From the NCBI RefSeq assembly GCF_004135405.1, contig NZ_CP035491.1, positions 2,294,001 through 2,358,000 on the forward strand: a DNA stretch of 64,000 bases. The letters are read 5' to 3'. Below the pieces are notes generated by a model. The model was not told the DNA's origin, did not search any database, and saw only the letters and a program-made list of their open reading frames with translations. This DNA is from Agromyces protaetiae (GTDB lineage Bacteria; Actinomycetota; Actinomycetes; Actinomycetales; Microbacteriaceae). Shown here piece after piece: positions 1-64,000 of the stretch. Position numbers and translations under genes: made by a program. Each line of letters begins with the position of its first letter. The stretch's first letter is position 1.

Positions 1-1473
1 CATGACGACGACGGGCGACTCCTCGCCGCGGTCACGGTGCGCTACGGCAGCAATTTCGCCTCGGGCGGCGTCGCCGAGCAGAACCCCGAGGACTGGTGGG
101 AGGCGGTCGTCGCCGCGACCCGCAAGCTCCTCGCGCACGACGGCGCCGACGCGCTCGCGGTCACGGCGATCGGCATCAGCGGCCAGATGATGGGCGCGGT
201 GTACCTCGACGAGGACTACCGCCCGGTCGTGCCGTCGATGATCTGGGCCGACACGCGGAGCACCGAGCAGTGCGACCGTCTCGTCGAGGCCGTCGGCATG
301 GAGCGCGGCTACGCGATCACGGGCCACCGGCTGAACCCGACCTATTCGATTTCGAAGGTCATGTGGCTCGCCGACCGGCGTCCCGACGAGTTCCGGCGCG
401 TCAGGCATATCTGCCTCGCGAAGGACTTCGTCGTGCACCGGCTCACGGGGCGCCTGCTGACCGATCCGTCGGATGCCTCGAGCACGAACGCGTTCGACCA
501 GCTCGCGGGGGAGTGGTCCGACGAGATCCTCGACGCGGCGGGCGTCGCGCGCGAGCTCTTCCCCGAGATCGTGCCGTCGACCGAGGTCGTCGGCGCGCTT
601 CGCCCCGACGCCGCGGACGCGCTCGGGCTCAGCACGTCGACCGTCGTGGTCATGGGCGGCGGCGACGGCCCGATGGCGGCGCTCGGTACAGGGATCGTCG
701 CGCCCGAGGACGGCGCGTACGCCTACCTCGGCACGTCGTCGTGGGTGTCGATGTCGGCCGATCGCCCGCTCCACGACCCGCTCATGCGGACGATGTCGTT
801 CACGCACGTCGTCCCCGGCCGGTACGTGCCGACGGCGACGATGCAGGCCGGCGGCGGATCGCTCCAGTGGATCGCCGAACTCCTCGAGCCCGACGCCGAC
901 GGGTCGACGTTCGACCGGCTCGTCGGTGACGCGAGCACCGCGAGCGCCTCGGGCGACGGCCTCTACTTCCTGCCGCACCTCCTCGGCGAGCGGTCGCCGT
1001 ACTGGGATCCCGACGCACGCGGTGCGTTCGTCGGCCTCGCCCGGCACCACGATCGGTCGCACCTCGTCCGCGCGGTGCTCGAGGGCGTCGCGTTCAACCT
1101 GCTGACGTGCGTCGACGCGTTCCGCGAGGCGGGCGCGCCGGTCGACCGCGTCGACGCGATCGGCGGCGGCGCGAACTCCGACGCATGGCTCCAGCTCATG
1201 GCCGACATGTGGGGCGCGACCGTGCGCCGCCGCACGATCGTCGACGAGGGCAACAGCCTCGGGGCCGCGGTCGTCGCGGGAGTCGGCGCCGGCGTCATCG
1301 CCGACCTCGGCGCATCGCGGTCGCTGTCGGAGGTCACGGCAGAGTTCCAGCCCGATCCCGCGCGTCGTGCCGAGTACCGTGCCCGCCACGACGCATTCCT
1401 CGACGCCTACCGGACCCTCGAGCCGTGGAACGCGGCACGTGCGGCCGACCGCGCCGCCGAGTCTGCTCGATGA
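1..1473 (+). CDS. FGGY-family carbohydrate kinase (5' end outside window)
   Basis: This kinase of the xylulokinase/gluconokinase type would phosphorylate a sugar, polyol or sugar acid with ATP in the cytoplasm. The frame is open from base 1, so the first 25-30 residues, including the N-terminal phosphate-binding DxGTS motif, lie upstream of the window; an internal ATG at 37 is not the true start. The second FGGY domain is recognisable by GGGxxPMxALGTG near 655-690 and the signature GGGANSDAWLQL at about 1162-1200. The 490 residues present fit the family's usual length of about 500. Its TGA overlaps the ATG of the next gene (ATGA at 1470-1473), so it is the first visible member of a coupled catabolic operon. 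The substrate cannot be read from sequence. Confidence 0.9.
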   Translation, partial: HDDDGRLLAAVTVRYGSNFASGGVAEQNPEDWWEAVVAATRKLLAHDGADALAVTAIGISGQMMGAVYLDEDYRPVVPSMIWADTRSTEQCDRLVEAVGMERGYAITGHRLNPTYSISKVMWLADRRPDEFRRVRHICLAKDFVVHRLTGRLLTDPSDASSTNAFDQLAGEWSDEILDAAGVARELFPEIVPSTEVVGALRPDAADALGLSTSTVVVMGGGDGPMAALGTGIVAPEDGAYAYLGTSSWVSMSADRPLHDPLMRTMSFTHVVPGRYVPTATMQAGGGSLQWIAELLEPDADGSTFDRLVGDASTASASGDGLYFLPHLLGERSPYWDPDARGAFVGLARHHDRSHLVRAVLEGVAFNLLTCVDAFREAGAPVDRVDAIGGGANSDAWLQLMADMWGATVRRRTIVDEGNSLGAAVVAGVGAGVIADLGASRSLSEVTAEFQPDPARRAEYRARHDAFLDAYRTLEPWNAARAADRAAESAR

Positions 1474-2507
1474 GCGGCGCCACCGTCCTCGTCACGAGCC
1501 GGTCGTTCTCGAGCGGCGCGATCGACCTCGAGCGGCGACTCCTCGAAGCCGGCCACCGCGTCGTCCGCGGCGACACCCGCCACGACCTCGAAACGCTTGC
1601 ACCCGTGCTGTCCGAGGCATCCGCGTGGATCGCGGGCACGGCGCCCGTCACCGCCGCGCTCATCGACGCCGCGCCCGCCCTGCGGGTCATCGCGCGGTAC
1701 GGCGTCGGGTTCGACGCCGTCGACGTCGCGGCGGCCGAACGCCGCGGCATCGCCGTGACGAACACGCCCGGCGCGAACTCCGAGTCGGTCGCCGACCTCG
1801 CCCTCGCGCTTCTGCTCGCGTCCCTCCGCACCGTCGGCGCGGGCGACCACGCGGTCCGCCGCGGCGACTGGGCGGCGATCCGCGGACGAGAGGTCTCCTC
1901 CCTCACGGTGGGCGTCGCGGGCTTCGGCCGGATCGGCCGGCTCTTCGCCGACCGCGCGCGCGCACTCGGGGCATCCGTCGTCGCGTTCGACCCGTTCCTC
2001 CCCGACGACGCGACGTTGCCCGCGGGAGTCCGCCGCGCACACGAGGTCGCCGAGCTCGCCGTGTGCGACGCGGTGTCGCTCCATGCGCCGGGAGGTCGTC
2101 GCATCGTCGACGCCGACTGGCTCGCGAATGCGCGCGATCTCGCCCTCGTCAACACCGCCCGGGCCGACCTCGTCGACGAGGCCGCGCTCGCCGAGGCGCT
2201 GCGCGATGGTCGCGTCGCGTCGTACGCGGGCGACACGCTCGACGTCGAGACGGCGACCGTCACGTCGAGCGCCGACGTCGCGGGGTGCGCAGACGTCCCG
2301 GCGAGCCCGCTCCTCGCGGCCGATCTCGCCGATCGCGTCCTCGTCACGCCGCACCTCGGCGCCCAGACCGTCCAGGCGATCGACCGCATGGGCGAAGGCG
2401 CCGTCGACAACGTGCTCGCCGTCCTGGCAGGTCTCGGCCCCGTCACCCCCGTCGCAGCGCCCGCACCGGCGCCGGCCCACGCAGATTCGCAGAAGGTCCT
2501 CCCATGA
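1470..2507 (+). CDS. D-isomer-specific 2-hydroxyacid dehydrogenase
   Basis: This NAD(P)-dependent oxidoreductase of the phosphoglycerate-dehydrogenase/D-lactate-dehydrogenase superfamily interconverts a 2-hydroxyacid and a 2-oxoacid. The 345 residues contain a Rossmann motif (AGFGRIG, about residue 150), the substrate-binding Arg231 in NTARADLVDE and the catalytic His295 in VTPHLG, all in the expected order. Length is normal for the short form without an ACT domain. The start is the ATG at 1470, which overlaps the kinase stop by 4 bp. Its stop overlaps the following aldolase in the same way, so the protein probably works in the sugar-acid pathway and not in serine synthesis. Confidence 0.88.
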   Translation: MSGATVLVTSRSFSSGAIDLERRLLEAGHRVVRGDTRHDLETLAPVLSEASAWIAGTAPVTAALIDAAPALRVIARYGVGFDAVDVAAAERRGIAVTNTPGANSESVADLALALLLASLRTVGAGDHAVRRGDWAAIRGREVSSLTVGVAGFGRIGRLFADRARALGASVVAFDPFLPDDATLPAGVRRAHEVAELAVCDAVSLHAPGGRRIVDADWLANARDLALVNTARADLVDEAALAEALRDGRVASYAGDTLDVETATVTSSADVAGCADVPASPLLAADLADRVLVTPHLGAQTVQAIDRMGEGAVDNVLAVLAGLGPVTPVAAPAPAPAHADSQKVLP

Positions 2508-3169
2508 AGATCCCCATCGAGACGCTCGCCGAAGTCGGCGTCATCGCCGTCATCCGCGCCCACTCCGCAGACGCCGCAGTCGAGGGCGTGCGCGCCCTCG
2601 TCGCGGGAGGGGTGACGGGCATCGAGATCACGTACACCACGCCCGGCGCCGCGGACGCCATCCGACGCGTCGACGTCGAGTTCGGCGACGGTGTGCTCCT
2701 CGGCGCCGGCACGCTCCGCACGCCCGAGCAGGTCGCCGAGGCGGCCGCGGCCGGCGCCCGCTTCCTCGTCTCGCCCGGGTTCGCTCCCGACCTCGCGGCC
2801 GCGATGCGCGCGACCGGCCTCACGACCATGATCGGCGCGCTCACGCCCACCGAGGTCATGACCGCCGAGGCGCACGGCGCCGACGTCGTCAAGGTCTTCC
2901 CTGCGGGACTGTTCGGCCCCGCCGTCATCCGCAATCTGACAGGCCCGTTCCCGACGACGCCGTTCATGCCGACCGGGGGAGTGTCGGCGTCGAACGTCGG
3001 CGACTGGGTCTCTGCGGGCGTCGTTGCCGTCGGTGCGGGCGGCGACCTCGTGTCGTCGGCCGACCTCGCCGTGGGTCGCTGGGACGCCGTCACCGAGCGC
3101 GCGGCGGAATTCATCGCCGCGTACCGCACAGCACGATCAGCCGTACTCACGAAGGAGGTCCGCGCGTGA
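2504..3169 (+). CDS. 2-dehydro-3-deoxy-phosphogluconate (KDPG/KDPGal-type) aldolase
   Basis: This class I aldolase cleaves a 2-keto-3-deoxy-6-phospho sugar acid to pyruvate and an aldehyde phosphate. The 221-residue TIM barrel carries the family landmarks: VIAVIRA at the N-terminus, GIEITYTTPGA, LGAGTLRTPEQ, and the Schiff-base lysine K130 in VVKVFPAG. ATG at 2504 overlaps the previous stop by 4 bp. A strong Shine-Dalgarno (GAAGGAGGT, 3151-3159) lies inside its 3' end and serves the next gene. Together with the upstream kinase and dehydrogenase it suggests that a phosphorylated 2-keto-3-deoxy acid is an intermediate. Confidence 0.88.
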   Translation: MKIPIETLAEVGVIAVIRAHSADAAVEGVRALVAGGVTGIEITYTTPGAADAIRRVDVEFGDGVLLGAGTLRTPEQVAEAAAAGARFLVSPGFAPDLAAAMRATGLTTMIGALTPTEVMTAEAHGADVVKVFPAGLFGPAVIRNLTGPFPTTPFMPTGGVSASNVGDWVSAGVVAVGAGGDLVSSADLAVGRWDAVTERAAEFIAAYRTARSAVLTKEVRA

Positions 3170-4095
3170 TCGCGACCGGACGTATGGGATTCGTCGGCGT
3201 CGACACGCGCCACTCGTCGATCCAGAAGGTCTTCCCGCTGTGGGCCGACCACCTGGGGCTGCCGTCTCGGGAGCTCCGGGGCTTCGACCTGCCGCTCGAC
3301 GCGACCGACGACGCCTACGTCGGCGTCGTGGAGGAGATCCGCGACGACCCCGCCCAGGCCGGCGCGCTCGTCACGACCCACAAGGTGCGGCTCTTCGACG
3401 CCGCGGGCGGCCTGTTCGATGCCGTCGACGACTTCGGCCGCGCGTGCGGCGAGGTCTCGTCGATCTCGAAGCGCGACGGGCAGCTCCTCGGTCACGCGAA
3501 GGACCCCATCACTGCAGGCCTCGCGCTCGAGGCGATCATCCCCGACGACTACTTCGCATCGACCGATGCCGAGGTCGTCATCCTCGGCGCGGGCGGGTCG
3601 GGCGTCGCGCTCAGCTGGTACCTCGCGCACCGCGCCGACCGACCGCGGGTCGTGACGCTCACGGCGCTCCGCCAGGCGAGCCTCGACCATGCGCGCACGA
3701 TCCACGAGCGCGGCGGCCTCGACCCCGAGCTGTTCCGCTACCGACTGCTCGACCCGGCGGACCCCGCCGCCGACGCGAGCGCGTTCGTTTCGGCGGCGGG
3801 CGCGGGCGCCGTCGTCGTCAACGCGACGGGGCTCGGCAAGGACCGTCCGGGATCGCCGCTCGACGACTCGGTCGTCTTCCCCGAGCGCGCCGTTGTGTGG
3901 GAGTTCAACTACCGCGGCAGCCTCGAGTTCCTGCACCAGGCACGGGCTCAGGAGGCTGCGCGCTCGCTCACGGTCGCCGACGGCTGGGTGTACTTCATCC
4001 ACGGGTGGTCGCAGGTCGTCGCCGAGGTGTTCGACGTCCCGATGACGTCAGGCACGGTCGACGAGCTCGCGGCGATCGCGGAGTCGGTGCGGTGA
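3166..4095 (+). CDS. Shikimate-dehydrogenase-like NAD(P) oxidoreductase
   Basis: The 309 residues have the two-domain fold of the shikimate/quinate dehydrogenase family: an N-terminal substrate domain (SSIQKVFPLW, TTHKVRLFDAA) and a Rossmann domain with VVILGAGGSG. The lysine of the catalytic pair is visible in THK, but the usual NTDxxG signature is replaced by AKDPITAG, so the substrate is unlikely to be shikimate. In this operon a cyclic or open-chain sugar acid is the better guess, which is inference. The GTG start at 3166 is chosen for its strong Shine-Dalgarno 7 bases upstream and the GTGA overlap with the aldolase stop; an ATG at 3184 is the alternative. Confidence 0.82.
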   Translation: MIATGRMGFVGVDTRHSSIQKVFPLWADHLGLPSRELRGFDLPLDATDDAYVGVVEEIRDDPAQAGALVTTHKVRLFDAAGGLFDAVDDFGRACGEVSSISKRDGQLLGHAKDPITAGLALEAIIPDDYFASTDAEVVILGAGGSGVALSWYLAHRADRPRVVTLTALRQASLDHARTIHERGGLDPELFRYRLLDPADPAADASAFVSAAGAGAVVVNATGLGKDRPGSPLDDSVVFPERAVVWEFNYRGSLEFLHQARAQEAARSLTVADGWVYFIHGWSQVVAEVFDVPMTSGTVDELAAIAESVR

Positions 4096-5063
4096 CGGAG
4101 GCGACCGGTCTGGTCCGCACGGTGCTCGGCGACGTCGAACCGTCGACACTCGGCGCGATCGACTACCACGAGCACCTGTTCCACCGGTCGCCCATCCTTC
4201 CCGGCGAAGACCTCGACGATCCGGCCGCGAGCGAGGCCGAGTTCGCGGCGTTCCTGCGGAGCGGGTTCGACGGGATCGTCGATGCGACGCCCATCGGGCT
4301 GGGACGCCGCCCCGGGGCGCTCGCGACGATCGCGGCGCGCACGCGCGGCGCGATCGTCGCGGCGACGGGCCGGCACCGCGACGCGCACTATGCGGGCGGC
4401 GGTCGGCTCGACGCGCTCGACCTCGCTGCGGTCTTCGAGCGCGAGTTGACGGTCGGCATCGCGGCGTCCGACGACGAGTACGGCGTCACGGATGCCCCGG
4501 CGCCGGCCCTCATCGACGGTCGCCCCGTCCGAGCCGGCCTCATCAAGACGGGCATCGACTACTGGCGGATCTCGACGACCGAGCGGGCCGCGCTCGAAGC
4601 GGCGGCGGCGGCCCACCTCGTCACGGGAGCGCCCGTGATGGTGCACACCGAGCGGGCGAGCGCCGTGCCCGAACTGCTCGGGCTGCTCGAGGCATCCGGA
4701 GTCGCGGCGACGCGCGTCGCGATCGCGCACGCCGATCGCAACCCCGACGCGGGACTCCACGCCGAGATCGCCGCCGCCGGCGCCTACCTCGGGTACGACG
4801 GCGCCGCGCGCTATCGCGACCACCCCGAGTCGGTGCTCCTCGACTGCCTCGCCGCGGTCGTCGAGGCGGGGCACGGCGATCGGGTGCTCCTCGGCGGCGA
4901 CGTCGCGCGCCGGTCGAGCTTCGCCGCGTACGGCGGGATGCCCGGGCTCGCCTACCTCGGCGATCGCCATCTGCGGCGCGTCCGCGCGCGCCTCGGCGAC
5001 GCCCTCACGACGACGATCCTCGTGGACAACCCCGCCGCCTACCTCGCCTGGAGCCGAGCATGA
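4092..5063 (+). CDS. Phosphotriesterase-family metal hydrolase (possible sugar lactonase)
   Basis: This amidohydrolase-superfamily TIM barrel of 323 residues has the phosphotriesterase-like order of ligands: HEH in IDYHEHLF near the N-terminus, a lysine in GLIKTG that could be the carbamylated bridging residue, histidines in MVHTERAS and AIAHADRN, and the aspartate in LLGGDVARR. Some members of this family hydrolyse sugar lactones, including phosphorylated ones, which would suit an operon with a kinase, dehydrogenases and an aldolase; that role is inference. GTG at 4092 overlaps the previous stop by 4 bp, and the gene's own stop overlaps the next ATG. Confidence 0.82.
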   Translation: MTEATGLVRTVLGDVEPSTLGAIDYHEHLFHRSPILPGEDLDDPAASEAEFAAFLRSGFDGIVDATPIGLGRRPGALATIAARTRGAIVAATGRHRDAHYAGGGRLDALDLAAVFERELTVGIAASDDEYGVTDAPAPALIDGRPVRAGLIKTGIDYWRISTTERAALEAAAAAHLVTGAPVMVHTERASAVPELLGLLEASGVAATRVAIAHADRNPDAGLHAEIAAAGAYLGYDGAARYRDHPESVLLDCLAAVVEAGHGDRVLLGGDVARRSSFAAYGGMPGLAYLGDRHLRRVRARLGDALTTTILVDNPAAYLAWSRA

Positions 5064-5353
5064 CCGTCACCCTCATCGCGACCTTCACGGCACGCCCGGG
5101 CCATCGGGTCGTCGTGGCCGAGCTCATCGCCGGGTTCGCCGACCACGTGCGCGCCGACCCCGGCACGCTCGTCTTCGAGCCCTTCACCGGCGTCGACGAC
5201 GACCACGACTTCGTCGTGTACGAGCGGTACGTCGACGAGGCCGCGTTCCGGGCGCACCTCGCCGACCCGGCGGGCGTCCCGTTCAACGCCGCGCTCAGCG
5301 AGCACATCGTGGGCGACGGATCGGTGCTGCGCTTCCTCGATCCCGTTCGCTGA
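5060..5353 (+). CDS. ABM-fold (YgiN/LsrG-like) small protein
   Basis: A 97-residue protein of the antibiotic-biosynthesis-monooxygenase (dimeric alpha-beta barrel) family: TLIATFTARPGH at the start, FEPF in the middle, FVVYERYVDEAAFRAHL and a C-terminal strand. Members act as cofactor-free monooxygenases or as isomerases on phosphorylated sugars; LsrG, which acts on phospho-AI-2 made by the FGGY kinase LsrK, is a precedent for pairing with an FGGY kinase. Here it is the last gene of the coupled operon (ATGA overlap at 5060-5063) and may isomerise or epimerise a pathway intermediate. The precise reaction is unknown. Confidence 0.78.
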   Translation: MTVTLIATFTARPGHRVVVAELIAGFADHVRADPGTLVFEPFTGVDDDHDFVVYERYVDEAAFRAHLADPAGVPFNAALSEHIVGDGSVLRFLDPVR

Positions 5354-5381
5354 GCTGCACGGTGTCGGTCCGCCTGGTCTC

Positions 5382-5396
5382 GACGCTGTGAGCGTC
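5382..5396. terminator. Small hairpin between convergent genes (weak terminator)
   Basis: GACGCT and AGCGTC form a perfect 6-bp stem with a 3-base loop, placed between the convergent stop codons at 5353 and 5404. There is no T-tract and the stem is short, so termination here is only plausible. Confidence 0.3.
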
Positions 5397-5403
5397 ACGC
5401 CGT

Positions 5404-6492
5404 TCAGCCGCTGAAGTAGTACGCGTTCCAGACCTGTCCCGGGATGCTCGCCGAGATCTTCACCGTCATGTTCGGCATGACGCCGGGGCCGACGGGACAG
5501 ACCTGCGGGACCCACGCGGTTCCCGTACTCGGAAGCCCCGACGCGAGCACGGTGAAGCCGCTCGTCATCGGGGAGGGCGAATCGCTGAACGCGTAGGAGA
5601 TCTCGACGGCGTTGCCCTCGCGCGCCTGCCAGCCGATGCCGAAGTGGATGGTCTGCCCGGCCGGGTACTCGCCGCAGTCCTGGAGGGGTTCGATGGGCCA
5701 CATGCCGGTCACGGCGGGGCCGATGCCCGCGCCGGGCGCGGGGATGATCGAGAGGCCCCACGGCTGGCCCGACGGTTCCCACGGGCCCGCCGAGCCTCCT
5801 GAGTCTCCGGACGACTGGCGGGCTGCCTCGGCAGCGGCCGCGTCGGCTGCCGCCTGTCCTACGGACTGGGCCGCGACGACCGCGTCGACCGCGGACTTCA
5901 CGCGGGCGAGCGACGCCTTGACGTCTTCTGCTCGCCCGAGGTCGGCGAGGATGGTCGTGAGCGCGTCCTTCGACGTCTGGTCGGCGAGCGGGCTCGCCGC
6001 GAGGAGCGTCTCGGCGTGCGGTCCGGCGCTCGCGGCGAGGGCGGCGAGTGCGTCGTCGAGTGCGCCGATGGCGCGTGACACGTCGTCGGCGCCGCCGTCG
6101 ACGAGCGCCTCCGCGAGCGCGACGCGCGCGCGTTCGAACGCAGCGGCGGCGTCGGCGTCCACGGCGCCGGCGAGCGATCTCGTGAATCCGTCGAAGCCTG
6201 CGTTGACCTCGGCCCCGTGCTCCCGGGATTCGGCGAGTACCGCAGCGGCCTCTGCTGCCGCTTCGTTCGCGGCGGCCTCGGCGAGTGCGGCGCGTTCGAG
6301 TGCGACACGGCGATCGTGGTCCGCGACGACGACCGCGGTGACCGCGAGCGCGCTGCCGGCGAGCACGAGCACCGACACCGCGACGATGCCGACGATGCGG
6401 GTGCCGCGGGAGGTCGGGCGTGCCAGGTCGGCGAGGGCGTTCAGGGTCGGCTTCACGGTCGACCGGATGCCTCGCTCGTCACCTGCTGCCAT
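5404..6492 (-). CDS. Membrane-anchored alanine-rich protein, function unknown
   Basis: I do not recognise this 362-residue protein. It has a short basic cytoplasmic N-terminus, one transmembrane segment (IVGIVAVSVLVLAGSALAV), then about 150 residues of alanine/glutamate-rich sequence likely to form helices or a coiled coil, a glycine/proline linker, and a C-terminal extracytoplasmic domain of about 110 residues with two cysteines (LQDCGEYPAG and PQVCPVGPG) and strand-rich sequence ending in WNAYYFSG. The start at 6492 is chosen because GGAGAGG lies 8 bases upstream; an in-frame ATG at 6546 lacks a ribosome-binding site. It stands alone, convergent with the catabolic operon, so context gives no role. 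Confidence 0.65.
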   Translation of the reverse strand: MAAGDERGIRSTVKPTLNALADLARPTSRGTRIVGIVAVSVLVLAGSALAVTAVVVADHDRRVALERAALAEAAANEAAAEAAAVLAESREHGAEVNAGFDGFTRSLAGAVDADAAAAFERARVALAEALVDGGADDVSRAIGALDDALAALAASAGPHAETLLAASPLADQTSKDALTTILADLGRAEDVKASLARVKSAVDAVVAAQSVGQAAADAAAAEAARQSSGDSGGSAGPWEPSGQPWGLSIIPAPGAGIGPAVTGMWPIEPLQDCGEYPAGQTIHFGIGWQAREGNAVEISYAFSDSPSPMTSGFTVLASGLPSTGTAWVPQVCPVGPGVMPNMTVKISASIPGQVWNAYYFSG

Positions 6493-6515
6493 CGCCCGAC
6501 CTCTCCGTCGCATGT

Positions 6516-6527
6516 CGGCACGTGCCG
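6516..6527. promoter_or_regulatory. 12-bp palindrome upstream of the alanine-rich protein
   Basis: CGGCACGTGCCG is a perfect palindrome ending 24 bases upstream of the start at 6492, in the 118-bp gap that must contain the promoter. It could be an operator for an unknown dimeric regulator; no second copy was seen nearby. Confidence 0.3.
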
Positions 6528-6589
6528 CCGTGCCGCTGCACGACATCTTGGCGGAGGCGTGCCGGTCCGCGCCAGAGCCGCGGGCCCGC

Positions 6590-6608
6590 TCGCGCCGTGT
6601 CGGCGCGA
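6590..6608 (-). terminator. Terminator hairpin after the dienelactone hydrolase gene
   Basis: TCGCGCC and GGCGCGA form a perfect 7-bp GC-rich stem with the loop GTGTC. It begins 2 bases past the stop of the minus-strand gene at 6611. No T-tract follows, which is common for high-GC actinobacterial terminators. Confidence 0.5.
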
Positions 6609-6610
6609 CG

Positions 6611-7360
6611 TCAGGCGTCGGCCTTCAGCGTCTCGTCGAAGAGGGCGAAGAGTTCGCGCCAGTGGCGCTCGGCGGACGCTTCGTCGTAGACAGCGGAGTC
6701 GGGCTGGGTGAACCCGTGCTTGGCGTCGGGGTAGATCTCGAGCCGGTGGTCGACGCCAGCGTCGGTGAGGAGCCGGTCGAGGTCTTTTGCCATGTGCGGC
6801 GGGTAGCCGGGGTCGCGGTCGGCTCCGGCGACGTACACGCGCCCCCGGATGTTCGGGATGACGCGACTCGGGCTGAGCTCGGACTCGCCGACGATCCGCC
6901 CGGTATGGAAGGCGGCAGCGGCGCCGACCCGGTCGGGGTAGGTGCCGGCGACGGTGAGTGCGAGCGCGCCGCCCATGCAGTAGCCGGTCACCCCGACCTC
7001 GGTGCCCGAGACGTCGGCGCGGGAGGCGAGGTAGTCGAGGAACGCGCTGCTGTCGAGGGCGGCCCGGTGCGTGTCGGTGGCCGCCAGCATGGGCGCGAGG
7101 GTCGCCATCGGGTTCTCTCCCGCGAACACCGCTTCGGGGTCGAACGGGCCGTACTCGCCGATCCGGTAGAAGACGTCGGGCACGAGCACGACGTAGCCGT
7201 GCTCGGCGAGGCGGCGGCCCATCGCGAGCGAGGCCGGGCGGATGCCGAAGGCGTCGGTGTACATGATGACGCCCGGATGCTTCGCGCCGTCGTCGGGGGC
7301 GAACACGTGCACGGGGCACTCGCCGTCGGCGGTCGTGAGGGTCACGGTCGTTTCGCGCAT
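6611..7360 (-). CDS. Dienelactone hydrolase family protein
   Basis: A 249-residue alpha/beta hydrolase whose catalytic triad is visible: the nucleophile Cys128 in GYCMGG, an aspartate in VAGADRDPG and a histidine in DAKHGF. The cysteine nucleophile is the hallmark of dienelactone hydrolase (carboxymethylenebutenolidase), which opens dienelactones in chlorocatechol-type ring-cleavage routes. Many chromosomal members act on other esters or lactones, and no other aromatic catabolic gene is adjacent. The start at 7360 follows an AGGAAAGG-like ribosome-binding site and gives the typical N-terminus. It lies 74 bp downstream of the GntR gene on the same strand and may share its transcript. Confidence 0.87.
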   Translation of the reverse strand: MRETTVTLTTADGECPVHVFAPDDGAKHPGVIMYTDAFGIRPASLAMGRRLAEHGYVVLVPDVFYRIGEYGPFDPEAVFAGENPMATLAPMLAATDTHRAALDSSAFLDYLASRADVSGTEVGVTGYCMGGALALTVAGTYPDRVGAAAAFHTGRIVGESELSPSRVIPNIRGRVYVAGADRDPGYPPHMAKDLDRLLTDAGVDHRLEIYPDAKHGFTQPDSAVYDEASAERHWRELFALFDETLKADA

Positions 7361-7434
7361 CTCGGAGCCTTTCCTCGTCGACGCAACGCTACTCCGCGGG
7401 CGCCGGGGGCGTCCGGCGTCGATCCGCCGGGCGG

Positions 7435-8067
7435 TCAGGACGCGGGCAGCGTGTGCCAGGTGTCGAAGGCGACGGATGCCGCGCCTTCGGCGTCGCCCCG
7501 TTCGCACAGGCCGATGAGCAGCTCGTGGCGTTCGACCGATGCGGCGCCGCCGAGCGAGGTGAATCGAAGGCGCTCCGCGCGGCGGACGACCGGGGTGAAC
7601 TGGTCGAGCACGACCTCGACGGCGCGATTCGCCGCGATCGCGACCGGCACGGCGTGCAGTTCGTCGTCGGCGTGCAGCGCAGCCTCGACGTCGCCCGTCT
7701 CGAGGGCTTCGCCGAAGCGGGCGTTCGCCTCCCGCATCTTCGCGAGGTCGCCCGAGGTCAGGCTCCGGGCCGACTCCCGGACGGCCAGTTCGTGCATGGC
7801 GGCGACGACGTCGCGCGCGTCGCGTACGGCACGCAGGTCGATGGTGCTCACGCAGGTCGACTTGCCCGGCTGTGCGACGACGAGTCCGCCCTGAGCGAGC
7901 CGAAGGAGCGCTTCGCGCACCGGGGTGCGGCTGACGCCGAGCCAGGCGGCGAGCTCGCTGTCTTTGAGCTGCTCGCCGGGCGCGAACGTGCCGTCGGTGA
8001 TCGCGTCCCGAAGTCGTCGGAACACGTCGTCGCGGAGCAGTGTGCGGTCGACTGCCGGAGCATCCAT
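7435..8067 (-). CDS. GntR-family transcriptional regulator with FCD effector domain
   Basis: A 210-residue DNA-binding regulator: an N-terminal winged helix (DDVFRRLRDAITDG...LKDSELAAWLGVSRTPVREALLRL) is followed by an all-helical FCD ligand domain with the metal/ligand histidines in ALHADDELH and VERHELL. Regulators of this FadR-like group usually repress carbohydrate, acid or aromatic catabolic genes and release DNA on binding a metabolite. The start is uncertain: ATG at 8067 is preferred because a TATATT -10-like element sits just upstream of the other ATG (8079). An operator-like palindrome overlaps that promoter, indicating autoregulation, and a second copy lies before the divergent hydrolase gene. 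Confidence 0.88.
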   Translation of the reverse strand: MDAPAVDRTLLRDDVFRRLRDAITDGTFAPGEQLKDSELAAWLGVSRTPVREALLRLAQGGLVVAQPGKSTCVSTIDLRAVRDARDVVAAMHELAVRESARSLTSGDLAKMREANARFGEALETGDVEAALHADDELHAVPVAIAANRAVEVVLDQFTPVVRRAERLRFTSLGGAASVERHELLIGLCERGDAEGAASVAFDTWHTLPAS

Positions 8068-8079
8068 TGGTATCGGCAT

Positions 8080-8091
8080 GCAATATATTCC
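8080..8091. promoter_or_regulatory. Operator-like site 1 for the adjacent GntR regulator
   Basis: GCAATATATTCC matches 10 of 12 positions of the perfect palindrome at 8200-8211 and lies in an AT-rich island that is conspicuous in this GC-rich sequence. It covers the likely -10 of the regulator's own minus-strand promoter, the position expected of an autorepression site. Confidence 0.6.
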
Positions 8092-8199
8092 ACACACTCG
8101 CGGGCCTTCGTCAACTGCCGGACTCGGCGTTTCATCGGTGAACGTCCGGCGACCACCGCGTGACCAATCGTCCCGAGTTCCGGAAACTTCCTCAGGTAT

Positions 8200-8218
8200 G
8201 CAATATATTGCTAGCAAT
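8200..8218. promoter_or_regulatory. Operator-like site 2 (overlapping palindromes) before the hydrolase gene
   Basis: GCAATATATTGC (8200-8211) is a perfect 12-bp palindrome, and ATTGCTAGCAAT (8207-8218) is a second one overlapping it. Together they give three GCAAT/ATTGC half-sites. TATATT at 8204-8209 could be the -10 of the plus-strand hydrolase gene, so regulator binding would block it. The centre is 120 bp from site 1. Confidence 0.65.
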
Positions 8219-8303
8219 ACTCGTTCCAATCCACGTGAGCGATTTTCGAGCTCACGGGGGACCCCGGGACATCCGCCTCGGGGACGAATCGAAAGGAACC
8301 ACC

Positions 8304-9047
8304 ATGTCCACGAACACCGCGAAGCCGACCGTCGTCCTCGTGCACGGCGCATTCGCCGAGTCCGCCAGCTGGAACGGCGTCATCGAGTCGCTCCACCGCG
8401 AGGGCTACCGCACGATCGCCGTGGCCAACCCGCTGCGCGGCCTCCGCCACGACGCCGAGTACCTGCAGAGCGTGATCGCGAGCATCGACGGCCCCGTCGT
8501 CCTCGTCGGCCACTCCTACGGCGGCAGCGTCATCGGCGAGACCGAGACGGGCGCGGCCGACGTGCGAGCGCTCGTGTACATCGCGAGCTTCCAGCTCGAC
8601 GTCGGGGAGAGCACGGGGGAGCTGGCCGCGAAGTACCCCGGCGGCGAGCTCGGCCCGGCACTCGTCGAGGTGCCGTTCCCCACCTCGAGCGGCTCGGGCA
8701 CCGATCTGTACATCGACGACGCGGAGTTCCGCCGGGTCTTCGCCGCCGACGTCCCCGAGGCGACGACCGCTCTGATGGCCGCCACCCAGCGACCGATCGC
8801 GGCGAGCGCCCTCGGGGACCGAGCGTCGCGCGCGGCATGGAAGGACATCCCCTCGTGGAGCCTCGTGACGCTGCAGGACCTCGCGATCCCGGCCGACTCC
8901 ATGCGGTTCATGTCGGCGCGCGCGAAGTCGACGACGGTCGAGATCGAGGCCTCGCACGCGGTCTCGGTCTCGGCGCCCGACGCGGTGGCGAGCCTTATCC
9001 AGGAGGCTGCGCTCGCCACGGCCGGCGCGCTCCAGACCGTCGGCTGA
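8304..9047 (+). CDS. Alpha/beta hydrolase (esterase-like)
   Basis: A 247-residue cytoplasmic alpha/beta hydrolase of the pyrethroid-hydrolase/salicylate-esterase-like group: HGAF oxyanion-hole motif near residue 14, nucleophile Ser71 in GHSYGG, and a C-terminal histidine in EASHAVSVSAP. No signal peptide is present. The start at 8304 follows GAAAGGA with 6 bases of spacing. The gene is divergent from the GntR regulator and carries one of its operator-like sites at its promoter, so it is the likely target. A terminator hairpin follows. The natural ester substrate is unknown. Confidence 0.85.
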   Translation: MSTNTAKPTVVLVHGAFAESASWNGVIESLHREGYRTIAVANPLRGLRHDAEYLQSVIASIDGPVVLVGHSYGGSVIGETETGAADVRALVYIASFQLDVGESTGELAAKYPGGELGPALVEVPFPTSSGSGTDLYIDDAEFRRVFAADVPEATTALMAATQRPIAASALGDRASRAAWKDIPSWSLVTLQDLAIPADSMRFMSARAKSTTVEIEASHAVSVSAPDAVASLIQEAALATAGALQTVG

Positions 9048-9071
9048 GCCGAATCCGAACGCTCCGACGAG

Positions 9072-9108
9072 GGAGCCTTCAGCGGGCCGAGCGCCCGCAG
9101 GAGGCTCC
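9072..9108 (+). terminator. Terminator hairpin after the alpha/beta hydrolase gene
   Basis: GGAGCC...GCGGGC pairs with GCCCGC...GGCTCC around a 5-base loop, with a 3-4 base internal mismatch. It starts 25 bases past the stop at 9047 and is followed by TTCGT. Confidence 0.55.
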
Positions 9109-9164
9109 TTCGTGCGTTCGGCGCCGAGCCCGAGCCATCCATCACGCATCGGAGGATTCCAGCA

Positions 9165-9913
9165 ATGCTCATCCCGTTCCAGCTCCCGCTCTGGGCGGAA
9201 CTCCTCGCCGTCGGCCTCGGCGCGCTCCAGGGCGCGATGTTCGCCGGCGCGTTCAGGCACCGCCGCATCGACATGCTCGGAGTGGTCATCATCGGCATCG
9301 GGGTGGCGCTCGGGGGAGCCTCCTGCGCGACCTGCTGCTCGACACGCTCCCGGCGGTGTTCCGAAGCAGTTGGTACGTGTTCGTCGCGGCGGCTGCGGCA
9401 CTCCTCGGCATGGCCGTCGAACGGACGCTCTCACGCGGGCACGCCGCGATCGACGCGCTCGACGCCGTCGTGATCGGGCTCTTCGGCGCGATCGGCACGT
9501 CGAAGGCGCTCGCGGCCGGCCTCCCGGCGCTGCCCGCGATCGCCGTCGGCATCCTCTCGGCGGTCGGCGGGTCGATCCTCCGCGACGTCTCGATGGGGCT
9601 TCCGATCGCGTTCCTGCACGTCGGCTCGTTCTATGCCCTCGCCGCGGGTGCCGGGAGCACACTGCTCGTCGTGCTCGTCGCCTGGGGCGTGGACGTCCCG
9701 CTCGCAGCCGCCGCGGGTGTCGCGCTCACGGCGGGCGTTCGCCTCGCCTCGATGCGCTTCGGCTGGACCGTCCCCGAGCAGCGGGGGTTCGTCCCGAGGA
9801 CGCCGCCGCCCCGCCGCCCGAAGCGCGAGCGGCGGCGATTCGACGAGGGAGCGGACGCGCGATGGAGGGAGGCGTTGCAGCGTGTGAACGACGTGCGCCG
9901 CTACGGCGGCTGA
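9165..9913 (+). pseudogene. TRIC/UPF0126-type membrane protein, frameshifted at a G-run
   Basis: This is a trimeric-intracellular-cation-channel-like (UPF0126) inner-membrane protein of about 249 residues if repaired. It has six or seven hydrophobic segments and the family's repeated glycine motif (VALGG...LLRDLLLDTLP, then VGGSILRDVSMGLP). The first part is read from the ATG at 9165, behind a GGAGG ribosome-binding site; the rest is in the next frame. Adding one G to the five-G run at 9312-9316 restores a continuous protein exactly at the conserved GGxLLRD motif. Homopolymer location and full preservation downstream favour a sequencing or assembly error over true inactivation. Confidence 0.75.
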
Positions 9914-9969
9914 CCGCAGAAACCGAACCGCAGAAGACGAACCACAGAAATCGAACCACGGAAAGCGAT
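9914..9969 (+). repeat. Four tandem 14-bp imperfect repeats
   Basis: Four consecutive 14-base units fill almost the whole 62-bp gap between two genes: CCGCAGAAACCGAA, CCGCAGAAGACGAA, CCACAGAAATCGAA and CCACGGAAAGCGAT. Adjacent units differ at two to five positions. The last unit supplies GGAAAG, the only ribosome-binding-like sequence before the ATG at 9976, so unit number could affect translation or spacing of the downstream gene. Confidence 0.85.
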
Positions 9970-9975
9970 CCACCC

Positions 9976-10962
9976 ATGAACGAATACTTCACGACGGCCG
10001 ACGGCGCACACCATGTCCGACCCGCGCTCCGCACCGTCGACGTCGGCATCGTCGGCGGAGGCCCTGCCGGCCTCAGCGCCGCGCTCGTCCTCGGCCGCGC
10101 CCGCCGGTCGACCGTCGTCATCGACGGCGGACGACCGCGCAACCGGCGCGCACCGCACCTGCACGGCGTGCTCGGACGCGACGGCATGTCCCCGGCGGAG
10201 TTCCTCGAACGCGGTCGGAAGGAGGCGCGCGGATACGGCGTGCAGATCCTCGACGGCGACGTGATCGCGATCGAACAGGTCGAGGGAGGGTTCCTCCTCC
10301 GCGGCGCCTACGACGTCCTTGCGAGGCGGGTGATCGTCGCCACAGGGTTGGTCGACGACCTTCCCGCGATCCCCGGCCTCGCAGAGCGCTGGGGGACCGA
10401 CGCGGTGATGTGCCCCTACTGCGACGGCTGGGAGGTCCGCGACCGGCCCCTCGGCGTCGTCGCCACCTCGCCGATGAGCCGGAACCAGGCGCAGCTGCTC
10501 CGGCAGTGGACGGCCGACCTCACGGTGTTCGGCGCCGCGGAAGCCGGCATCGCAGACGCCGAGCTCCGAGCGTTCGCCGCGCGCGGGATCCGCGTCGCAC
10601 CCCCCGCGATCGAGGTCGTCGGAGGGCCCGGCGAACTCCGGGTCCGGACGAGCGACGGCGAGCACGACGTCGCCAGGCTGTTCGTCGGCGCCCGCCCGAG
10701 CCCGTCGGACGCACTGCTCACGGGGCTCGGATGCGACATCCACGAGACCCCCATGGGGCAGGTCGTCACGACCGACCCGACCGGTCGGACGAGCGTCGAC
10801 GGGGTCTGGGCGATCGGGAACGTCGCCGATCTCAAGTCGCTCGTCCCGCTCGCCGTCGCGGCGGGCGTCCAGTCCGCGACGCAGATCAACATCTCCCTCC
10901 TCGAGGAGGAGATCGCACAAGCGCTCGAATCGACTCCGAGCGGAAAGGAAGCGGCAGCATGA
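9976..10962 (+). CDS. TrxB-like FAD-dependent pyridine-nucleotide-disulfide oxidoreductase
   Basis: A 328-residue flavoprotein of the low-molecular-weight thioredoxin-reductase fold: FAD-binding GGGPAGLSAALVLGRA near residue 25, the redox pair CPYCDGWE, and the C-terminal FAD motif VDGVWAIGNVADL. The nucleotide-binding half lacks a clear GxGxxA motif; the equivalent stretch reads GVVATSPMSRNQA, so NADPH use is doubtful. That pattern resembles dithiol oxidases or ferredoxin-dependent relatives more than canonical thioredoxin reductase. The ATG at 9976 follows a four-fold 14-bp repeat. Its stop overlaps the next start (ATGA), so it is coupled to a SnoaL-like protein. Confidence 0.83.
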   Translation: MNEYFTTADGAHHVRPALRTVDVGIVGGGPAGLSAALVLGRARRSTVVIDGGRPRNRRAPHLHGVLGRDGMSPAEFLERGRKEARGYGVQILDGDVIAIEQVEGGFLLRGAYDVLARRVIVATGLVDDLPAIPGLAERWGTDAVMCPYCDGWEVRDRPLGVVATSPMSRNQAQLLRQWTADLTVFGAAEAGIADAELRAFAARGIRVAPPAIEVVGGPGELRVRTSDGEHDVARLFVGARPSPSDALLTGLGCDIHETPMGQVVTTDPTGRTSVDGVWAIGNVADLKSLVPLAVAAGVQSATQINISLLEEEIAQALESTPSGKEAAA

Positions 10963-11294
10963 ACCGCAACAGCACGACGTCCGAGCACCCCGTGGTCGCG
11001 AAGGCGATGGAGGCGATGGCCGCGCACGACGCGCGATCGCTCGCCGCGCTCTTCGCCGACCTCGGGTCCGTCGAGGACGAGAACGAGCGCCACATCGGCG
11101 CCCGGGCCATCCGCCGCTGGTTCGCGGCGACGCCGCCGATCGAGCACGAACTCCTGCGCGAGTATGCGTTCGGGCCGGAGGTCGAGCTCGTGGCGAGAGC
11201 GCACGGCGACTACCCCCAGAGCCCGCTCTCGTTCCGGTACCGCTTCACGATCGACGGAGAACGCATCCGCACCCTGCGGATCTCTCTCCTCTGA
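10959..11294 (+). CDS. SnoaL-like / NTF2-fold protein
   Basis: A 111-residue protein with the pattern of the SnoaL-like NTF2 superfamily: an N-terminal helix pair (VVAKAMEAMAAHDARSLAALFAD), the GARAIRRWFA segment and closing strands (FRYRFTIDGERIRTLRISLL). These cone-shaped domains bind small hydrophobic ligands or catalyse isomerase/cyclase-like steps; the role here is not predictable. ATG at 10959 overlaps the flavoprotein stop by 4 bp, so the two are co-translated and may act on the same small molecule. It converges on the EamA gene across a strong inverted repeat. Confidence 0.72.
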   Translation: MNRNSTTSEHPVVAKAMEAMAAHDARSLAALFADLGSVEDENERHIGARAIRRWFAATPPIEHELLREYAFGPEVELVARAHGDYPQSPLSFRYRFTIDGERIRTLRISLL

Positions 11295-11301
11295 ACGGAG
11301 T

Positions 11302-11336
11302 CTTCAGGCGTCGACCCGAGCGGTCGGCGCCTGAAG
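11302..11336. terminator. Bidirectional terminator, 15-bp stem
   Basis: CTTCAGGCGTCGACC and GGTCGGCGCCTGAAG pair over 15 positions with one mismatch around the loop CGAGC. The hairpin lies immediately after the plus-strand stop at 11294 and itself encodes the last codons and stop of the minus-strand EamA gene, so it can terminate both convergent transcripts. Confidence 0.68.
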
Positions 11337-12317
11337 GCCGGTCGCGGTCGCATCCGACGAGACGAGTGGATGCATCGGGGCGTCGCCCGAGGCATCCGAT
11401 GCGCCCGAGGTGTCCGCCTCCGAGGCATCCGTCTTCTTCGCGGGCTTCAACTCGCTCACGACCGACCCGGCGACGATGAGGAGTGCGCCGAGGATCGCGA
11501 TGGGCGGCAGCCGGTCGCCCGCGAGGCGACCGATCACGCCGGCCCACACGGGCTCGCCCGCGTAGATGATGGTCGCCTTGGTGGGGGAGACGGTCTGCTG
11601 CGCCCAATTCATCGTGAGTTGGATGGCGGCGCTCGCAGTCCCCAGCCCGACGGCGCACACGAGCCAGATCCACGAGAACGCGGGCACGGTCTCGCCGACG
11701 AGCGGCATCGTCGACATCGAGAGGATGCCTGCGACGAGCAGTTGCACGACGGTGACGCGCCCGAGGTCGACGCGGCCCGCGAAGACGCTGATGAGGATGA
11801 TCTCGCCCGCGATCGGCAGCGTCGAGACGAGCGTGAGCGTCTCGCCGGGGCCGAAGCCGAAATCGACCGCGCCGGGGTCGGCGAGGAGCACGAGCCCGAC
11901 GAAGGCGAGCGTCACGCCGACGAGCACGGGCAGGTTCGGCCGCTTCCGGAACACGACCCACTGCAGGAGCGGCACGAGCGGCACGTAGAGCGCCGTGAGG
12001 AACGCCGACGTGCTCGAGTCGATCGTCTGCAGTCCCGCGGTCTGCAGCCCGTAGCCGAGGAAGATCATGACGCCGATCGCGGCGCCCGCACCGAGGTCGC
12101 GCAGGCGCATGCCGCGGAGCGCGCGATGGAAGACGAGCGCCGAGATGAGTCCCGCCGCGAGGAAGCGCACGCCCACGAAGAACCACGGCCCGCTGTACTG
12201 CACGGCGATGTGGACGATGAGGAACGTCGAGCCCCACACGACGGTCAGGAGCAGCAGGGCGGTCTCGGCGCGGGTCGGCCGTGCGAGCCGGAAGCGGCTC
12301 GGCGCGGTGTGCAGCAT
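11304..12317 (-). CDS. EamA-family (DMT) transporter
   Basis: A 337-residue inner-membrane protein with ten predicted hydrophobic helices in two EamA repeats. It has the family's early VVWGSTFLIV and the mid-protein proline/threonine signatures (SAFLTALYVPLVPLLQWVVF), followed by a hydrophilic cytoplasmic tail of about 45 residues. Drug/metabolite transporters of this type export amino acids, purines or other metabolites; the cargo is unknown. The ATG at 12317 lies 7 bases after a TACGGT -10 element on the minus strand, with no Shine-Dalgarno, so the mRNA is probably leaderless. The C-terminal codons overlap a terminator hairpin. Confidence 0.87.
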   Translation of the reverse strand: MLHTAPSRFRLARPTRAETALLLLTVVWGSTFLIVHIAVQYSGPWFFVGVRFLAAGLISALVFHRALRGMRLRDLGAGAAIGVMIFLGYGLQTAGLQTIDSSTSAFLTALYVPLVPLLQWVVFRKRPNLPVLVGVTLAFVGLVLLADPGAVDFGFGPGETLTLVSTLPIAGEIILISVFAGRVDLGRVTVVQLLVAGILSMSTMPLVGETVPAFSWIWLVCAVGLGTASAAIQLTMNWAQQTVSPTKATIIYAGEPVWAGVIGRLAGDRLPPIAILGALLIVAGSVVSELKPAKKTDASEADTSGASDASGDAPMHPLVSSDATATGLQAPTARVDA

Positions 12318-12409
12318 TCTGTCAACCGTAGTACCCGCCGTCGCGCTCGCGGTCTCGGGTGCCGAGGCGCTTTCCTCGCGAGGGCGCGTCGCGAGTCGAG
12401 GTGCGAGCG

Positions 12410-12637
12410 TCAGGCGCGTGCGCGTCGACGCATGATCGCGGCGTAGCCGCGGAAGAGCTGCGGCACGACGAGGTACACGGCGACCGGTACGACGACGAGC
12501 GTCAGCACAAGCGCGCGCAGCACGGGGTGCCAGTCGGCCGAGATCGGGGCGATGGCGGTCATGCCCAGGGCGACGAGCGGGAAGATCGCGATCCAGGTGA
12601 TCACGGCGCGGATGTGGGTCGAGGGTGCGGCGTTCAT
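12410..12637 (-). CDS. Small two-helix membrane protein, unknown function
   Basis: A 75-residue protein with two transmembrane segments (AVITWIAIFPLVALGMTAIA and VLRALVLTLVVVPVAVYLVV) and a basic C-terminal tail rich in arginine. The HPVLRALVLT-proline-valine stretch resembles small membrane proteins often found near ABM monooxygenases and XRE regulators, but I cannot assign a function. The start at 12637 gives a compact protein with GAAAGCGAGA upstream; longer frames would add a low-quality arginine/proline stretch. It is divergent from the XRE-cupin gene, and both share a 165-bp control region. Confidence 0.65.
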   Translation of the reverse strand: MNAAPSTHIRAVITWIAIFPLVALGMTAIAPISADWHPVLRALVLTLVVVPVAVYLVVPQLFRGYAAIMRRRARA

Positions 12638-12676
12638 GGCGTCTCGCTTTCGTGGTCGGAGGCGGCGTGGTGAGGG

Positions 12677-12784
12677 GATGTCTCGTGCCGGCCTGGTGGG
12701 ATCCAGCGCGACGACCGGTCCGCAACAACGGCAACGGGGCTTGCGGAAACGGCAACGCGCGGCGAGGCTCGGCACCGAGACATC
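12677..12784. promoter_or_regulatory. Divergent control region with direct repeats and an outer inverted repeat
   Basis: ACGGCAACG occurs at 12728-12736 and again at 12749-12757, exactly 21 bp apart, which is two helical turns, as expected for a regulator binding one face of DNA. Outer arms GATGTCTCGTGCC (12677-12689) and GGCACCGAGACATC (12771-12784) form an inverted repeat with a one-base bulge. The adjacent XRE-cupin protein is the obvious candidate binder. Confidence 0.5.
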
Positions 12785-12802
12785 CGAATGAGGAGAACGA
12801 CC

Positions 12803-13396
12803 ATGCAGGACGACGCCATCGACCTCGTGCTGGGCGGCGTCGCCGACCGGCTACGCGCGCTGCGCGCCCGGAAGGGGCGCACGCTCGCCGAACTCTCGAC
12901 CGAGACCGGCATCTCGGTCAGCACCCTCTCGCGGCTCGAGTCGGGGCTCCGCCGTCCGACGCTCGACCTCCTCATCCGCCTCGCCGCCGCCTACGGCGCG
13001 AGCCTCGACGACCTCGTCGGTGCGCCGCAGATCGCCGACGCGCGCATCCACCCGAAGCCCTTCTACCGCGACGGCAAGGCGATCGTGCCGCTCACGAGGC
13101 ACAACCCCGACGTGCACGCGTTCAAGATCGTGCTGCCCGGGCATCCGCCGGAAGGCGCGGTGCCGCGGCGCGTGCACGAGGGGTACGACTGGATCTACGT
13201 GCTGAGCGGCAGCATCCGGCTCGCGATCGGCGACGACGAACTCGTGCTGCAGCCCGGCGAGGCGGCCGAGTTCGACACCCGCAAACCGCACGGGTTCGTG
13301 AGCGCGACGACGGGGCCCGCCGAGGTCATCAACCTCCTGAGCCGCGTCGGCGAACGCGTGCACGTGCACGGCGAGGGCGGCGAAAGCGCGGGATGA
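12803..13396 (+). CDS. XRE-family regulator with C-terminal cupin domain
   Basis: A 197-residue transcriptional regulator. An N-terminal helix-turn-helix of the XRE/Cro type (RLRALRARKGRTLAELSTETGISVSTLSRLESGLRRPT) is joined to a cupin-2 sensor domain (VPRRVHEGYDWIYVLSGSIRLAIGDDELVLQPGEAAEFDTRKPHGF) whose histidines and glutamate could bind a metal or small ligand. Such proteins usually repress nearby transport or detoxification genes. ATG at 12803 is preferred over 12788 because AGGAGA lies 6 bases upstream. It is divergent from the small membrane protein, and the gap between them holds paired direct repeats suited to its binding. Confidence 0.88.
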   Translation: MQDDAIDLVLGGVADRLRALRARKGRTLAELSTETGISVSTLSRLESGLRRPTLDLLIRLAAAYGASLDDLVGAPQIADARIHPKPFYRDGKAIVPLTRHNPDVHAFKIVLPGHPPEGAVPRRVHEGYDWIYVLSGSIRLAIGDDELVLQPGEAAEFDTRKPHGFVSATTGPAEVINLLSRVGERVHVHGEGGESAG

Positions 13397-13447
13397 CCCG
13401 GGGTGTCGGCACTGGTCGGCGTCGCGCATTCGCGGCATCCTGGGGTC

Positions 13448-13822
13448 ATGCTCACCGCGCTCACGATCCGCTACGTCGCCGACGTCGAGGCGTCTCGCCG
13501 CTTCTACGAAGGACTCGGCCTTGATTACCTGCCCGAAGCGAGCGTGCCCGTGTGGGCGCAGCTCGACGCCGCCGCCGGCGCCGTGGGCCTCCATGACGCA
13601 GCCGCCTCGAAGGGCCGCGCGCCGGGCGCGGTCGAACTCGCGTTCGCGACCGACGAGAAGCTCGAGGAGGTCGCGGCGAGGCTCGCCGCCGGCGGCTACG
13701 CATACGAACTCGCGGGGGAGGACTTCGGGCGGAGCCTTCGCGTCACCGACCCCGACGGCGTCGTCGTGCAGATCCAGGAGATCGACCCCGCGACGATGCG
13801 GGAGTCGCAAGCGGCGCTCTGA
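13448..13822 (+). CDS. VOC-superfamily (glyoxalase/bleomycin-resistance-like) protein
   Basis: A 124-residue single VOC domain pair: ALTIRYVADVEASRRFYEGLGLDY opens the first beta-alpha-beta-beta-beta module, and VELAFATDEKLEEV, FGRSLRVTDPDGVVVQIQEID closes the second. The DPDG-xxx-Q pattern is the usual VOC C-terminus, but the classical set of metal ligands is not obvious, so it may bind a ligand without metal catalysis. ATG at 13448 is chosen because it begins exactly at the domain. A GTG at 13403 would add 15 unlikely residues. It follows the XRE-cupin gene by 51 bp and may share its transcript. Confidence 0.8.
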   Translation: MLTALTIRYVADVEASRRFYEGLGLDYLPEASVPVWAQLDAAAGAVGLHDAAASKGRAPGAVELAFATDEKLEEVAARLAAGGYAYELAGEDFGRSLRVTDPDGVVVQIQEIDPATMRESQAAL

Positions 13823-13952
13823 CGACCCGCCACGTCATCCTGGAATAGGCGCGCCGCCGGCGTGGTTCCATTCGCCGACGGCGTTCGATGCGGATGCATC
13901 GGCCGAAAGCCGTTCGACCTCCACCGCCGACCACTCATCGAGGAGCACGCAC

Positions 13953-14591
13953 ATGTCGAACATCACCGTCATCGGAGGCACCGGATACGCCGGCGCGGCG
14001 ATCGTCGCCGAAGCCGTGAAGCGCGGACACGCCGTGACCGCCGTGAGCCGCACGGCCCCCGAGCAGCCCGTCGACGGCGTGGCCTACGTGCAGGCCGACG
14101 CGGCCGGGGCCGAGCGGTTCGTCGCGGGCGCCGACGTCGTGATCGGCGCGCTGTCGCCGCGCGCGGGCACCGAGGGCACACTCCGCGAGACGTACACGAA
14201 GCTCGCGCGGGCCGCGGCAGACGAGGGCGCGCGGTTGTTCATCGTCGGCGGATTCAGCTCGACCAGGCCCGCCGAGGGTGCCCCGCGGTTCGTCGAGGGC
14301 GAGATCCCCGAGGCGTTCGCCGCCGAGGCCCGCGAGGGCGACTCGATCCGCGAGCTGCTCGAGACTTCGGCGCCCGACGGTCTCGACTGGGTGTTCCTGA
14401 GCCCCGCGGGCTCGTTCGGCGCGTTCTATCCGCACGGCGAGGCGCGTGGCACGTACCGCACGAGCACGGGCATCGCGCTCTTCGACGAGCAGGGCGAGTC
14501 GAAGCTCGAGGCCGCCGACTTCGCGCTCGCGGTCCTCGACGAGATCGAGCGCCCGGCGCACCACCGCACGCTGCTGCACATCGCGTACTGA
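13953..14591 (+). CDS. NAD(P)H-binding SDR-like protein
   Basis: A 212-residue atypical short-chain dehydrogenase/NAD(P)-binding protein of the YwnB/NmrA-like group. TVIGGTGYAGAAIVAEAVKRGHAVTAVSR is the GxxGxxG dinucleotide motif, and DWVFLSPAGSFG and a C-terminal FALAVLDEIERPAHHRTLLHIAY are typical of the group. The active-site tyrosine-lysine pair of classical SDRs is not evident, so it may be a redox sensor or a flavin/NADPH reductase. A GAGGA ribosome-binding site lies 9 bases before the ATG at 13953. A strong hairpin follows the stop. Confidence 0.83.
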   Translation: MSNITVIGGTGYAGAAIVAEAVKRGHAVTAVSRTAPEQPVDGVAYVQADAAGAERFVAGADVVIGALSPRAGTEGTLRETYTKLARAAADEGARLFIVGGFSSTRPAEGAPRFVEGEIPEAFAAEAREGDSIRELLETSAPDGLDWVFLSPAGSFGAFYPHGEARGTYRTSTGIALFDEQGESKLEAADFALAVLDEIERPAHHRTLLHIAY

Positions 14592-14626
14592 GCGCTCGCG
14601 ACCGGCGTCCGCGCCCGGAAACGACG

Positions 14627-14668
14627 GCGTCCCCGGTCCGATGCGTCGATGCAGCAGACCGGGGACGC
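14627..14668. terminator. Bidirectional terminator, perfect 12-bp stem
   Basis: GCGTCCCCGGTC (14627-14638) pairs perfectly with GACCGGGGACGC (14657-14668) across an 18-base loop. It sits between the plus-strand stop at 14591 and the minus-strand stop at 14676, so it can serve both genes. Confidence 0.62.
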
Positions 14669-14675
14669 GGATGTC

Positions 14676-14849
14676 TCAGGCCTCGGTGACCTCGGCCTCG
14701 GCGGCAGCGCGCTTGACGGCGTCGACGCCCTTCTTCGCGCCGTCCTTGCTCGCGTACGCCTGGCCCGAGGCGACGTTCTCGCCGTTGCCGGCGATCAGGC
14801 GCCAGCGCCAGCCGTCGCCGCCTTCGTAGACCTCGAACCGTGCGGCCAT
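14676..14849 (-). CDS. DUF1508 / YegP-family small protein
   Basis: A 57-residue protein with one copy of the YegP (DUF1508) motif: FEVYEGGDGWRWRLIAGNGENVASGQAYASKDGAKKGVDAVKRAA. The family forms small beta-alpha folds, often in tandem duplicate; this is the single-repeat form. Function is unknown in general. The start at 14849 follows GAGGAGC on the minus strand with good spacing. It is divergent from the cytochrome b-like gene, with a 171-bp gap between the starts that must hold both promoters. Confidence 0.85.
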   Translation of the reverse strand: MAARFEVYEGGDGWRWRLIAGNGENVASGQAYASKDGAKKGVDAVKRAAAEAEVTEA

Positions 14850-15020
14850 CCTGGTGCTCCTCTCAAGGGTGAATCGTGCGCGTTCAGTCTGTCGGAACGC
14901 ACGTCGTCTTGAAAGGGTGTGACGACGTCGGTTCGGTGAGGCATCCTCAGTCGCTCGCTTCGCGTCATCGGGTGCCGCGCCGAGTTGCGCGCCGCGTCGC
15001 CGTTTGCGACGCTGAACGTC

Positions 15021-15989
15021 GTGCCGACCGACTCCCGCCCCTTCCTCGCGCGCGTCTCGTGGAAACGGCTCGCCTGGTTCTCCGTCGGCGCGCTCGTCGC
15101 CGCCGCGATCGTCGTGCTCGCGGCGCGCGGGCTGCGCACGCTGCCGTCGGTACAGGACTTCGTCGCGACCTACCCCGGCCACCGCGAGCTGCCCGAAGGG
15201 GCGCCCGTCGGAATCCCGGCGTGGCTCGGATGGCAGCACTTCTTCAACGTCTTCTTCCTCGTGCTGCTCGTGCGCACAGGCCTCTACATCCGCTCGAAGC
15301 AGCGCCCGCCGGCGTTCTGGACCCGCGACAACTCGCGCTTCCCACGTACGAAGGGCACGCCCAGGCGCCTCGGGATCTCGGTGTGGCTGCACCTCACGGT
15401 CGACGCGTTCTGGGTGCTGAACGGCATCGTCTACGTCGTCCTGCTGTTCGCGACCGGCCAGTGGGTACGCATCGTCCCGACCGACTGGGGCGTCGTGCCG
15501 AATGCGCTCTCGGTCGTGCTCCAGTACGCATCGCTCGACTGGCCCGCCGAGAACTCCTGGCTCTTCTACAACGACGCGCAGGTGCTCTCGTACTTCGCCG
15601 TCGTCTTCATCGCCTCGCCGATCGCGATCCTCACGGGCCTCCGGCTCTCGCCCGTCTGGCCGCTCGAAGGCCGGTTCGCGAAGCTGCCGAGCGAGCGCGT
15701 CGCGCGGGCCCTGCACTTCCCGACGATGCTCTTCTTCCTCGCGTTCACGTTCGTGCACGTCGTGCTCGTGCTCACGACGGGCATCCTCCGCAACCTCAAC
15801 CACATGTTCGCCTCGCGCGACGCGGGCGACTGGGTCGGGTTCGCGATCTTCGCGGGGGCGATCGTGGTGTGGATCGCAGGCTGGTTCCTCGCGAAGCCGC
15901 TCGTGCTCGCTCCGCTCGCCGAGCGCTTCGGCACGGTCAGGCGGATGCCCCAGCCGCAAGCTGCACGGGCGCAGGCGCCGCGCGGCTGA
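15021..15989 (+). CDS. Cytochrome b561/b6-like integral membrane protein
   Basis: A 322-residue membrane protein with five or six hydrophobic helices resembling the di-haem cytochrome b subunits of thiosulfate reductase, formate dehydrogenase or hydrogenase. Candidate haem-ligand histidines sit within helices: GWQHFFNVFFL, VWLHLTVDAFW, RALHFPTMLFFLAFTFVHVVLVL and LNHMFAS. No partner molybdopterin or iron-sulfur subunit is adjacent, so the electron donor is unknown. The GTG at 15021 is chosen because the residues after it begin the conserved N-terminus; a TTG at 14985 is also in frame and neither has a clear ribosome-binding site. Confidence 0.75.
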   Translation: MPTDSRPFLARVSWKRLAWFSVGALVAAAIVVLAARGLRTLPSVQDFVATYPGHRELPEGAPVGIPAWLGWQHFFNVFFLVLLVRTGLYIRSKQRPPAFWTRDNSRFPRTKGTPRRLGISVWLHLTVDAFWVLNGIVYVVLLFATGQWVRIVPTDWGVVPNALSVVLQYASLDWPAENSWLFYNDAQVLSYFAVVFIASPIAILTGLRLSPVWPLEGRFAKLPSERVARALHFPTMLFFLAFTFVHVVLVLTTGILRNLNHMFASRDAGDWVGFAIFAGAIVVWIAGWFLAKPLVLAPLAERFGTVRRMPQPQAARAQAPRG

Positions 15990-16137
15990 GTCCCGAGACA
16001 TCCGGCTTCAGACATCCGCCCCCTCGCGCGCCGAACGCGCCGGTCGATACCGACCCGGAATGCGCGCCCCCTGGACAAGCGCACGTCGCTGCGCTTGCAT
16101 GGGGAAACGGGCAGAGCGATCGGGGGGTTCGCGGACG

Positions 16138-18581
16138 ATGGCGGCGAAGCGTGGCGCAAGCGGAGACGAGGGTGCGTCCGTCGAGGAGGCGCCGGCGCCG
16201 TATCGGCACAAGCGGGCCCGCGACTTCCAGGAGACGAGGACGCCGCTCGGCGTGCTCGGCGGCTTCCTCGGGCTGGTGCTCGCGAGCTCCGCCGCCGCGG
16301 CGCTCATCGTGACGGCCGCGACACCCGCCATCTCGCTCGCCGGGGTCACCGCGTCGAGCACGATCGACATGTTCGAGAAGCTGCCCGGCTACCTCGAGAT
16401 CGGCGACCTGAGCGAGGTCAGCCACATCTACGCGACGGCGTCCGACGGGAGCGTCGTCCACCTCGCGTCGTTCTACGACCAGAACCGCATCGAGGTCGGC
16501 TGGGACCAAGTGAACCAGTACGTCAAGGACGCCGCGGTGGCCAGCGAGGACCCGCGGTTCTTCGACCACGGCGGCATCGACCTGCAGGGCACCATCCGGG
16601 CGGCACTCACGACCGCGGCGGGCCGCGACACGCAGGGCGGTTCGTCGCTCGCGCAGCAGTACGTGAAGAACGTCCGCGTGCAGGAGTGCGAGCGCAACGC
16701 CGGCACCGAGGCGCTCGAGCGCGAGGAGGCGGGAGAGCTGACGGTCGACGAGCGCATCGCCGCCGTCGACGAAGGGCGGCTCGCCTGCTACGACCAGGCG
16801 ACCGAGACGACGATCGACCGCAAGCTCAAAGAGATGCGTCTCGCGATCGGCGTCGAGAAGCGCTACACGAAAGACCAGATCCTGCTCGGCTACCTGAACA
16901 TCGCGGGCTTCGGGGCACCGTGTACGGCATCGAGGCGGCCGCGAACTACTACTACTCGACGACGGCGGCGAATCTCAGCCTCGCGCAGGCCGCGTCGCTC
17001 GTCGCGATCGTCAACAACCCCGTGAAGTTCCAGCTCGACAAGCCCGACAGTGAGACGAACGGCGTCGCGAACGGTTTCGAGGCGAACCACGTCCGGCGCG
17101 ACTACATCCTCGACCGGATGCTCGAGTTCAAGAAGATCACGAAGGAGGAGCACGACGCAGCCATCGCCGAACCCGTCTCGCCGGCCATCACCGAGCCGAG
17201 CACGGGCTGCCAGACGGCGGGCAACGCAGCCTACTTCTGCGACTACGTGACGCACATCCTCCAGAACGACCCGGCGTTCGGCGAATCGGCCGACGAGCGC
17301 TTCCTCAACTTCCGCCGCGGCGGCTACGACGTCTACACGACCCTCGACCTCGACCTGCAGGCCGCCGCCCAGCAGGCGATCGATCAGAACGTGCCGTACA
17401 CGTTCCCCGGGTGGGACGTCGGTGCGGTGATCTCGAGCGTGCAGGTCGGCACCGGGCGCGTGCTCGCAATGGCGCAGAACAAGCACTACAGCCAAGACCC
17501 GGCTGTCGTCGCGGGCCGGGCCGACTATACGGGCATCAACTACAACACCGACTACGACTACGGCGGGTCGAGCGGCTTCCAGCCCGGATCGTCGTACAAG
17601 GTCTTCACGCTCGCCGAGTGGCTCGCGACCGGGCACTCGTACTCCGAGCGCGTCGACTCCCGGCGCAAGTCGAACTGGGGCGCGTTCCGCGACAGCTGCC
17701 TCGGCACGCAGATCGCCGACCCCGGATGGAACCCGCGGAACGACGCGGGCGAGGCCGGCGGCAACTATTCGGCGCTCGAGTCGACGATCGGCTCGATCAA
17801 CACGGGCTTCCTCGGCATGGCGAAGCTCCTCGACCAGTGCCACATCGCCGAGAAGGCGCAGGCGTTCGGCGTGCACCGGGCCGACGGCGATCCGCTCGTG
17901 CAGTTCCCGTCGGCCGTGCTCGGCATCAACGAGGTCGCTCCGCTGAGCATGGCGACCGCGTTCGCCGGCATCGCGAACAACGGACTCGCGTGCACACCGA
18001 TCGCGATCGACCGCATCGTCGACCGCGACGGCAACGAGGTCCCCGTCCCGAAGTCGACGTGCACCCAGGCGGTCTCGCCCGAGGTCGCGGCGGGCATGCA
18101 CTACGGGCTGCGCCGGGTCATGACGAGCGGCACGGGCAGTCAGTCGAACGGGGCGTTGGCGCCGTGGGCCCCCGCGATCGGCAAGACCGGCACCACCGAC
18201 GGCGCCAAGGACACGTGGATGGTCGGCGCGAGCACGTCGGTCGCGACTGCGGCGGCCGTCGTGAGCGTCACGGGCGACGCCAATCAGCGCGGCCTGTACT
18301 TCGACAGCGGACAGGCCGCGACGGCGCGCCATCGGATGTGGCCCATGGTGATGTCGGTCGCGAACGCGAAGTACGGCGGCGGAACCTTCACCGAGGACGG
18401 GCCGGGCGCCGTCGCCCCGCGATCGGGCGACTTCGAGTCGTACTCGCCGCCGGCGCCGTCGACTCCGCCGGCCCAGCCCGGGCCGCCCGCGGCACCGGTG
18501 CCCGCCGACATCGGGCGCGACGGGCTGAGCGACCTCGGGGGTCGCGCGACGAACGGGCCGAACGACCCCGTCGGTCGCTGA
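16138..18581 (+). pseudogene. Class A penicillin-binding protein, frameshifted at a G-run
   Basis: A bifunctional peptidoglycan synthase of about 814 residues if repaired, with one N-terminal transmembrane anchor. The GT51 glycosyltransferase domain is intact at EDPRFFDHGGIDLQGT and QGGSSLAQQYVKN, and the transpeptidase has SSYK, SIN and KTGTT motifs in order. The reading frame changes at 16912-16915 (four G), inside the conserved NIAGFGGTVYGIEAAA segment. One extra G restores the exact family sequence. Everything downstream is conserved, so a base-calling or assembly error is far likelier than a dead gene. The C-terminus is proline-rich. ATG 16138 is preferred over 16099, which lacks a ribosome-binding site. 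Confidence 0.85.
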
Positions 18582-18601
18582 GTCGACGGAGGCGCCGAGC
18601 C

Positions 18602-19255
18602 TCAGATCTCGATCGAGTCGCCCGGACGGAGCGCGAGATACTCGCCGCCGCTCTGCCCGACCGCCCAGCCGATGCGCGCGTCGGAGAGCGCGAGACCGGC
18701 GGGGGAGAGGAGCATCTCGTGGGTCGGGAACGCGCGGCACGGCGCGAGGGCGAGCACGTAGTCGATGACCTCGGAGATCTTCATCCAGGGCGCCGACGCG
18801 GGCGCGGCGAGCACGTCGACCTCGACGCCCTCGGGCACGGCGAACGAGTCGCCTGCGTAGTACACGCGCTCGTCGACGAGGACGCCGAGATTGTCGACGA
18901 CGGGGATCGACGAGTGGATGACGGCGTGCCGGCCGCCGAAGAACCGCAGCCGGAACGGGGCGACCTCGACCTCGTCGCCCGCATGCACCTCCTCGACGGC
19001 GATCCCCGCGGCGGCGGCCGCGCGCACGACGCCGGCCGGCCCGAAGAAGCGGACGCCGGGCGCTTGCGCACGGACGCCCTCGAGCTGCTCGGGTGTCCAG
19101 TGGTCGTCGTGCTCATGCGTGACGACGACCGCGACCGCGCCCGTGACATCGACGGCATCGGCCACAGGCCGCGTGAACTTCCCGGGGTCGACGACGAGCT
19201 GCGCTCCGTCGTCGTCGATCACGAACGCCGCGTGCTCGAGCTTGGTCAGTCGCAT
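18602..19255 (-). CDS. Metallo-beta-lactamase-fold hydrolase (UlaG-like)
   Basis: A 217-residue metal-dependent hydrolase of the YtkL/UlaG-like MBL group: LEHAAFVI and LVVDPGKFT open the fold, the metal motif THEHDDHW supplies HxHxDH, and later ligands are in GGRHAV, YAGDSF and PTHEM. These are typically lactonases or phosphodiesterases of unknown physiological substrate. The start at 19255 matches the usual MRLTKLEHA-type N-terminus. It is divergent from the lipid kinase gene, separated by 165 bp that contain a 14-bp palindrome. Confidence 0.85.
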   Translation of the reverse strand: MRLTKLEHAAFVIDDDGAQLVVDPGKFTRPVADAVDVTGAVAVVVTHEHDDHWTPEQLEGVRAQAPGVRFFGPAGVVRAAAAAGIAVEEVHAGDEVEVAPFRLRFFGGRHAVIHSSIPVVDNLGVLVDERVYYAGDSFAVPEGVEVDVLAAPASAPWMKISEVIDYVLALAPCRAFPTHEMLLSPAGLALSDARIGWAVGQSGGEYLALRPGDSIEI

Positions 19256-19296
19256 GGTCCGAGCCAACACGGTCGTCGGGTCGGCCGCAACCACGG

Positions 19297-19310
19297 GACA
19301 TCCGGATGTC
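19297..19310. promoter_or_regulatory. 14-bp palindrome in the divergent MBL/lipid-kinase gap
   Basis: GACATCCGGATGTC is a perfect palindrome 42 bp upstream of the MBL start and 111 bp upstream of the kinase start. It may be an operator, but it is also two head-to-head copies of the CATCCG/CGGATG word that recurs across this window, so chance is possible. Confidence 0.3.
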
Positions 19311-19420
19311 TTGTGCCGCGCGCCTGCGCGACGCGTACTGCGTCCCGCGGCGTGCCGCGACGCCCTCGACGACGAAACACGCCCGCGGGCCTGGGAGAAT
19401 CGCAGGGTGACACGTCCCCC

Positions 19421-20308
19421 GTGCGACTCCTCGTCGCCGTGAACCCGTCGGCCGCCTTCGGTCGCAACCTGGCCGTCGGCCCTGCCGTCGTCGAGCGCCT
19501 CATCGCCGAGGGCTACGAGGTGCAGATGCTCCGCGAGGCCAACTTCGAACTCCTGCGCCGTGAGGCCGAGCAGGCGTTCGCGCTCGGCGCCGACGGCCTG
19601 ATCGTCGTCGGCGGCGACGGCATGGTCTCGCTCGGGGTGAACCTCGTCGCCGAGACGGGCGTGCCGCTCGGCATCGTCGCGGCGGGCACCGGCAACGACC
19701 TCGCGCGTGCGCTCGGACTCCCGTTCGACGATCCCGCGGCCGGAACCGACGCCCTCGTCGAGGCGCTGCGGCGGCCCCCGCAGGCGATCGACGCCGCGCG
19801 CACGCGTCACGGCGAGACGACGACGTGGTACGCGGCGGTGCTGTCGGCCGGGTTCGACTCGGTCGTGAACGAGCGGGCGAACCGCATGCGCCGTCCGCGC
19901 GGCCCGAGCAGGTACACGCTGGCGCTCGTCGCCGAACTCGCGACGTTCAAGCCGCGCCGGTACACGATCACGATCGACGGTGTGCGCCGCGAACAGCGCG
20001 CCATGCTCGTGTCGGTCGCGAACGGCCCGTCGCTCGGCGGCGGCATGCGCATCGTGCCCCACGCCGACCTCTCCGACGGGCTGCTCGACGTCTTCATCGT
20101 CCACCCGCTCAGCCGGCTCGGGCTCGTCGCCGTGTTCCCCAAGGTGTACTCGGGCACGCACGTCGACCACCCGGCGGTGGAGTTCGTGCAGGCCAAACAC
20201 GTCCGCATCGAGGCCGACGACATCTCGGCGTACGCCGACGGCGAGCGGCTCGGGCCGCTGCCGGTCGACATCGAGCTCGTTCCGAAGGCCGTCTCGGTCT
20301 TCGCCTGA
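19421..20308 (+). CDS. Diacylglycerol kinase family lipid kinase
   Basis: A 295-residue lipid kinase (DagK/YegS/LCB5 catalytic domain) that would phosphorylate diacylglycerol or a related lipid at the membrane. The nucleotide-binding GGDGM motif (IVVGGDGMVSLGVN) and VAAGTGNDLARALG are clear, and the C-terminal beta-sandwich (DGVRREQRAMLVSVANGPSLGGGMRIVPHADLSDGLLDVFIV) is complete. GTG at 19421 is the only usable start in the present frame. If the C-run at 19416-19420 were one base longer, a GTG at 19407 would give the more natural start MTRPPVRLLVAVNPSA, so the N-terminus deserves checking. Confidence 0.87.
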   Translation: MRLLVAVNPSAAFGRNLAVGPAVVERLIAEGYEVQMLREANFELLRREAEQAFALGADGLIVVGGDGMVSLGVNLVAETGVPLGIVAAGTGNDLARALGLPFDDPAAGTDALVEALRRPPQAIDAARTRHGETTTWYAAVLSAGFDSVVNERANRMRRPRGPSRYTLALVAELATFKPRRYTITIDGVRREQRAMLVSVANGPSLGGGMRIVPHADLSDGLLDVFIVHPLSRLGLVAVFPKVYSGTHVDHPAVEFVQAKHVRIEADDISAYADGERLGPLPVDIELVPKAVSVFA

Positions 20309-20326
20309 GCGTGCGTCCACCGCGAT

Positions 20327-20356
20327 TTGGAGGTGCCGCAGAACATGTGTCATACT
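20327..20356 (+). promoter_or_regulatory. Sigma-70-type promoter of the tRNA gene
   Basis: TTGGAG (-35, 20327-20332) and CATACT (-10, 20351-20356) are separated by 18 bases and lie about 44 bases before the tRNA. They are the best promoter-like pair between the kinase stop and the tRNA. Confidence 0.5.
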
Positions 20357-20399
20357 CTTCGAGTTGCCAAAACGGAACTGACAGGTTCCGAACGCACTC

Positions 20400-20471
20400 G
20401 GCCCATCGTTTAGCGGCCTAGGACACCGCCCTCTCACGGCGGCAGCGCGGGTTCAAATCCCGCTGGGGTCA
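20400..20471 (+). tRNA. tRNA-Glu (anticodon CUC)
   Basis: Clover-leaf elements are clear: D-arm GTTTAGCGGCCTAGGAC, anticodon stem CCGCC/GGCGG with loop CTCTCAC (anticodon CTC at 20433-20435, reading GAG), and T-arm GCGGG-TTCAAAT-CCCGC. The 3' acceptor strand TGGGGTC pairs with GGCCCCA, but the sequence shows GGCCCA, one C short, so the 5' acceptor strand has six bases and not seven. This is the same kind of homopolymer loss as in three CDSs of the window. CCA is not encoded (CCG follows the discriminator A). A terminator follows directly. Confidence 0.93.
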
Positions 20472-20487
20472 CCGATGCAACACCATG

Positions 20488-20513
20488 AATGCCCTCGCGA
20501 AAGCGGGGGCATT
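20488..20513 (+). terminator. Terminator of the tRNA-Glu gene
   Basis: AATGCCCTCGC pairs with GCGGGGGCATT over 11 positions, one of them a T-G wobble, around a GAAA tetraloop. It starts 16 bases after the tRNA and is followed by the T-rich CGTCGTTT. Confidence 0.78.
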
Positions 20514-20523
20514 CGTCGTTTCC

Positions 20524-20554
20524 GGATGCCTCGTGGCGCGACTCCGAGGCATCC
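20524..20554. repeat. Inverted repeat GGATGCCTCG / CGAGGCATCC
   Basis: A perfect 10-bp stem with an 11-base loop lies 10 bases after the tRNA terminator and could be a second terminator. The arms consist of the GGATGCCTCG/CGAGGCATCC word that is frequent across the window. Confidence 0.5.
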
Positions 20555-20590
20555 GCACCCTCGCTCGTCACCTTGCGGAACACGACGCCC

Positions 20591-20617
20591 CTGACCCGTC
20601 TCGTCGTCCGCTAGACT
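20591..20617 (+). promoter_or_regulatory. Promoter of the riboswitch-terC transcript
   Basis: CTGACC (-35, 20591-20596) and TAGACT (-10, 20612-20617) with a 15-base spacer place the transcription start near 20624, which is the first base of the riboswitch P1 helix. Confidence 0.5.
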
Positions 20618-20623
20618 CGCCCA

Positions 20624-20743
20624 AGCGAAGGGGAGTATCCCGCGAGGCGAGAGCCACGCACCATCACCCGTCAGTACGGACGTCGCCGTCGACGTCCCGG
20701 GGTTGGAGGCCGCACGATGTGCCGGCCGGGAGAGACGTTCGTT
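20624..20743 (+). ncRNA. yybP-ykoY (Mn2+-sensing) riboswitch
   Basis: The RNA shows the conserved landmarks of the yybP-ykoY class: GGGGAGTA (20630-20637, loop 1), CGTCAGTACGG (20669-20679, the loop that docks to form the metal site), CCCGGGGTTGGAGGC (20696-20710) and the closing GAGAC (20732-20736). A six-pair P1 helix can form between 20624-20629 and 20738-20743. AGAGA at 20731-20735 can instead pair with TCTCT at 20743-20747, a possible switch. The class binds Mn2+ and turns on export genes; here it precedes a TerC/Alx-type transporter, its classic partner. Confidence 0.82.
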
Positions 20744-20772
20744 CTCTTGTCGACCCTCCCGAAAGGCGCACG

Positions 20773-21810
20773 TTGCTGCAGCTTCCCCTCTGGTTCGAAG
20801 TCGGATCCCTCGTCGTCCTCACGCTCATCCTCGTGGCCGATCTGCTCCTCGTGCTCAAGCGCCCGCACGTGCCGTCGTTCAAGGAGTCGACCCTCTGGGT
20901 CGTGTTCTACGTCGGGCTCGCGCTCGTCTTCGCAGGCCTCATGTATGTGCTCGGCGACGCAGAGCACGCGGGGCAGTTCCTCGCGGGCTGGCTCACCGAG
21001 TACAGCCTCTCGATCGACAACCTGTTCGTCTTCGTCATCATCATGGCGAGGTTCTCAGTGCCGAGGAAGCTGCAGCAAGAGGTGCTCATGGTGGGCATCA
21101 TCATCGCCCTCGTGCTCCGCGGCATCTTCATCCTCCTCGGCGCGCAGCTCATCGAGAACTTCAGCTGGATCTTCTACATCTTCGGCGCGTGGCTCGTCTG
21201 GACGGCGATCCAGCAGGTGCGCTCGGGCCACGAAGACGAAGACAGCGAGACCTTCATCGTGCGTCTCCTGCGTCGTCGCGTCTCGATCACCGACGAGTAC
21301 GACGGCGTCAAGGTCCGCACCGTCATCGACGGCCGCAAGTACTTCACGCCCATGCTCATCGTGTTCGTCGCGATCGGCACGACCGACCTGCTCTTCGCGC
21401 TCGACTCGATCCCCGCGATCTTCGGCGTCACCCGGTCGGCGTTCATCGTGTTCACCGCGAACGTCTTCGCGCTCATGGGGCTCCGCCAGCTCTACTTCCT
21501 CCTCGGCGGCCTGCTCGAACGCCTCGAGTACCTGAAGTACGGCATCGCGTTCATCCTCGCCTTCATCGGCGTGAAGCTCTTCTTCCACGCGCTGCACGAG
21601 AACGAGCTGCCCTTCATCAACGGCGGTCAGCATGTCGAGTGGGCGCCCGAGATCTCGACGTGGATGTCGCTCGGCGTCATCATCGCGGCGATGGCGGTCG
21701 CGACCGTCGCGAGCGTCCTGAAGGCGCGCGTCGACGCCCGCAAGCGCGGACACAAGCTCATGGACGAGATCCCGCACTTCACCGAGGACGCGCCGAGTCG
21801 CGACGAGTGA
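20773..21810 (+). CDS. TerC/Alx-family integral membrane protein (probable Mn2+ exporter)
   Basis: A 345-residue membrane protein with about nine hydrophobic helices and the TerC motifs: LTEYSLSIDNLFVFVIIMARF and IGTTDLLFALDSIPAIFGVT, whose acidic residues in helices are thought to bind cation. Family members Alx and MntX-type TerC proteins export manganese, sometimes to metalate secreted enzymes. The TTG at 20773 is chosen because GAAAGG lies 6 bases upstream and the protein then starts at the conserved LLQLPLWFEV. Control by the upstream yybP-ykoY riboswitch supports a manganese role. Confidence 0.88.
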   Translation: MLQLPLWFEVGSLVVLTLILVADLLLVLKRPHVPSFKESTLWVVFYVGLALVFAGLMYVLGDAEHAGQFLAGWLTEYSLSIDNLFVFVIIMARFSVPRKLQQEVLMVGIIIALVLRGIFILLGAQLIENFSWIFYIFGAWLVWTAIQQVRSGHEDEDSETFIVRLLRRRVSITDEYDGVKVRTVIDGRKYFTPMLIVFVAIGTTDLLFALDSIPAIFGVTRSAFIVFTANVFALMGLRQLYFLLGGLLERLEYLKYGIAFILAFIGVKLFFHALHENELPFINGGQHVEWAPEISTWMSLGVIIAAMAVATVASVLKARVDARKRGHKLMDEIPHFTEDAPSRDE

Positions 21811-21898
21811 ACCACGTCGCCGCCGAGTTGCTACGGTAGTCTCCGGTTCCGCCCTGGGGACCCGGGCGACGCCCGACATGCTTGCGATGAGGTGGACC

Positions 21899-22777
21899 GT
21901 GCCAGCTGACGCCGAACAGACGTTGGAGCTGCCCGGCGGCCGGGTGCTGATCGCCGCGAGCGCGAGGTCCGACGTCGGCCGGGTGCGCCACGTCAACGAA
22001 GACTCGTTCCTCGCCGAGACGCCTGTGTTCCTCGTCGCCGACGGCATGGGCGGGCACGCGAGGGGCGACGCGGCGAGCCAGGCGGTCGTCGCGACGTTCC
22101 GCCGCCACCTCGAGTTCGGTCGGGTGTCGACGCCCGAGCAGGTGCTCGACGCCATCCACACCGCGAACGACGCCGTCCGGGCGCTGAGCGACGACGGCGA
22201 CGAGGGCACCTCGGTCGCGGGCACGACGCTCGCCGGAGTCGCGCTGGTCGACGCCGGCGCCGGTCAGGGTGTGCGATGGATGGTGTTCAACATCGGCGAC
22301 TCCCGGGTGTACTCGTGGGACGGTCGCACCCTCCTACAGGTGAGCGTCGACCATTCGGCGGTTCAGGAATTGATGGATGCCGGCCTGCTCGACCCGTCCG
22401 AGGCCGAGCGGCACCCCGATCGGAACGTCATCACGCGCGCGATCGGCGCGGACGCCTACGTCGAGCCCGACGTGTGGCTGCTCCCGACGACGGGCCGCCA
22501 GACCTTCCTCGTCTGCTCCGACGGGCTCACGAAAGAACTCGACCTCGCCGGCATCGCGCACGTCCTCGCGTGCGGGACGAGCCCCGACGGGCGGGCGAGC
22601 GAACTCGTCGACGCGGCGCTCGCGGCGGGCGGTCGCGACAACGTGACCGCGGTCGTCGTCGAGAGCACGATCGGCGACCCCGCGGCTGCGGCCGACGAAA
22701 CCACCCGAGACCGCGACGACGTCGAGGTCGCCGTCGACGTCGAGGCGACCACCCCGAGAGACGGAGCACAGTCATGA
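21899..22777 (+). CDS. PP2C-family Ser/Thr protein phosphatase
   Basis: A 292-residue PPM phosphatase that would remove phosphate from Ser/Thr residues, most likely on proteins phosphorylated by the kinase two genes downstream. Metal-binding motifs are in order: RHVNEDSF, FLVADGMGGHARGD, FNIGDSRVY, LVCSDGLTKEL and GRDNVTAVVV. A short acidic tail follows and no membrane segment is present. The GTG at 21899 has GAGG 6 bases upstream; an ATG at 21878 lacks one. Its stop overlaps the next start (ATGA at 22774-22777). A TACGGT -10-like element at 21832-21837 may start the signalling operon. Confidence 0.9.
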   Translation: MPADAEQTLELPGGRVLIAASARSDVGRVRHVNEDSFLAETPVFLVADGMGGHARGDAASQAVVATFRRHLEFGRVSTPEQVLDAIHTANDAVRALSDDGDEGTSVAGTTLAGVALVDAGAGQGVRWMVFNIGDSRVYSWDGRTLLQVSVDHSAVQELMDAGLLDPSEAERHPDRNVITRAIGADAYVEPDVWLLPTTGRQTFLVCSDGLTKELDLAGIAHVLACGTSPDGRASELVDAALAAGGRDNVTAVVVESTIGDPAAAADETTRDRDDVEVAVDVEATTPRDGAQS

Positions 22778-24159
22778 GCGAGTACATCGTCGACCGCAGC
22801 GGGCGCTGGCTCGCCGCGATCAAGGGCGGCGCCGCGTTCATCGCGCCGCTCGCGTCGGCCGAGCTCGTGCGGGCCGCCTGGGGTGCTCTGTCCGAACGCG
22901 ACCCGGTCACCGCGGTGCTCGGTCGTCTCACGCGAGACGGCATCGTCGACCTTCCGCCGTTCGCGCTCGTCGTCGGCGGAGCCGAGAGCGCTCGAGTCGT
23001 GTTGCGGGGCGGGTTCTCCGTGCGGGCCGAAGGCGAGACCGTCACGGGCGCCGGCGTGTCGACGTGGGTCGAACGGCAGGTGCCGTTCGCTGCGGGGGTC
23101 GAGATCGCCGCGCCGTTCGCGGCGCCCGGCGACGATCAGGGGCTGCCGGTGGTCGACGGCGTCGTGCCGGCGTTGGTCGTGCGCCTCGGGGAGCGGGTCG
23201 CGGCGGCTGCGCCCGAGGGCGCGGCGAGCCCGCCGGTCGCGGTGCCCGAGTCCATCGAGGCGGACGTCGAGCCGGTGGGCGCCCTCGTTCCCGAGGCTCC
23301 AGTCGTTCCCGAAGCCGGCGACGCGCCCGAGATCGCGGACATCGCGACGGCGGATGCTCCGTGGTCGCCGGATGTCTCCGACGTTCCGTCTGCGGAGGTG
23401 CGGTCCGAGGCGCCGTCTGCCTGGGCGCCTCCGGCGGAGCCGGTCGAAACACCGCCGGCCGGGACATCCGAACCCGCTCATGCCGACCTCGCGGCCGTCG
23501 TCGACGTTCCCGTCCACGCGATCGAGGAGCAGACCCTCGTCGAGGGCGAGCCGGTCGAGGTCGCACCGGTGGTCGACGAACCGGCGGCCGAGGAGTCGTT
23601 CGACGACGCCACGGTCGTCGTCTCGCGCGCAACCGTCGAAAGCGCTCGTGCGAAGGCGGCCGTCGAGCCGGAACCGATCGAGGCGGCGACGCCCGCCGAC
23701 GAGGGCGACCATGACGGCATGACGATCGCCGTCTCCTCCATCCAACGGCTCAGGGCCGAGAACGCCGGTCGCGCCGCGAACACGAACGCCGAGGATCCCG
23801 TCGCCGTCGCGGCACCTTCACCCTCCGTTCGCCTCCTCCTGCCCGGCGGTCGCACCGAAGAGCTCTCGGGCGAGGCCGTGATCGGCCGCTCCCCGAACGT
23901 CTCGCGCGCGAGCGGCGGCCGACTGCCGAAACTCATCACGATCGGCGCCGACGACCCCGACATCTCGCGCAGCCATCTCCGCATCGGACTCGAAGGCGGC
24001 ACGGTCGTCGTGACCGACCTCCACTCGCGCAACGGCACCACGACGGTGCAACCGGGGCGCGCGCCCGTGCGGCTCCGCGCCGGCGAACCGACGCCGGTGC
24101 TCGTCGGCACCCTCCTCGACCTCGGTGGCGGCTGGACCGTCATCGTGGAGCACGCCTGA
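22774..24159 (+). CDS. FHA-domain protein with long acidic linker
   Basis: A 461-residue cytoplasmic protein. Residues 1-110 form an unrecognised N-terminal domain (SEYIVDRSGRWLAAIKGGAAFIA...). About 200 residues of alanine/proline/glutamate-rich linker follow, with several threonines (DDATVVVSRAT, MTIAVSS) that could be kinase targets. A C-terminal FHA domain spans roughly residues 350-461, with the phosphothreonine-binding GRS, SRSHL and HSRNGT motifs. It is coupled to the phosphatase upstream (ATGA) and to the kinase downstream (TGATG), and probably scaffolds phosphorylated partners in this cluster. Confidence 0.85.
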   Translation: MSEYIVDRSGRWLAAIKGGAAFIAPLASAELVRAAWGALSERDPVTAVLGRLTRDGIVDLPPFALVVGGAESARVVLRGGFSVRAEGETVTGAGVSTWVERQVPFAAGVEIAAPFAAPGDDQGLPVVDGVVPALVVRLGERVAAAAPEGAASPPVAVPESIEADVEPVGALVPEAPVVPEAGDAPEIADIATADAPWSPDVSDVPSAEVRSEAPSAWAPPAEPVETPPAGTSEPAHADLAAVVDVPVHAIEEQTLVEGEPVEVAPVVDEPAAEESFDDATVVVSRATVESARAKAAVEPEPIEAATPADEGDHDGMTIAVSSIQRLRAENAGRAANTNAEDPVAVAAPSPSVRLLLPGGRTEELSGEAVIGRSPNVSRASGGRLPKLITIGADDPDISRSHLRIGLEGGTVVVTDLHSRNGTTTVQPGRAPVRLRAGEPTPVLVGTLLDLGGGWTVIVEHA

Positions 24160-25835
24160 TGCGCCGGCAGGCGGCTGCGCCGCCCGAGCTCCCCGGGTAC
24201 AAGTACATCGACCACCTCGGATCCGGCGGCTTCGCCGACGTCTACCGATACGAGCAGCGGCTTCCGCGTCGTCAGGTCGCCGTCAAGGTGCTCCTCGCCG
24301 ACGACCTCACGGGTGACACGCGCGCCCAGTTCGTCGGCGAGGCGAACCTCATGGCGCAGCTGTCGGCGCATCCCTACATCGTGACGATCTTCCACGCCGA
24401 CGTCTCCGCCGACGGTCGGCCGTACTTCGTCATGGAGTACTGCCCGGGTCCGAGTCTCGCGACGCGACTGAAGCGCGAACCGCTCGGGGTCGCCGAAGCG
24501 CTCCGCACCGGCATCCGCATCGCGGGCGCAGTGGCGACCGCGCACTCCGCCGGCATTCTGCACCGCGACATCAAGCCCGCGAACGTGCTCACGAACAGCT
24601 ACGGCTGGCCGGCGCTCACCGACTTCGGCATCTCGTCGAACCTCGAGGGCGAAGTCCCCGAACTGACCATGACCGTCATGCCCGGGCAGGCGCCGGGCGC
24701 CACCACCGGCGGGTCGACCGCGGTCGGCATGAGCGTTCCGTGGTCGCCGCCCGAGCTCTTCGAGGACGACCCGCGCGCCGATCCCCGCAGCGACGTCTAT
24801 TCGCTCGCCGCGACGGTGCACACCCTCCTCGCGGGCCGCTCGCCGTTCGAGATCCCCGGCCGCTCCAACGGCGCCCTCGATCTCATCGGTCGCATCGAAC
24901 GCGGAGCGATCACGCCGATCGGACGCCCCGACGTGCCGACGAGCTTCGTCGAGGTGCTCCGCAAGGGGATGGCACCCAAGCCCGCCGACCGGTACCAAAG
25001 CGCCGTCGAGTTCGCCCGAGCGCTCCAGCGCGTCGAACTCGAACTCGGCTACGCCGCGACCGGCATCGAGGTGCCGAACCTCGCAGAGCCGCAGCCCGAC
25101 GACCGCGGAGAACCCGACGAGCCCGACGCCGCCGACGCGACCCGCGCACGGACCGTCCAGTCCGTCGCGGCGCAGCCGCCCGCCGCTCCGACGGGCGGGC
25201 TCGCCGACGTGACTCGTGCGCGAGCGCCGATCTCGATCAGCCCGCAACCCGCGCCGTCGCCCGTCGACGACCGCACCGTGGTCAGCCGACCGTCCGCACC
25301 CGCGGCCACGGCGCCGGCGCCGTCGCCCGGCGTCGCCGTCTCGACCGAGGTCGACGAGTCGACGGTGCTCCGTCCTCGGCAGGACGAGCTCACGGCGGGC
25401 GCGCCGGCCGCGGCGGGACCGAAGCGCTCTCGGGCCGGGCTCGTCGTGGGTCTCGTCGCGGGCGGCATCGTCGCGATCGTCGTCGCGGTCTCCGTCGTGT
25501 TCGCCTCGGTGTCGCCGCCGACGCCCCAGCCCGAGACGACGACGGCGGCCAAGCCGGAAGACGCCGTCGTCGAGGCATCCGTCCCCTCCGCCGTCGTCGC
25601 GCCGGGAGCGATCTCCGCCGACGGCACGTCGGCGACCTTCGCCGTGAGCCACGAGGGCGCCGAAGACGGCGACCGCTACCGCTGGACCCGTGCCGACGGT
25701 ATCGGCGGCACGCAGTCGTCCGACGGGCCGCAGATCGTCGTCGAGGGGCTCACGCCGGGACAGGCCGTCTGCATCGACGTCGCCGTGCAGCGGGGCGGCA
25801 GGACGTCCGAGGCGCAGCGCGGGTGCACGCAGTGA
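24159..25835 (+). CDS. Membrane Ser/Thr protein kinase (PknB-like) with extracellular Fn3-like sensor
   Basis: A 558-residue eukaryotic-type kinase. The catalytic domain (residues 15-290) has the glycine loop GSGGFADVY, Lys43 in VAVK, Asp137 in HRDIKPAN and Asp155 in DFG. The activation segment is unusually long and threonine/glycine-rich before SPPE. A disordered proline-rich linker leads to one transmembrane helix near residues 425-450, then an extracellular domain of about 90 residues with two cysteines and Fn3-like strands. It lacks PASTA repeats, so its signal is not the usual muropeptide. The start overlaps the FHA gene stop by one base. Confidence 0.92.
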   Translation: MRRQAAAPPELPGYKYIDHLGSGGFADVYRYEQRLPRRQVAVKVLLADDLTGDTRAQFVGEANLMAQLSAHPYIVTIFHADVSADGRPYFVMEYCPGPSLATRLKREPLGVAEALRTGIRIAGAVATAHSAGILHRDIKPANVLTNSYGWPALTDFGISSNLEGEVPELTMTVMPGQAPGATTGGSTAVGMSVPWSPPELFEDDPRADPRSDVYSLAATVHTLLAGRSPFEIPGRSNGALDLIGRIERGAITPIGRPDVPTSFVEVLRKGMAPKPADRYQSAVEFARALQRVELELGYAATGIEVPNLAEPQPDDRGEPDEPDAADATRARTVQSVAAQPPAAPTGGLADVTRARAPISISPQPAPSPVDDRTVVSRPSAPAATAPAPSPGVAVSTEVDESTVLRPRQDELTAGAPAAAGPKRSRAGLVVGLVAGGIVAIVVAVSVVFASVSPPTPQPETTTAAKPEDAVVEASVPSAVVAPGAISADGTSATFAVSHEGAEDGDRYRWTRADGIGGTQSSDGPQIVVEGLTPGQAVCIDVAVQRGGRTSEAQRGCTQ

Positions 25836-26533
25836 ACCCGCTCAAGATCGAGTTCTGCGGCGAGTGGTACCCGGTCGAGGCCGGCCGGCCCTTCGGGATC
25901 GGTCGCGACGCAGACCTCGTGGTCGACGAGAATCCCTACCTGCATCGCACCTTCCTGACGATCACCGACGAGCACGGGCTCTGGTGGCTCTCGAACGTCG
26001 GGCAACTGCTCTCGGCGACGGTCTCCGACTCGACGGGCAGCGTGCAGGCGTGGCTCGCGCCGGGGGCGAAGCTGCCGATCGTGTTCCAGACGCTGCACGT
26101 GATGTTCTCGGCCGGGCCCACGACCTACGACCTCACGATCCACGCCGAGGCCGACTACTACGGCACCTCGCTGACGGCGGAGGCGACACCCAACGGCACG
26201 ACGGTCATGCCCGTGACGCTGACCGCGAGCCAACGACTGCTCGTTCTGGCCATGTGCGAGCACGTCCTGGCCCAGCCCACCGCCGGACGCGGCGTCGTAC
26301 CCTCTTCGGCCGAAGCGGCCGAGCGCCTCGGGTGGAGCATGACGACGTTCAACCGCAAACTCGACAACGTGTGCGAGAAGCTCGACAAACTCGGCGTCGA
26401 CGGTCTCCGCGGCGGCAAGGGCAAACTCGCCACCAACCGCCGCGCGCGGCTCGTCGAGTACGCCGTCGCGACCCGACTCGTGAGCGCCGAAGACCTCCCG
26501 CTTCTCGACCGGAAGCCTTCGGGTGGCGCCTGA
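25832..26533 (+). CDS. FHA-like protein with C-terminal winged-helix-like region
   Basis: A 233-residue cytoplasmic protein. The N-terminal 100 residues look like a divergent FHA domain (RPFGIGRDADLVVDENPYLHRTFLTITDEHGLWWLSN). The C-terminal half reads as a helix-turn-helix (SAEAAERLGWSMTTFNRKLDNVCEKLDKLGVDG) with a basic GGKGKLATNRRARL stretch. A phospho-reader joined to a DNA-binding-like region would link the kinase upstream to transcription, and the conserved promoter just downstream is a candidate target; both points are inference. GTG at 25832 overlaps the kinase stop by 4 bp. Confidence 0.75.
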   Translation: MNPLKIEFCGEWYPVEAGRPFGIGRDADLVVDENPYLHRTFLTITDEHGLWWLSNVGQLLSATVSDSTGSVQAWLAPGAKLPIVFQTLHVMFSAGPTTYDLTIHAEADYYGTSLTAEATPNGTTVMPVTLTASQRLLVLAMCEHVLAQPTAGRGVVPSSAEAAERLGWSMTTFNRKLDNVCEKLDKLGVDGLRGGKGKLATNRRARLVEYAVATRLVSAEDLPLLDRKPSGGA

Positions 26534-26573
26534 GCGGAAGCCCGGCCTGCTCTCCACAACCTGCCCGCTCCCG

Positions 26574-26605
26574 TTCGGGGGACAGAAGTCCGCGTGTTAG
26601 GTTGA
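26574..26605 (+). promoter_or_regulatory. Promoter P1 of giant protein A (shared motif)
   Basis: TTCGGG (26574-26579), 14 bases, then GTGTTAGGTTGA (26594-26605). The same element with identical spacing occurs before giant protein B and before moxR. TAGGTT fits an actinobacterial -10 (TAnnnT). CCACA lies upstream in all three cases. Confidence 0.62.
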
Positions 26606-26672
26606 TCCGCGGACCGAGTCTCCGGATCGGCCGTGCGCCGACGACCGACGTCGAGATGGGGGTTGACACAAC

Positions 26673-29600
26673 GTGAGGTTCGCCTCCCGCCGCCCTGCCG
26701 GCAAGGCCATCGCCACGACCGCCGTACTCGCGATACTCGCTGGCGTCCCGCTCGGCATCGCGGTCCTGCACGAGGGCTTCCCCGTGACCGACCCCGACCT
26801 GCGCGCCCGAGAGGTCTGGGTGACGAACGCCGAAGATCTGCTCGCCGGGCGGTTGAACCGGCAGATCGAAGAGCTCGACGCAGGCGTCGCGGTCAACTCG
26901 TCGGAGGCCGACGTGTTCCAGCACGGCGACGACGCATTCGTCTACGACCCGGCTGCCGGCTCGGTGGAGCGCATCGATCCCTCGTTCGCAACACTCATCG
27001 AGCGCATCGACGTGCCGCCCGCCTCGAAGCTCGCCTATGGCGGCGACGTGCTGGCAGTCCTGTCTTCCAAGGGCGAACTCTGGCGGATTCCCACCGGGGC
27101 CGAACTGTCCTTCGATTGGCGCGGCACCGAGCCCCTCGCGCAGCTCGGCGAGGGCGGTGCGGTCGCGGTGTCCAGCGAGGGCACGATCTTCGCGACGGCG
27201 GTCGACGACGGCGAACTGCTCCGGTTCGCTCGCGACTCGGCCGAAGCCGAGCGCACCGAGGTCGGGAAGCTCGCCGACCACGACCACGAGCTCGCCGCGG
27301 TCGGCGAACGCGCGGTCCTGCTCGACCACGCGACGAACACGCTGCGCACGGGGGAGAGGACGATCGAGCTCCCCGCTCCCGGGCTGCGACTCCAGCAGAG
27401 CGGCGGTGAGTCCGACGACGTGCTCGTCGCGACATCCGATGCGCTGCTCGCAGTGCCGCTCGACGGAGGCGACGTCGCTTCGTACCCGGCCGGAGGGGGA
27501 GCCGCGGCGGCGACTGCGCAAGCCGTGGCCGCGCCGGTTCGCGTGGGCGCGTGCGCGCACGCCGCCTGGGCAGACGGAGGCCGGTACCTCTCCGTGTGCG
27601 ACGGGGAAGAGCCGCGCGGCGCCGACATCGAGCAGAAGACCGCCGGCGGTCGCCTCGAGTTCCGCGTCAACCGCGACGTCGTCGTGCTCAACAACCTCGC
27701 GAACGGCGATGCGTGGCTCGTCGATTCCGACCTCCGCCTCGTCGACAACTGGGACGAGGTGACGCCGCCCGACGAGAGCGACGACGAAGACGGCGACGAG
27801 AAGGCCTCGGTGCAGACCTTCGAAGACACGCTCGCCGACCGTACGGCGCAGAACCACCCGCCGTCCGCCCACGACGACCAGTTCGGCATCCGCACCGGTC
27901 GCTCCACGATCGTCGACGTGCTCGCGAACGACACCGATCCCGACGGCGACGTACTCACGATCGCATCGACGACCGAGGTGCCCGACGCCGCCGGTCGCCT
28001 CGAGCTCATCGACGGGGGCCGCGCGCTGCAGTTCGTGCCCGCCGAAGGCGCCGCCGGCACCGTGTCGTTCCGATACTCGGTCGACGACGGCCGCGACGGC
28101 GTCGCCGAGGCGTCGGCGAATCTCCGCATCGTCCCCGTGACCGAGAACGTAGCCCCCGCGCCCGCACGCGTCGGCGCCGTGAGCATCGAGCAGGGGCAGC
28201 AGATCTCATACAACCTGCTCGCGGATTGGATCGACCCCGACGGCGACGACGTCTTCCTGGTCGACGCGTCTCCGACCGGTGGCGACGCCGTGCGTGCGAG
28301 CCCCGACGGATTCATCACCTTCGAGCACAAGTCCGCCGAGCTCGGCGTCAAAGAGGTCGTGTACACCGTGTCCGACGGCACGGCGACCGCGAGCGGCACC
28401 TTCACCGTCGACGTCAAGCCCGAGGGATCGCTGAACCCGGTCGGCACGCCCGACTTCGCGCGCGTCTTCCCCGGCGAGTCGGTCGTGATCGAGCCGCTCG
28501 CGAACGACCTCTCGCCGTCGGGCGCGCCGCTGCAGCTGCTCGGCGTCAAAGACGTGGCCGACGGGGCATCCGCGGTCGCGAACCCCGATCGCGGCACGAT
28601 CACCTTCTCGAGCGCGCAGCCCGGCGATTTCGTGTTCCTCTACGACCTCGCGGCCGGGCCGACCGTGAGCGTCGGCCTCGTGCGGGTGCACGTGGCGACG
28701 GCGCCCGACGACGCTCCGCCGATCGCCGTCAAGGACACCGCCTACCTGCGTCCGGGGGAGCCGGTCACGGTGCCGGTGCTCGCCAACGACGTCTCTCCGT
28801 CCGGGCGGGTACTCGCGGTGCAGTCGATCGACGACTCCTCGACCGAAGGACTCGTCTCGGTCGAACTGCTGACGAACACGGTCGTGCGGGTGAGCGCGTC
28901 CGAGGCGCTCGATCGCCAGTTGCAGTTCACGTACACGGTGTCCGACGGCGTCGGCATTTCGACTGCGACCGTGACGGTGGTGCCGGTTCCGCCGCTCGTG
29001 AAGCACCAGCCGCCCGTCGCCCTCGACGACCGCGCGGTCGTGCGGGCCGGAGACATCGTCAGGGTGCCCGTGCTCGCGAACGACTACCACCCCGACGCGG
29101 CGAAGATCAGTCTGACGTCCGAACTCGACCTCTCGGGTGCGACCGGCGCGCTCGCCTTCGTCGATGGCGACGACGTTCGCTTCCAGGCGCCGAACGCCGC
29201 GGGCGTCCAGACGGTCGTCTACACCATCACCGACGACTTCGACCAGACCGCGACCGCGACGATCACGTTCACGGTGGTCGCCCGAGACGGGAAGAACCAG
29301 GCTCCGCTCCCGGTGCCGCTCACGTCGCGCACCTTCGACTCGTCCGCAGTCAAGATCGAGGTCCCGCTCGACGGCATCGATCCCGACGGCGACTCCGTCG
29401 TTCTCACCGACTTCACCGCGACTCCTTCGCTCGGCCGGATCGTGGAACGCACGAGCACCTCGTTCACGTATCAGGCGTTCGCCGGCTCGACGGGGACCGA
29501 CAGCTTCGAGTACGAAGTCCAAGACACGTTCGGCGAGCGCGCACGGGCGACGATCAGGATCGGCGTCATTCCGAGGCCGGCGACCCAGGCGCCGCCCAAG

Positions 29601-32021
29601 GCCGTCGATGACGTCATCGAGATGAAGCCCGGTCGGACCGTGGGCATCGAAGTGCTCCTCAACGACTCCGACCCGAGCGGGTATCCGCTGCAGGTGACGA
29701 AGCTGCCCGAGGTCGACAAGGGCATCGAAGCGAAGATCACCGAGCGGCGCCGTGTCGTCGTGACCGCACCGCGAGGCGAGGGCGCGTACACCATCCGCTA
29801 CCAGATCTCGAACGGCCACGGCGGCACCGATACCGCGTTCGTCCAGATCGCCGTGAGCGAAGCGGCCGTCATCGAACCGCCGACCGCGGAAGACCAGGTG
29901 ATCGAGCCGACCCAGGTCGCGGCCGGGAAGACGGTCGTCGTCCGGCCCCTGAAAGACGCGACGAACCCGGGCGGTCTCGTCGATGATCTCGTCGTGACCG
30001 TCGAGGGACCGAACGCGAACCGCGCCGAGGTCACCGCCGACGGCAGCATCGAGGTGAAGCCCGGAGGCGACCGCTACGCGGTCGCATTCCGGCTCACGAA
30101 CGACGTCGACGACCTCTCGGCGATGGCCTTCGTCATCGTCCCGCCCGTCCCCGGTGGAGACGACTCGCCCGAGCCGAGCGAGAAGCCCAAGACGCAGGAC
30201 GAACTCGACGCCGAAGAACGCGCCAAGTTCCCGGCGCCGCGCCTCCGCGCCCTCGACGAGATCATCGTGCCCATGAACGGCCACATCGACTGGACCGTCG
30301 ACGACCTCGTCGAGGTCCCGTCGGGGCAGCCCGCGACGATCCTCGGCGCGACCGCGACGAACTCGCGCTCCGATCCGTTCGAGGGCCCCACGAAGCTCAA
30401 GTACGAGCCCGAGAAGGACTACCGCGGTCCGGCCACGCTCACATTCGAAGTCACCGACGGCACGAGCGCCGACGACCCCGTCGGGCGCAAGGCGACCCTG
30501 ACGATTCCCATCACGGTCGGCGATCCGGGCTTCAACGACGTGGCGCCGACCTTCACTCCGCGAACCGAGACGATCGAAGCCGGCGAAGAGCCCATCGAAC
30601 TCGAGCTCCGCGAGTCGACCGACCAACCCAACCCCGACAACATCGAGAAGGTCGAGTACACGAACCTCGCGGGCGAGACCACCGAGATCGACGCCGAGAT
30701 CGTCGACGGATCGACCCTGCGTCTCTCCGCGCCGCTCGGAGTGCAGAAGGGCGCGAATGCGCGCATCACCTTCGATCTCGTGTTCAACGAATTCACCGTC
30801 CCCGGCTACGTCGACGTCAAGGTCGTCTCGTCGACGCGGGCGAAGCCCCGAGCCGTCGACGACCCCGGCGCGGGCGAGATCGAGATGACCCGGGCAGAGT
30901 CGAAGAAGATCGACGTGCTCGGCAACGACTTCAACCCGTTCGCCCAAGACGACGTGCCCTTGCGCATCGTCGCAGCCGAAGTCGAGCAGGCCGTCGGCAG
31001 CGCCGCGAGCGTGACCTTCACGCCCCAAGACCTGACGGTCCGCACCGGTTCGGCCTTCACCGGCACGCTCAGCATCCTCTACCGCGTCGAAGACGGCACG
31101 AAAGACCCCGACCGTCAGGCGCAGGGTCGCGTCACCGTCGTCGTGCGGGCGGCTCCCGATCAGCCGAACGCACCCACGATCGTGAGCGTCGGAGACGGAT
31201 CGGCGACCGTGAAGTGGTCCGCCCCCGCGAACAACAACGCCCCGATCGACCGGTACGTGCTCTCCTGGTCGGGCGGCGGATCCGGAAGCAAGCAGTTCAC
31301 CGGCTCCGACGCGGGGAAGAACCAGACGATCCCACTCGCCAACGGTCAGACGTTCCAGTTCTCGGTCGTCGCCCACAACAAGATGGGCGACAGCACCGCA
31401 TCGCCGAAGTCGGCTGCGGTCAGCCCCTGGGGCACGCCCAACGCGCCCTCGAGCGTGAGCCTGACGAAGGGCGGAACCTACGCGCCGACGTCGTTGACGG
31501 CGTCCTGGCCGGCCTCGACGCAGGACGGAGGCGGAGGCGTCTACTACATGGTGAGCCTCAACGGCGGCACCGCGGTCAAGGTGACGACCACCTCGAAGTC
31601 CTGGTCGAGCAACGGTGCCGGTACGTACCGGGTCGAGGTCTACGCCGTCAACGCCGGCGGGAACAAGAGCGGCAAGGTCGCCAGCAACACGATCTCGCTG
31701 AGCGATCCGCCGCCCCCGCCGCCCTCGGTGTCGCTGAGCCAGTCGGGCACGGTGACGTGCCAGTCGTCGGGCAACTGGGGCTGCCACTACTACCGCGTCG
31801 ACATCGCGAACTTCCCGGCGAACGGCACGTTCCAACTCGACACCTACTGCGGCGGGTCCTCGCCGCTCCGCACGGTCACGATCTCGACGAACGGGGCCGG
31901 AGCGGGCACGTTCGACGGCAACCAGAGCGGCACCGGCGGTCACTGCGCGAACAACGGGGTGCGGGTCGTCGTGCATGCGAACGGCACAACCTACTCGAGC
32001 AATACGCAGGACTGGCGGTAG
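26673..32021 (+). CDS. Giant surface protein A: propeller-like head, about 11 Ig-like repeats, 2 Fn3, Cys-rich tip
   Basis: A 1,782-residue extracytoplasmic protein. A membrane anchor or uncleaved signal lies at residues 12-32. Residues 36-385 resemble a beta-propeller (repeats such as GGAVAVSSEGTIFAT). About 11 Ig/cadherin-like repeats follow (392-1490), many opening PPVALDD...VLANDxxPDG, then two Fn3 domains (about 1495-1675) and a C-terminal module of about 105 residues with four cysteines. There is no LPXTG sorting signal, so it is held at its N-terminus with the C-terminus outward. GTG 26673 starts it. The neighbouring kinase, phosphatase and FHA genes and the MoxR module suggest controlled assembly. 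A paralogue follows directly. Confidence 0.85.
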   Translation: MRFASRRPAGKAIATTAVLAILAGVPLGIAVLHEGFPVTDPDLRAREVWVTNAEDLLAGRLNRQIEELDAGVAVNSSEADVFQHGDDAFVYDPAAGSVERIDPSFATLIERIDVPPASKLAYGGDVLAVLSSKGELWRIPTGAELSFDWRGTEPLAQLGEGGAVAVSSEGTIFATAVDDGELLRFARDSAEAERTEVGKLADHDHELAAVGERAVLLDHATNTLRTGERTIELPAPGLRLQQSGGESDDVLVATSDALLAVPLDGGDVASYPAGGGAAAATAQAVAAPVRVGACAHAAWADGGRYLSVCDGEEPRGADIEQKTAGGRLEFRVNRDVVVLNNLANGDAWLVDSDLRLVDNWDEVTPPDESDDEDGDEKASVQTFEDTLADRTAQNHPPSAHDDQFGIRTGRSTIVDVLANDTDPDGDVLTIASTTEVPDAAGRLELIDGGRALQFVPAEGAAGTVSFRYSVDDGRDGVAEASANLRIVPVTENVAPAPARVGAVSIEQGQQISYNLLADWIDPDGDDVFLVDASPTGGDAVRASPDGFITFEHKSAELGVKEVVYTVSDGTATASGTFTVDVKPEGSLNPVGTPDFARVFPGESVVIEPLANDLSPSGAPLQLLGVKDVADGASAVANPDRGTITFSSAQPGDFVFLYDLAAGPTVSVGLVRVHVATAPDDAPPIAVKDTAYLRPGEPVTVPVLANDVSPSGRVLAVQSIDDSSTEGLVSVELLTNTVVRVSASEALDRQLQFTYTVSDGVGISTATVTVVPVPPLVKHQPPVALDDRAVVRAGDIVRVPVLANDYHPDAAKISLTSELDLSGATGALAFVDGDDVRFQAPNAAGVQTVVYTITDDFDQTATATITFTVVARDGKNQAPLPVPLTSRTFDSSAVKIEVPLDGIDPDGDSVVLTDFTATPSLGRIVERTSTSFTYQAFAGSTGTDSFEYEVQDTFGERARATIRIGVIPRPATQAPPKAVDDVIEMKPGRTVGIEVLLNDSDPSGYPLQVTKLPEVDKGIEAKITERRRVVVTAPRGEGAYTIRYQISNGHGGTDTAFVQIAVSEAAVIEPPTAEDQVIEPTQVAAGKTVVVRPLKDATNPGGLVDDLVVTVEGPNANRAEVTADGSIEVKPGGDRYAVAFRLTNDVDDLSAMAFVIVPPVPGGDDSPEPSEKPKTQDELDAEERAKFPAPRLRALDEIIVPMNGHIDWTVDDLVEVPSGQPATILGATATNSRSDPFEGPTKLKYEPEKDYRGPATLTFEVTDGTSADDPVGRKATLTIPITVGDPGFNDVAPTFTPRTETIEAGEEPIELELRESTDQPNPDNIEKVEYTNLAGETTEIDAEIVDGSTLRLSAPLGVQKGANARITFDLVFNEFTVPGYVDVKVVSSTRAKPRAVDDPGAGEIEMTRAESKKIDVLGNDFNPFAQDDVPLRIVAAEVEQAVGSAASVTFTPQDLTVRTGSAFTGTLSILYRVEDGTKDPDRQAQGRVTVVVRAAPDQPNAPTIVSVGDGSATVKWSAPANNNAPIDRYVLSWSGGGSGSKQFTGSDAGKNQTIPLANGQTFQFSVVAHNKMGDSTASPKSAAVSPWGTPNAPSSVSLTKGGTYAPTSLTASWPASTQDGGGGVYYMVSLNGGTAVKVTTTSKSWSSNGAGTYRVEVYAVNAGGNKSGKVASNTISLSDPPPPPPSVSLSQSGTVTCQSSGNWGCHYYRVDIANFPANGTFQLDTYCGGSSPLRTVTISTNGAGAGTFDGNQSGTGGHCANNGVRVVVHANGTTYSSNTQDWR

Positions 32022-32066
32022 GGGAGCGGGGTTCGGTCGGCGCCCTCCACAGGGGAGTCCTCCCCA

Positions 32067-32098
32067 TTCGGAGGAGAACGGTCTCCGTGTTACGGTGA
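32067..32098 (+). promoter_or_regulatory. Promoter P2 of giant protein B (shared motif)
   Basis: TTCGGA (32067-32072), 14 bases, then GTGTTACGGTGA (32087-32098), 58 bases before the ATG. Position for position it matches P1 and P3, and CCACAGG lies upstream. Confidence 0.62.
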
Positions 32099-32155
32099 TG
32101 CCCGGCTCGGACAGTCGAGCGCAGGCGTCGGGCGTCGAGAGGGTCACGAGTTTCC

Positions 32156-35100
32156 ATGGGGTTCTTCTCCCTGCGCGGTCCGGCGCGCAAGTCGGTGGCG
32201 TCGACGGCGGTTCTCGCGGTGCTCGCGGGTGTTCCGATCGGCATCGCGGTGCTCCATGAGGGGTTCCCCGTCACCGATCCCGATCTGCGGGTGCGCGACG
32301 TGTGGGTGACGAACGCCTCGGACTTGCTCGCCGGGCGGTTGAACCGTCAGATCGAAGAACTCGACGCGGCGGTCGCGGTCGCCTCAGCGACAGCCGACGT
32401 CTTCCAGAACGGCGACGACGTCTTCCTCTACGACGCCGTCGCGGGTGCCGTCGAGCGCGTCGATCCTTCATACACCGAGCTGATCGAACGCATCGACGTC
32501 CCGCCGGCGTCCAAGCTCGCATACGGGGGCGATGTGCTCGCCGTGCTTTCGCCGAAGGGCGAGCTTTGGCGGATCTCGACCGGTGGCGAGTTGAGTTTCG
32601 ACTGGCGCGGCACCGAGCCGGTTGCGAAGCTCGGCGAGGGGGGCGCGGTCGCCGTCTCGGGCGAAGGCACGGTACTCGCCACGGCCGCCGAGAAGGGTGA
32701 GCTCCTCGAACTCGCGCGCGGCGTCGATGAGCCCGAACGCGTGGAGGTCGGCTCGCTCGGGGAGCATCAGCTGGCTGCGGTCGGCGAGCAACCGGTCATC
32801 CTCGATCGGGCGAAGAACACCGTGATCGTCGGAGACCGCAGGGTCGACCTGCCCGACGACGGTCTCAGACTCCAGCAGAGCGGGCCCGACGCGGAGTCGG
32901 CGATCGTGGCGACCTCGAACGGGCTTCTCGAGATCCCGCTCGGCGGAGGCGAGGTCGTCGAGCGCTCGGCCGACGGCGCGTCGGGGTCCACTCCGGATCG
33001 TGTCGCAGCCCCGGTGCGGGTCGGAACGTGCGTCCACGGCGCCTGGGCCGATTCGGCCCGGTATCTCGCCGTGTGCGACGGCAGGGAGCCGCATGCCGTC
33101 GCGCTCGACCAGTCGTCGGGCAGCGGCCGCTTCGAGTTCAGAGTGAACCGCGACGTCGTCGCGCTCAACAACCTCGACAACGGCGACGCCTGGCTCATCG
33201 ACTCCGACCTGCGCCTCGTCGACAATTGGGGCGAGGTCAGCCCACCCGACGAAAGCGACGGCGAAGAGGGCGACGAGAAGGCCTCGACCGAGAGCTTCGA
33301 AGACACGCTCGCCCAGCGAACCGAGCAGAACCGGCCCCCGGTCGCGCACGACGACACCTATGGAGTACGCGCCGGTCGCGCGACGATCATCGACGTCCTC
33401 CAGAACGACTCGGACCCCGACGGCGACGTCCTCACCGTCGCATCGACGACCGCGGTTCCCGAGTCGATGGGGCGCCTCGAGGTCATCGACGGCGGTCGAG
33501 CGCTCCAGTTCCTGCCCGCCGAGGCGGCTGCGGGAACGACATCGTTCCGCTATTCGGTCAGCGACGGCCGCGAAGGCGTGGCCGAGGCATCCGTCAATGT
33601 CCGACTCGTCCCCGAGAGCGAGAACGTCGCCCCGGTGTCGCTGCGGAGCGCTGCGCTCAGCATCGAGCAGAACCAGCAGATCTCGTACAACCTGCTCACG
33701 GACTGGGTCGATCCCGACGGTGACGACGTGTTTCTCGTCGACGCGTCGCCCACGGGCGGCGACTCCGTGCGTGCGAGCCCCGACGGTTCGATCACGTTCG
33801 AGCACAAGTCCGCTGAACTCGGGCTCAAAGAGGTGGCGTTCACCGTGTCCGATGGCACCGCGACGGCGACCGGCACGCTCACGGTCGACGTCAAACCGGC
33901 AGGATCGCTCAACCCCGTGGGCACGCCGGACTTCGCGCGTGTGTTCCCCGGTGAATCGATCGCGATCGAACCGCTCGCGAACGACCGGTCACCGTCGGGC
34001 GCACCGCTCGAACTCCTCGGCGTCCGCGAGACGCCCGATGGGGCGACGGTGACAGCGAACCCCGATCGCGGCACGATCACCTTCTCGAGCGCCGCACCCG
34101 GCGAGTACGTCTTCCTCTACGATCTCGCGGCGGGTGAGAAGCTCAGCGTCGGCCTGGTGCGGGTGCAGGTGGCCGAGCGTCCGACCGACGACGCCGCTCC
34201 GATCGCCGTGAAGGACACCGCCTATCTGCGGCCGGGCGAACCCGTCGTGGTTCCCGTGCTTTCGAACGACGTCTCGCCGGCCGGCCTGGTGCTCGCCGTC
34301 CAGTCGGTCGATGACACTGCGACCCAGGGGCTCGTATCCGTCGAACTCCTGACGAACACGGTTGTCCGGGTGAGCGCTTTCGAAGCGCTCGATCGCCAAC
34401 TGCAGTTCACCTACACGGTCTCCGACGGACGAGGGACGTCGACGGCGACCGTCACTGTCGTGCCCGTCCCGCCGCTCGTCAAGCACCAGCCGCCCGTCGC
34501 GCTCGACGACCGGACGGTCGTCCGCGCGGGCGACATCGTCACCGTTCCCGTGCTGGCGAACGACTACCATCCGGATGCCTCGCCCATTCGCCTGCTGGAC
34601 GACCTCGATCAGTCGGGCGCGCCCGGCGGTCTCGCGTTCATCGACGACGAGAGCATCCGCTTCCAGGCGCCCGAGACGGCCGGCGTTCAGACGGTGTCCT
34701 ACACGATCACCGACGACTTCGAGCAGACGGCGCGGGCGACGGTGACGTTCACCGTCGTCGCGCGCGACGGGTCGAACCGCGCGCCCAGCCCGCTGCCGAT
34801 CACGTCGCGCACCTTCGAGTCGTCCGGAGTCAAGGTCGACGTGCCCCTCGACGGCATCGACCCAGACGGCGACTCGGTCACGCTCCTCGACTTCACCTCG
34901 ACGCCGGCGCTCGGACGGATCACGTCCCGTACGAGTCGGTCGTTCACCTACGAGGCGTTCGCGGGCACGGCCGGCACCGACTCGTTCACCTACGAGGTTC
35001 AGGACGCGTTCGGCGAACGCGCGACGGGGACGATCCGCATCGGCGTCATTCCGCGGCCGCTGACCCAGGCGCCTCCGGTCGCGGTCGACGATTCGGTGCA

Positions 35101-37579
35101 GATGAAGCCCGGTCGCACGTTCGGCATCGAAGTCCTCGCGAACGACACCGACCCCAACGGCTACGCGTTGACCGTCACCGACCTTCCCGAGATCGACAAG
35201 GGCATCACGGCCGAGATCCGCGACGGCAAGCGCGTGGTCGTGAAGACACCGAAGTCCGAGGGCGCGTACACCCTCAGCTACGAGGTCTCCAACGGGCATG
35301 GCGGCATGGACTCGGCGTTCGTGCAGATCGCCGTGAGCGATGTCGCAGTCATCGAACCGCCGACCGCCGAGGACCAGATCATCGAGCCCGAGAAGGTCGT
35401 CTCGAAGGAGCCGGTCGCGGTCTTCCCGCTCCATGACGCGACGAACCCCGGCGGGCTCGTCGAGGATCTGGCCGTGACGGTCGAAGGGCCGAACGCCAAG
35501 CGCGCCGAGGTCGCTTCCGACGGGACGATCACCGTGACGCCGGGTCAGGAGCGCTACGCCGTGGCCTTCCGCTTGACGAACGAGGTCGACGACCTGTCGG
35601 CGATGGCGTTCGTCATCGTGCCGCCGCTGCCGCCGGAGCTCCTCGACGAGCCGCAGATCGACCCGAGAACGGGCAAGACGATCGAACCGACTGCACCGCC
35701 GGCTCCCACGGCAGCCGGAGCGACCCCGACTCCGACTCCCACTCCGACGGTGAAGCCGAAGACGCAGGAAGAGCTCGACGCCGAGGAGAAGGCGAAGTTC
35801 CCGCCGCCTCACCTGAAAGACCTCGACGAGATCGTCGTCCCGCAGAACGGCAAGATCGAGTGGGACATCGAAGACCTGGTCGAGGTGCCGTCGGGGCAGC
35901 CCGCACTCCTGCTGTCCGCCGAGGCGACGCATGCGAAGAACGACCCGATGGTCGACGACACGACGCTGCGGTTCCAGCCCGCGAAGGACTATCGGGGCCT
36001 CGCGACCCTCACCTTCGAGGTGACCGACGGCGAGGATGCAGACGACCCCGTCGGACGTACCGCGCTCCTCCGGCTGCAGATCATCGTCGGCGACCCCGAG
36101 TTCAACGACCAGCCGCCGACGTTCACGCCGCGCACGCTCACGATCGAGGCAGGCGAGTCGCCGGTGGAGATCGACCTGCGCGCGTCGACCGATCACACGA
36201 ACCGCGACAACATCCAGAAGGTCGGCTACCAGAACCTCAAGGGTGCGACCGGTGCGATCGCCGCGCAGCTCACCGGTGGATCGAAGCTGCGCGTGTCATC
36301 GCCGCTCGGCACGCCGACCAACACATCGACGCGGATCACGTTCGATCTGAAGTTCAACGAGTTCACGGTTCCCGGCTACGTCGATGTGAAGGTCGTGTCC
36401 TCGACGCGTCCGAAGCCCATCGCGGTCAACGATCCGGGTGCAGGCGAGATCGAGATGGGCCGGAGCGAGACGAAGCTCATCCCAGTGCTCGACAACGACT
36501 TCAATCCGTTCGCCCAAGACGGCCAGCCGCTGCGCATCATCGACACGTCGATCGACCAAGCGAGCGTCGGCGCGAACGCGAGTGCTGTGGTGTCGGGTTC
36601 GAACGTTTCGGTCCGCACCGGACCGACGTTCACGGGAACGCTCAGCATCATCTACCGCATCGGCGATGCGACGAAGGATGCGACGCGCGAAGCGCAGGGT
36701 CGTGTGACGGTCGTCGTGCGCGCGGCGCCCGACAAGGCGAATCCGCCGACGGCCAGTGCCGGAGACGGCACCGCGATCGTGCGGTTCACCGCGCCGGCGA
36801 ACAACAACTCGCCGATCACGGGGTACCTGCTGACGTGGAACGGCGGATCCCGTGACCTCGGTGCTGCCGAAGCGGGCCGCGATCAGACGATCTCCGGCCT
36901 GACCAACGGCACTGCGTATCAATTCCGCGTCGTCGCGATCAACGCGAAGGGGTCGAGCCCGGCCTCCGACCAGTCCGTCGCGGTGACGCCGTACGGTGCG
37001 CCTTCGGCGGTCGGATCCCTCTCGATCCCCACTCCGGGTTACGGTCCGACGACGGTCACGGCGAACTGGACGGCGCCCGGCGTGACCGGCGGCGGGGCGG
37101 TGAAGTATCAGGCCAGGATCGACAGCGGCGGATGGAACGACGTGTCCGGACTGAGCTTCTCGTTCTCGAACATCGGTGTCGGTTCGCACACGGTGTACGT
37201 GCGTGCGGTGAACGTCGGCAGCGGGAAGCCCGGACCCGAGACCTCGCGGGCGGTCGGCGTCCCACAGGAGCCGCCGCCGCCCCCGGTGTACGGACAGGTC
37301 TGCAAGCGAGAGTTCTCGAGCGGGCGGGGCTGGCTCGTCGGGTTGAACTACTACAACGTGCCTGCCGGCAACTACACCGTCCACGCGACGATCGCAGGTG
37401 GGTGGACCGGCACGAAGCCGGTCATCTACCTCAGCGGGACAGGGTCGGTGACACTGCAGAACTACATCTGGAACACGACCGGGCCCGTCTCCGTGTCGGT
37501 CGTCGGCCCGACGACCGTGAGCGTCGGCACCGCCTCGGTCAGTGACTGGCGCAATCTGCCCGTCGGCACCTGTTGGTAG
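32156..37579 (+). CDS. Giant surface protein B: paralogue of A with a different C-terminal tip
   Basis: A 1,807-residue paralogue of the preceding gene with the same order: anchor (VASTAVLAVLAGVPIGIAVL), propeller-like region, Ig-like repeats and two Fn3 domains (about 1525-1705). Similarity runs through the whole stalk, often residue for residue. A threonine/proline linker (TPTPTPTPT) near residue 1193 accounts for most of the 25 extra residues. The last 100 residues differ completely: two cysteines (GQVCKREF and GTCW) and a strand-rich NYYNVPAGNYTVHATIAGG module replace the four-cysteine tip of A. The conserved stalk with divergent tip suggests different ligands or partners. Confidence 0.85.
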   Translation: MGFFSLRGPARKSVASTAVLAVLAGVPIGIAVLHEGFPVTDPDLRVRDVWVTNASDLLAGRLNRQIEELDAAVAVASATADVFQNGDDVFLYDAVAGAVERVDPSYTELIERIDVPPASKLAYGGDVLAVLSPKGELWRISTGGELSFDWRGTEPVAKLGEGGAVAVSGEGTVLATAAEKGELLELARGVDEPERVEVGSLGEHQLAAVGEQPVILDRAKNTVIVGDRRVDLPDDGLRLQQSGPDAESAIVATSNGLLEIPLGGGEVVERSADGASGSTPDRVAAPVRVGTCVHGAWADSARYLAVCDGREPHAVALDQSSGSGRFEFRVNRDVVALNNLDNGDAWLIDSDLRLVDNWGEVSPPDESDGEEGDEKASTESFEDTLAQRTEQNRPPVAHDDTYGVRAGRATIIDVLQNDSDPDGDVLTVASTTAVPESMGRLEVIDGGRALQFLPAEAAAGTTSFRYSVSDGREGVAEASVNVRLVPESENVAPVSLRSAALSIEQNQQISYNLLTDWVDPDGDDVFLVDASPTGGDSVRASPDGSITFEHKSAELGLKEVAFTVSDGTATATGTLTVDVKPAGSLNPVGTPDFARVFPGESIAIEPLANDRSPSGAPLELLGVRETPDGATVTANPDRGTITFSSAAPGEYVFLYDLAAGEKLSVGLVRVQVAERPTDDAAPIAVKDTAYLRPGEPVVVPVLSNDVSPAGLVLAVQSVDDTATQGLVSVELLTNTVVRVSAFEALDRQLQFTYTVSDGRGTSTATVTVVPVPPLVKHQPPVALDDRTVVRAGDIVTVPVLANDYHPDASPIRLLDDLDQSGAPGGLAFIDDESIRFQAPETAGVQTVSYTITDDFEQTARATVTFTVVARDGSNRAPSPLPITSRTFESSGVKVDVPLDGIDPDGDSVTLLDFTSTPALGRITSRTSRSFTYEAFAGTAGTDSFTYEVQDAFGERATGTIRIGVIPRPLTQAPPVAVDDSVQMKPGRTFGIEVLANDTDPNGYALTVTDLPEIDKGITAEIRDGKRVVVKTPKSEGAYTLSYEVSNGHGGMDSAFVQIAVSDVAVIEPPTAEDQIIEPEKVVSKEPVAVFPLHDATNPGGLVEDLAVTVEGPNAKRAEVASDGTITVTPGQERYAVAFRLTNEVDDLSAMAFVIVPPLPPELLDEPQIDPRTGKTIEPTAPPAPTAAGATPTPTPTPTVKPKTQEELDAEEKAKFPPPHLKDLDEIVVPQNGKIEWDIEDLVEVPSGQPALLLSAEATHAKNDPMVDDTTLRFQPAKDYRGLATLTFEVTDGEDADDPVGRTALLRLQIIVGDPEFNDQPPTFTPRTLTIEAGESPVEIDLRASTDHTNRDNIQKVGYQNLKGATGAIAAQLTGGSKLRVSSPLGTPTNTSTRITFDLKFNEFTVPGYVDVKVVSSTRPKPIAVNDPGAGEIEMGRSETKLIPVLDNDFNPFAQDGQPLRIIDTSIDQASVGANASAVVSGSNVSVRTGPTFTGTLSIIYRIGDATKDATREAQGRVTVVVRAAPDKANPPTASAGDGTAIVRFTAPANNNSPITGYLLTWNGGSRDLGAAEAGRDQTISGLTNGTAYQFRVVAINAKGSSPASDQSVAVTPYGAPSAVGSLSIPTPGYGPTTVTANWTAPGVTGGGAVKYQARIDSGGWNDVSGLSFSFSNIGVGSHTVYVRAVNVGSGKPGPETSRAVGVPQEPPPPPVYGQVCKREFSSGRGWLVGLNYYNVPAGNYTVHATIAGGWTGTKPVIYLSGTGSVTLQNYIWNTTGPVSVSVVGPTTVSVGTASVSDWRNLPVGTCW

Positions 37580-37625
37580 CGACCGCCGCGTGGTGAGCAC
37601 CCCGAATCGCCTCATCCACAGGCGA

Positions 37626-37657
37626 TTCGGGGGCTGGCCTCCGCTGTGTTAGGTTGA
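37626..37657 (+). promoter_or_regulatory. Promoter P3 of the moxR operon (shared motif)
   Basis: TTCGGG (37626-37631), 14 bases, then GTGTTAGGTTGA (37646-37657), 86 bases before the moxR GTG. It matches P1 in every defined position. Confidence 0.62.
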
Positions 37658-37742
37658 CCGGTGCATCCCCCCGATCGGGGTCTACGGGGTGCGAAATCGG
37701 TGTTGAGAACAGGCCTTCGGGCCGTGGGGATGGAGTTCGAAC

Positions 37743-38711
37743 GTGGCAGTGACGCAAGAGCAGGCCGCCTGGTTCCAGGATGCATTCGGCAAGCTCGTCG
37801 ACAACGTCGATCAGGCCATCCTCGGCAAGCGCGAGGTCATCTCGCTCGTGCTCACGGCGATGCTCTCGGGCGGTCACGTGCTCCTCGAAGACGTCCCCGG
37901 CACCGGCAAGACGGTGCTCGCCAAGGCGCTCGCCAACACGATCGACGGCACCCACTCGCGCATCCAGTTCACGCCCGACCTCCTGCCTTCCGACGTGACG
38001 GGCGTCACCATCTACGACCAGGGCAAGGGTCGCTTCGAGTTCCACCACGGCCCGATCTTCGCGTCGATCGTCCTCGCCGACGAGATCAACCGGGCGAGCC
38101 CCAAGACGCAGTCCGCGCTGCTCGAGGTCATGGAGGAGGGGCGAGTCACGGTCGACGGCGTCGGCTACGACGTCGAACCCCCGTTCATGGTGGTCGCCAC
38201 GCAGAACCCCATCGAACAGGGCGGCACGTACTCGCTCCCCGAGGCGCAGCTCGACCGCTTCCTCATCAAGACGTCGCTCGGCTACCCCGACCACCAGACC
38301 GCGGTGACGGTGCTGCTCGACTCGGCGAACCGTTCGCGCGCCGCCGGCGTGTCGCCGATCATCGCCGCGAGCTCGATCACGACGATGGCGAACCTCGCTG
38401 CCGAGGTGTTCGTCGATCCCTCGGTCGTGTCGTACCTCAACGAACTCGTCACGGCGACCCGCGCGCACCAGTCGGCTGCGCTCGGCGTCAGCATGCGAGG
38501 TGCGCTCGCGCTCGCCCGCGCCGTGAAGACGTGGGCGATCGCCCACGGTCGCACGTATGTCACGCCCGACGACGTGCGCGAACTCGCGGTGCCCGTCCTC
38601 GCGCACCGCATCATCGTCGACCCCGAGGCCGAGTTCACCGGGACGACGGCTCGCGAGATCGTCGAAGCGGCGATCACGTCGGTCGCGCCTCCGGCGTACC
38701 GCGCGGCATGA
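37743..38711 (+). CDS. MoxR-family AAA+ ATPase (module 1)
   Basis: A 322-residue AAA+ chaperone-like ATPase. Walker A is EDVPGTGKTVLAKAL, Walker [23 protein letters not shown], sensor 1 VVATQNPIEQGGTYSLPEAQLDRF, and the C-terminal lid domain is complete. MoxR proteins remodel or mature partner complexes, usually with DUF58 or VWA proteins encoded alongside. GTG at 37743 has GGAG 8 bases upstream. Its stop overlaps the DUF58 gene (ATGA). It has its own copy of the promoter shared with the giant-protein genes. A second, diverged MoxR is encoded at 55883. Confidence 0.92.
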   Translation: MAVTQEQAAWFQDAFGKLVDNVDQAILGKREVISLVLTAMLSGGHVLLEDVPGTGKTVLAKALANTIDGTHSRIQFTPDLLPSDVTGVTIYDQGKGRFEFHHGPIFASIVLADEINRASPKTQSALLEVMEEGRVTVDGVGYDVEPPFMVVATQNPIEQGGTYSLPEAQLDRFLIKTSLGYPDHQTAVTVLLDSANRSRAAGVSPIIAASSITTMANLAAEVFVDPSVVSYLNELVTATRAHQSAALGVSMRGALALARAVKTWAIAHGRTYVTPDDVRELAVPVLAHRIIVDPEAEFTGTTAREIVEAAITSVAPPAYRAA

Positions 38712-40015
38712 CGCGCGCGAAAGCGCGCGCCGAGGCATCCGAAGCAACGGTTTCGCAAGGGCGAATCGCGCTCGCGACGGTCGGGCGTTCGATCATGCGC
38801 ACCCTCGGCGCGATCGGGCGCAGGGTCGCGACGGCCGGTCGTGCGGTCGGGAGGATCGCGTCCCCGGTCACGAGTGTGATTTCGACGATCGGATGGCTCG
38901 TGCTGGGTGCTGCGGTCGCGACCGCGCTGATCGCCGTCGCATTCGACTGGGTCGAGTTCGCATTCGTCGCTGCGACGCTCGTCGGTGCGGTGCTCATTGC
39001 GATTCCGTTCGTCTTCGGGCGCATGCGGTACAACGTCGCCGTCGAGCTCAAGCCGTCCCGCGTCGTCGCCGGGGAGCGTGCACTCGGCCGACTGGTGGTC
39101 GTGAACGACGGCTCCGCCGCAACCGTTCCGTCGCGGATGGAGCTTCCCGTCGGTGCGGGCGTCGCCGGCTTCCGCATTCCCGCGCTCGCGGGCGGCGCCG
39201 ATCACGAAGAGCTCTTCGCCGTGCCGACGCAGCGACGCGCGGTCATCGTCGCAGGCCCCGCGATCTCGGTGCGCGGTGACGAACTCGGGCTGCTCCGCCG
39301 CACCGTGAAGTGGAGCGAGCCGGTCGAACTGTTCGTGCATCCGCGCACCGCCAGATTGAAGCCCTCCGCGGCGGGACTCGTCAAAGATCTCGAGGGCGAG
39401 ACGACGCAGACGATCACCGACCATGACATCTCGTTCCACGCGCTTCGCGCCTATGTCCCCGGTGATCCGCTCCGCAACGTCCACTGGCGGAGTTCCGCCC
39501 GCACGGGTCAGCTGATGGTGCGCCAGTACGAAGAGACGCGCCGTTCCGAACTCGTGCTCGCGCAGTCGACAGTGGCCGCCCACTACGCCGATGACGACGA
39601 GTTCGAGCTCGCCGTCTCGATCTTCGCGTCGCTCGGAGTGCAGGTCGTCCGCGACGGCACGACGAGTTCGGCCGCCACCGAAGACCTCTCGCTCCGCACG
39701 TCGACGACGACCTCGTTCCTCGACGACACCTCGCGTATCGCGCCGCGAACCCAGACCACCGTGCTTCGGGAGTTCGTTCGCGAAGTACTGCGCCGCGCAC
39801 AGTCGGCGAGCGTCGTGCTCCTCGTCGTCGGATCCGAACTTCCGCTCGCCGAGTTGCGGTCGATCGAGACGATCCTGCCTTCCGAAGCGCAGCTGCTCGC
39901 GTTCCGCGCCGACCGCGGCGCCGATGCCCGCATCTCCAAGGTCGGATCGACGCTCGTCGCGACGATCGGCGACCTCTCCGAACTCGCTGCCGTGGTGAAG
40001 AGGGTGCGACCGTGA
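38708..40015 (+). CDS. DUF58 membrane protein (module 1)
   Basis: A 435-residue protein with a basic cytoplasmic N-terminus, two adjacent transmembrane helices (VISTIGWLVLGAAVATALIAV and FAFVAATLVGAVLIAIPFVF) and the DUF58 signature FHALRAYVPGDPLRNVHWRSSARTGQLMVRQYEETR, followed by a VWA-like C-terminal domain. DUF58 proteins are the usual partner of MoxR ATPases. Overlaps of 4 bp on both sides couple it to moxR and to the transglutaminase-like gene, so the three are made in fixed ratio. Confidence 0.9.
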   Translation: MTRAKARAEASEATVSQGRIALATVGRSIMRTLGAIGRRVATAGRAVGRIASPVTSVISTIGWLVLGAAVATALIAVAFDWVEFAFVAATLVGAVLIAIPFVFGRMRYNVAVELKPSRVVAGERALGRLVVVNDGSAATVPSRMELPVGAGVAGFRIPALAGGADHEELFAVPTQRRAVIVAGPAISVRGDELGLLRRTVKWSEPVELFVHPRTARLKPSAAGLVKDLEGETTQTITDHDISFHALRAYVPGDPLRNVHWRSSARTGQLMVRQYEETRRSELVLAQSTVAAHYADDDEFELAVSIFASLGVQVVRDGTTSSAATEDLSLRTSTTTSFLDDTSRIAPRTQTTVLREFVREVLRRAQSASVVLLVVGSELPLAELRSIETILPSEAQLLAFRADRGADARISKVGSTLVATIGDLSELAAVVKRVRP

Positions 40016-42327
40016 ACCGCATTACGGCAGCGAGCTGGGGCGACCTCGCCGTCCTGTCCGTCCTGAGCCTCGTGGCCGTCGCCGGGTACGAGACGAGCTT
40101 CGGCGACGCCGACTTCCTCTTGGCAGCGGTCGGCGGCCTGCTGGTCGGGACCGGTGCGGCGCTCGCCGGCACGCTGCTGCGGGTCGGGGTGCTCCCGACC
40201 GTGCTCCTGGCGATCGCCGCGTACTTCGTCTTCGGCACGCCCTTCACGATGCCCGCGCAAGGCCTCTTCGTCGTCGTGCCGACGCTCGATTCGCTGACCG
40301 GACTCGCGTTCGGCGCGGTCTACGGCTGGGCCGACATCCTCACCATCGGCACTCCCATCGAGGCGCCGTACTACATCGCCGCGGTTCCCTACGTGGCGAC
40401 GTGGCTGGTCTCGCTCGTCTGCAGCCTGCTCGTGCTCCGCTGGCTGCCGCGGCGAGGATCGGTCCTGCGGGCGTCGGTACTCCTGCTCGGTCCGATCGTG
40501 CTCTACATCTCGGGCATCCTGCTCGGGACGGACGAGACGTTCCTGGCGGCGGTTCGAGGCATCGCCTTCGCAGTGATCGCGCTCGTCTGGCTTGCTCGGC
40601 GGCGTTCGAAGATCGTCGAGTCCGAACGAGGCTCGGACACCCGCTCGCTCGTCCGCAAGACGGGCGGGGTCGCGGTCGTCGTGGCGGGCGCGATCGTGGT
40701 GGGCGCCGCTGCCGGTCTGGCCTGGTCGCCTGCGGCAGGCGACCGATTCGTGCTGCGCGACCACGTCACGCCGCCGTTCGACGCTCGCGAGTTCCCGAGT
40801 CCGCTCGCAGGGTTCCGGCACTACACGAAGGATCTCGCCGAGGAGTCGCTCTTCACAGCGACCGGGCTCGAGCCCGGAGACGTCATCCGACTCGCCTCGA
40901 TGGATTCGTACACAGGCCGGCTCTGGACCGTCGCGAGCCCTGAAGAGGCGGCAGACGGCGGATACGCGATCGTCGGAGAGACCCTCCCGCAGCCGCCGCT
41001 CGCCGACCTCGGATCCAGCAGGGACGTCGAGATCGACGTCATGTCGTACGACGATGTGTGGATGCCCATGGTCCGCTACGGCCAGACGCTGCGGCTCCTC
41101 GACAAGGGATCGAACGAGCGCGCCGGCGATCTGCGGTACAACCCCGACAACGGTACGGCTGTGCTCACGAGCGGCCTCTCGAAGGGCGCGAAGTACGAGT
41201 TCAGCGCCGAAGTCCAGAACGAGCCCGACACCGACGCGCTCCTCGACGTCCCGATCGCGAACCTCGCGATGCCGCCCGTCGACGACGTCCCCGACGTCGT
41301 CGCCGCGAAGGCCGAGGAGTACGCGGGCGATGCCGCGACCGCGATCGAGCAGATTCGCGGCATCGAGCAGGGGCTCAAGTCGAACGGCTTCCTGAGCCAC
41401 GGGCTCGCATCCGACTCGGTCGCGTCTCGGGCCGGCCACGGCGCCGATCGCCTCATCGAGCTCTTCACGCGCTCGCAGATGGTCGGCGATGAAGAGCAGT
41501 ACGCGGCTGCCATGGCGCTCATGGTGCGACAACTCGGCTACCCTTCGCGCGTCGTCATGGGCTTCGCACCTGAGATCCCCCAAGGTGCGGGCTCGGTCGA
41601 GGTGCTCGGCGCCGATGTGACGGCGTGGGTCGAGGTCCCGTTCGAGGGAGTCGGGTGGGTCTCGTTCAGGCCCACCCCCGACGAGGTCGACGTTCCGCAG
41701 GAGCAGACGCCGAAGCCGAAGAGCGAACCGCAGCCGCAGGTGCGACAGCCTCCGCGGAGCGATTCGGTCGACGACGAGCTGCTGTCGACCGTCGAGATCG
41801 ACGACACCGAAGAAGACGACCCCGATCGTCCCTTCCAGATCCCGGTCTGGGTGTGGTTCGCCGCCGGCTCCGTGCTGATTCCGTTGCTCATCGTCTTCGT
41901 GCCGATGATCATCGTCGCGATCGCGAAGGCGCGCCGTCGGAATCGCAGACGCCTCGACCGGCCCGACCGGAGTTCGGCCGGTGCGTGGGACGAACTCGTC
42001 GATCGATACGCCGAGCTCGGGTTCGAGCCGCCCGCGCTCGGATCGCGTCTGCAAGTCGCGGCCGCACTCGAGCGTCAGAGCGCAGAGCAGGGTCTCGCGG
42101 ACTCTGCTCGGTCGCTCACGCCGCTCGCGATCGCGGTCGATCGCGATGTGTTCGCGGGTGAAGACGTCTCGGGCGTCGTCGATCACCGATGGACAGAGGC
42201 CGACGCGACGGCTGCAGCGGTCTCGGCTGCGGCCGGCGGATTCAGGCGATTCGTCGCGAAGTACCGGATCTCCAAGCGCGGTCGTTCGGTGAAGCGCGCG
42301 AGCCGCGGCGGTCGCTCGAGTAGGTAG
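40012..42327 (+). CDS. Transglutaminase-fold membrane protein lacking catalytic residues (module 1)
   Basis: A 771-residue TgpA-like protein: several N-terminal transmembrane helices, an extracytoplasmic transglutaminase core, a transmembrane helix near residue 615 and a cytoplasmic tail. The core is recognisable (AAAMALMVRQLGYPSRVVMGFAPE, AWVEVPFEGVGWVSF), but all three catalytic positions are changed: Glu494 replaces Cys in GDEEQYA, Thr537 replaces His in DVTAW, and Arg553 replaces Asp in FRPTP. It is therefore probably a binding pseudoenzyme. The paralogue at 58232 keeps Cys and His. GTG 40012 overlaps the DUF58 stop by 4 bp. Confidence 0.87.
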   Translation: MNRITAASWGDLAVLSVLSLVAVAGYETSFGDADFLLAAVGGLLVGTGAALAGTLLRVGVLPTVLLAIAAYFVFGTPFTMPAQGLFVVVPTLDSLTGLAFGAVYGWADILTIGTPIEAPYYIAAVPYVATWLVSLVCSLLVLRWLPRRGSVLRASVLLLGPIVLYISGILLGTDETFLAAVRGIAFAVIALVWLARRRSKIVESERGSDTRSLVRKTGGVAVVVAGAIVVGAAAGLAWSPAAGDRFVLRDHVTPPFDAREFPSPLAGFRHYTKDLAEESLFTATGLEPGDVIRLASMDSYTGRLWTVASPEEAADGGYAIVGETLPQPPLADLGSSRDVEIDVMSYDDVWMPMVRYGQTLRLLDKGSNERAGDLRYNPDNGTAVLTSGLSKGAKYEFSAEVQNEPDTDALLDVPIANLAMPPVDDVPDVVAAKAEEYAGDAATAIEQIRGIEQGLKSNGFLSHGLASDSVASRAGHGADRLIELFTRSQMVGDEEQYAAAMALMVRQLGYPSRVVMGFAPEIPQGAGSVEVLGADVTAWVEVPFEGVGWVSFRPTPDEVDVPQEQTPKPKSEPQPQVRQPPRSDSVDDELLSTVEIDDTEEDDPDRPFQIPVWVWFAAGSVLIPLLIVFVPMIIVAIAKARRRNRRRLDRPDRSSAGAWDELVDRYAELGFEPPALGSRLQVAAALERQSAEQGLADSARSLTPLAIAVDRDVFAGEDVSGVVDHRWTEADATAAAVSAAAGGFRRFVAKYRISKRGRSVKRASRGGRSSR

Positions 42328-42328
42328 G

Positions 42329-43273
42329 GTGGGCGTCGTGGACGGGTCTGGTTTCATCGTGCCGCCTCCCGGGCTGGTGCCCGAGGAGAGCGTGCCTGCG
42401 ACCACGCGCCGGCCGCGGCCGGTCGAGCGTTCGCTTCCGACGTTCGCACCTCCGGCTTTCGCCGGCCCGGGGGCGGGGCCGTCGACGCCTGTTGCGGCGC
42501 AGCCCGCCGCCACGCCGGCTCCCGAGCCGACGGACGCACCGACGCCCGCGTTCTCGCCCGAACCGGCGCCTGCGCCTGCGTTCGCGCCGATGCCGCAGCC
42601 TGCGTTCGCACGACCCGACGCTCCGGTCGGGTCAGAGCCCGAGCCCGAGCCCGCGCCTGAACCCGCCGCGTCAGCACGGCCCGCCTCGGTCTGGGCGCAG
42701 CCCGCGGGTGAAACCATCGTCTTCGAATCGGTGTCGTCGCTTGCCGCGCTCGCCGCACCGCCGCTGCCGGAGCCGGCATTCGCGCCCGCACCGGTACCTG
42801 CGCCGGCGCAGGCAGCTCCGTCGGTACCGTCCGCCGCGCCCGTTCCGACGGCAGGCATGCCCCCCGTGGCATCCGAAGCCCCGCGTTCCGAACCCGTCGC
42901 CCCCGCGACGGGGCCGACCTCGATCGCGATCTGGAGCCTCCGCAGCGACCGCCTCGACATCCAGCTCGAAGGGCGAACCGTGCTCGGCCGAGCGCCGGTC
43001 GTCGAACCGACGTTCGCTCCGGCCGTCGCGATCCGAGTCGACGATCCGGAGCGCACGGTGTCGAAGACGCACGCGATCATCGAGCCGGCAGTCGGCGTCT
43101 GTCGTGTGACCGACCTGCGGTCGACGAACGGGGTGCGCATCGAGCGTGCCGACGGTTCGTCGACCGATCTGGCGTCCGGGGCGTCCGAGGATCTCGCCGA
43201 CGGCGACGTGGTCGCGCTGGGGGAGTACCGGTTCACCGTGGTCGGGCCCGCCCGATCGAACGTGTACCCTTGA
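42329..43273 (+). CDS. Proline/alanine-rich FHA-domain protein
   Basis: A 314-residue cytoplasmic protein. About 195 residues of proline/alanine-rich low-complexity sequence precede a C-terminal FHA domain (residues 200-314) with [13 protein letters not shown] and RSTNGVRI, the phosphothreonine-binding signature. It is the last gene of the cluster, starting 2 bases after the transglutaminase-like stop, so it belongs to the moxR operon and gives the module a phospho-reader. The start is either GTG 42329 or GTG 42338; both lie in a GGTAGGGTGGG ribosome-binding stretch. Confidence 0.85.
43265..43270 (+). promoter_or_regulatory. -10 element of the leu leader transcript
   Basis: TACCCT lies 6 bases before the ATG of a leucine-containing leader ORF, so transcription would start at or next to that ATG (leaderless). 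The surrounding GTGTACCCTTGA resembles the shared P1-P3 motif, but no strong -35 is evident. It overlaps the end of the FHA gene. Confidence 0.42.
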
Positions 43274-43276
43274 CCC

Positions 43277-43327
43277 ATGCGCGCGCCGCGACTTCTCCTT
43301 CGGTGCCGCGGCGGGGCCTCGTCCTAG
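43277..43327 (+). CDS. Candidate leucine leader peptide (attenuator) upstream of leuC
   Basis: A 16-codon ORF encoding [16 protein letters not shown]. Three consecutive leucine codons (CTT CTC CTT, 43292-43300) include two CTT, which look rare in this GC-rich window. They sit directly before a perfect 11-bp terminator stem (43306-43343), and the stop codon lies in its loop. The first gene downstream is leuC. Stalling at the leucine codons would cover the terminator's 5' arm and permit read-through. An alternative stem between CGCCGCG (43284-43290) and CGCGGCG (43308-43314) is mutually exclusive with the terminator. No Shine-Dalgarno is present; leaderless translation is likely. Confidence 0.55.
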
Positions 43328-43343
43328 GCCTTCCCCGCCGCGG
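43306..43343 (+). terminator. Attenuator/terminator hairpin upstream of leuC
   Basis: CCGCGGCGGGG (43306-43316) pairs perfectly with CCCCGCCGCGG (43333-43343) and is followed by AGTTT. It may terminate the moxR operon and also act as the attenuator of the leu leader transcript. Confidence 0.68.
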
Positions 43344-43392
43344 AGTTTCGTCGACGGCCATTCCAGGACACGACACCGAGGAAGATCCACGC

Positions 43393-44835
<1,443 letters not shown>

Positions 44836-44836
44836 C

Positions 44837-45454
44837 ATGGAGAAGATCACGACCGTCACGGGCATCGCGGCGCCGCTGCGCCGTTCGAACGTCGACACCG
44901 ACCAGATCATCCCGGCCGTGTTCCTGAAGCGCGTCACGAAGACGGGCTTCGACGACGCACTCTTCCACGGCTGGCGCCAGGACCCCGAGTTCGTCCTCAA
45001 CCACCCGCACTACCAGGGTGCGCAGATCCTTATCGCAGGCCCCGACTTCGGCACCGGTTCGAGCCGCGAGCACGCCGTGTGGGCGCTCCGCGACTTCGGC
45101 TTCAAAGTGGTCGTGTCGTCGCGCTTCGGCGACATCTTCCGCGGGAATTCGGGCAAGCAGGGCCTCCTCGCGGCGCAGGTCGCGTACGAGGACATCGAGC
45201 GCCTGTGGGCGGTCGTCGAGGCCGACCCGGGAATACCGGTGACGGTCGATCTGGTTGAGCGTACCGTCAGCGCCGGGTCGCTGAGCGTGCCGTTCGAGAT
45301 CGACGACTACACTCGGTGGCGGTTGCTGGAGGGGCTCGACGACATCGGGCTGACCCTTCGAGACGAAGGCGCCATCTCGGAGTTCGAAGCGAATCGAGAG
45401 GCGTGGCGGCCCAAGACCCTCCCCACCAGGGAGTCGGCAGAAGCAGGGAGCTAA
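44837..45454 (+). CDS. leuD: 3-isopropylmalate dehydratase small subunit
   Basis: A 205-residue swivel-domain subunit that pairs with LeuC. It carries [18 protein letters not shown], the substrate-binding [34 protein letters not shown] and the usual C-terminal [19 protein letters not shown] helix pair. Length and order match the family. It is one base from leuC and is immediately followed by murA (TAAGTG), so leucine synthesis and peptidoglycan precursor genes share one transcript here. Confidence 0.97.
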
Positions 45455-46822
45455 GTGAATACCCTCGTGGATGACGCGAAGCAGCACGGAACGGCAGTCG
45501 GACTGTCGGTCGACCGGATCACGATCAACGGAGGCAAGCCCCTCCAGGGTCGGATCGAGCTGAAGGGCGCGAAGAACCTCGTCACCAAGGCGATGGTCGC
45601 CGCGATCCTCGGCGACTCGCCGAGCGTGTTGAAGGATGTCCCGAACATCAGCGATGTCCGGATCGTCCGCGGCCTCCTCGAGGTGCACGGCGTGCGCGTG
45701 ACGGAAGGCGCGGAGGGCGAGCTCGTGCTCGACCCGTCGGGCGTGGCGTCGGCGCACATGGCCGACATCGACGCGCACGCGGGCTCGAGCCGCATCCCGA
45801 TCCTGTTCTGCGGTCCGCTGCTGCACCGTCTCGGGGAGGCGTTCATCCCCGACCTGGGCGGGTGCCGGATCGGCGACCGTCCGATCGACTACCACCTCGA
45901 AGTGCTCCGCAACTTCGGTGCGATCGTCGAGAAGCTTCCGAGCGGCATCCGGATGTCGGCACCGCTGGGCCTCAAGGGCGCCAAGGTGTCGCTTCCGTAC
46001 CCGAGCGTCGGCGCGACCGAGCAGGTGCTTCTCACGGCAGTGCTCGCCGAAGGCATCACCGAACTCTCGGGGGCTGCGATCGAGCCCGAGATCATGGATC
46101 TCATCAACATCCTGCAGAAGATGGGCGCGATCATCACGGTCGACACCGACCGGGTCATCCGCATCGAGGGGGTCGAGCGTCTCGAGGGGTACACGCACCG
46201 CGCGCTCTTCGATCGCAACGAGGCGGCGAGCTGGGCTGCGGCCGCGCTCGCGACCGAGGGCGACATCTTCGTCGGCGGCGCACGCCAGGCCGAGATGCTG
46301 ACCTTCCTCAACGTCTTCCGCAAGGTGGGCGGTGCGTTCGAGATCGAAGAGGACGGCATCCGCTTCTTCCACCCGGGCGGCGAGCTGCGCCCGGTGATCA
46401 TCGAGACCGACGTGCACCCGGGCTTCATGACCGACTGGCAGCAGCCGCTCGTCGTCGCGCTCACGAAGGCGAAGGGCGTGTCGATCGTGCACGAGACCGT
46501 CTACGAGCAGCGCTTCGGCTTCGTCGACGCGCTCGTCGAGATGGGCGCCACGATCGACGTGCACAAGGAGTGCCTCACGGGCAAGCACTGCCGCTTCGGC
46601 CAGCACAACTTCAACCACTCGGCCGTGATCTCGGGGCCGACGCAGCTGCACGGTGCCGACATCGAGGTGCCCGACCTGCGCGGCGGCTTCAGCCACCTCA
46701 TCGCGGCGCTGAGCGCCGACGGCCGCTCGACGGTCTCGAATGTGGGCATCATCGCGCGCGGGTACGAGAACTTCATCACGAAGCTCGAACTGCTCGGCGC
46801 GGACTTCGAGCTCGCCGGCTGA
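45455..46822 (+). CDS. murA: UDP-N-acetylglucosamine 1-carboxyvinyltransferase
   Basis: The 455-residue enzyme transfers enolpyruvate from PEP to UDP-GlcNAc, the first committed step of peptidoglycan synthesis. The catalytic-loop cysteine, which fosfomycin alkylates, is present in LGGCRIGDRPIDYH, so intrinsic resistance through a Cys-to-Asp change is not expected. The N-terminal LKGAKNLVTKAMVAAIL and the inside-out alpha/beta repeats are complete. The GTG start abuts the leuD stop. The next gene's ATG overlaps its TGA by one base. Confidence 0.95.
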   Translation: MNTLVDDAKQHGTAVGLSVDRITINGGKPLQGRIELKGAKNLVTKAMVAAILGDSPSVLKDVPNISDVRIVRGLLEVHGVRVTEGAEGELVLDPSGVASAHMADIDAHAGSSRIPILFCGPLLHRLGEAFIPDLGGCRIGDRPIDYHLEVLRNFGAIVEKLPSGIRMSAPLGLKGAKVSLPYPSVGATEQVLLTAVLAEGITELSGAAIEPEIMDLINILQKMGAIITVDTDRVIRIEGVERLEGYTHRALFDRNEAASWAAAALATEGDIFVGGARQAEMLTFLNVFRKVGGAFEIEEDGIRFFHPGGELRPVIIETDVHPGFMTDWQQPLVVALTKAKGVSIVHETVYEQRFGFVDALVEMGATIDVHKECLTGKHCRFGQHNFNHSAVISGPTQLHGADIEVPDLRGGFSHLIAALSADGRSTVSNVGIIARGYENFITKLELLGADFELAG

Positions 46823-47619
46823 TGGGCGCCGACGATAATGGGGGAGTGCCACTCGACGACTCCCCCTCGAAGCCGCGCGTGAAGATCAGTCCCGAGAAGC
46901 GGCGACCTTCGATTTTCTGGTTCCTGGCCGGCGTGGTCGTGCCGCTGTGGAACGTCATCGCGAAGTACCGGTTCCGCGGCGCGCATCTTCCGCAGACAGG
47001 TGCGTTCGTGCTCGCGCCCAACCACTACAGCGAGATCGACCCGATCGCGATGGGCGTCGCGGTGTGGAAGCTCGGCCGGTTGCCGCGGTTCCTCGCGAAG
47101 GCGTCGTTGTTCAAGCTGCCCGTCGTGGGCTGGCTCCTCCACAAGTCGGGCCAGATCCCCGTCGAGCGCGCGGGCAGCAAGAGCCATCATGCGCTCCGCG
47201 CGGCCGAGGAGATGGTGGAAAAGGGGCGCATGGTCGTCGTGTACCCCGAGGGCTCGCTCACTCGCGACCCCGATCTGTGGCCCATGCGAGGCAAGACGGG
47301 CGCCGTCCGCATCGCGCTCGAGCGGGACATCCCGCTCATTCCCGCCGCCCACTGGGGCACGCAGGCCGTGATGCCGAGGTACGGCAAGAAGATCAGCGTG
47401 TTCCCGCGCAAGACGATCGACGTCATGATCGGCGAGCCGGTCGACCTCTCGAAGTATCGCGGCAAGCCGCTCGAACCGGCGCTCCTCGCAGAGGCGACGA
47501 ACGACGTCATGGGCGCCATCGCCGAACTCGTCGGTCATCTCCGCGGCGAGACGCCTCCCGCCGAGCGCTGGGATCCGACCCGGCACGGCCAGACCGAGAC
47601 GGGGCGTCTTGAGGACTAG
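46822..47619 (+). CDS. 1-acyl-sn-glycerol-3-phosphate acyltransferase (PlsC-like)
   Basis: A 265-residue membrane-associated acyltransferase of phospholipid synthesis. It has a hydrophobic N-terminal segment (IFWFLAGVVVPLWNVI), the catalytic NHYSEID (HxxxxD), the glycerophosphate-binding PEGSLTRD and the following MRGKTGAVRIALERDIPLIPAA. ATG at 46822 overlaps the murA stop. Its position directly before gpsA, which makes the glycerol-3-phosphate backbone, fits the pathway. The C-terminal 25 residues are charged and variable. Confidence 0.9.
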   Translation: MGADDNGGVPLDDSPSKPRVKISPEKRRPSIFWFLAGVVVPLWNVIAKYRFRGAHLPQTGAFVLAPNHYSEIDPIAMGVAVWKLGRLPRFLAKASLFKLPVVGWLLHKSGQIPVERAGSKSHHALRAAEEMVEKGRMVVVYPEGSLTRDPDLWPMRGKTGAVRIALERDIPLIPAAHWGTQAVMPRYGKKISVFPRKTIDVMIGEPVDLSKYRGKPLEPALLAEATNDVMGAIAELVGHLRGETPPAERWDPTRHGQTETGRLED

Positions 47620-48757
47620 GACCCACGCGAAGGCTCCCCGCAAGGCGGCGGGACGCCGGGTCGCCGTGCTCGGCGCCGGGAGTTGGGGCACGACGTTCGC
47701 GAAGATCCTCGCCGACGGCGGCGCCGACGTCGTGCTGTGGGCGCGCCGTCCCGAACTCGCACGCGAGATCCAGGAGGCGAAGCGCAACAGCGATTACCTC
47801 CCCGGCGTGAACCTCCCGCTTTCGCTCCGCGCGACGAGCCGCCTCGACCTCGCGCTTGCGGGCGCTGAGCAGGTGTACGTGTCGGTGCCGAGCCAGTCGC
47901 TCCGCGACAACCTCAAGATCATGGCCCCGCACCTGCACGCGCAGGCATCCGTCGTCTCGCTCATGAAGGGCGTCGAGAAGTCGACGGGCCTCCGCATGAG
48001 CGAGGTCGTCGCCGACGTCCTGCACATCGACGAGTCGCAGATCGCCGTGATCTCGGGGCCGAACCTCGCCCTCGAGATCGCGAAGGAGCAGCCGACGGCG
48101 GCGGTCGTGTCGTCGACGAGCCTCGAGACGGCGCAGGCCGTGGCATCCGTCTCCCGCAACCGCTACTTCCACTCGTTCGTCAATACCGACGTGATCGGCA
48201 CCGAGTTCGGCGGCGTGCTGAAGAACCTCATCGCGGTCGCGATCGGCATCGTCGACGGGGCGGGCTACGGCGAGAACACGAAGGCGTCGATCATCACACG
48301 CGGACTCGTCGAGATGACCGACTTCGCGGTCGCTCACGGCGCGCACCCCGAGACGCTGTCGGGGCTCGCGGGCCTCGGCGACCTCATCGCGACGAGTCAG
48401 TCGCCGCTGTCGCGCAACAACACGGCGGGCCGCCTCCTCGGGCAGGGATATCGCCTCAACGACGTCGTCAACCAGATGCAGCAGACCACCGAGGGCCTCG
48501 CATCGGTCGGACCCGTCCTCGAACTCGCTCGCGCCAAGGGCGTCGCGATGCCCATCGTCGAGCAGGTGCGCCAGGTGCTGGCCGGCACGCTCGACCCGCG
48601 GGACATCGCCCCGCACCTCACGACCGATGACGAGCCGCAGGGCGAAAGGAGTTCAGATGGCCAAGCTCAGAGTGGCACTGCTGTTCGGAGGGCGCTCCAG
48701 CGAGCATTCGATCAGCTGCGCCACGGCGGGCGGAGTCCTGAGCGCGATCGACCGTGA
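47609..48757 (+). CDS. gpsA: NAD(P)-dependent glycerol-3-phosphate dehydrogenase
   Basis: This enzyme reduces dihydroxyacetone phosphate to sn-glycerol 3-phosphate for phospholipids. VLGAGSWGTTFAKILADGG is the nucleotide motif, SGPNLALEIAKEQPTAAVV and the catalytic lysine in GVLKNLIAVAIGIVDG are in place, and the helical C-terminal domain reaches PHLTTDDEP. Start is TTG 47609, 10 bases inside the acyltransferase gene. The frame runs 101 bases into ddl, giving a 382-residue protein about 40 longer than usual; the last 33 residues are read from the ddl coding sequence and are unlikely to be functional. Confidence 0.94.
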   Translation: MRTRTHAKAPRKAAGRRVAVLGAGSWGTTFAKILADGGADVVLWARRPELAREIQEAKRNSDYLPGVNLPLSLRATSRLDLALAGAEQVYVSVPSQSLRDNLKIMAPHLHAQASVVSLMKGVEKSTGLRMSEVVADVLHIDESQIAVISGPNLALEIAKEQPTAAVVSSTSLETAQAVASVSRNRYFHSFVNTDVIGTEFGGVLKNLIAVAIGIVDGAGYGENTKASIITRGLVEMTDFAVAHGAHPETLSGLAGLGDLIATSQSPLSRNNTAGRLLGQGYRLNDVVNQMQQTTEGLASVGPVLELARAKGVAMPIVEQVRQVLAGTLDPRDIAPHLTTDDEPQGERSSDGQAQSGTAVRRALQRAFDQLRHGGRSPERDRP

Positions 48758-49748
48758 CCGGTTCGAGGTGATCCCCGTCGGGATCACCCGCGACGGCGCT
48801 TTTGTGCTGGAGCAGAACGACCCCGCGCGCTTCGGCCTCGACCCCGACCGGCTTCCCGAGGTCGTCGACAACGGCACGCGCGTGCGTTGGCCCGAGTCGA
48901 CGGCGTCGCGTGAACTCAGTGTGACGGATGCCTCAGGCGAGCGCTCGCTCGGAGACGTCGACGTCGTCTTCCCGATCCTGCACGGCCGGTTCGGCGAGGA
49001 CGGCACGATCCAGGGCCTCTTCGAGCTCGTGGGTCTGCCGTACGTCGGCAACGGCGTGCTGGCGTCGGCGATCGCGATGGACAAGCACGTCGCGAAGACG
49101 GTGCTCGAGGGCGCCGGGCTCGCGGTCGCGCCGTGGGTGACGCTCACGCGCGCGGCGTGGGACGACGACCGCGACCTGTGGGAGCGCCGCGTGCACTCGC
49201 TCGGCCTTCCGGCATTCGTGAAGCCCGCCCGCGCGGGATCGTCGGTCGGCGTCACGAAGGTCTCCGATTGGGCCGAGCTTCCGGCCGCGCTCGACGTCGC
49301 GTTCGCCGAGGACCGCACGGTGCTCGTCGAAGAGGCGATCGTCGGTCGCGAGATCGAGGTCGCCGTGCTCGAAGGACGTGACGGCACCGGGCCGCGCGTG
49401 AGCGTCGCGGGCGAGATCGTCGTGACCGGCCGCGAGTTCTACGACTTCGAGGCGAAGTACCTCGACGCCGACGGCGTCGAGCTCGTCTGCCCCGCCGAAC
49501 TCGGCGACGGCGAGCTCTTCGAACTGCAGCGCGTCGCGCGTCGCGCGTTCGAGGCGATCGGCGGCGAGGGGCTCGCCCGCGTCGACGTGTTCCTGACGGG
49601 CGAGGGCTACGTCGTCAACGAGGTCAACACGCTGCCGGGCTTCACGCCCATCTCGATGTTCCCGACGTGCTGGCTCAACTCGGGCCTCAGCTACCCCGAG
49701 CTCATCACCGAGCTCGTCGAGGTCGGGCACGCGCGCGGAGCGCGGTAG
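48657..49748 (+). CDS. ddl: D-alanine--D-alanine ligase
   Basis: A 363-residue ATP-grasp ligase that makes D-Ala-D-Ala for peptidoglycan. GGRSSEHSISCATAGG is the N-terminal substrate loop, LPAFVKPARAGSSVGVTKV the ATP lysine and glycine loop, and RVDVFLTGEGYVVNEVNTLPGFTPISMFPTCW the Mg2+-binding and D-Ala-binding C-terminus. The ATG at 48657 has GAAAGGA 6 bases upstream and lies inside the 3' end of gpsA. A strong hairpin follows its stop. Confidence 0.96.
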   Translation: MAKLRVALLFGGRSSEHSISCATAGGVLSAIDRDRFEVIPVGITRDGAFVLEQNDPARFGLDPDRLPEVVDNGTRVRWPESTASRELSVTDASGERSLGDVDVVFPILHGRFGEDGTIQGLFELVGLPYVGNGVLASAIAMDKHVAKTVLEGAGLAVAPWVTLTRAAWDDDRDLWERRVHSLGLPAFVKPARAGSSVGVTKVSDWAELPAALDVAFAEDRTVLVEEAIVGREIEVAVLEGRDGTGPRVSVAGEIVVTGREFYDFEAKYLDADGVELVCPAELGDGELFELQRVARRAFEAIGGEGLARVDVFLTGEGYVVNEVNTLPGFTPISMFPTCWLNSGLSYPELITELVEVGHARGAR

Positions 49749-49764
49749 GCGCCTCGGGAGCGAA

Positions 49765-49803
49765 CGCGGGCGCGTGCGAGCCTTCGGGCGCACGTCGCCC
49801 GCG
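49765..49803. terminator. Bidirectional terminator between ddl and the DUF3515 gene
   Basis: CGCGGGCG (49765-49772) pairs with CGCCCGCG (49796-49803), and an inner stem GTGCG/CGCAC (49774-49778, 49789-49793) extends the hairpin. It fills the gap between the ddl stop at 49748 and the convergent stop at 49806. Confidence 0.68.
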
Positions 49804-49805
49804 CG

Positions 49806-50351
49806 TCAGCCTGCGGTGCCGTCGAGGTCGAGCTCGTCGGCGCCGACGCACCCGTCGCCCGGCGGGATCGCCGAGACGGCCGATGCGAGGTCGGTGATCG
49901 CGGTCGTGCCCGACACGGCGTCGCCGTCGACGACGACCTCGACGGCGGGCGTGCGCCCGTAGGTCGTGAAGCGGTACCGGGGTGCGTCGGTCTCGTCGAT
50001 GACCCAGTCGACGCCGTCGACGGTCACGCAGCGGTCGGTGGTGGGGCCGGGCGGGGTGACGCCGCAGCGGAGGAGGACGACGGCGGGGGAGCCCCACGCG
50101 CCCGTGCCTTGCGCGTTCGTTTCGCGCTTGGCGAGGTCGGCGACGGCGTCGGGAAGGCGCACGACGACGTCGGCGCAGGCGGTGTCGGATGCCTCGGGGG
50201 CGGCGTCGAACGGGACGGTCTGGCTGCATCCGGCGAGAAGGGGGATCGTGAGCGCGGCGAGCCCGGCGGCAGCGAGGCGGAGGGAGCGGCGTGCGGCGGG
50301 GGACGCAGCCGGGCGGGCGCCCCGATGCGCGGAATCGAATGGGTGAGGCAT
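49806..50351 (-). CDS. DUF3515 family lipoprotein
   Basis: A 181-residue predicted lipoprotein: basic N-terminus, hydrophobic segment and lipobox LLAGC, then a DUF3515 domain (CADVVVRLPDAVADLAKRETNAQGTGAWGSPAVVLLRCGV, CVTVDGVDWVID, and GCVGADELDL near the end) with paired cysteines. Its place between ddl and thiL is typical of actinobacteria. Function is unknown. The start at 50351 lies 7 bases after TAGCCT on the minus strand, so the mRNA is probably leaderless. Confidence 0.87.
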   Translation of the reverse strand: MPHPFDSAHRGARPAASPAARRSLRLAAAGLAALTIPLLAGCSQTVPFDAAPEASDTACADVVVRLPDAVADLAKRETNAQGTGAWGSPAVVLLRCGVTPPGPTTDRCVTVDGVDWVIDETDAPRYRFTTYGRTPAVEVVVDGDAVSGTTAITDLASAVSAIPPGDGCVGADELDLDGTAG

Positions 50352-50358
50352 CCGTCTC

Positions 50359-50368
50359 AGGCTACCGT
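50359..50368. promoter_or_regulatory. Overlapping bidirectional -10 elements (DUF3515 / thiL)
   Basis: AGGCTACCGT contains TACCGT on the plus strand (50363-50368) and TAGCCT on the minus strand (50364-50359), sharing the central TA. The two start codons lie 8 and 7 bases downstream respectively, and the whole gap is 25 bp. Confidence 0.5.
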
Positions 50369-50376
50369 GGTGAGCC

Positions 50377-51389
50377 ATGGAGCCTTCTCAGACGATCGGC
50401 GACCTCGGCGAGGCCGCGGTGCTCAGGCGCGTGCTTCCGCGGCACGCGCCGGGTGACGCGGCGCTCCTCGGCGCGGGGGATGACGCGGCCGTCGTCGCGG
50501 CGGCCGACGGACGCTTCGTCGTGACGACCGACCTCATGGTGCACGGCCCCGACTTCCGGCTCGCATGGTCGACGCCGTTCGAGCTCGGGTGGAAGGCCGC
50601 GGCGACGAACCTCACCGACGTCGCCGCGATGGGCGCGCGGCCGACGGCCCTCGTCGTGGCGCTCGCAGCGCCGCCGTCGACGGGCATCGAGGTGCTCGAA
50701 GGATTCGCCGACGGCATGCGGGCGGCGCTCGAACGGCTCGCCCCGGGGGCCGGCGTGGTCGGCGGCGACCTGTCGGCGTCGTCCGTGCTGACGATCGCCG
50801 TGACCGCGTTCGGCGACCTCGAGGGTCGTGCCCCGTGCTGCGGTCGGGTGCGCGGGTCGGCGACGAGATCTGGCACGCGGGCGCTCGAGGGGATGCCGCG
50901 CGCGGGCTCGCGCTGCTGTTCGACGAAGCGACGGATGCCTCGGGGGAGCCCGATTCCGCTTTGGCGGCACGCGTGCGGGCGGAGCATCCGGCCCTCGTCG
51001 CGGCGCAGCTCGCGCCCTCACCGCCGGTGTGGGCGGGGGTCGCGGCTGCGATCGCGGGCGCGACGTCGATGCTGGACGTCTCGGACGGTCTCGCGCGCGA
51101 CGCCGCGCGCATCGCCGCTGCGTCGGGAGTCGACCTCGACTTCGATTCGGCTTCGCTCGGGGCGACGGCCGCCGACGTGCGCATCGCGCTCGCGGGCGGC
51201 GAGGACCACGGGTTGCTCGCGACGTTCCCACCGGGCGTGCGACCGCCCGCGCCGTTCGAACGCGTCGGTCGGGTCGTCGCGAGGGTCGGGAACGCTGACG
51301 GGGGCGACGGCATCGTGCGGCTCGACGGGCGGCCCGTCGGCGCTGGCGGCTGGGATCCCTACTCGGGCTGGGACGGCCGGGCGGGCTGA
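50377..51389 (+). pseudogene. thiL: Thiamine-monophosphate kinase, frameshifted at a C-run
   Basis: ThiL phosphorylates thiamine monophosphate to the active diphosphate. The N-terminal half (GDDAAVV, TTDLMVHGPDFR, GWKAAATNLTDVAAMGARPTALVVAL, GGDLSAS) and the C-terminal half (SMLDVSDGLARDAARIAAASGVDLDFD, ALAGGEDHGLLATFP) are well conserved but lie in different frames. The switch is at the four-C run 50831-50834; one extra C restores GRAPVLRSGARVGDEIWHAG and a protein of about 337 residues. A sequencing or assembly deletion is the likely cause. The 3' end overlaps rsmD tail to tail by 31 bp. The ATG appears leaderless. Confidence 0.88.
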
Positions 51390-51991
51390 GCGTCGGCGCT
51401 CGCCCACCACAGCACCGTCTCGCCGTAGTCGCGCCGACGCTCGGGTGCGATGCCGTCGGGCCACACGGGCTCGGGCGTGCGCGAACCGCGCTCGACGACG
51501 ACGACCGCATCGGGGGAGAGGAGCGGCGCGAGGAGCGCGAGATCGCGTGCGAGCGCGGACTCGTCGAGGTCGTACGGCGGGTCGAGGAAGACGAGGTCGA
51601 ACGGCCCGACGGCGTGTTCGAGGTAGGCGGCGACCGACTGCGCGGCGACCTTCACTCGGGGCGGGCGGTGGGCTCCCGCGGCGGTGTGCGAGGCGCCGCG
51701 TGCTCCTCCGCGGGCGGCGCGGCCGAGGGCGTCGGCGTTCTTCCGGCAGATGTCGGCCGCCGCCTTCGCCTTTTCGACGAGGACGACGTCGGCGGCGCCG
51801 CGGCTCGCGGCCTCGAGGCCGAGCGCGCCCGACCCCGCGTAGAGGTCGAGGACGGCTGCACCCTCGATCGCGTCGCGCGCCTCGAGCGCCGAGAAGATCG
51901 CCTCGCGTACGCGATCGCTCGTCGGCCGGGTGCCCGAGCGGGGCACCTGCAGGGCGAGCGATCCGGCGAAGCCGGCGATGATCCGGGTCAT
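51359..51991 (-). CDS. rsmD: 16S rRNA (guanine966-N2)-methyltransferase
   Basis: A 210-residue SAM-dependent methyltransferase of the RsmD family. TRIIAGFAGSLALQVPRSGTRPTSDRVREAIFSAL is the RNA-binding N-terminus, VLDLYAGSGALGLEAASRGA the SAM motif and FDLVFLDPPYDL the catalytic motif. An alanine/arginine-rich insertion of about 15 residues lies in the middle. The start at 51991 follows a TATGCT element by 9 bases. It is divergent from the TPR gene and converges on thiL with overlap. Confidence 0.92.
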   Translation of the reverse strand: MTRIIAGFAGSLALQVPRSGTRPTSDRVREAIFSALEARDAIEGAAVLDLYAGSGALGLEAASRGAADVVLVEKAKAAADICRKNADALGRAARGGARGASHTAAGAHRPPRVKVAAQSVAAYLEHAVGPFDLVFLDPPYDLDESALARDLALLAPLLSPDAVVVVERGSRTPEPVWPDGIAPERRRDYGETVLWWASADAQPARPSQPE

Positions 51992-52048
51992 GATCCAGGC
52001 AGCATATCCCGGGCGCGCAGTGTCACCGGCCGCTGCCATGATGGACAC

Positions 52049-53083
52049 GTGGATGACTCGACCGACCAGGTGCCCGCCGAACCGTCCCGACACGAAGTGG
52101 GAGAAGAACAGCTCGCGATCGATCGGCTGTGGGACTTCGCCGATCCCGCCGCGAGCGAGGAGCGCTTCCGCGAAGCGGCCGACGACGATGCGCATTCCGC
52201 CCATCTGCGGGCCGCGATGGCGACCCAGCTCGCGCGAGCGATCGGCATCCAGGCGCGCTTCGACGAAGCGTTCGCGGTGCTCGACGCGATCGAGGCCGAG
52301 GCGGCGCCGCGCGGAGGCGCGCACGCGGGCACGGTCGACGACGACGCGGATGCTCCGGATGAGTCGGGCGAGCCCGATGCCGAGCTCGCCGAAGTGCGTG
52401 CGCGCGTCGCGCTCGAACGAGGGCGACTGCTCGCCGTTTCCGGACGCGCCGACGAAGCACTCCCCGAACTCACGCGCGCGGTGCGCGAGTCGGTGGCGGC
52501 CGGGAGCCGGTTCCTCGCCCTCGACGCCCTCCACATGCTCGCCCTCGACGACGAAGGCCACGAGGCCGAGTGGGCTGACCAGGGCTTCGCGCTCCTCGCA
52601 CGTTCCCGTGACCCGCGCGTGCTGAGGTGGGGAGTGGCCCTCCACCACAACCTCGGCTGGACGCACCACGAAGCGGGCGACGCCGAGCACGCCCTCGCCG
52701 AGTTCGAGCTCGCGGCCGAGACGGCCGACCGCTACGGCACCGCCGAGCAACGGTTCGTCGCGCGCTGGTCGATCGGGCGGGCGCTCCGCACGCTCGGTCG
52801 CGTGGACGACGCGCTCGCCGTGCAGCGCGCGCTCGCGGCCGTGCGGCCCGACGACCGGTACGTCGCCGACGAGATCGCCCTGCTCGAAGCGGCGCTCGCG
52901 GACGCGTCGACGAGCGACGCCGAAGCGGCCGAAGCGGCGGATGTCGCGGGCGCGCGGGCCGCGGGCGACGAACCGGTCGAGGCCGAGGCATCCGACGCCG
53001 CAGCGGGCGACGCATCCAGGCCCGACGAGATCGCCGCCGACGAGACATCCGGCCCCGCCGAAGGCGACGTGCCCCGCGACTGA
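52049..53083 (+). CDS. TPR-like repeat protein
   Basis: A 344-residue cytoplasmic protein made of helical tetratricopeptide-like repeats (HLRAAMATQLARAIGIQARFDEAFAVLDAIE, VALERGRLLAVSGRADEALPELTRAVRES, VALHHNLGWTHHEAGDAEHALAEFELAAETADRYG, ARWSIGRALRTLGRVDDALAVQRALAAV). It ends in a disordered acidic/alanine tail of about 60 residues. It may be a protein-interaction adaptor; no enzymatic motif is seen. The GTG at 52049 has no Shine-Dalgarno but follows CATGAT by 6 bases, so leaderless translation is possible. recG starts 25 bp after its stop. Confidence 0.78.
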   Translation: MDDSTDQVPAEPSRHEVGEEQLAIDRLWDFADPAASEERFREAADDDAHSAHLRAAMATQLARAIGIQARFDEAFAVLDAIEAEAAPRGGAHAGTVDDDADAPDESGEPDAELAEVRARVALERGRLLAVSGRADEALPELTRAVRESVAAGSRFLALDALHMLALDDEGHEAEWADQGFALLARSRDPRVLRWGVALHHNLGWTHHEAGDAEHALAEFELAAETADRYGTAEQRFVARWSIGRALRTLGRVDDALAVQRALAAVRPDDRYVADEIALLEAALADASTSDAEAAEAADVAGARAAGDEPVEAEASDAAAGDASRPDEIAADETSGPAEGDVPRD

Positions 53084-53108
53084 CGGAGGCCGACCCTACG
53101 ATCGAGGC

Positions 53109-55343
53109 ATGACCGACCCCGTCGCGGGCGCACCCGGCGCCTACACGCTCGACACCAAGCTGCAGACCGCCCTCGGCGGGCGCACGGCGCAGGCGATCGA
53201 GCGCGCGTTCGGGTACGTCACGGTCGGCGACCTCCTCGCGCACTACCCCCGCAGGTATGCGCTGCGGGGCGAGTTGACCGCGCTCGACTCGCTGCCGCTC
53301 GGCGAGAACGTCACGATCGTCGCCGAGGTGCTCGAGGTGCGCGTGCGCGATATGCGGCAGCGGCGGGGCTCGATCCTCGAGGCGAAGATCTCCGACGGCA
53401 CGGGCGTCTTGACGCTCACGTTCTTCAATCAGAGGTGGCGCGAGAACGACCTGCGGGTCGGGCGGCGCGGCATCTTCGCGGGCAAGGTCGGCGACTACCG
53501 CGGCAACCGGCAACTCGCGCATCCCGACTACGAGCTGTTCGAAGAAGGAGCGGCGCTCGGCGCGGTCGACGGCGTCGACGCGGCGGCTGTCAAGTGGGCG
53601 ACGGCGCCGATCCCGATCTATCCGGCGACGTCGACGCTCGCGAGCTGGCAGTTGCAGAAGTCGATCGCGCTGCTGCTCGACGGACTCGCGCCGCTCGACG
53701 ACCCCGTGCCCGCCGAGGTCCGCGCGGAGCGCGGGATGCTGTCGTACGGGCAGGCCCTCGAGCGCGTGCACCGGCCCGAAGAAGACCACGACTGGAAGGA
53801 TGCGCGGCGCGCCCTGCGGTTCATCGAGGCGTTCGTGCTGCAGACGGCGCTCCTCCAGCGGCGGGCCGAGTTGCGCACGCGCACGGCGGCGTCGCGCACG
53901 CCGAAGGCCGGGGGGTTCCTCGACCGGTTCGAGGCGTCGCTGCCGTTCGAGCTCACGGGCGATCAGCGGCTCGTGGGCGAGGAGATCGCGCACGACCTCG
54001 CGCAGCCGACGCCCATGAACCGGCTCGTGCAGGGCGAGGTCGGGTCGGGCAAGACCCTCGTCGCGCTCCGCGCGATGCTCGCGGTCGCCGACTCGGGCGG
54101 CCAGTCGGCGCTCCTCGCGCCCACCGAGGTGCTCGCCGCCCAGCACGTCCGCTCGATCGCGAAGATGCTCGGCCCCGACCTCTCGGCGGCGCTCGTGCCG
54201 ACCCTCATCACGGGCCAGTTGCCCGCCGCCGACCGGCGCAAGGCGCTCCTCCGCGCCGCCGCCGGGCAGTCGCGCATCGTCGTCGGCACGCACGCGCTCA
54301 TGGGCGATCAGGTGTCGTTCGCCGACCTCGGGCTCGTCGTCGTGGACGAGCAGCACCGGTTCGGCGTCGAGCAGCGCGAAGCGCTGAGGCTCAAAGGAGC
54401 CGCGCCGCCGCACGTGCTCGTCCTCACGGCGACGCCGATCCCGCGCACGGTCGCGATGACGGTGTTCGGTGATCTCGACATCTCGACGATCCAAGAGCTG
54501 CCGGCCGGTCGCGCCGGCATCACCTCGCAGGTCGTGCCGCTCGCGATCCGCCCCGACTGGCGGCCCCGCGTGTGGGAGCGGCTCGCCGAGGAGATCGCGC
54601 TCGGGCGGCAGGGATTCGTCGTATGCCCCGCGATCGACCAGAAGGCGGTCGAAGAGGGCGAAGAGCAGGGGCCGGATGCCTCGGGGTCGCCCGGCGAGGC
54701 ATCCGCCGCGCCTGCGGGTCCGGCCGCCCCCGTGTCGTCGGTCGCCTCGGTCCTCGCCGAACTGCGCGCGCACCCGAAATTCGCCGATCTCCGCGTCGAA
54801 CCGCTCCACGGTCGCATGTCGGCCGATGAGAAGGACGCCGTCATGCGGGCGTTCGCAGCGGGCGACATCGACGTGCTCGTCTCGACGACCGTCATCGAGG
54901 TCGGCGTCGACGTGCCGAACGCGAGCGTCATGATCGTCGCCGACGCCGACCGCTTCGGCGTCTCGCAGCTCCACCAGTTGCGCGGCCGCATCGGGCGCGG
55001 CGGCGTGCCCGGGCTGTGCCTGCTCGTCACGTCGGCAGTGCCGGGTTCGGTCGCGCTCCAACGCGTCGAAGCCGTCGCGGCGACCCTCGACGGATTCGAA
55101 CTCGCGCGCGTCGACCTCGAACTGCGGCAGGAGGGCGACGTGCTCGGCCGCAGCCAGTCGGGCGGCCGGTCGCAGCTGAAGCTCCTCCGAGTCGTGCGCG
55201 ACGGCGACCTCATCTCCGAGGCGCGCGAGCATGCCGGAACGTTGCTCGACGCCGATCCGATGCTCGCCGCGCACCCTGCGCTGGCGGCGGCGGTGCGGCG
55301 TCGGCTCGACGAGGAGACGAGCGGGTTCCTGAGCAAGGGCTGA
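53109..55343 (+). CDS. recG: ATP-dependent DNA helicase RecG
   Basis: A 744-residue branch-migrating helicase that remodels stalled forks and Holliday junctions. The N-terminal wedge/OB domain (GDLLAHYPRRYALRGELTALDSLPLGENVTIVAEV) is followed by helicase motifs: GEVGSGKTLVALRAML (I), VVDEQHRFGVEQR (II), LTATPIPRT (III), VSTTVIEVGVDVPNASVMIV and QLHQLRGRIGRGG (V-VI). A glycine/alanine/proline-rich insertion of about 40 residues sits before motif IV. TACGAT at 53097-53102 ends 6 bases before the ATG, consistent with a leaderless start. Confidence 0.96.
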   Translation: MTDPVAGAPGAYTLDTKLQTALGGRTAQAIERAFGYVTVGDLLAHYPRRYALRGELTALDSLPLGENVTIVAEVLEVRVRDMRQRRGSILEAKISDGTGVLTLTFFNQRWRENDLRVGRRGIFAGKVGDYRGNRQLAHPDYELFEEGAALGAVDGVDAAAVKWATAPIPIYPATSTLASWQLQKSIALLLDGLAPLDDPVPAEVRAERGMLSYGQALERVHRPEEDHDWKDARRALRFIEAFVLQTALLQRRAELRTRTAASRTPKAGGFLDRFEASLPFELTGDQRLVGEEIAHDLAQPTPMNRLVQGEVGSGKTLVALRAMLAVADSGGQSALLAPTEVLAAQHVRSIAKMLGPDLSAALVPTLITGQLPAADRRKALLRAAAGQSRIVVGTHALMGDQVSFADLGLVVVDEQHRFGVEQREALRLKGAAPPHVLVLTATPIPRTVAMTVFGDLDISTIQELPAGRAGITSQVVPLAIRPDWRPRVWERLAEEIALGRQGFVVCPAIDQKAVEEGEEQGPDASGSPGEASAAPAGPAAPVSSVASVLAELRAHPKFADLRVEPLHGRMSADEKDAVMRAFAAGDIDVLVSTTVIEVGVDVPNASVMIVADADRFGVSQLHQLRGRIGRGGVPGLCLLVTSAVPGSVALQRVEAVAATLDGFELARVDLELRQEGDVLGRSQSGGRSQLKLLRVVRDGDLISEAREHAGTLLDADPMLAAHPALAAAVRRRLDEETSGFLSKG

Positions 55344-55394
55344 GAGTCCACAGACCCCGTTCCGCCGGGGCATCCAGACACTACGCTGTACGTC

Positions 55395-55886
55395 ATGCAG
55401 CGGATCGCCGTCGTCCCCGGCTCGTTCGACCCCGTCACGAAGGGGCATCTCGACGTCATCGCGCGCGCCGCGGGGCTCTACGACGAACTCCACGTCGTGG
55501 TGGTCCACAATCCCGACAAGCAGGCGCTTCTCCCGATCGCGCAGCGCGTCGCGCTCATCGAGCAGGCCGTGCGCGACGCCGGCGTGCAGGGGCGCATCGT
55601 CGTCGCGTCGTGGAGCATGGGGCTCCTCGTCGACTACTGCACCGACGTCGGGGCGAGCGTGCTCGTGAAGGGCATCCGCTCGCAGGTCGACGTCGCCTAC
55701 GAGACGCCCATGGCGATCGTGAACCGGCACCTCGCGAACGTCGAGACCGTCTTCCTCCTGCCCGACCCCGAGAACGCGCTCGTGTCGAGTTCGCTCGTGC
55801 GGCAGGTGTCGGCGCTCGGCGGCGACGTCACGCCGTACGTGCCGCCGGCCGTGGCCGAGTACCTCGCGGGGGTGAGGACCGCGTGA
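55395..55886 (+). CDS. coaD: Phosphopantetheine adenylyltransferase
   Basis: A 163-residue nucleotidyltransferase that makes dephospho-CoA from 4'-phosphopantetheine and [18 protein letters not shown] holds the (T/H)xGH motif, and [12 protein letters not shown] and [17 protein letters not shown] are the family's later signatures. Its ATG at 55395 is 7 bases after TACGCT (55382-55387) and lacks a Shine-Dalgarno, so it is probably leaderless. Its stop overlaps the start of the second moxR gene (GTGA), so CoA synthesis and the MoxR module share a transcript. Confidence 0.96.
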
Positions 55887-56902
55887 GCGAAGTCGTCTCG
55901 GCACCCCTCCTCGGCGACGCGCCCGTCCTCTCGATCGACGAAGTGGGTGCGCGCGCCGCGCGCATCGTGCAGAACGTCGAGGCCGTCATCAGCGGCAAGC
56001 GCGAGGCGATCACGGCCGCGCTCACGGTCGTGCTCGCAGAGGGCCACCTCCTCATCGAGGACGTGCCGGGCGTCGGCAAGACGATGCTCGCGAAAGCGCT
56101 CGCGCGCTCGGTCGACTCGTCGGTGAGCCGCATCCAGTTCACGCCCGACCTCCTGCCGAGCGACGTCACGGGAGTCTCGGTCTTCGATCAGACGACCCGC
56201 TCGTTCGAGTTCAAGCCGGGGCCCGTGTTCGCGAACATCGTCATCGGCGACGAGATCAACCGGGCGAGCCCGAAGACGCAGTCCGCCCTCCTCGAGTGCA
56301 TGGAGGAGCGCCAGGTCACGGCCGATGGTCGAACGTATCGGCTGGAGCATCCGTTCACCGTCGTCGCGACGCAGAATCCCGTCGAGATGGAGGGCACCTA
56401 TCCGCTGCCCGAGGCGCAGCGCGACCGCTTCATGGCGCGCATCTCGATGGGCTACCCGGCCGCGGGCGACGAACTCGCGATGCTCTCGATGCGCGAGACG
56501 TCCAGCCCGCTCGACGCGATCGGCACGGTCGTGACGCTCGACGAGCTCCGCGAGATGATCCGCTCCGTGCACCACGTCTTCACGTCGCAGCCGGTCAAAG
56601 AGTATGCGGTCGATCTCGCCCGCGCGACGCGCGCCGACCGGCAGTTGCGGCTCGGGGCGAGCCCGCGCGCGACGCTGCAGCTCCTCCGTGCGGCCAAGGC
56701 GCACGCGGCCATGCACGGTCGCGACTTCGTGCTCCCCGACGACATCGACGCGCTCGCCGTGCCGGTGCTCGGCCACCGCCTCGTGCCGACGAGCCGCGCC
56801 ATCGGCGGGCACGACCGCGAATCGGGCCCGCTCGTCGACGCCGTCGTGCGGCGGATCGTCGCCGAGACCCCGGTTCCCGTGGGCAGCGCACGGCGGGAAT
56901 GA
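55883..56902 (+). CDS. MoxR-family AAA+ ATPase (module 2)
   Basis: A 339-residue AAA+ ATPase with Walker [16 protein letters not shown], Walker [23 protein letters not shown], sensor 1 [24 protein letters not shown] and a complete lid. It is a paralogue of the protein encoded at 37743 but clearly diverged, especially outside the ATPase motifs. GTG at 55883 overlaps the coaD stop by 4 bp; the next gene overlaps its stop by 4 bp. It heads a MoxR-DUF58-transglutaminase module that lacks the FHA and giant-protein partners of module 1. Confidence 0.93.
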
Positions 56903-58242
56903 CGAGGATGTCCCGCGCCACGCGGCGCCGAGCCGCACTCCCGAGATTCACCCGGCGCGGCGCCGCGCTCCTCATCTGCGGAGTGCTGCTGTTCTCGATC
57001 ACTCCGTGGTTCGACTTGCGCGACCTCATGCTGCTCGCCTTCATCGGCATCCTGCTGCCCGTCGTGGCCCTCGGATACGTGTTCGTCCGAACGCCGAGCC
57101 TCGCCGTGCGGCGCACGTTCGAACCGGCCGTCGTCGGCGCGGGCGGTTCGGCGCGCGTGCTCCTCGCGGTGCAGAACCGCGGCCGTCGTGCGCTCGATTC
57201 GGCGGACTGGCGCGACACCGCGCCGAATCGGCTCCAGACCCCGCCCGAGGCGATCCTTCCGGCGCTCGGTCCGTGGGAGCGGCTCATGCCGCGCGGCGAC
57301 GACACCGCGAAGCTCGAGTACCGCTTGCGGGTCCCCTATCGCGGCGTGTTCGAGATCGGCCCGCTCAAGGTCACGACGACCGACCCGTTCGGGCTCGCGA
57401 GCATCGTCCGCGAGGTCGGCACGGCGCACGAACTCGTCGTCACGCCCACCGTGACCGCGCTCGATCCCGCGCTCGGCACCGCGGCCGCGGTCGACGGGGT
57501 GCTGCACGGCGTGCAGCGGCGCACGCACCCGAACGCCGACGAGTTCATCGCGCGCGAGTACCGGCACGGCGATCCCATGCGACGCGTGCACTGGCCGGCG
57601 ACGGCGCGCCGGGGCGAGCTGATGGTGCGTGACGAGGAGCAGCGCGGCGACCCCGAGGCCCGCCTCGTCGTCGACACGACCCTCTCGGGGCGTGCGGGTC
57701 GCGGCGCGGTCAGGTCGGAAGAAGACCCGCGGCACGCGGGGTTCGAGCTCGCGATGGAGATCGCCGCCTCGGTCGGCACCCACCTGCTCGAACGCGGGTT
57801 CCAGGTGCGCGTCGACCGGCTCGCCGATCCCGTGCACCAGCCGCTCTCCGAGGCGTCGCCCGACGGGTACCGTTCGCCCGGCGGCGAGCACGCGCTGCTC
57901 GAAGACCTCGCCCGCGTCGAGAACCCGCTCCTCGACGCGCGGCACGGGGCATCCGACGACGACCCCGCCGCCATCCCGGTCTCGCACGACGCGCGGATGC
58001 CGGGTTACGCGGTGCTCGTCGATCCCGACGCGGCGCAGGTGCAACTGCTCGTGGCGCTCCGCCCGGCGCTGTCGCCCGCGGTGGCGTTCGTCGTCCCGGG
58101 CGTCTCGTCGCGCGTCGTCGAGGCCCTTGAGGACGCCGACTGGCGCATCGTGCCGGTGCGCCGAGCGGCCGACCTCCCTGAAGCCTGGTCGATCGCGGGC
58201 CGCACGCGGCAGAGCGCAGGCGGAGGCAGCGATGCATCCTGA
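56899..58242 (+). CDS. DUF58 membrane protein (module 2)
   Basis: A 447-residue protein with two N-terminal transmembrane segments (AALLICGVLLFSI and LMLLAFIGILLPVVALGYVFV), an Ig-like region and the DUF58 signature FIAREYRHGDPMRRVHWPATARRGELMVRDEEQRG, followed by a VWA-like C-terminal part. It pairs with the adjacent MoxR ATPase and is coupled to it by a 4-bp overlap. Its 3' end overlaps the transglutaminase gene by 11 bp. Confidence 0.9.
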   Translation: MTRMSRATRRRAALPRFTRRGAALLICGVLLFSITPWFDLRDLMLLAFIGILLPVVALGYVFVRTPSLAVRRTFEPAVVGAGGSARVLLAVQNRGRRALDSADWRDTAPNRLQTPPEAILPALGPWERLMPRGDDTAKLEYRLRVPYRGVFEIGPLKVTTTDPFGLASIVREVGTAHELVVTPTVTALDPALGTAAAVDGVLHGVQRRTHPNADEFIAREYRHGDPMRRVHWPATARRGELMVRDEEQRGDPEARLVVDTTLSGRAGRGAVRSEEDPRHAGFELAMEIAASVGTHLLERGFQVRVDRLADPVHQPLSEASPDGYRSPGGEHALLEDLARVENPLLDARHGASDDDPAAIPVSHDARMPGYAVLVDPDAAQVQLLVALRPALSPAVAFVVPGVSSRVVEALEDADWRIVPVRRAADLPEAWSIAGRTRQSAGGGSDAS

Positions 58243-60589
58243 GCCGCAGCTCTCGACCCCGCAGCGCGCGCTGCTCGCGGGCGCGACGTTCCTCCTCGTC
58301 GTCATCGCGACCGGTGCGCTCGCCCCGATCGTGTCGGGCGGCGGCTGGTGGCTGCTGTGCGCATTCATCGCCGCGGGCGTGATCGGGGCAGGGCTCGCGC
58401 TCCGCGCGACGCGGCTTCCGCGATCGCTCGTCCCGGTGCTTCAGATCGTCGTGCTCTTCATGCTCCTGACGCTCGTCTTCGGCGAGGGCACGGGCATCCT
58501 CCTCGTCATCCCGACGGGCGACACGTTCGGGCAGTTCGCCCAACTCATGGAGGGCGCCGCTCGCACGATCCAGCAGCAGTCGGTGCCGGCGATCCCCGTG
58601 CCGCCACTGCAGTTCGCGCTCGCGATCGGCGTGGGCGCGATCTCGCTCGTCGCCGACTTCTTCGTGCAGGTCGTCCGGCATCCGGCGTTCGCGGCCGTTC
58701 CGGCGTTCGTGCCGATCGTCATGCCGGGGTTCTTCCTCGAAGACGGGGCCGAGATCCCCGTGCTCGTGCTCACGGCGGCGGCGTTCCTCCTGCTGCTTCG
58801 ACTCGACGTGCGTGCGCGCAGATCGTCCGAGCTCGCATCGACCGCCCGCACCGTGCCGGTGCGCGACGATGCCGACGACGTCGTGCGGGTCTCCGGCCCG
58901 AAGCGGGTCCCGGTCGTGTCGACGATCGGGGCGAGTTTCGGCGTCGGAGCGATCGGCATCGTCATCGCGGGCGTCCTGACGGCGTCGATGCCGACACTCG
59001 AGACGAGTCAACTGCTCGGCAACCAGGGCGCAGGCACACTGTTCTCGCGAGGGGTCAGCCCGTTCGTCGATCTCGGCCGCGACCTGCGGCGACCCGAAGC
59101 CGTCGAAGCGTTCCGGTACTCCGCCCGTGACGGCGACCGCCCGTACTTCACGCTCCTCACGCTCGATCGCTTCGAGGGTGAGGTCTGGTCGGCGACGGAT
59201 CGTCCGCTCGACGGCGACAACACGGTCGATCGGATGCCTCGCCCGATCGGTCTCGATCGGGAGGTCGAGACCAAGGAGCATCCCATCGACGTCTCGATCG
59301 GCGATCTTCGGACGACCTGGCTGCCGGTGCCGTACCCCGCCGCCTCGATCGAGCGACTCCGCGGGTCGTGGTTCTGGGAGCAGGAGTCGCTCACGGTGCG
59401 CAGCGCCGACACGACGACCGACGGCCAGCGGTACCGGGTGAACCGGCTCGTGGCGTCGCCGACGGCCGATCAGCTCCGCGCGGCCGGGCGCGTGCCCGCC
59501 GGGTCCGAGGCCTTCGACCCGTATCTCGCGCTTCCCGATGAGCGCCCGCAGATCATCCGCGACACTGCGGCGACGGTCGCCGGGTCGGCTGCGACGCCCT
59601 ACGACGCCGCGGTCGCGATCCAGAGCTACCTGCGGGGATCCGACTTCCACTATTCGGTGGATGCCCCCGTCGAGGAGGGCTACGACGGCGGCGGATTCGG
59701 CGTCATCGCGGCGTTCCTCGAGAAGGGCGAGGGGTACTGCGTGCACTTCGCGTCGACGATGGCGGTGCTCGCCCGAGAGCTGGGGATCCCGTCACGCATC
59801 TCGATCGGGTACACGGCAGGCTCGCCGACCGACGAACGCATCGACAACGTCCTCGTCGTCTCGGTCGACAGCCACGACCTCCACGCGTGGCCCGAACTCT
59901 ACTTCGAGGGCGTCGGGTGGGTGCCGTTCGAACCGACGCCCGGGCGCGGCGTCGTGCCCGAGTACTCACGTCCGCAGAGCGACTCCTCGCCCGTCGTGCC
60001 GCTTCCGACCGCGTCGACGCCCGCGCAGACCGGTCGGCCCGAGCTCGACCCCGAGCGCGGGTTGAACCTCGGGGCAGGTGCGACGGCGGAGGCTCCGACG
60101 CAGACGTGGTTCCGCGCGGGCGGGCTCGTCGTCCTCGCCCTGGGGATCGTGCTGGGTCCCGCGATGCTCCGAGCAGGGCAGGGGTGGATCCGCCGTCGGC
60201 GCACTCGCACCGGGCCCGGGCGGGCCGAGGCGGCGTGGGACGAAGTCCGGGCGACTGCGCGAGATCTCGGCGTCGGCGGGTACGACGCCGAGACGCCCCG
60301 CGCATTCGCGGCGCGCATCGCCGCCAGGCCCGCCTTCGAGGGCGATGCCGGGGCCGCGCTCGCGGAGCTCCGCAACGCTGTCGAACGAGAGCGGTTCGGA
60401 CCGCCGGGCGAGCCACCGTCGGGTTCGGTGCGACTCGAACCCCACGAACTCGTCGACGCCGTCGCCGAGGTGCGCTCCGCGCTCGCGTCCGATTCGTCGC
60501 GCGCGGCGCGCACGCGGGCCGCGCTCCTGCCGGCATCGCTCTTCGGCGCGGCCCGCTTGCCTGCCGGACGGCGCGCGTCGGGCGCGTAG
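58232..60589 (+). CDS. Transglutaminase-like membrane protein with intact Cys/His (module 2)
   Basis: A 785-residue TgpA-like protein: about six N-terminal transmembrane helices, an extracytoplasmic transglutaminase core, a C-terminal transmembrane helix and a cytoplasmic tail. The core retains Cys503 in GYCVHFAS and His551 in DLHAWPE, with Glu567 in FEPTP in place of the usual Asp. It is likely an active cysteine peptidase or transglutaminase acting outside the membrane. ATG at 58232 has GGAGG 5 bases upstream and lies within the DUF58 gene. The contrast with the catalytically dead paralogue at 40012 is notable. Confidence 0.9.
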   Translation: MHPEPQLSTPQRALLAGATFLLVVIATGALAPIVSGGGWWLLCAFIAAGVIGAGLALRATRLPRSLVPVLQIVVLFMLLTLVFGEGTGILLVIPTGDTFGQFAQLMEGAARTIQQQSVPAIPVPPLQFALAIGVGAISLVADFFVQVVRHPAFAAVPAFVPIVMPGFFLEDGAEIPVLVLTAAAFLLLLRLDVRARRSSELASTARTVPVRDDADDVVRVSGPKRVPVVSTIGASFGVGAIGIVIAGVLTASMPTLETSQLLGNQGAGTLFSRGVSPFVDLGRDLRRPEAVEAFRYSARDGDRPYFTLLTLDRFEGEVWSATDRPLDGDNTVDRMPRPIGLDREVETKEHPIDVSIGDLRTTWLPVPYPAASIERLRGSWFWEQESLTVRSADTTTDGQRYRVNRLVASPTADQLRAAGRVPAGSEAFDPYLALPDERPQIIRDTAATVAGSAATPYDAAVAIQSYLRGSDFHYSVDAPVEEGYDGGGFGVIAAFLEKGEGYCVHFASTMAVLARELGIPSRISIGYTAGSPTDERIDNVLVVSVDSHDLHAWPELYFEGVGWVPFEPTPGRGVVPEYSRPQSDSSPVVPLPTASTPAQTGRPELDPERGLNLGAGATAEAPTQTWFRAGGLVVLALGIVLGPAMLRAGQGWIRRRRTRTGPGRAEAAWDEVRATARDLGVGGYDAETPRAFAARIAARPAFEGDAGAALAELRNAVERERFGPPGEPPSGSVRLEPHELVDAVAEVRSALASDSSRAARTRAALLPASLFGAARLPAGRRASGA

Positions 60590-60592
60590 AAT
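60587..60592 (+). promoter_or_regulatory. -10 element of the DUF177-rpmF-rnc-mutM transcript
   Basis: TAGAAT matches the -10 consensus at five of six positions and also contains the TAG stop of the transglutaminase gene. The GTG start of the DUF177 gene is 8 bases downstream, consistent with a leaderless transcript. No convincing -35 is seen. Confidence 0.5.
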
Positions 60593-60600
60593 TCAGGATC

Positions 60601-61164
60601 GTGGCCGCCACGAAGCATCCGTTCAACCTGTCCATCCGCGACCTCGTCAACCGACCCGGCGAGATGCGCGAGCACCGACTCCAGGTCGCCGCTCCCGAGC
60701 AGTTGGGCGAGGGTCTCGTGGCCGTCCGCGAGGGTTCGGAGCTCGACGTCGACGTCCGTATCGAGTCGGTGCACGAGGGCGTTCTCGTCACCGCCGACGT
60801 CTTCGCGACGGCCGAGGGGGAGTGCGGAAGGTGCCTCATCGACATCGCTCTGCCTGTCGAAGTCGAGTTCCAGGAGCTTTTCGCGTATCATTCTGGGGAG
60901 CCTTTCGAGTTTGAGGTTCAAGACGACCACGTGGATCTTGAACCGCTCATCCGAGATGCGGTAGTGCTGGCACTGCCCTTCCAGCCGGTGTGCCGGCCTG
61001 ATTGCCCGGGTCTCGACCCAGAGACCGGGCTGCGTCTGGCCGATCATCCGGAACTCGTCACTCCCGAGCACAGCGACCCCAGATGGGCCGCGCTCACGGA
61101 GTTCCAGGCTTCCGAAGACGAGGGTGCGGATGAGGCATCCGACACCGACCTGCAGAAAGATTGA
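60601..61164 (+). CDS. DUF177 (YceD-like) protein
   Basis: A 187-residue YceD-family protein, almost always encoded just before rpmF and linked to rRNA/ribosome biogenesis in other organisms. FNLSIRDLVNRPGEMREHRLQV is the N-terminal signature. The cysteine pairs in GECGRCLIDI and PVCRPDCPGLDPETG could bind a metal. The GTG at 60601 starts directly behind a TAGAAT element, with no Shine-Dalgarno. rpmF follows after 9 bp. Confidence 0.92.
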   Translation: MAATKHPFNLSIRDLVNRPGEMREHRLQVAAPEQLGEGLVAVREGSELDVDVRIESVHEGVLVTADVFATAEGECGRCLIDIALPVEVEFQELFAYHSGEPFEFEVQDDHVDLEPLIRDAVVLALPFQPVCRPDCPGLDPETGLRLADHPELVTPEHSDPRWAALTEFQASEDEGADEASDTDLQKD

Positions 61165-61173
61165 GAGAGAACC

Positions 61174-61377
61174 ATGGCTGTTCCCAAGCGGAAGCAATCC
61201 CGTGCCAACACCCGCGCGCGTCGTTCGCAGTGGAAGGCCGACGCCCCCACGCTCGTGAAGACCGTCGAGAACGGGAAGACGACCTACAGCCTTCCCCACC
61301 GCGCCAAGGTGGTCGAGGACTCGGCGGGCACCCCGCTCTTCCTCGAGTACAAGGGCCGCAAGGTCGCCGACATCTGA
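61174..61377 (+). CDS. rpmF: 50S ribosomal protein L32
   Basis: A 67-residue basic protein with the L32 N-terminus [21 protein letters not shown]. The paired CxxC motifs of zinc-binding L32 are absent, so this is the zinc-independent form; no second copy is visible in the window. GAGAGA lies 6 bases before the ATG. It sits between the DUF177 and rnc genes, the standard order. Confidence 0.97.
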
Positions 61378-61409
61378 GTCGGCCCGAGGCTTCTGAACGA
61401 CCGGTCGTG

Positions 61410-62117
61410 ATGCGAAAGGCGAACGAAGAGGCCGGGGAACGCGAGTTCGACGAACTGCAGCGGACGCTGCAGATCGATCTCGACCCCGACCTCTTGCGCC
61501 TTGCGCTCACGCACCGGTCGTTCGCGTATGAGAACGGCGGCATTCCGACCAACGAGCGTCTCGAGTTCCTCGGTGACTCCATCCTCGGTCAAGCCGTCAC
61601 GGTCAAGCTGTTCCGCGACCACCCCGAACTCGACGAGGGCGAACTCGCGAAGCGTCGGGCGAGTCTCGTGTCGTCGGTTGCGCTCGCCGAGGTGGCGCGT
61701 GCGATCGGGCTCGGTCCGTTCATCCGGCTCGGCCGCGGCGAGACGCTCACGGGCGGCGCCGAGAAGCCGTCGATCCTCGCCGACACGGTCGAAGCGATCA
61801 TCGGCGCGGTCTATCTCGACCTCGGCGGCGACGTTGCGACGGCGCTCGTGCTGCGCCTCGTCGGCCCCCTCATGCAGGACCCGCGCCGCTTCGGCGCGTC
61901 GATGGACCCGAAGACCAGCCTCCAAGAGATCGCCGCACGGCTCGGCTCGCCCGCCCCGACGTACGCGATCGAAGAGAGCGGCCCCGACCACAACAAGCAT
62001 TTCGTCGCCACCGTGACGGTCGGCGATCTCGCCGTCGCGACCGGTGAGGGCTCGAGTAAGAAGCAGGCCGAGATGGCCGCCGCGCTCGAAGCCTGGACGA
62101 CGCTCGACGCGCGCTGA
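61410..62117 (+). CDS. rnc: Ribonuclease III
   Basis: A 235-residue double-strand-specific endoribonuclease used in rRNA processing. The catalytic signature NERLEFLGDSILGQAVT and the second acidic site LADTVEAIIGAVYLD are intact, and a C-terminal dsRNA-binding domain ends in GEGSSKKQAEMAAALEAW. The start is ATG 61410 (GTG 61407 is adjacent); there is no good ribosome-binding site, so translation may depend on rpmF upstream. Confidence 0.95.
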   Translation: MRKANEEAGEREFDELQRTLQIDLDPDLLRLALTHRSFAYENGGIPTNERLEFLGDSILGQAVTVKLFRDHPELDEGELAKRRASLVSSVALAEVARAIGLGPFIRLGRGETLTGGAEKPSILADTVEAIIGAVYLDLGGDVATALVLRLVGPLMQDPRRFGASMDPKTSLQEIAARLGSPAPTYAIEESGPDHNKHFVATVTVGDLAVATGEGSSKKQAEMAAALEAWTTLDAR

Positions 62118-62146
62118 CGCGTCGTCCGAGCGAGAACCCGAGCCGC

Positions 62147-63142
62147 ATGCCCGAGCTTCCCGAAGTCGAGGTCGTCAGAGCCGGTCTCGCGCCCGCAGTG
62201 ACGGGCGCGCGCATCGCCGCCGTCGAGGTCTTCGACCGTCGTGCGCTCCGCCGCCACGACCAGCTCTCCGTCGATTTCGAATCCGGCCTCACCGGCGCGC
62301 GCGTGCTCGCGGCGGTGCGCCGCGGCAAGTTCCTGTGGATGCCCCTCGCCGACGCCGACGCCCACGCCGATGCAAACGTGAACGCCGACGCCGAGGGCGA
62401 GAGGAACGGCAGGGCGCTCGTCGCGCACCTCGGCATGAGCGGACAGGTGCTCCTGCGCACCCCGGGGCATCCCGGCCCCGGTGTTCCCGGCGAGCATCTG
62501 CGCGTTCGCCTCCACGTCGAGCACCCCGACCACGGCGAACTCGTCGTCGACTTCGACGACCAGCGCACCTTCGGCGGGATGGCGATCGACCGCATGCTGC
62601 CGACGCCCGACGGTGAGCGCGCGGGCTTCTCGGCGGGCGTCGACGGCGCGTGGGCGCGGAGCATCCCGAGCCAGGTGGCCCACATCGCGCGCGACCCGCT
62701 CGATCCCGCCTTCGACGACGCGGCGTTCGCGAGGGCGCTCGCACGCAAGAAGTCCGAGATCAAACGCGTGCTCCTCGACCAGACGGTCGCGAGCGGCATC
62801 GGCAACATCTACGCCGACGAGTCGCTGTGGCGCGTGCGCATGCACCCGCAGCAGCCCGCGTCGTCGCTCTCGCGGAAGCGCGTCGACGAACTGCTGACGG
62901 CGGTGCGCGCCGTGCTCGAGCAGGCACTCGCCGAAGGGGGCACGAGCTTCGATGAGCAGTACGTCAACGTAAACGGCGCGTCGGGGTACTTCGCCCACTC
63001 GCTCAACGCCTACGGCCGCGACGGCGAGCCGTGCCCGCGCTGCGGCACGACGATGGTGCGCGAGTCGTTCATGAACCGGTCGAGCCACCGCTGCCCGCGC
63101 TGCCAGCGGATTCGGGCGGGCGTCAAGACTCGGGCGGCGTGA
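62147..63142 (+). CDS. mutM: Formamidopyrimidine-DNA glycosylase
   Basis: A 331-residue base-excision repair glycosylase/AP lyase that removes 8-oxoguanine. The catalytic N-terminal PELPEVEVVRAGL (Pro after Met), a helix-two-turn-helix region with LLDQTVASGIGNIYADE, and a C-terminal zinc finger (CPRCGTTMVRESFMNRSSHRCPRCQR) are present. An extra hydrophilic loop of about 20 residues (DADAHADANVNADAEGE), apparently grown from short GCC/GAC repeats, makes it longer than usual. Its end overlaps the convergent GNAT gene by 20 bp. Confidence 0.96.
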   Translation: MPELPEVEVVRAGLAPAVTGARIAAVEVFDRRALRRHDQLSVDFESGLTGARVLAAVRRGKFLWMPLADADAHADANVNADAEGERNGRALVAHLGMSGQVLLRTPGHPGPGVPGEHLRVRLHVEHPDHGELVVDFDDQRTFGGMAIDRMLPTPDGERAGFSAGVDGAWARSIPSQVAHIARDPLDPAFDDAAFARALARKKSEIKRVLLDQTVASGIGNIYADESLWRVRMHPQQPASSLSRKRVDELLTAVRAVLEQALAEGGTSFDEQYVNVNGASGYFAHSLNAYGRDGEPCPRCGTTMVRESFMNRSSHRCPRCQRIRAGVKTRAA

Positions 63143-64000
63143 GCGGTTTCTGCCACTGCGACTCGAGCACGAACCCCTCGAACCCGAGCGCCTCGTTGAT
63201 CTGCAGCATGTGCCGATTCTCGTCGGCGTTCCACGTGTAGACGCGTTCGCGGGTCGGGTCGGTGCGGATGAGCAGCAGCAGGTTCGCGAGCTTGAGGCGT
63301 AGGCCGAGGCGGTGGCCTCGGTGCGCGGCGAGGACGATCGTGTCCCACTGCTCGACCGCGGTCGAAGCCGGCAGGAGCGAAAGCTGCGTGAAGCCCGCGA
63401 CCTCGCCGTCGGCCGTGACCGCCGCGGCGAAGAGGCCCGTGCGGCCGCGCTCGAGGCTGCGGTGCTCGTCGTCGCGCACGCGCGCGGCGTCCCACGGTTC
63501 GAGTTCGTACGCGATCTCGCCCGATGGCGCGTCGAGCGACATCTGCGTGTGGGCGCGCGCGAGCGAGTCGACGAGGTCGTCGGGGGCGCGGTCGGTCCAG
63601 GTGACGATGCGATAGCGCGCGGATGCCTCGGGCGAACGGCCGGATGTCTCGAGCTCGGCGAGTCGGGCCGCGAACTCGTCTGCTCGGCCCACCACCGACA
63701 CGACGCTCACGCGGTCGAGCTGCCCGAGTGTGTACCCGTGCCGTTCGGCGAACCGCACGGCGACGCTGCCGGCCCGGATGCTCGCCTCGCCCTGCGGGGC
63801 GCGCAGGCGCTCGCCGTGTCCGTCGTCGCGTGAGATCAGGTGGTCGGCCGAGAGCACGAGCGTGCGTCGGCCGGCTGCCGCCGCAGCGACTTCGGCGGCC
63901 GCGAGGAGCCGCGAGCCGATGCCGCGCCTGCGGTGGGTCGGCTCGACGCCGAGCATCGGCAGGTACGCGGTCGTGGCATCCTCGTCGAGCTCCCACTCGA
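63123..64000 (-). CDS. GNAT-family N-acetyltransferase (5' end outside window)
   Basis: The frame is open on the minus strand to base 64000, so the N-terminus is missing. It has two GNAT-like halves: the acetyl-CoA loop RRRGIGSRLL in the first (ATTAYLPMLGVEPTHRRRGIGSRLLAAAE) and RGHRLGLRLKLANLLLL in the second, ending NEALGFEGFVLESQWQKPL. This two-domain form occurs in actinobacteria and may acetylate a small molecule or protein; the substrate is unknown. It converges on mutM with a 20-bp overlap. Confidence 0.85.
   Translation of the reverse strand, partial: EWELDEDATTAYLPMLGVEPTHRRRGIGSRLLAAAEVAAAAAGRRTLVLSADHLISRDDGHGERLRAPQGEASIRAGSVAVRFAERHGYTLGQLDRVSVVSVVGRADEFAARLAELETSGRSPEASARYRIVTWTDRAPDDLVDSLARAHTQMSLDAPSGEIAYELEPWDAARVRDDEHRSLERGRTGLFAAAVTADGEVAGFTQLSLLPASTAVEQWDTIVLAAHRGHRLGLRLKLANLLLLIRTDPTRERVYTWNADENRHMLQINEALGFEGFVLESQWQKPLTPPES

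Follow-up and report, generated by a model that had tools for sequence, protein, structure and literature searches.

The PFNA operon of Bifidobacterium has been published as a set of genes in one direction with the order pkb2-fn3-aaa/moxR-duf58-tgm-prpC-hyp-fha. In the available parts of two papers (PMC8430577, PMC10688814), this operon of gut bifidobacteria is linked to immune sensing, with reported TNF-alpha binding and help in adhesion, and the Pkb2 kinase is reported to phosphorylate MoxR. The accessible text of the second paper states that FN3 occurs in Bifidobacterium only, and that of a third (PMC12067865) already compares PFNA with mycobacterial moxR operons. A separate literature concerns the type VII secretion system (T7SS) variants T7SSd and T7SSe, which, in the available text of Garrett, Higginson, and Palmer (2024, PMC11217815), have in common a kinase, an EssC with an FHA domain, and a giant Ig-like protein; TsdI, the Ig protein of T7SSd, is proposed there to span the envelope or project from it. 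MoxR, DUF58, and transglutaminase are not mentioned in that portion of the text, and a link of PFNA, or of the MoxR-DUF58-transglutaminase set, to T7SS was not found in listings from an open-access library.

A PFNA-type gene order in Agromyces protaetiae

Agromyces are mainly soil bacteria. In the window, a 64,000-nt stretch of the Agromyces protaetiae genome, ten genes span positions 21878-43273, all on the + strand, in the place and the single direction that an earlier note on this DNA had described. The first encodes a PP2C-type protein phosphatase (21878-22777; Pfam PP2C_2, 43.3 bits), whose start is uncertain (21878, the 21899 of the earlier note, or later) and whose metal-site motifs are retained among relatives. 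FHA1 (22774-24159; Pfam FHA, 29.9 bits) combines a long low-complexity N-terminal part with a C-terminal FHA domain carrying GR..SRSH..N, and is followed by a membrane Ser/Thr kinase (24159-25835; Pfam Pkinase, 119.6 bits) with one hydropathy-predicted transmembrane (TM) segment, aa 429-447, and by an FHA-winged-helix (FHA-WH) protein (25832-26533). Two giant proteins come next, A (26673-32021) and B (32156-37579), and then a MoxR AAA+ ATPase (37743-38711; Pfam AAA_3, 208.7 bits), a DUF58 protein (38708-40015; Pfam DUF58, scanned within a longer open reading frame), a transglutaminase-like (TG) protein (40012-42327; Pfam Transglut_core, 46 bits), and FHA3 (42329-43273; Pfam FHA, 29.3 bits), with a low-complexity N-terminal part and a C-terminal FHA domain carrying GR..SKTH..N. 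Start/stop overlaps of 1-4 bases couple PP2C to FHA1, FHA1 to the kinase, and the kinase to FHA-WH, as had been claimed for the signalling genes, and also join MoxR to DUF58 and DUF58 to TG. FHA3 starts 1 base after TG, so that an FHA reader does close the moxR operon. The word "fused" in the title of the earlier note is loose; the genes are adjacent.

The promoter motif previously ascribed to both giants and moxR is found upstream of giant A (26574-26605), giant B (32067-32098), and moxR (37626-37657), each time on the + strand, and nowhere else in the 3.68-Mb genome. The pattern TTCGGRGG-N(13-16)-TGTTASGKTGA has these three genome matches and none when read backwards; having been derived from its own three sites, each of 32 bases, it gains uniqueness alone from the genome search.

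Gene content and order place the cluster with PFNA, a counterpart that went unnoticed in the earlier note. The pkb2-fn3-moxR-duf58-tgm order recurs in one direction, apart from a second giant and the FHA-WH gene that follows the kinase, and the giants match FN3 as large exported proteins with Fn3 domains and an N-terminal TM segment. The prpC phosphatase and the FHA gene of PFNA (some species only) also have equivalents here, in different positions. What sets the present cluster apart is its two giants, an extra FHA gene, the FHA-WH gene, and a PP2C gene at the 5' end; furthermore, relatives of the cluster have EssC and WXG100 genes alongside.

The FHA-WH protein was recognized from sequence, alignment, a structure model, and Foldseek comparison, the model showing an FHA sandwich followed by a C-terminal winged helix. 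EmbR of M. tuberculosis, at rank 44 in the Foldseek list, also unites FHA and winged helix in one protein, but in FHA-WH the domain order is reversed and the FHA domain is without the usual S..H but has an invariant LHR. The FHA-WH gene is absent from the list produced by the genome-wide FHA search, and the Pfam scan covered its region in a wrong reading frame.

Candidate phosphoacceptors lie in the kinase itself, where two threonine motifs occur in the linker, DRTVVSR starting at aa 371 and ESTVLR starting at aa 400. The linker motif is present in 27/27 Agromyces kinases and 11/25 others, occurring 39 and 15 times, respectively, compared with shuffled means of 0.73 and 0.74 (shuffled maxima, 3 and 6). 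Conservation of these putative acceptor sites makes a kinase-to-FHA logic likelier. Acidic-x-T-hydrophobic motifs also occur in the N-terminal part of FHA1, with the motif present in 20 of 51 relatives.

Matches to the giants were found in 243 of the 396 genomes of the order and in 60 of its 109 genera, a tally made at E ≤ 0.001 that counts weak matches and in which the best E exceeds 1e-20 for five of the genomes listed; another tally at E ≤ 0.001, also counting weak matches, has 66 match lines above 120 bits. The loci identified by name are 26 from Agromyces and 1 from Glaciibacter. These numbers contradict the published uniqueness of PFNA, and of FN3, to bifidobacteria; it is that claim which fails, not the kinship with PFNA. 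The kinase-giant-MoxR-DUF58-TG order is also present in five genomes (1.7-2.3 Mb; locus GC, 57-67%) of a family, f50, that is presumably Bifidobacteriaceae. Their giants match the giant model at 604-833 bits, and their TG proteins likewise are without the catalytic Cys (GDSEQY). A PP2C match follows TG in two of the five, one of them weak, and the FHA match is on the opposite strand, unlike in published PFNA.

Giant proteins and the MoxR-DUF58-TG set

The giants, estimated earlier at about 1,800 residues, have 1782 and 1807 aa and are 68% identical to each other. Both are predicted to be N-in membrane-anchored proteins with an N-terminal TM segment, a membrane-proximal beta-propeller, a stalk of Ig/cadherin-like repeats, Fn3 domains (Pfam fn3, 34.4 and 44.8 bits), and a variable C-terminal tip. 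The propeller, modelled in giant B at about aa 47-365 (AlphaFold, pLDDT 85.8; Foldseek and VIA-align) and assigned to giant A by homology to that model, its other features resting on Pfam, alignment, and TM prediction, is a new predicted element that the earlier note had overlooked. TsdI has a C-terminal TM segment according to the available T7SSd description, whereas hydropathy placed one in 0 of 67 giants; the present giants carry a propeller. Giants A and B are 60-87% identical per 100 columns across alignment columns 401-1500 and diverge most at the tips (42, 30, and 28% in columns 1601-1826). Tandem giants with divergent tips suggest specificity for ligands or targets.

MoxR has the Walker A and B motifs, the AAA_3 domain, and the lid of an AAA+ protein, and the Walker motifs are retained in 54 of 54 relatives. 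The DUF58 protein has two hydropathy-predicted TM segments and has lost the DxSxS motif, which is present in 0 of 55 relatives. The TG protein is polytopic, and the view of it as a pseudo-transglutaminase proved correct: in the window copy, the catalytic Cys, His, and Asp of the core are all replaced. Among 70 proteins compared, the Cys is kept in none, the His in 19, and the Asp in 26. Pfam detected Transglut_core alone, without TgpA_N or DUF4129; the best PDB match is 6g49, which we take to be the TgpA structure. A second, canonical MoxR-DUF58-TgpA operon in the same window (55883-60589) has the same three-gene order, but its transglutaminase keeps Cys and His and has TgpA_N and DUF4129, whereas in the cluster the Cys is gone, the His is mostly gone, and the DUF58 motif is gone. 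Judged from these residues, the cluster "transglutaminase" is a conserved pseudoenzyme, which is a new result.

The proposal that all of these genes form one system is supported by their co-occurrence: 45 of 49 whole-genome giant loci also have MoxR, DUF58, TG, and a kinase nearby, 44 of them by tally plus G517, where MoxR shares an open frame with the giant. The 49 loci were drawn from search matches, not at random, and do not include G178, whose giant is truncated (<300 bits). All four partners are missing from G331, a 3.8-kb contig, and from G002a, an isolated giant; G138 and G705 have no MoxR match. Giants separated from the MoxR and FHA genes in most genomes, the pattern named earlier as counting against a single system, were looked for and not found. 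As the earlier note proposed, phosphorylation may control the giants, and MoxR-DUF58 may mature them.

Type VII secretion genes near related clusters

Many relatives have type VII genes next to the cluster, which appears to be a new observation. In at least 19 of 40 genomes, a WXG100 match lies no more than 30 kb from a giant, matches under the Pfam cut-off included, compared with 2.6 genomes expected under random placement; the corresponding P of ~4e-13 assumes independent genomes, which these are not. Of 49 loci, 16 were tallied with an EssC/EccC-type ATPase close to the cluster; G389, whose EssC that tally had missed, and G178 have one as well. None was seen nearby in 32 of the 49 or in any of the 27 named loci of 8.8-21 kb, although many loci are too short to exclude it, or, together with WXG100, within 37-60 kb in the Bifidobacterium-like loci G517, G706, and G715.

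At 12 loci of relatives, the ATPase beside the cluster genes is EssC-like and carries a pThr-type FHA domain, and 10 of these 12 loci have WXG100 genes. With starts taken from an in-house gene caller, on which these joints depend, the start of EssC overlaps the end of the preceding gene by 4 bases in G002 and G176, where that gene is FHA-WH, and in G257 and G178, where it is TG; in G248, G297, and G230, EssC follows FHA-WH after 1, 9, and 76 bases. In G389, from the same family, the order is EssC-WXG100-(four genes)-WXG100-PP2C-FHA1-kinase-FHA-WH-giant-MoxR-DUF58-TG, then FHA3, and one gene of the locus has a domain (PF21725) that is a putative T7SS signal. A tree of 20 EssC proteins, drawn without support values, places the 12 linked FHA-bearing ones together; all 12 have GR..S..H..N, the unlinked ones among the 20 are without it, and the nearby EssC of G375 and G705 fall outside the FHA clade. 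Nine EssC proteins were scanned (6 of the 12 linked ones, that of G375, and the short ones of the A. protaetiae sister cluster b and G117), and each of them matches the T7SS profiles TIGR03928, TIGR03924, and TIGR03925; the one with scores shown in full lies below all three curated cut-offs.

The cluster resembles PpkA/PppA/Fha control of type VI secretion, in which a kinase, a phosphatase, and an FHA reader likewise stand beside an envelope machine. The analogy, drawn in the earlier note, is closer than was thought there, with type VII rather than type VI as the system concerned; type VI families had no Pfam match among the proteins scanned. As far as T7SSd and T7SSe are described in the available text, the shared features are a one-TM kinase, an EssC with a pThr-type FHA domain, WXG100, and a giant Ig-like protein, and T7SSe additionally has a phosphatase and an FHA protein, as here.

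The window copy differs from both in having neither EssC nor WXG100. The statement that there are no secretion-system genes is right about the window as far as type VII is concerned, and fails for many relatives and for both sister clusters that this genome carries. No EccC/EssC-like gene lies within the window, nor does any of the 7 listed WXG100 matches of the genome, the nearest of which is ~590 kb away. In sister cluster c, the EccCa and EccCb domains score above the cut-off, whereas two paired WXG100 proteins and one protease of the mycosin type score below it; sister cluster b has a short EssC-like ATPase. A cognate FHA-type EssC was not found in this genome, where the best match (35% identity) is of the unlinked type and the full-length EssC at 1.506 Mb is without the pThr-type FHA residues. 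Among nine Agromyces searched, all with giants, the cognate EssC is present in four (52% over 1400 aa), distant from the giant, and missing in five, the window genome and four others. With the cognate EssC absent, the module of this Agromyces would therefore work with another T7SS or in stand-alone display.

Proposed function and alternatives

Our leading reading, which we hold to be about evenly poised between right and wrong, is that the cluster is a PFNA-type, phosphothreonine-controlled envelope module of, or derived from, an undescribed, T7SSd/T7SSe-like type VII variant. The kinase would autophosphorylate its linker threonines ([DE]xT[VIL][VIL]R), the phosphorylated linker would recruit FHA1, FHA3, and, where present, EssC, and PP2C would reset the threonines. 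FHA-WH may act on the motif at the giants and moxR. MoxR would remodel a membrane complex of DUF58 and the pseudo-TG that holds or loads the giants, and these would span the envelope or project from it, as proposed for TsdI. Closeness to T7SS genes does not by itself establish a functional link.

Stand-alone surface display or adhesion, as in the published view of PFNA, is unlikely, if still a serious competitor. Here the kinase would sense a ligand, MoxR-DUF58-TG would fold and present a giant adhesin, and the T7SS genes would be mere neighbours. The five Agromyces that keep giants without a cognate EssC fit such a role, as do the divergent tips and, in the available reports on bifidobacteria (PMC8430577, PMC10688814), the TNF-alpha binding, adhesion, and MoxR phosphorylation by Pkb2; the WXG100 association, the gene-overlap joints with EssC, and the confinement of the pThr-type FHA to linked EssC among the 20 compared count against it. 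A role in host immunity only is opposed by the 26 Agromyces loci and by the 243 of 396 genomes with giant matches. We give still less credence to envelope maintenance, in which a paralogue of the housekeeping MoxR-DUF58-TgpA operon would build a kinase-controlled, envelope-spanning scaffold: the canonical operon in the same window, with its Cys and His, suits this idea, but the catalytic Cys is absent in 70 of 70 cluster proteins, occurrence in 60 of 109 genera is more scattered than would be expected of a basic wall function, and tandem giants with divergent tips point to ligand or target specificity. That the kinase/FHA block, the giant/MoxR block, and EssC are co-inherited without functional coupling is very improbable, since the blocks, which swap order between genera and in G287 and G185 have the kinase block on the opposite strand, nevertheless remain together, genes are joined by start/stop overlaps, and the promoter motif is restricted to the giants and moxR in this genome.

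The type VII reading may extend beyond Agromyces. Tentatively, and leaning somewhat toward doubt, we propose that PFNA-type clusters form one half, that for signalling and the envelope, of an undescribed, order-wide, pThr-gated type VII subtype, in which the giants would serve as envelope conduit or target-recognition tip, the catalytically dead MoxR-DUF58-TG derivative would assemble them, and phosphorylation by the kinase would recruit the FHA-bearing EssC. The comparison joins two literatures, on the PFNA operon of probiotic bifidobacteria and on newly described T7SS subtypes, corrects an enzyme annotation from transglutaminase to conserved pseudoenzyme, and yields a testable model of threonine phosphorylation controlling secretion in actinobacteria. 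Operons of this kind are not confined to host-associated bifidobacteria, and the one in the window belongs to a soil-type actinobacterium; if the proposal is true, what is known in bifidobacteria as the FN3 "cytokine receptor" would be part of a secretion machine or a relic from one.

A conserved cluster of the PFNA kind

The earlier note's ten genes were all recovered by ORF calling, domain scans and inspection of the window (bases 2294001-2358000 of a 3.68-Mb, one-contig genome); overlaps of 1 to 4 bases occur at five gene joints and a 1-base gap at one further joint. Giants A and B align at 68% identity, with values per 100 columns of 55 to 87% through column 1600 and of 42, 30 and 28% thereafter. 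The promoter motif said to be common to both giants and moxR is indeed present upstream of all three at constant length (TTCGGRGG-N-TGTTASGKTGA). This pattern, derived from these very three sites, matches nowhere else in the genome and gives zero matches when reversed. Of 30 other Agromyces regions, 7 have a core-like site close to the start of the giant. Window positions 37600-37632, immediately before the moxR motif, form a perfect 13-nt inverted repeat with a 7-nt loop, a possible terminator or operator.

Profiles of the N-terminal part of the giant matched 42 (two-sequence profile) or 79 (23-sequence profile) of 394 genomes of the class, and the corresponding model matched 243 of 396 genomes of the order, in 60 of 109 genera. 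From the giant-model matches, 49 whole-genome loci were drawn for a neighborhood tally. The proposed association of the giants with the other genes held in this survey: MoxR, DUF58, the transglutaminase-like protein (TG) and the kinase all lie near the giant in 44 loci (45 with G517, a relative's genome described below). Individually, MoxR is found in 44 (likewise 45), DUF58, TG and kinase in 47 each, FHA in 41, and PP2C in 35. Searching by name gave 26 Agromyces loci and one from Glaciibacter as close relatives; 19 of these 27 carry all four core partners, and the remaining eight are just 8.8 to 17.3 kb long. The signaling block precedes the giant in Agromyces and in two other relatives (G360 and G326) and follows TG/FHA3 in four (G239, G297, G002 and G230); the two blocks remain together despite order swaps. 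An Agromyces fucosus locus (L061) has three consecutive giant ORFs, the third running off the locus end, and G002 carries, besides a full cluster elsewhere, a lone giant of ∼2,030 aa on contig C11 (L096, L097), with no cluster gene found within 34 kb.

The cluster is of the PFNA kind and, thus, of a known kind; the literature on PFNA (PMC8430577, PMC6803598, PMC10688814) reports phosphorylation of MoxR by Pkb2 and binding of TNF-alpha by FN3. Five genomes of 1.7 to 2.3 Mb in the family-level group f50, presumably Bifidobacteriaceae, have the same kinase-giant-MoxR-DUF58-TG order as the published operon, with giant-model scores of 604 to 833 bits. PP2C matches occur downstream in G706 (24 bits) and G715 (202 bits), followed by an FHA match on the opposite strand. 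In G517 (L188-L169-L170), giant and MoxR share one 2,194-aa open frame (MoxR at 1869-2194), either a fusion or a MoxR start inside the frame.

Signaling proteins and a proposed, probably non-enzymatic assembly module

The kinase HRD and DFG residues are retained in 53 of 53 sequences and the PP2C motifs in 47 to 48 of 48; FHA1 and FHA3 both have GR, S..H and N. The FHA-winged-helix protein is 49 to 65% identical to ten relatives, and its model predicts an FHA fold (top structural match, Rv1747 FHA-1) and a winged helix at approximately residues 132 to 226. Phospho-binding by this protein is doubtful because an invariant LHR stands where S..H is expected. In the kinase linker between the catalytic domain and the TM segment, [DE]xT[VIL][VIL]x?R occurs at aa 371 and 400 of the window copy, and the motif is present in 27 of 27 Agromyces kinases (39 occurrences; shuffles mean 0.73, maximum 3) and 11 of 25 others (15; mean 0.74, maximum 6). 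Among the cluster proteins besides the kinase, only non-Agromyces FHA1 exceeds its shuffles (6; mean 0.72, maximum 4). The linker threonines are candidate docking sites.

Walker A and B are retained in 54 of 54 MoxR sequences. The catalytic Cys is absent from TG in 70 of 70 sequences, G[DN]xEQ[YF] being the conserved reading at that place; His is retained in 19 and Asp in 26, the window copy having neither, and the f50 TG likewise lacks the Cys. Among solved structures the nearest match is 6g49, a protein-glutamine gamma-glutamyltransferase that we take to be TgpA. A canonical MoxR-DUF58-TgpA operon 12 kb downstream of the cluster (window 55883-60589) served as a control: its TG (TgpA_N, Transglut_core and weak DUF4129) retains Cys and His, reading GYCVHF and DLHAW where the cluster copy has GDEEQY and DVTAW. 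Similarly, DxSxS, presumably the vWA metal site, is found in 0 of 55 cluster DUF58 sequences, and the second-operon DUF58 has VVDTTLS there. Judged by both losses relative to this second copy, the MoxR-DUF58-TG module appears to descend from a housekeeping kind of operon and to be non-enzymatic.

Type VII secretion genes beside the clusters

The genome holds two further clusters of the same kind. In cluster b (L066, L067; C1 ∼3.230-3.248 Mb), which has a single giant, a short EssC-like ATPase follows FHA3. Ahead of cluster c (L129-L131; C1 ∼217-243 kb) stand EccC, whose EccCa/EccCb domains score 604/717 bits to TIGR03924/TIGR03925, above cut-off, in two overlapping frames that may reflect a split or a frameshift; a mycosin-like protease (114 bits, where the cut-off is 279); and a pair of WXG100 genes. 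In relatives, EssC lies behind the FHA-winged-helix gene (G002, G230, G248, G297, G176 and G305), TG (G257 and G178) or FHA3 (G092, G326 and the second cluster of G239), or ahead of PP2C (G389, of the same family as the window's genome). Among the matches listed, WXG100 genes accompany linked EssC everywhere but in G002 and G239, where none was seen by EssC, the G239 piece stopping there. The G178 cluster (L142), with EssC and several WXG100 genes, has a giant ORF reduced to ∼435 aa.

All nine EssC-like ATPases scanned, six from the linked set, match EssC/EccC profiles; Pfam identifies an FHA in six of the nine. In a 20-EssC tree, the 12 linked FHA-bearing sequences form one group, all matching GR..S..H..N; the window genome's own EssC (1.506 Mb) stands apart with kin in G213, G094 and G375, and this second group lacks the pattern, G375 retaining GR. 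The own-genome EssC, whose FHA is degenerate, belongs to a separate T7SS locus (L149, L150; C1 ∼1505.8-1517.9 kb) that also has three WXG100-like genes, a gene for an FHA protein and, in a large ORF, a toxin-like Gln_amidase domain. WXG100 genes lie ≤30 kb from a giant in at least 19 of 40 genomes against 2.6 expected (P ∼4e-13, for random placement with genomes treated as independent of kinship).

Conversely, no EssC-like and no WXG100 gene lies within the window, which thus fails both defining features of type VII secretion, and no EssC was found near the giant in 32 of the 49 loci or in the Bifidobacterium-like loci examined. With the G389 EssC as query, a full-length cognate (52% identity over 1,400 aa) was recovered from four of nine Agromyces, at a distance from the giant; a WXG100 match follows it by ∼0.4 kb in G117 and by ∼4 kb in G289. 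The other five, including the window's genome, yielded only the unlinked type (32 to 35%). The cluster, therefore, outlives its cognate EssC. Because of these absences, we hold in even balance the reading of the cluster as a phospho-controlled module of, or derived from, a type VII secretion variant, with a stand-alone display system as the less likely alternative.

Relation to described systems

T7SSd and T7SSe offer close parallels to the cluster and its relatives. According to their description (Garrett, Higginson, Palmer; PMC11217815), T7SSd of Actinomycetota (Olsenella, Bifidobacterium) combines WXG100 and an EssC bearing a pThr-type FHA with three membrane or surface components, namely a membrane kinase, an Ig-like giant of 1,654 aa and a small TM protein, and T7SSe adds a phosphatase and an FHA protein. 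The cluster would work like such systems and is probably related to them, but is not filed as a member because that text nowhere names MoxR, DUF58 or transglutaminase, all present here, because giant topology is not the same, and because the window copy is missing the two type VII features. In the open-access literature searched, no description was found of a type VII link or a dead "transglutaminase" in PFNA-type clusters. The cluster is real and well conserved, a variant form of the PFNA type in which the "transglutaminase" is dead and which is linked at the genomic level to type VII secretion.
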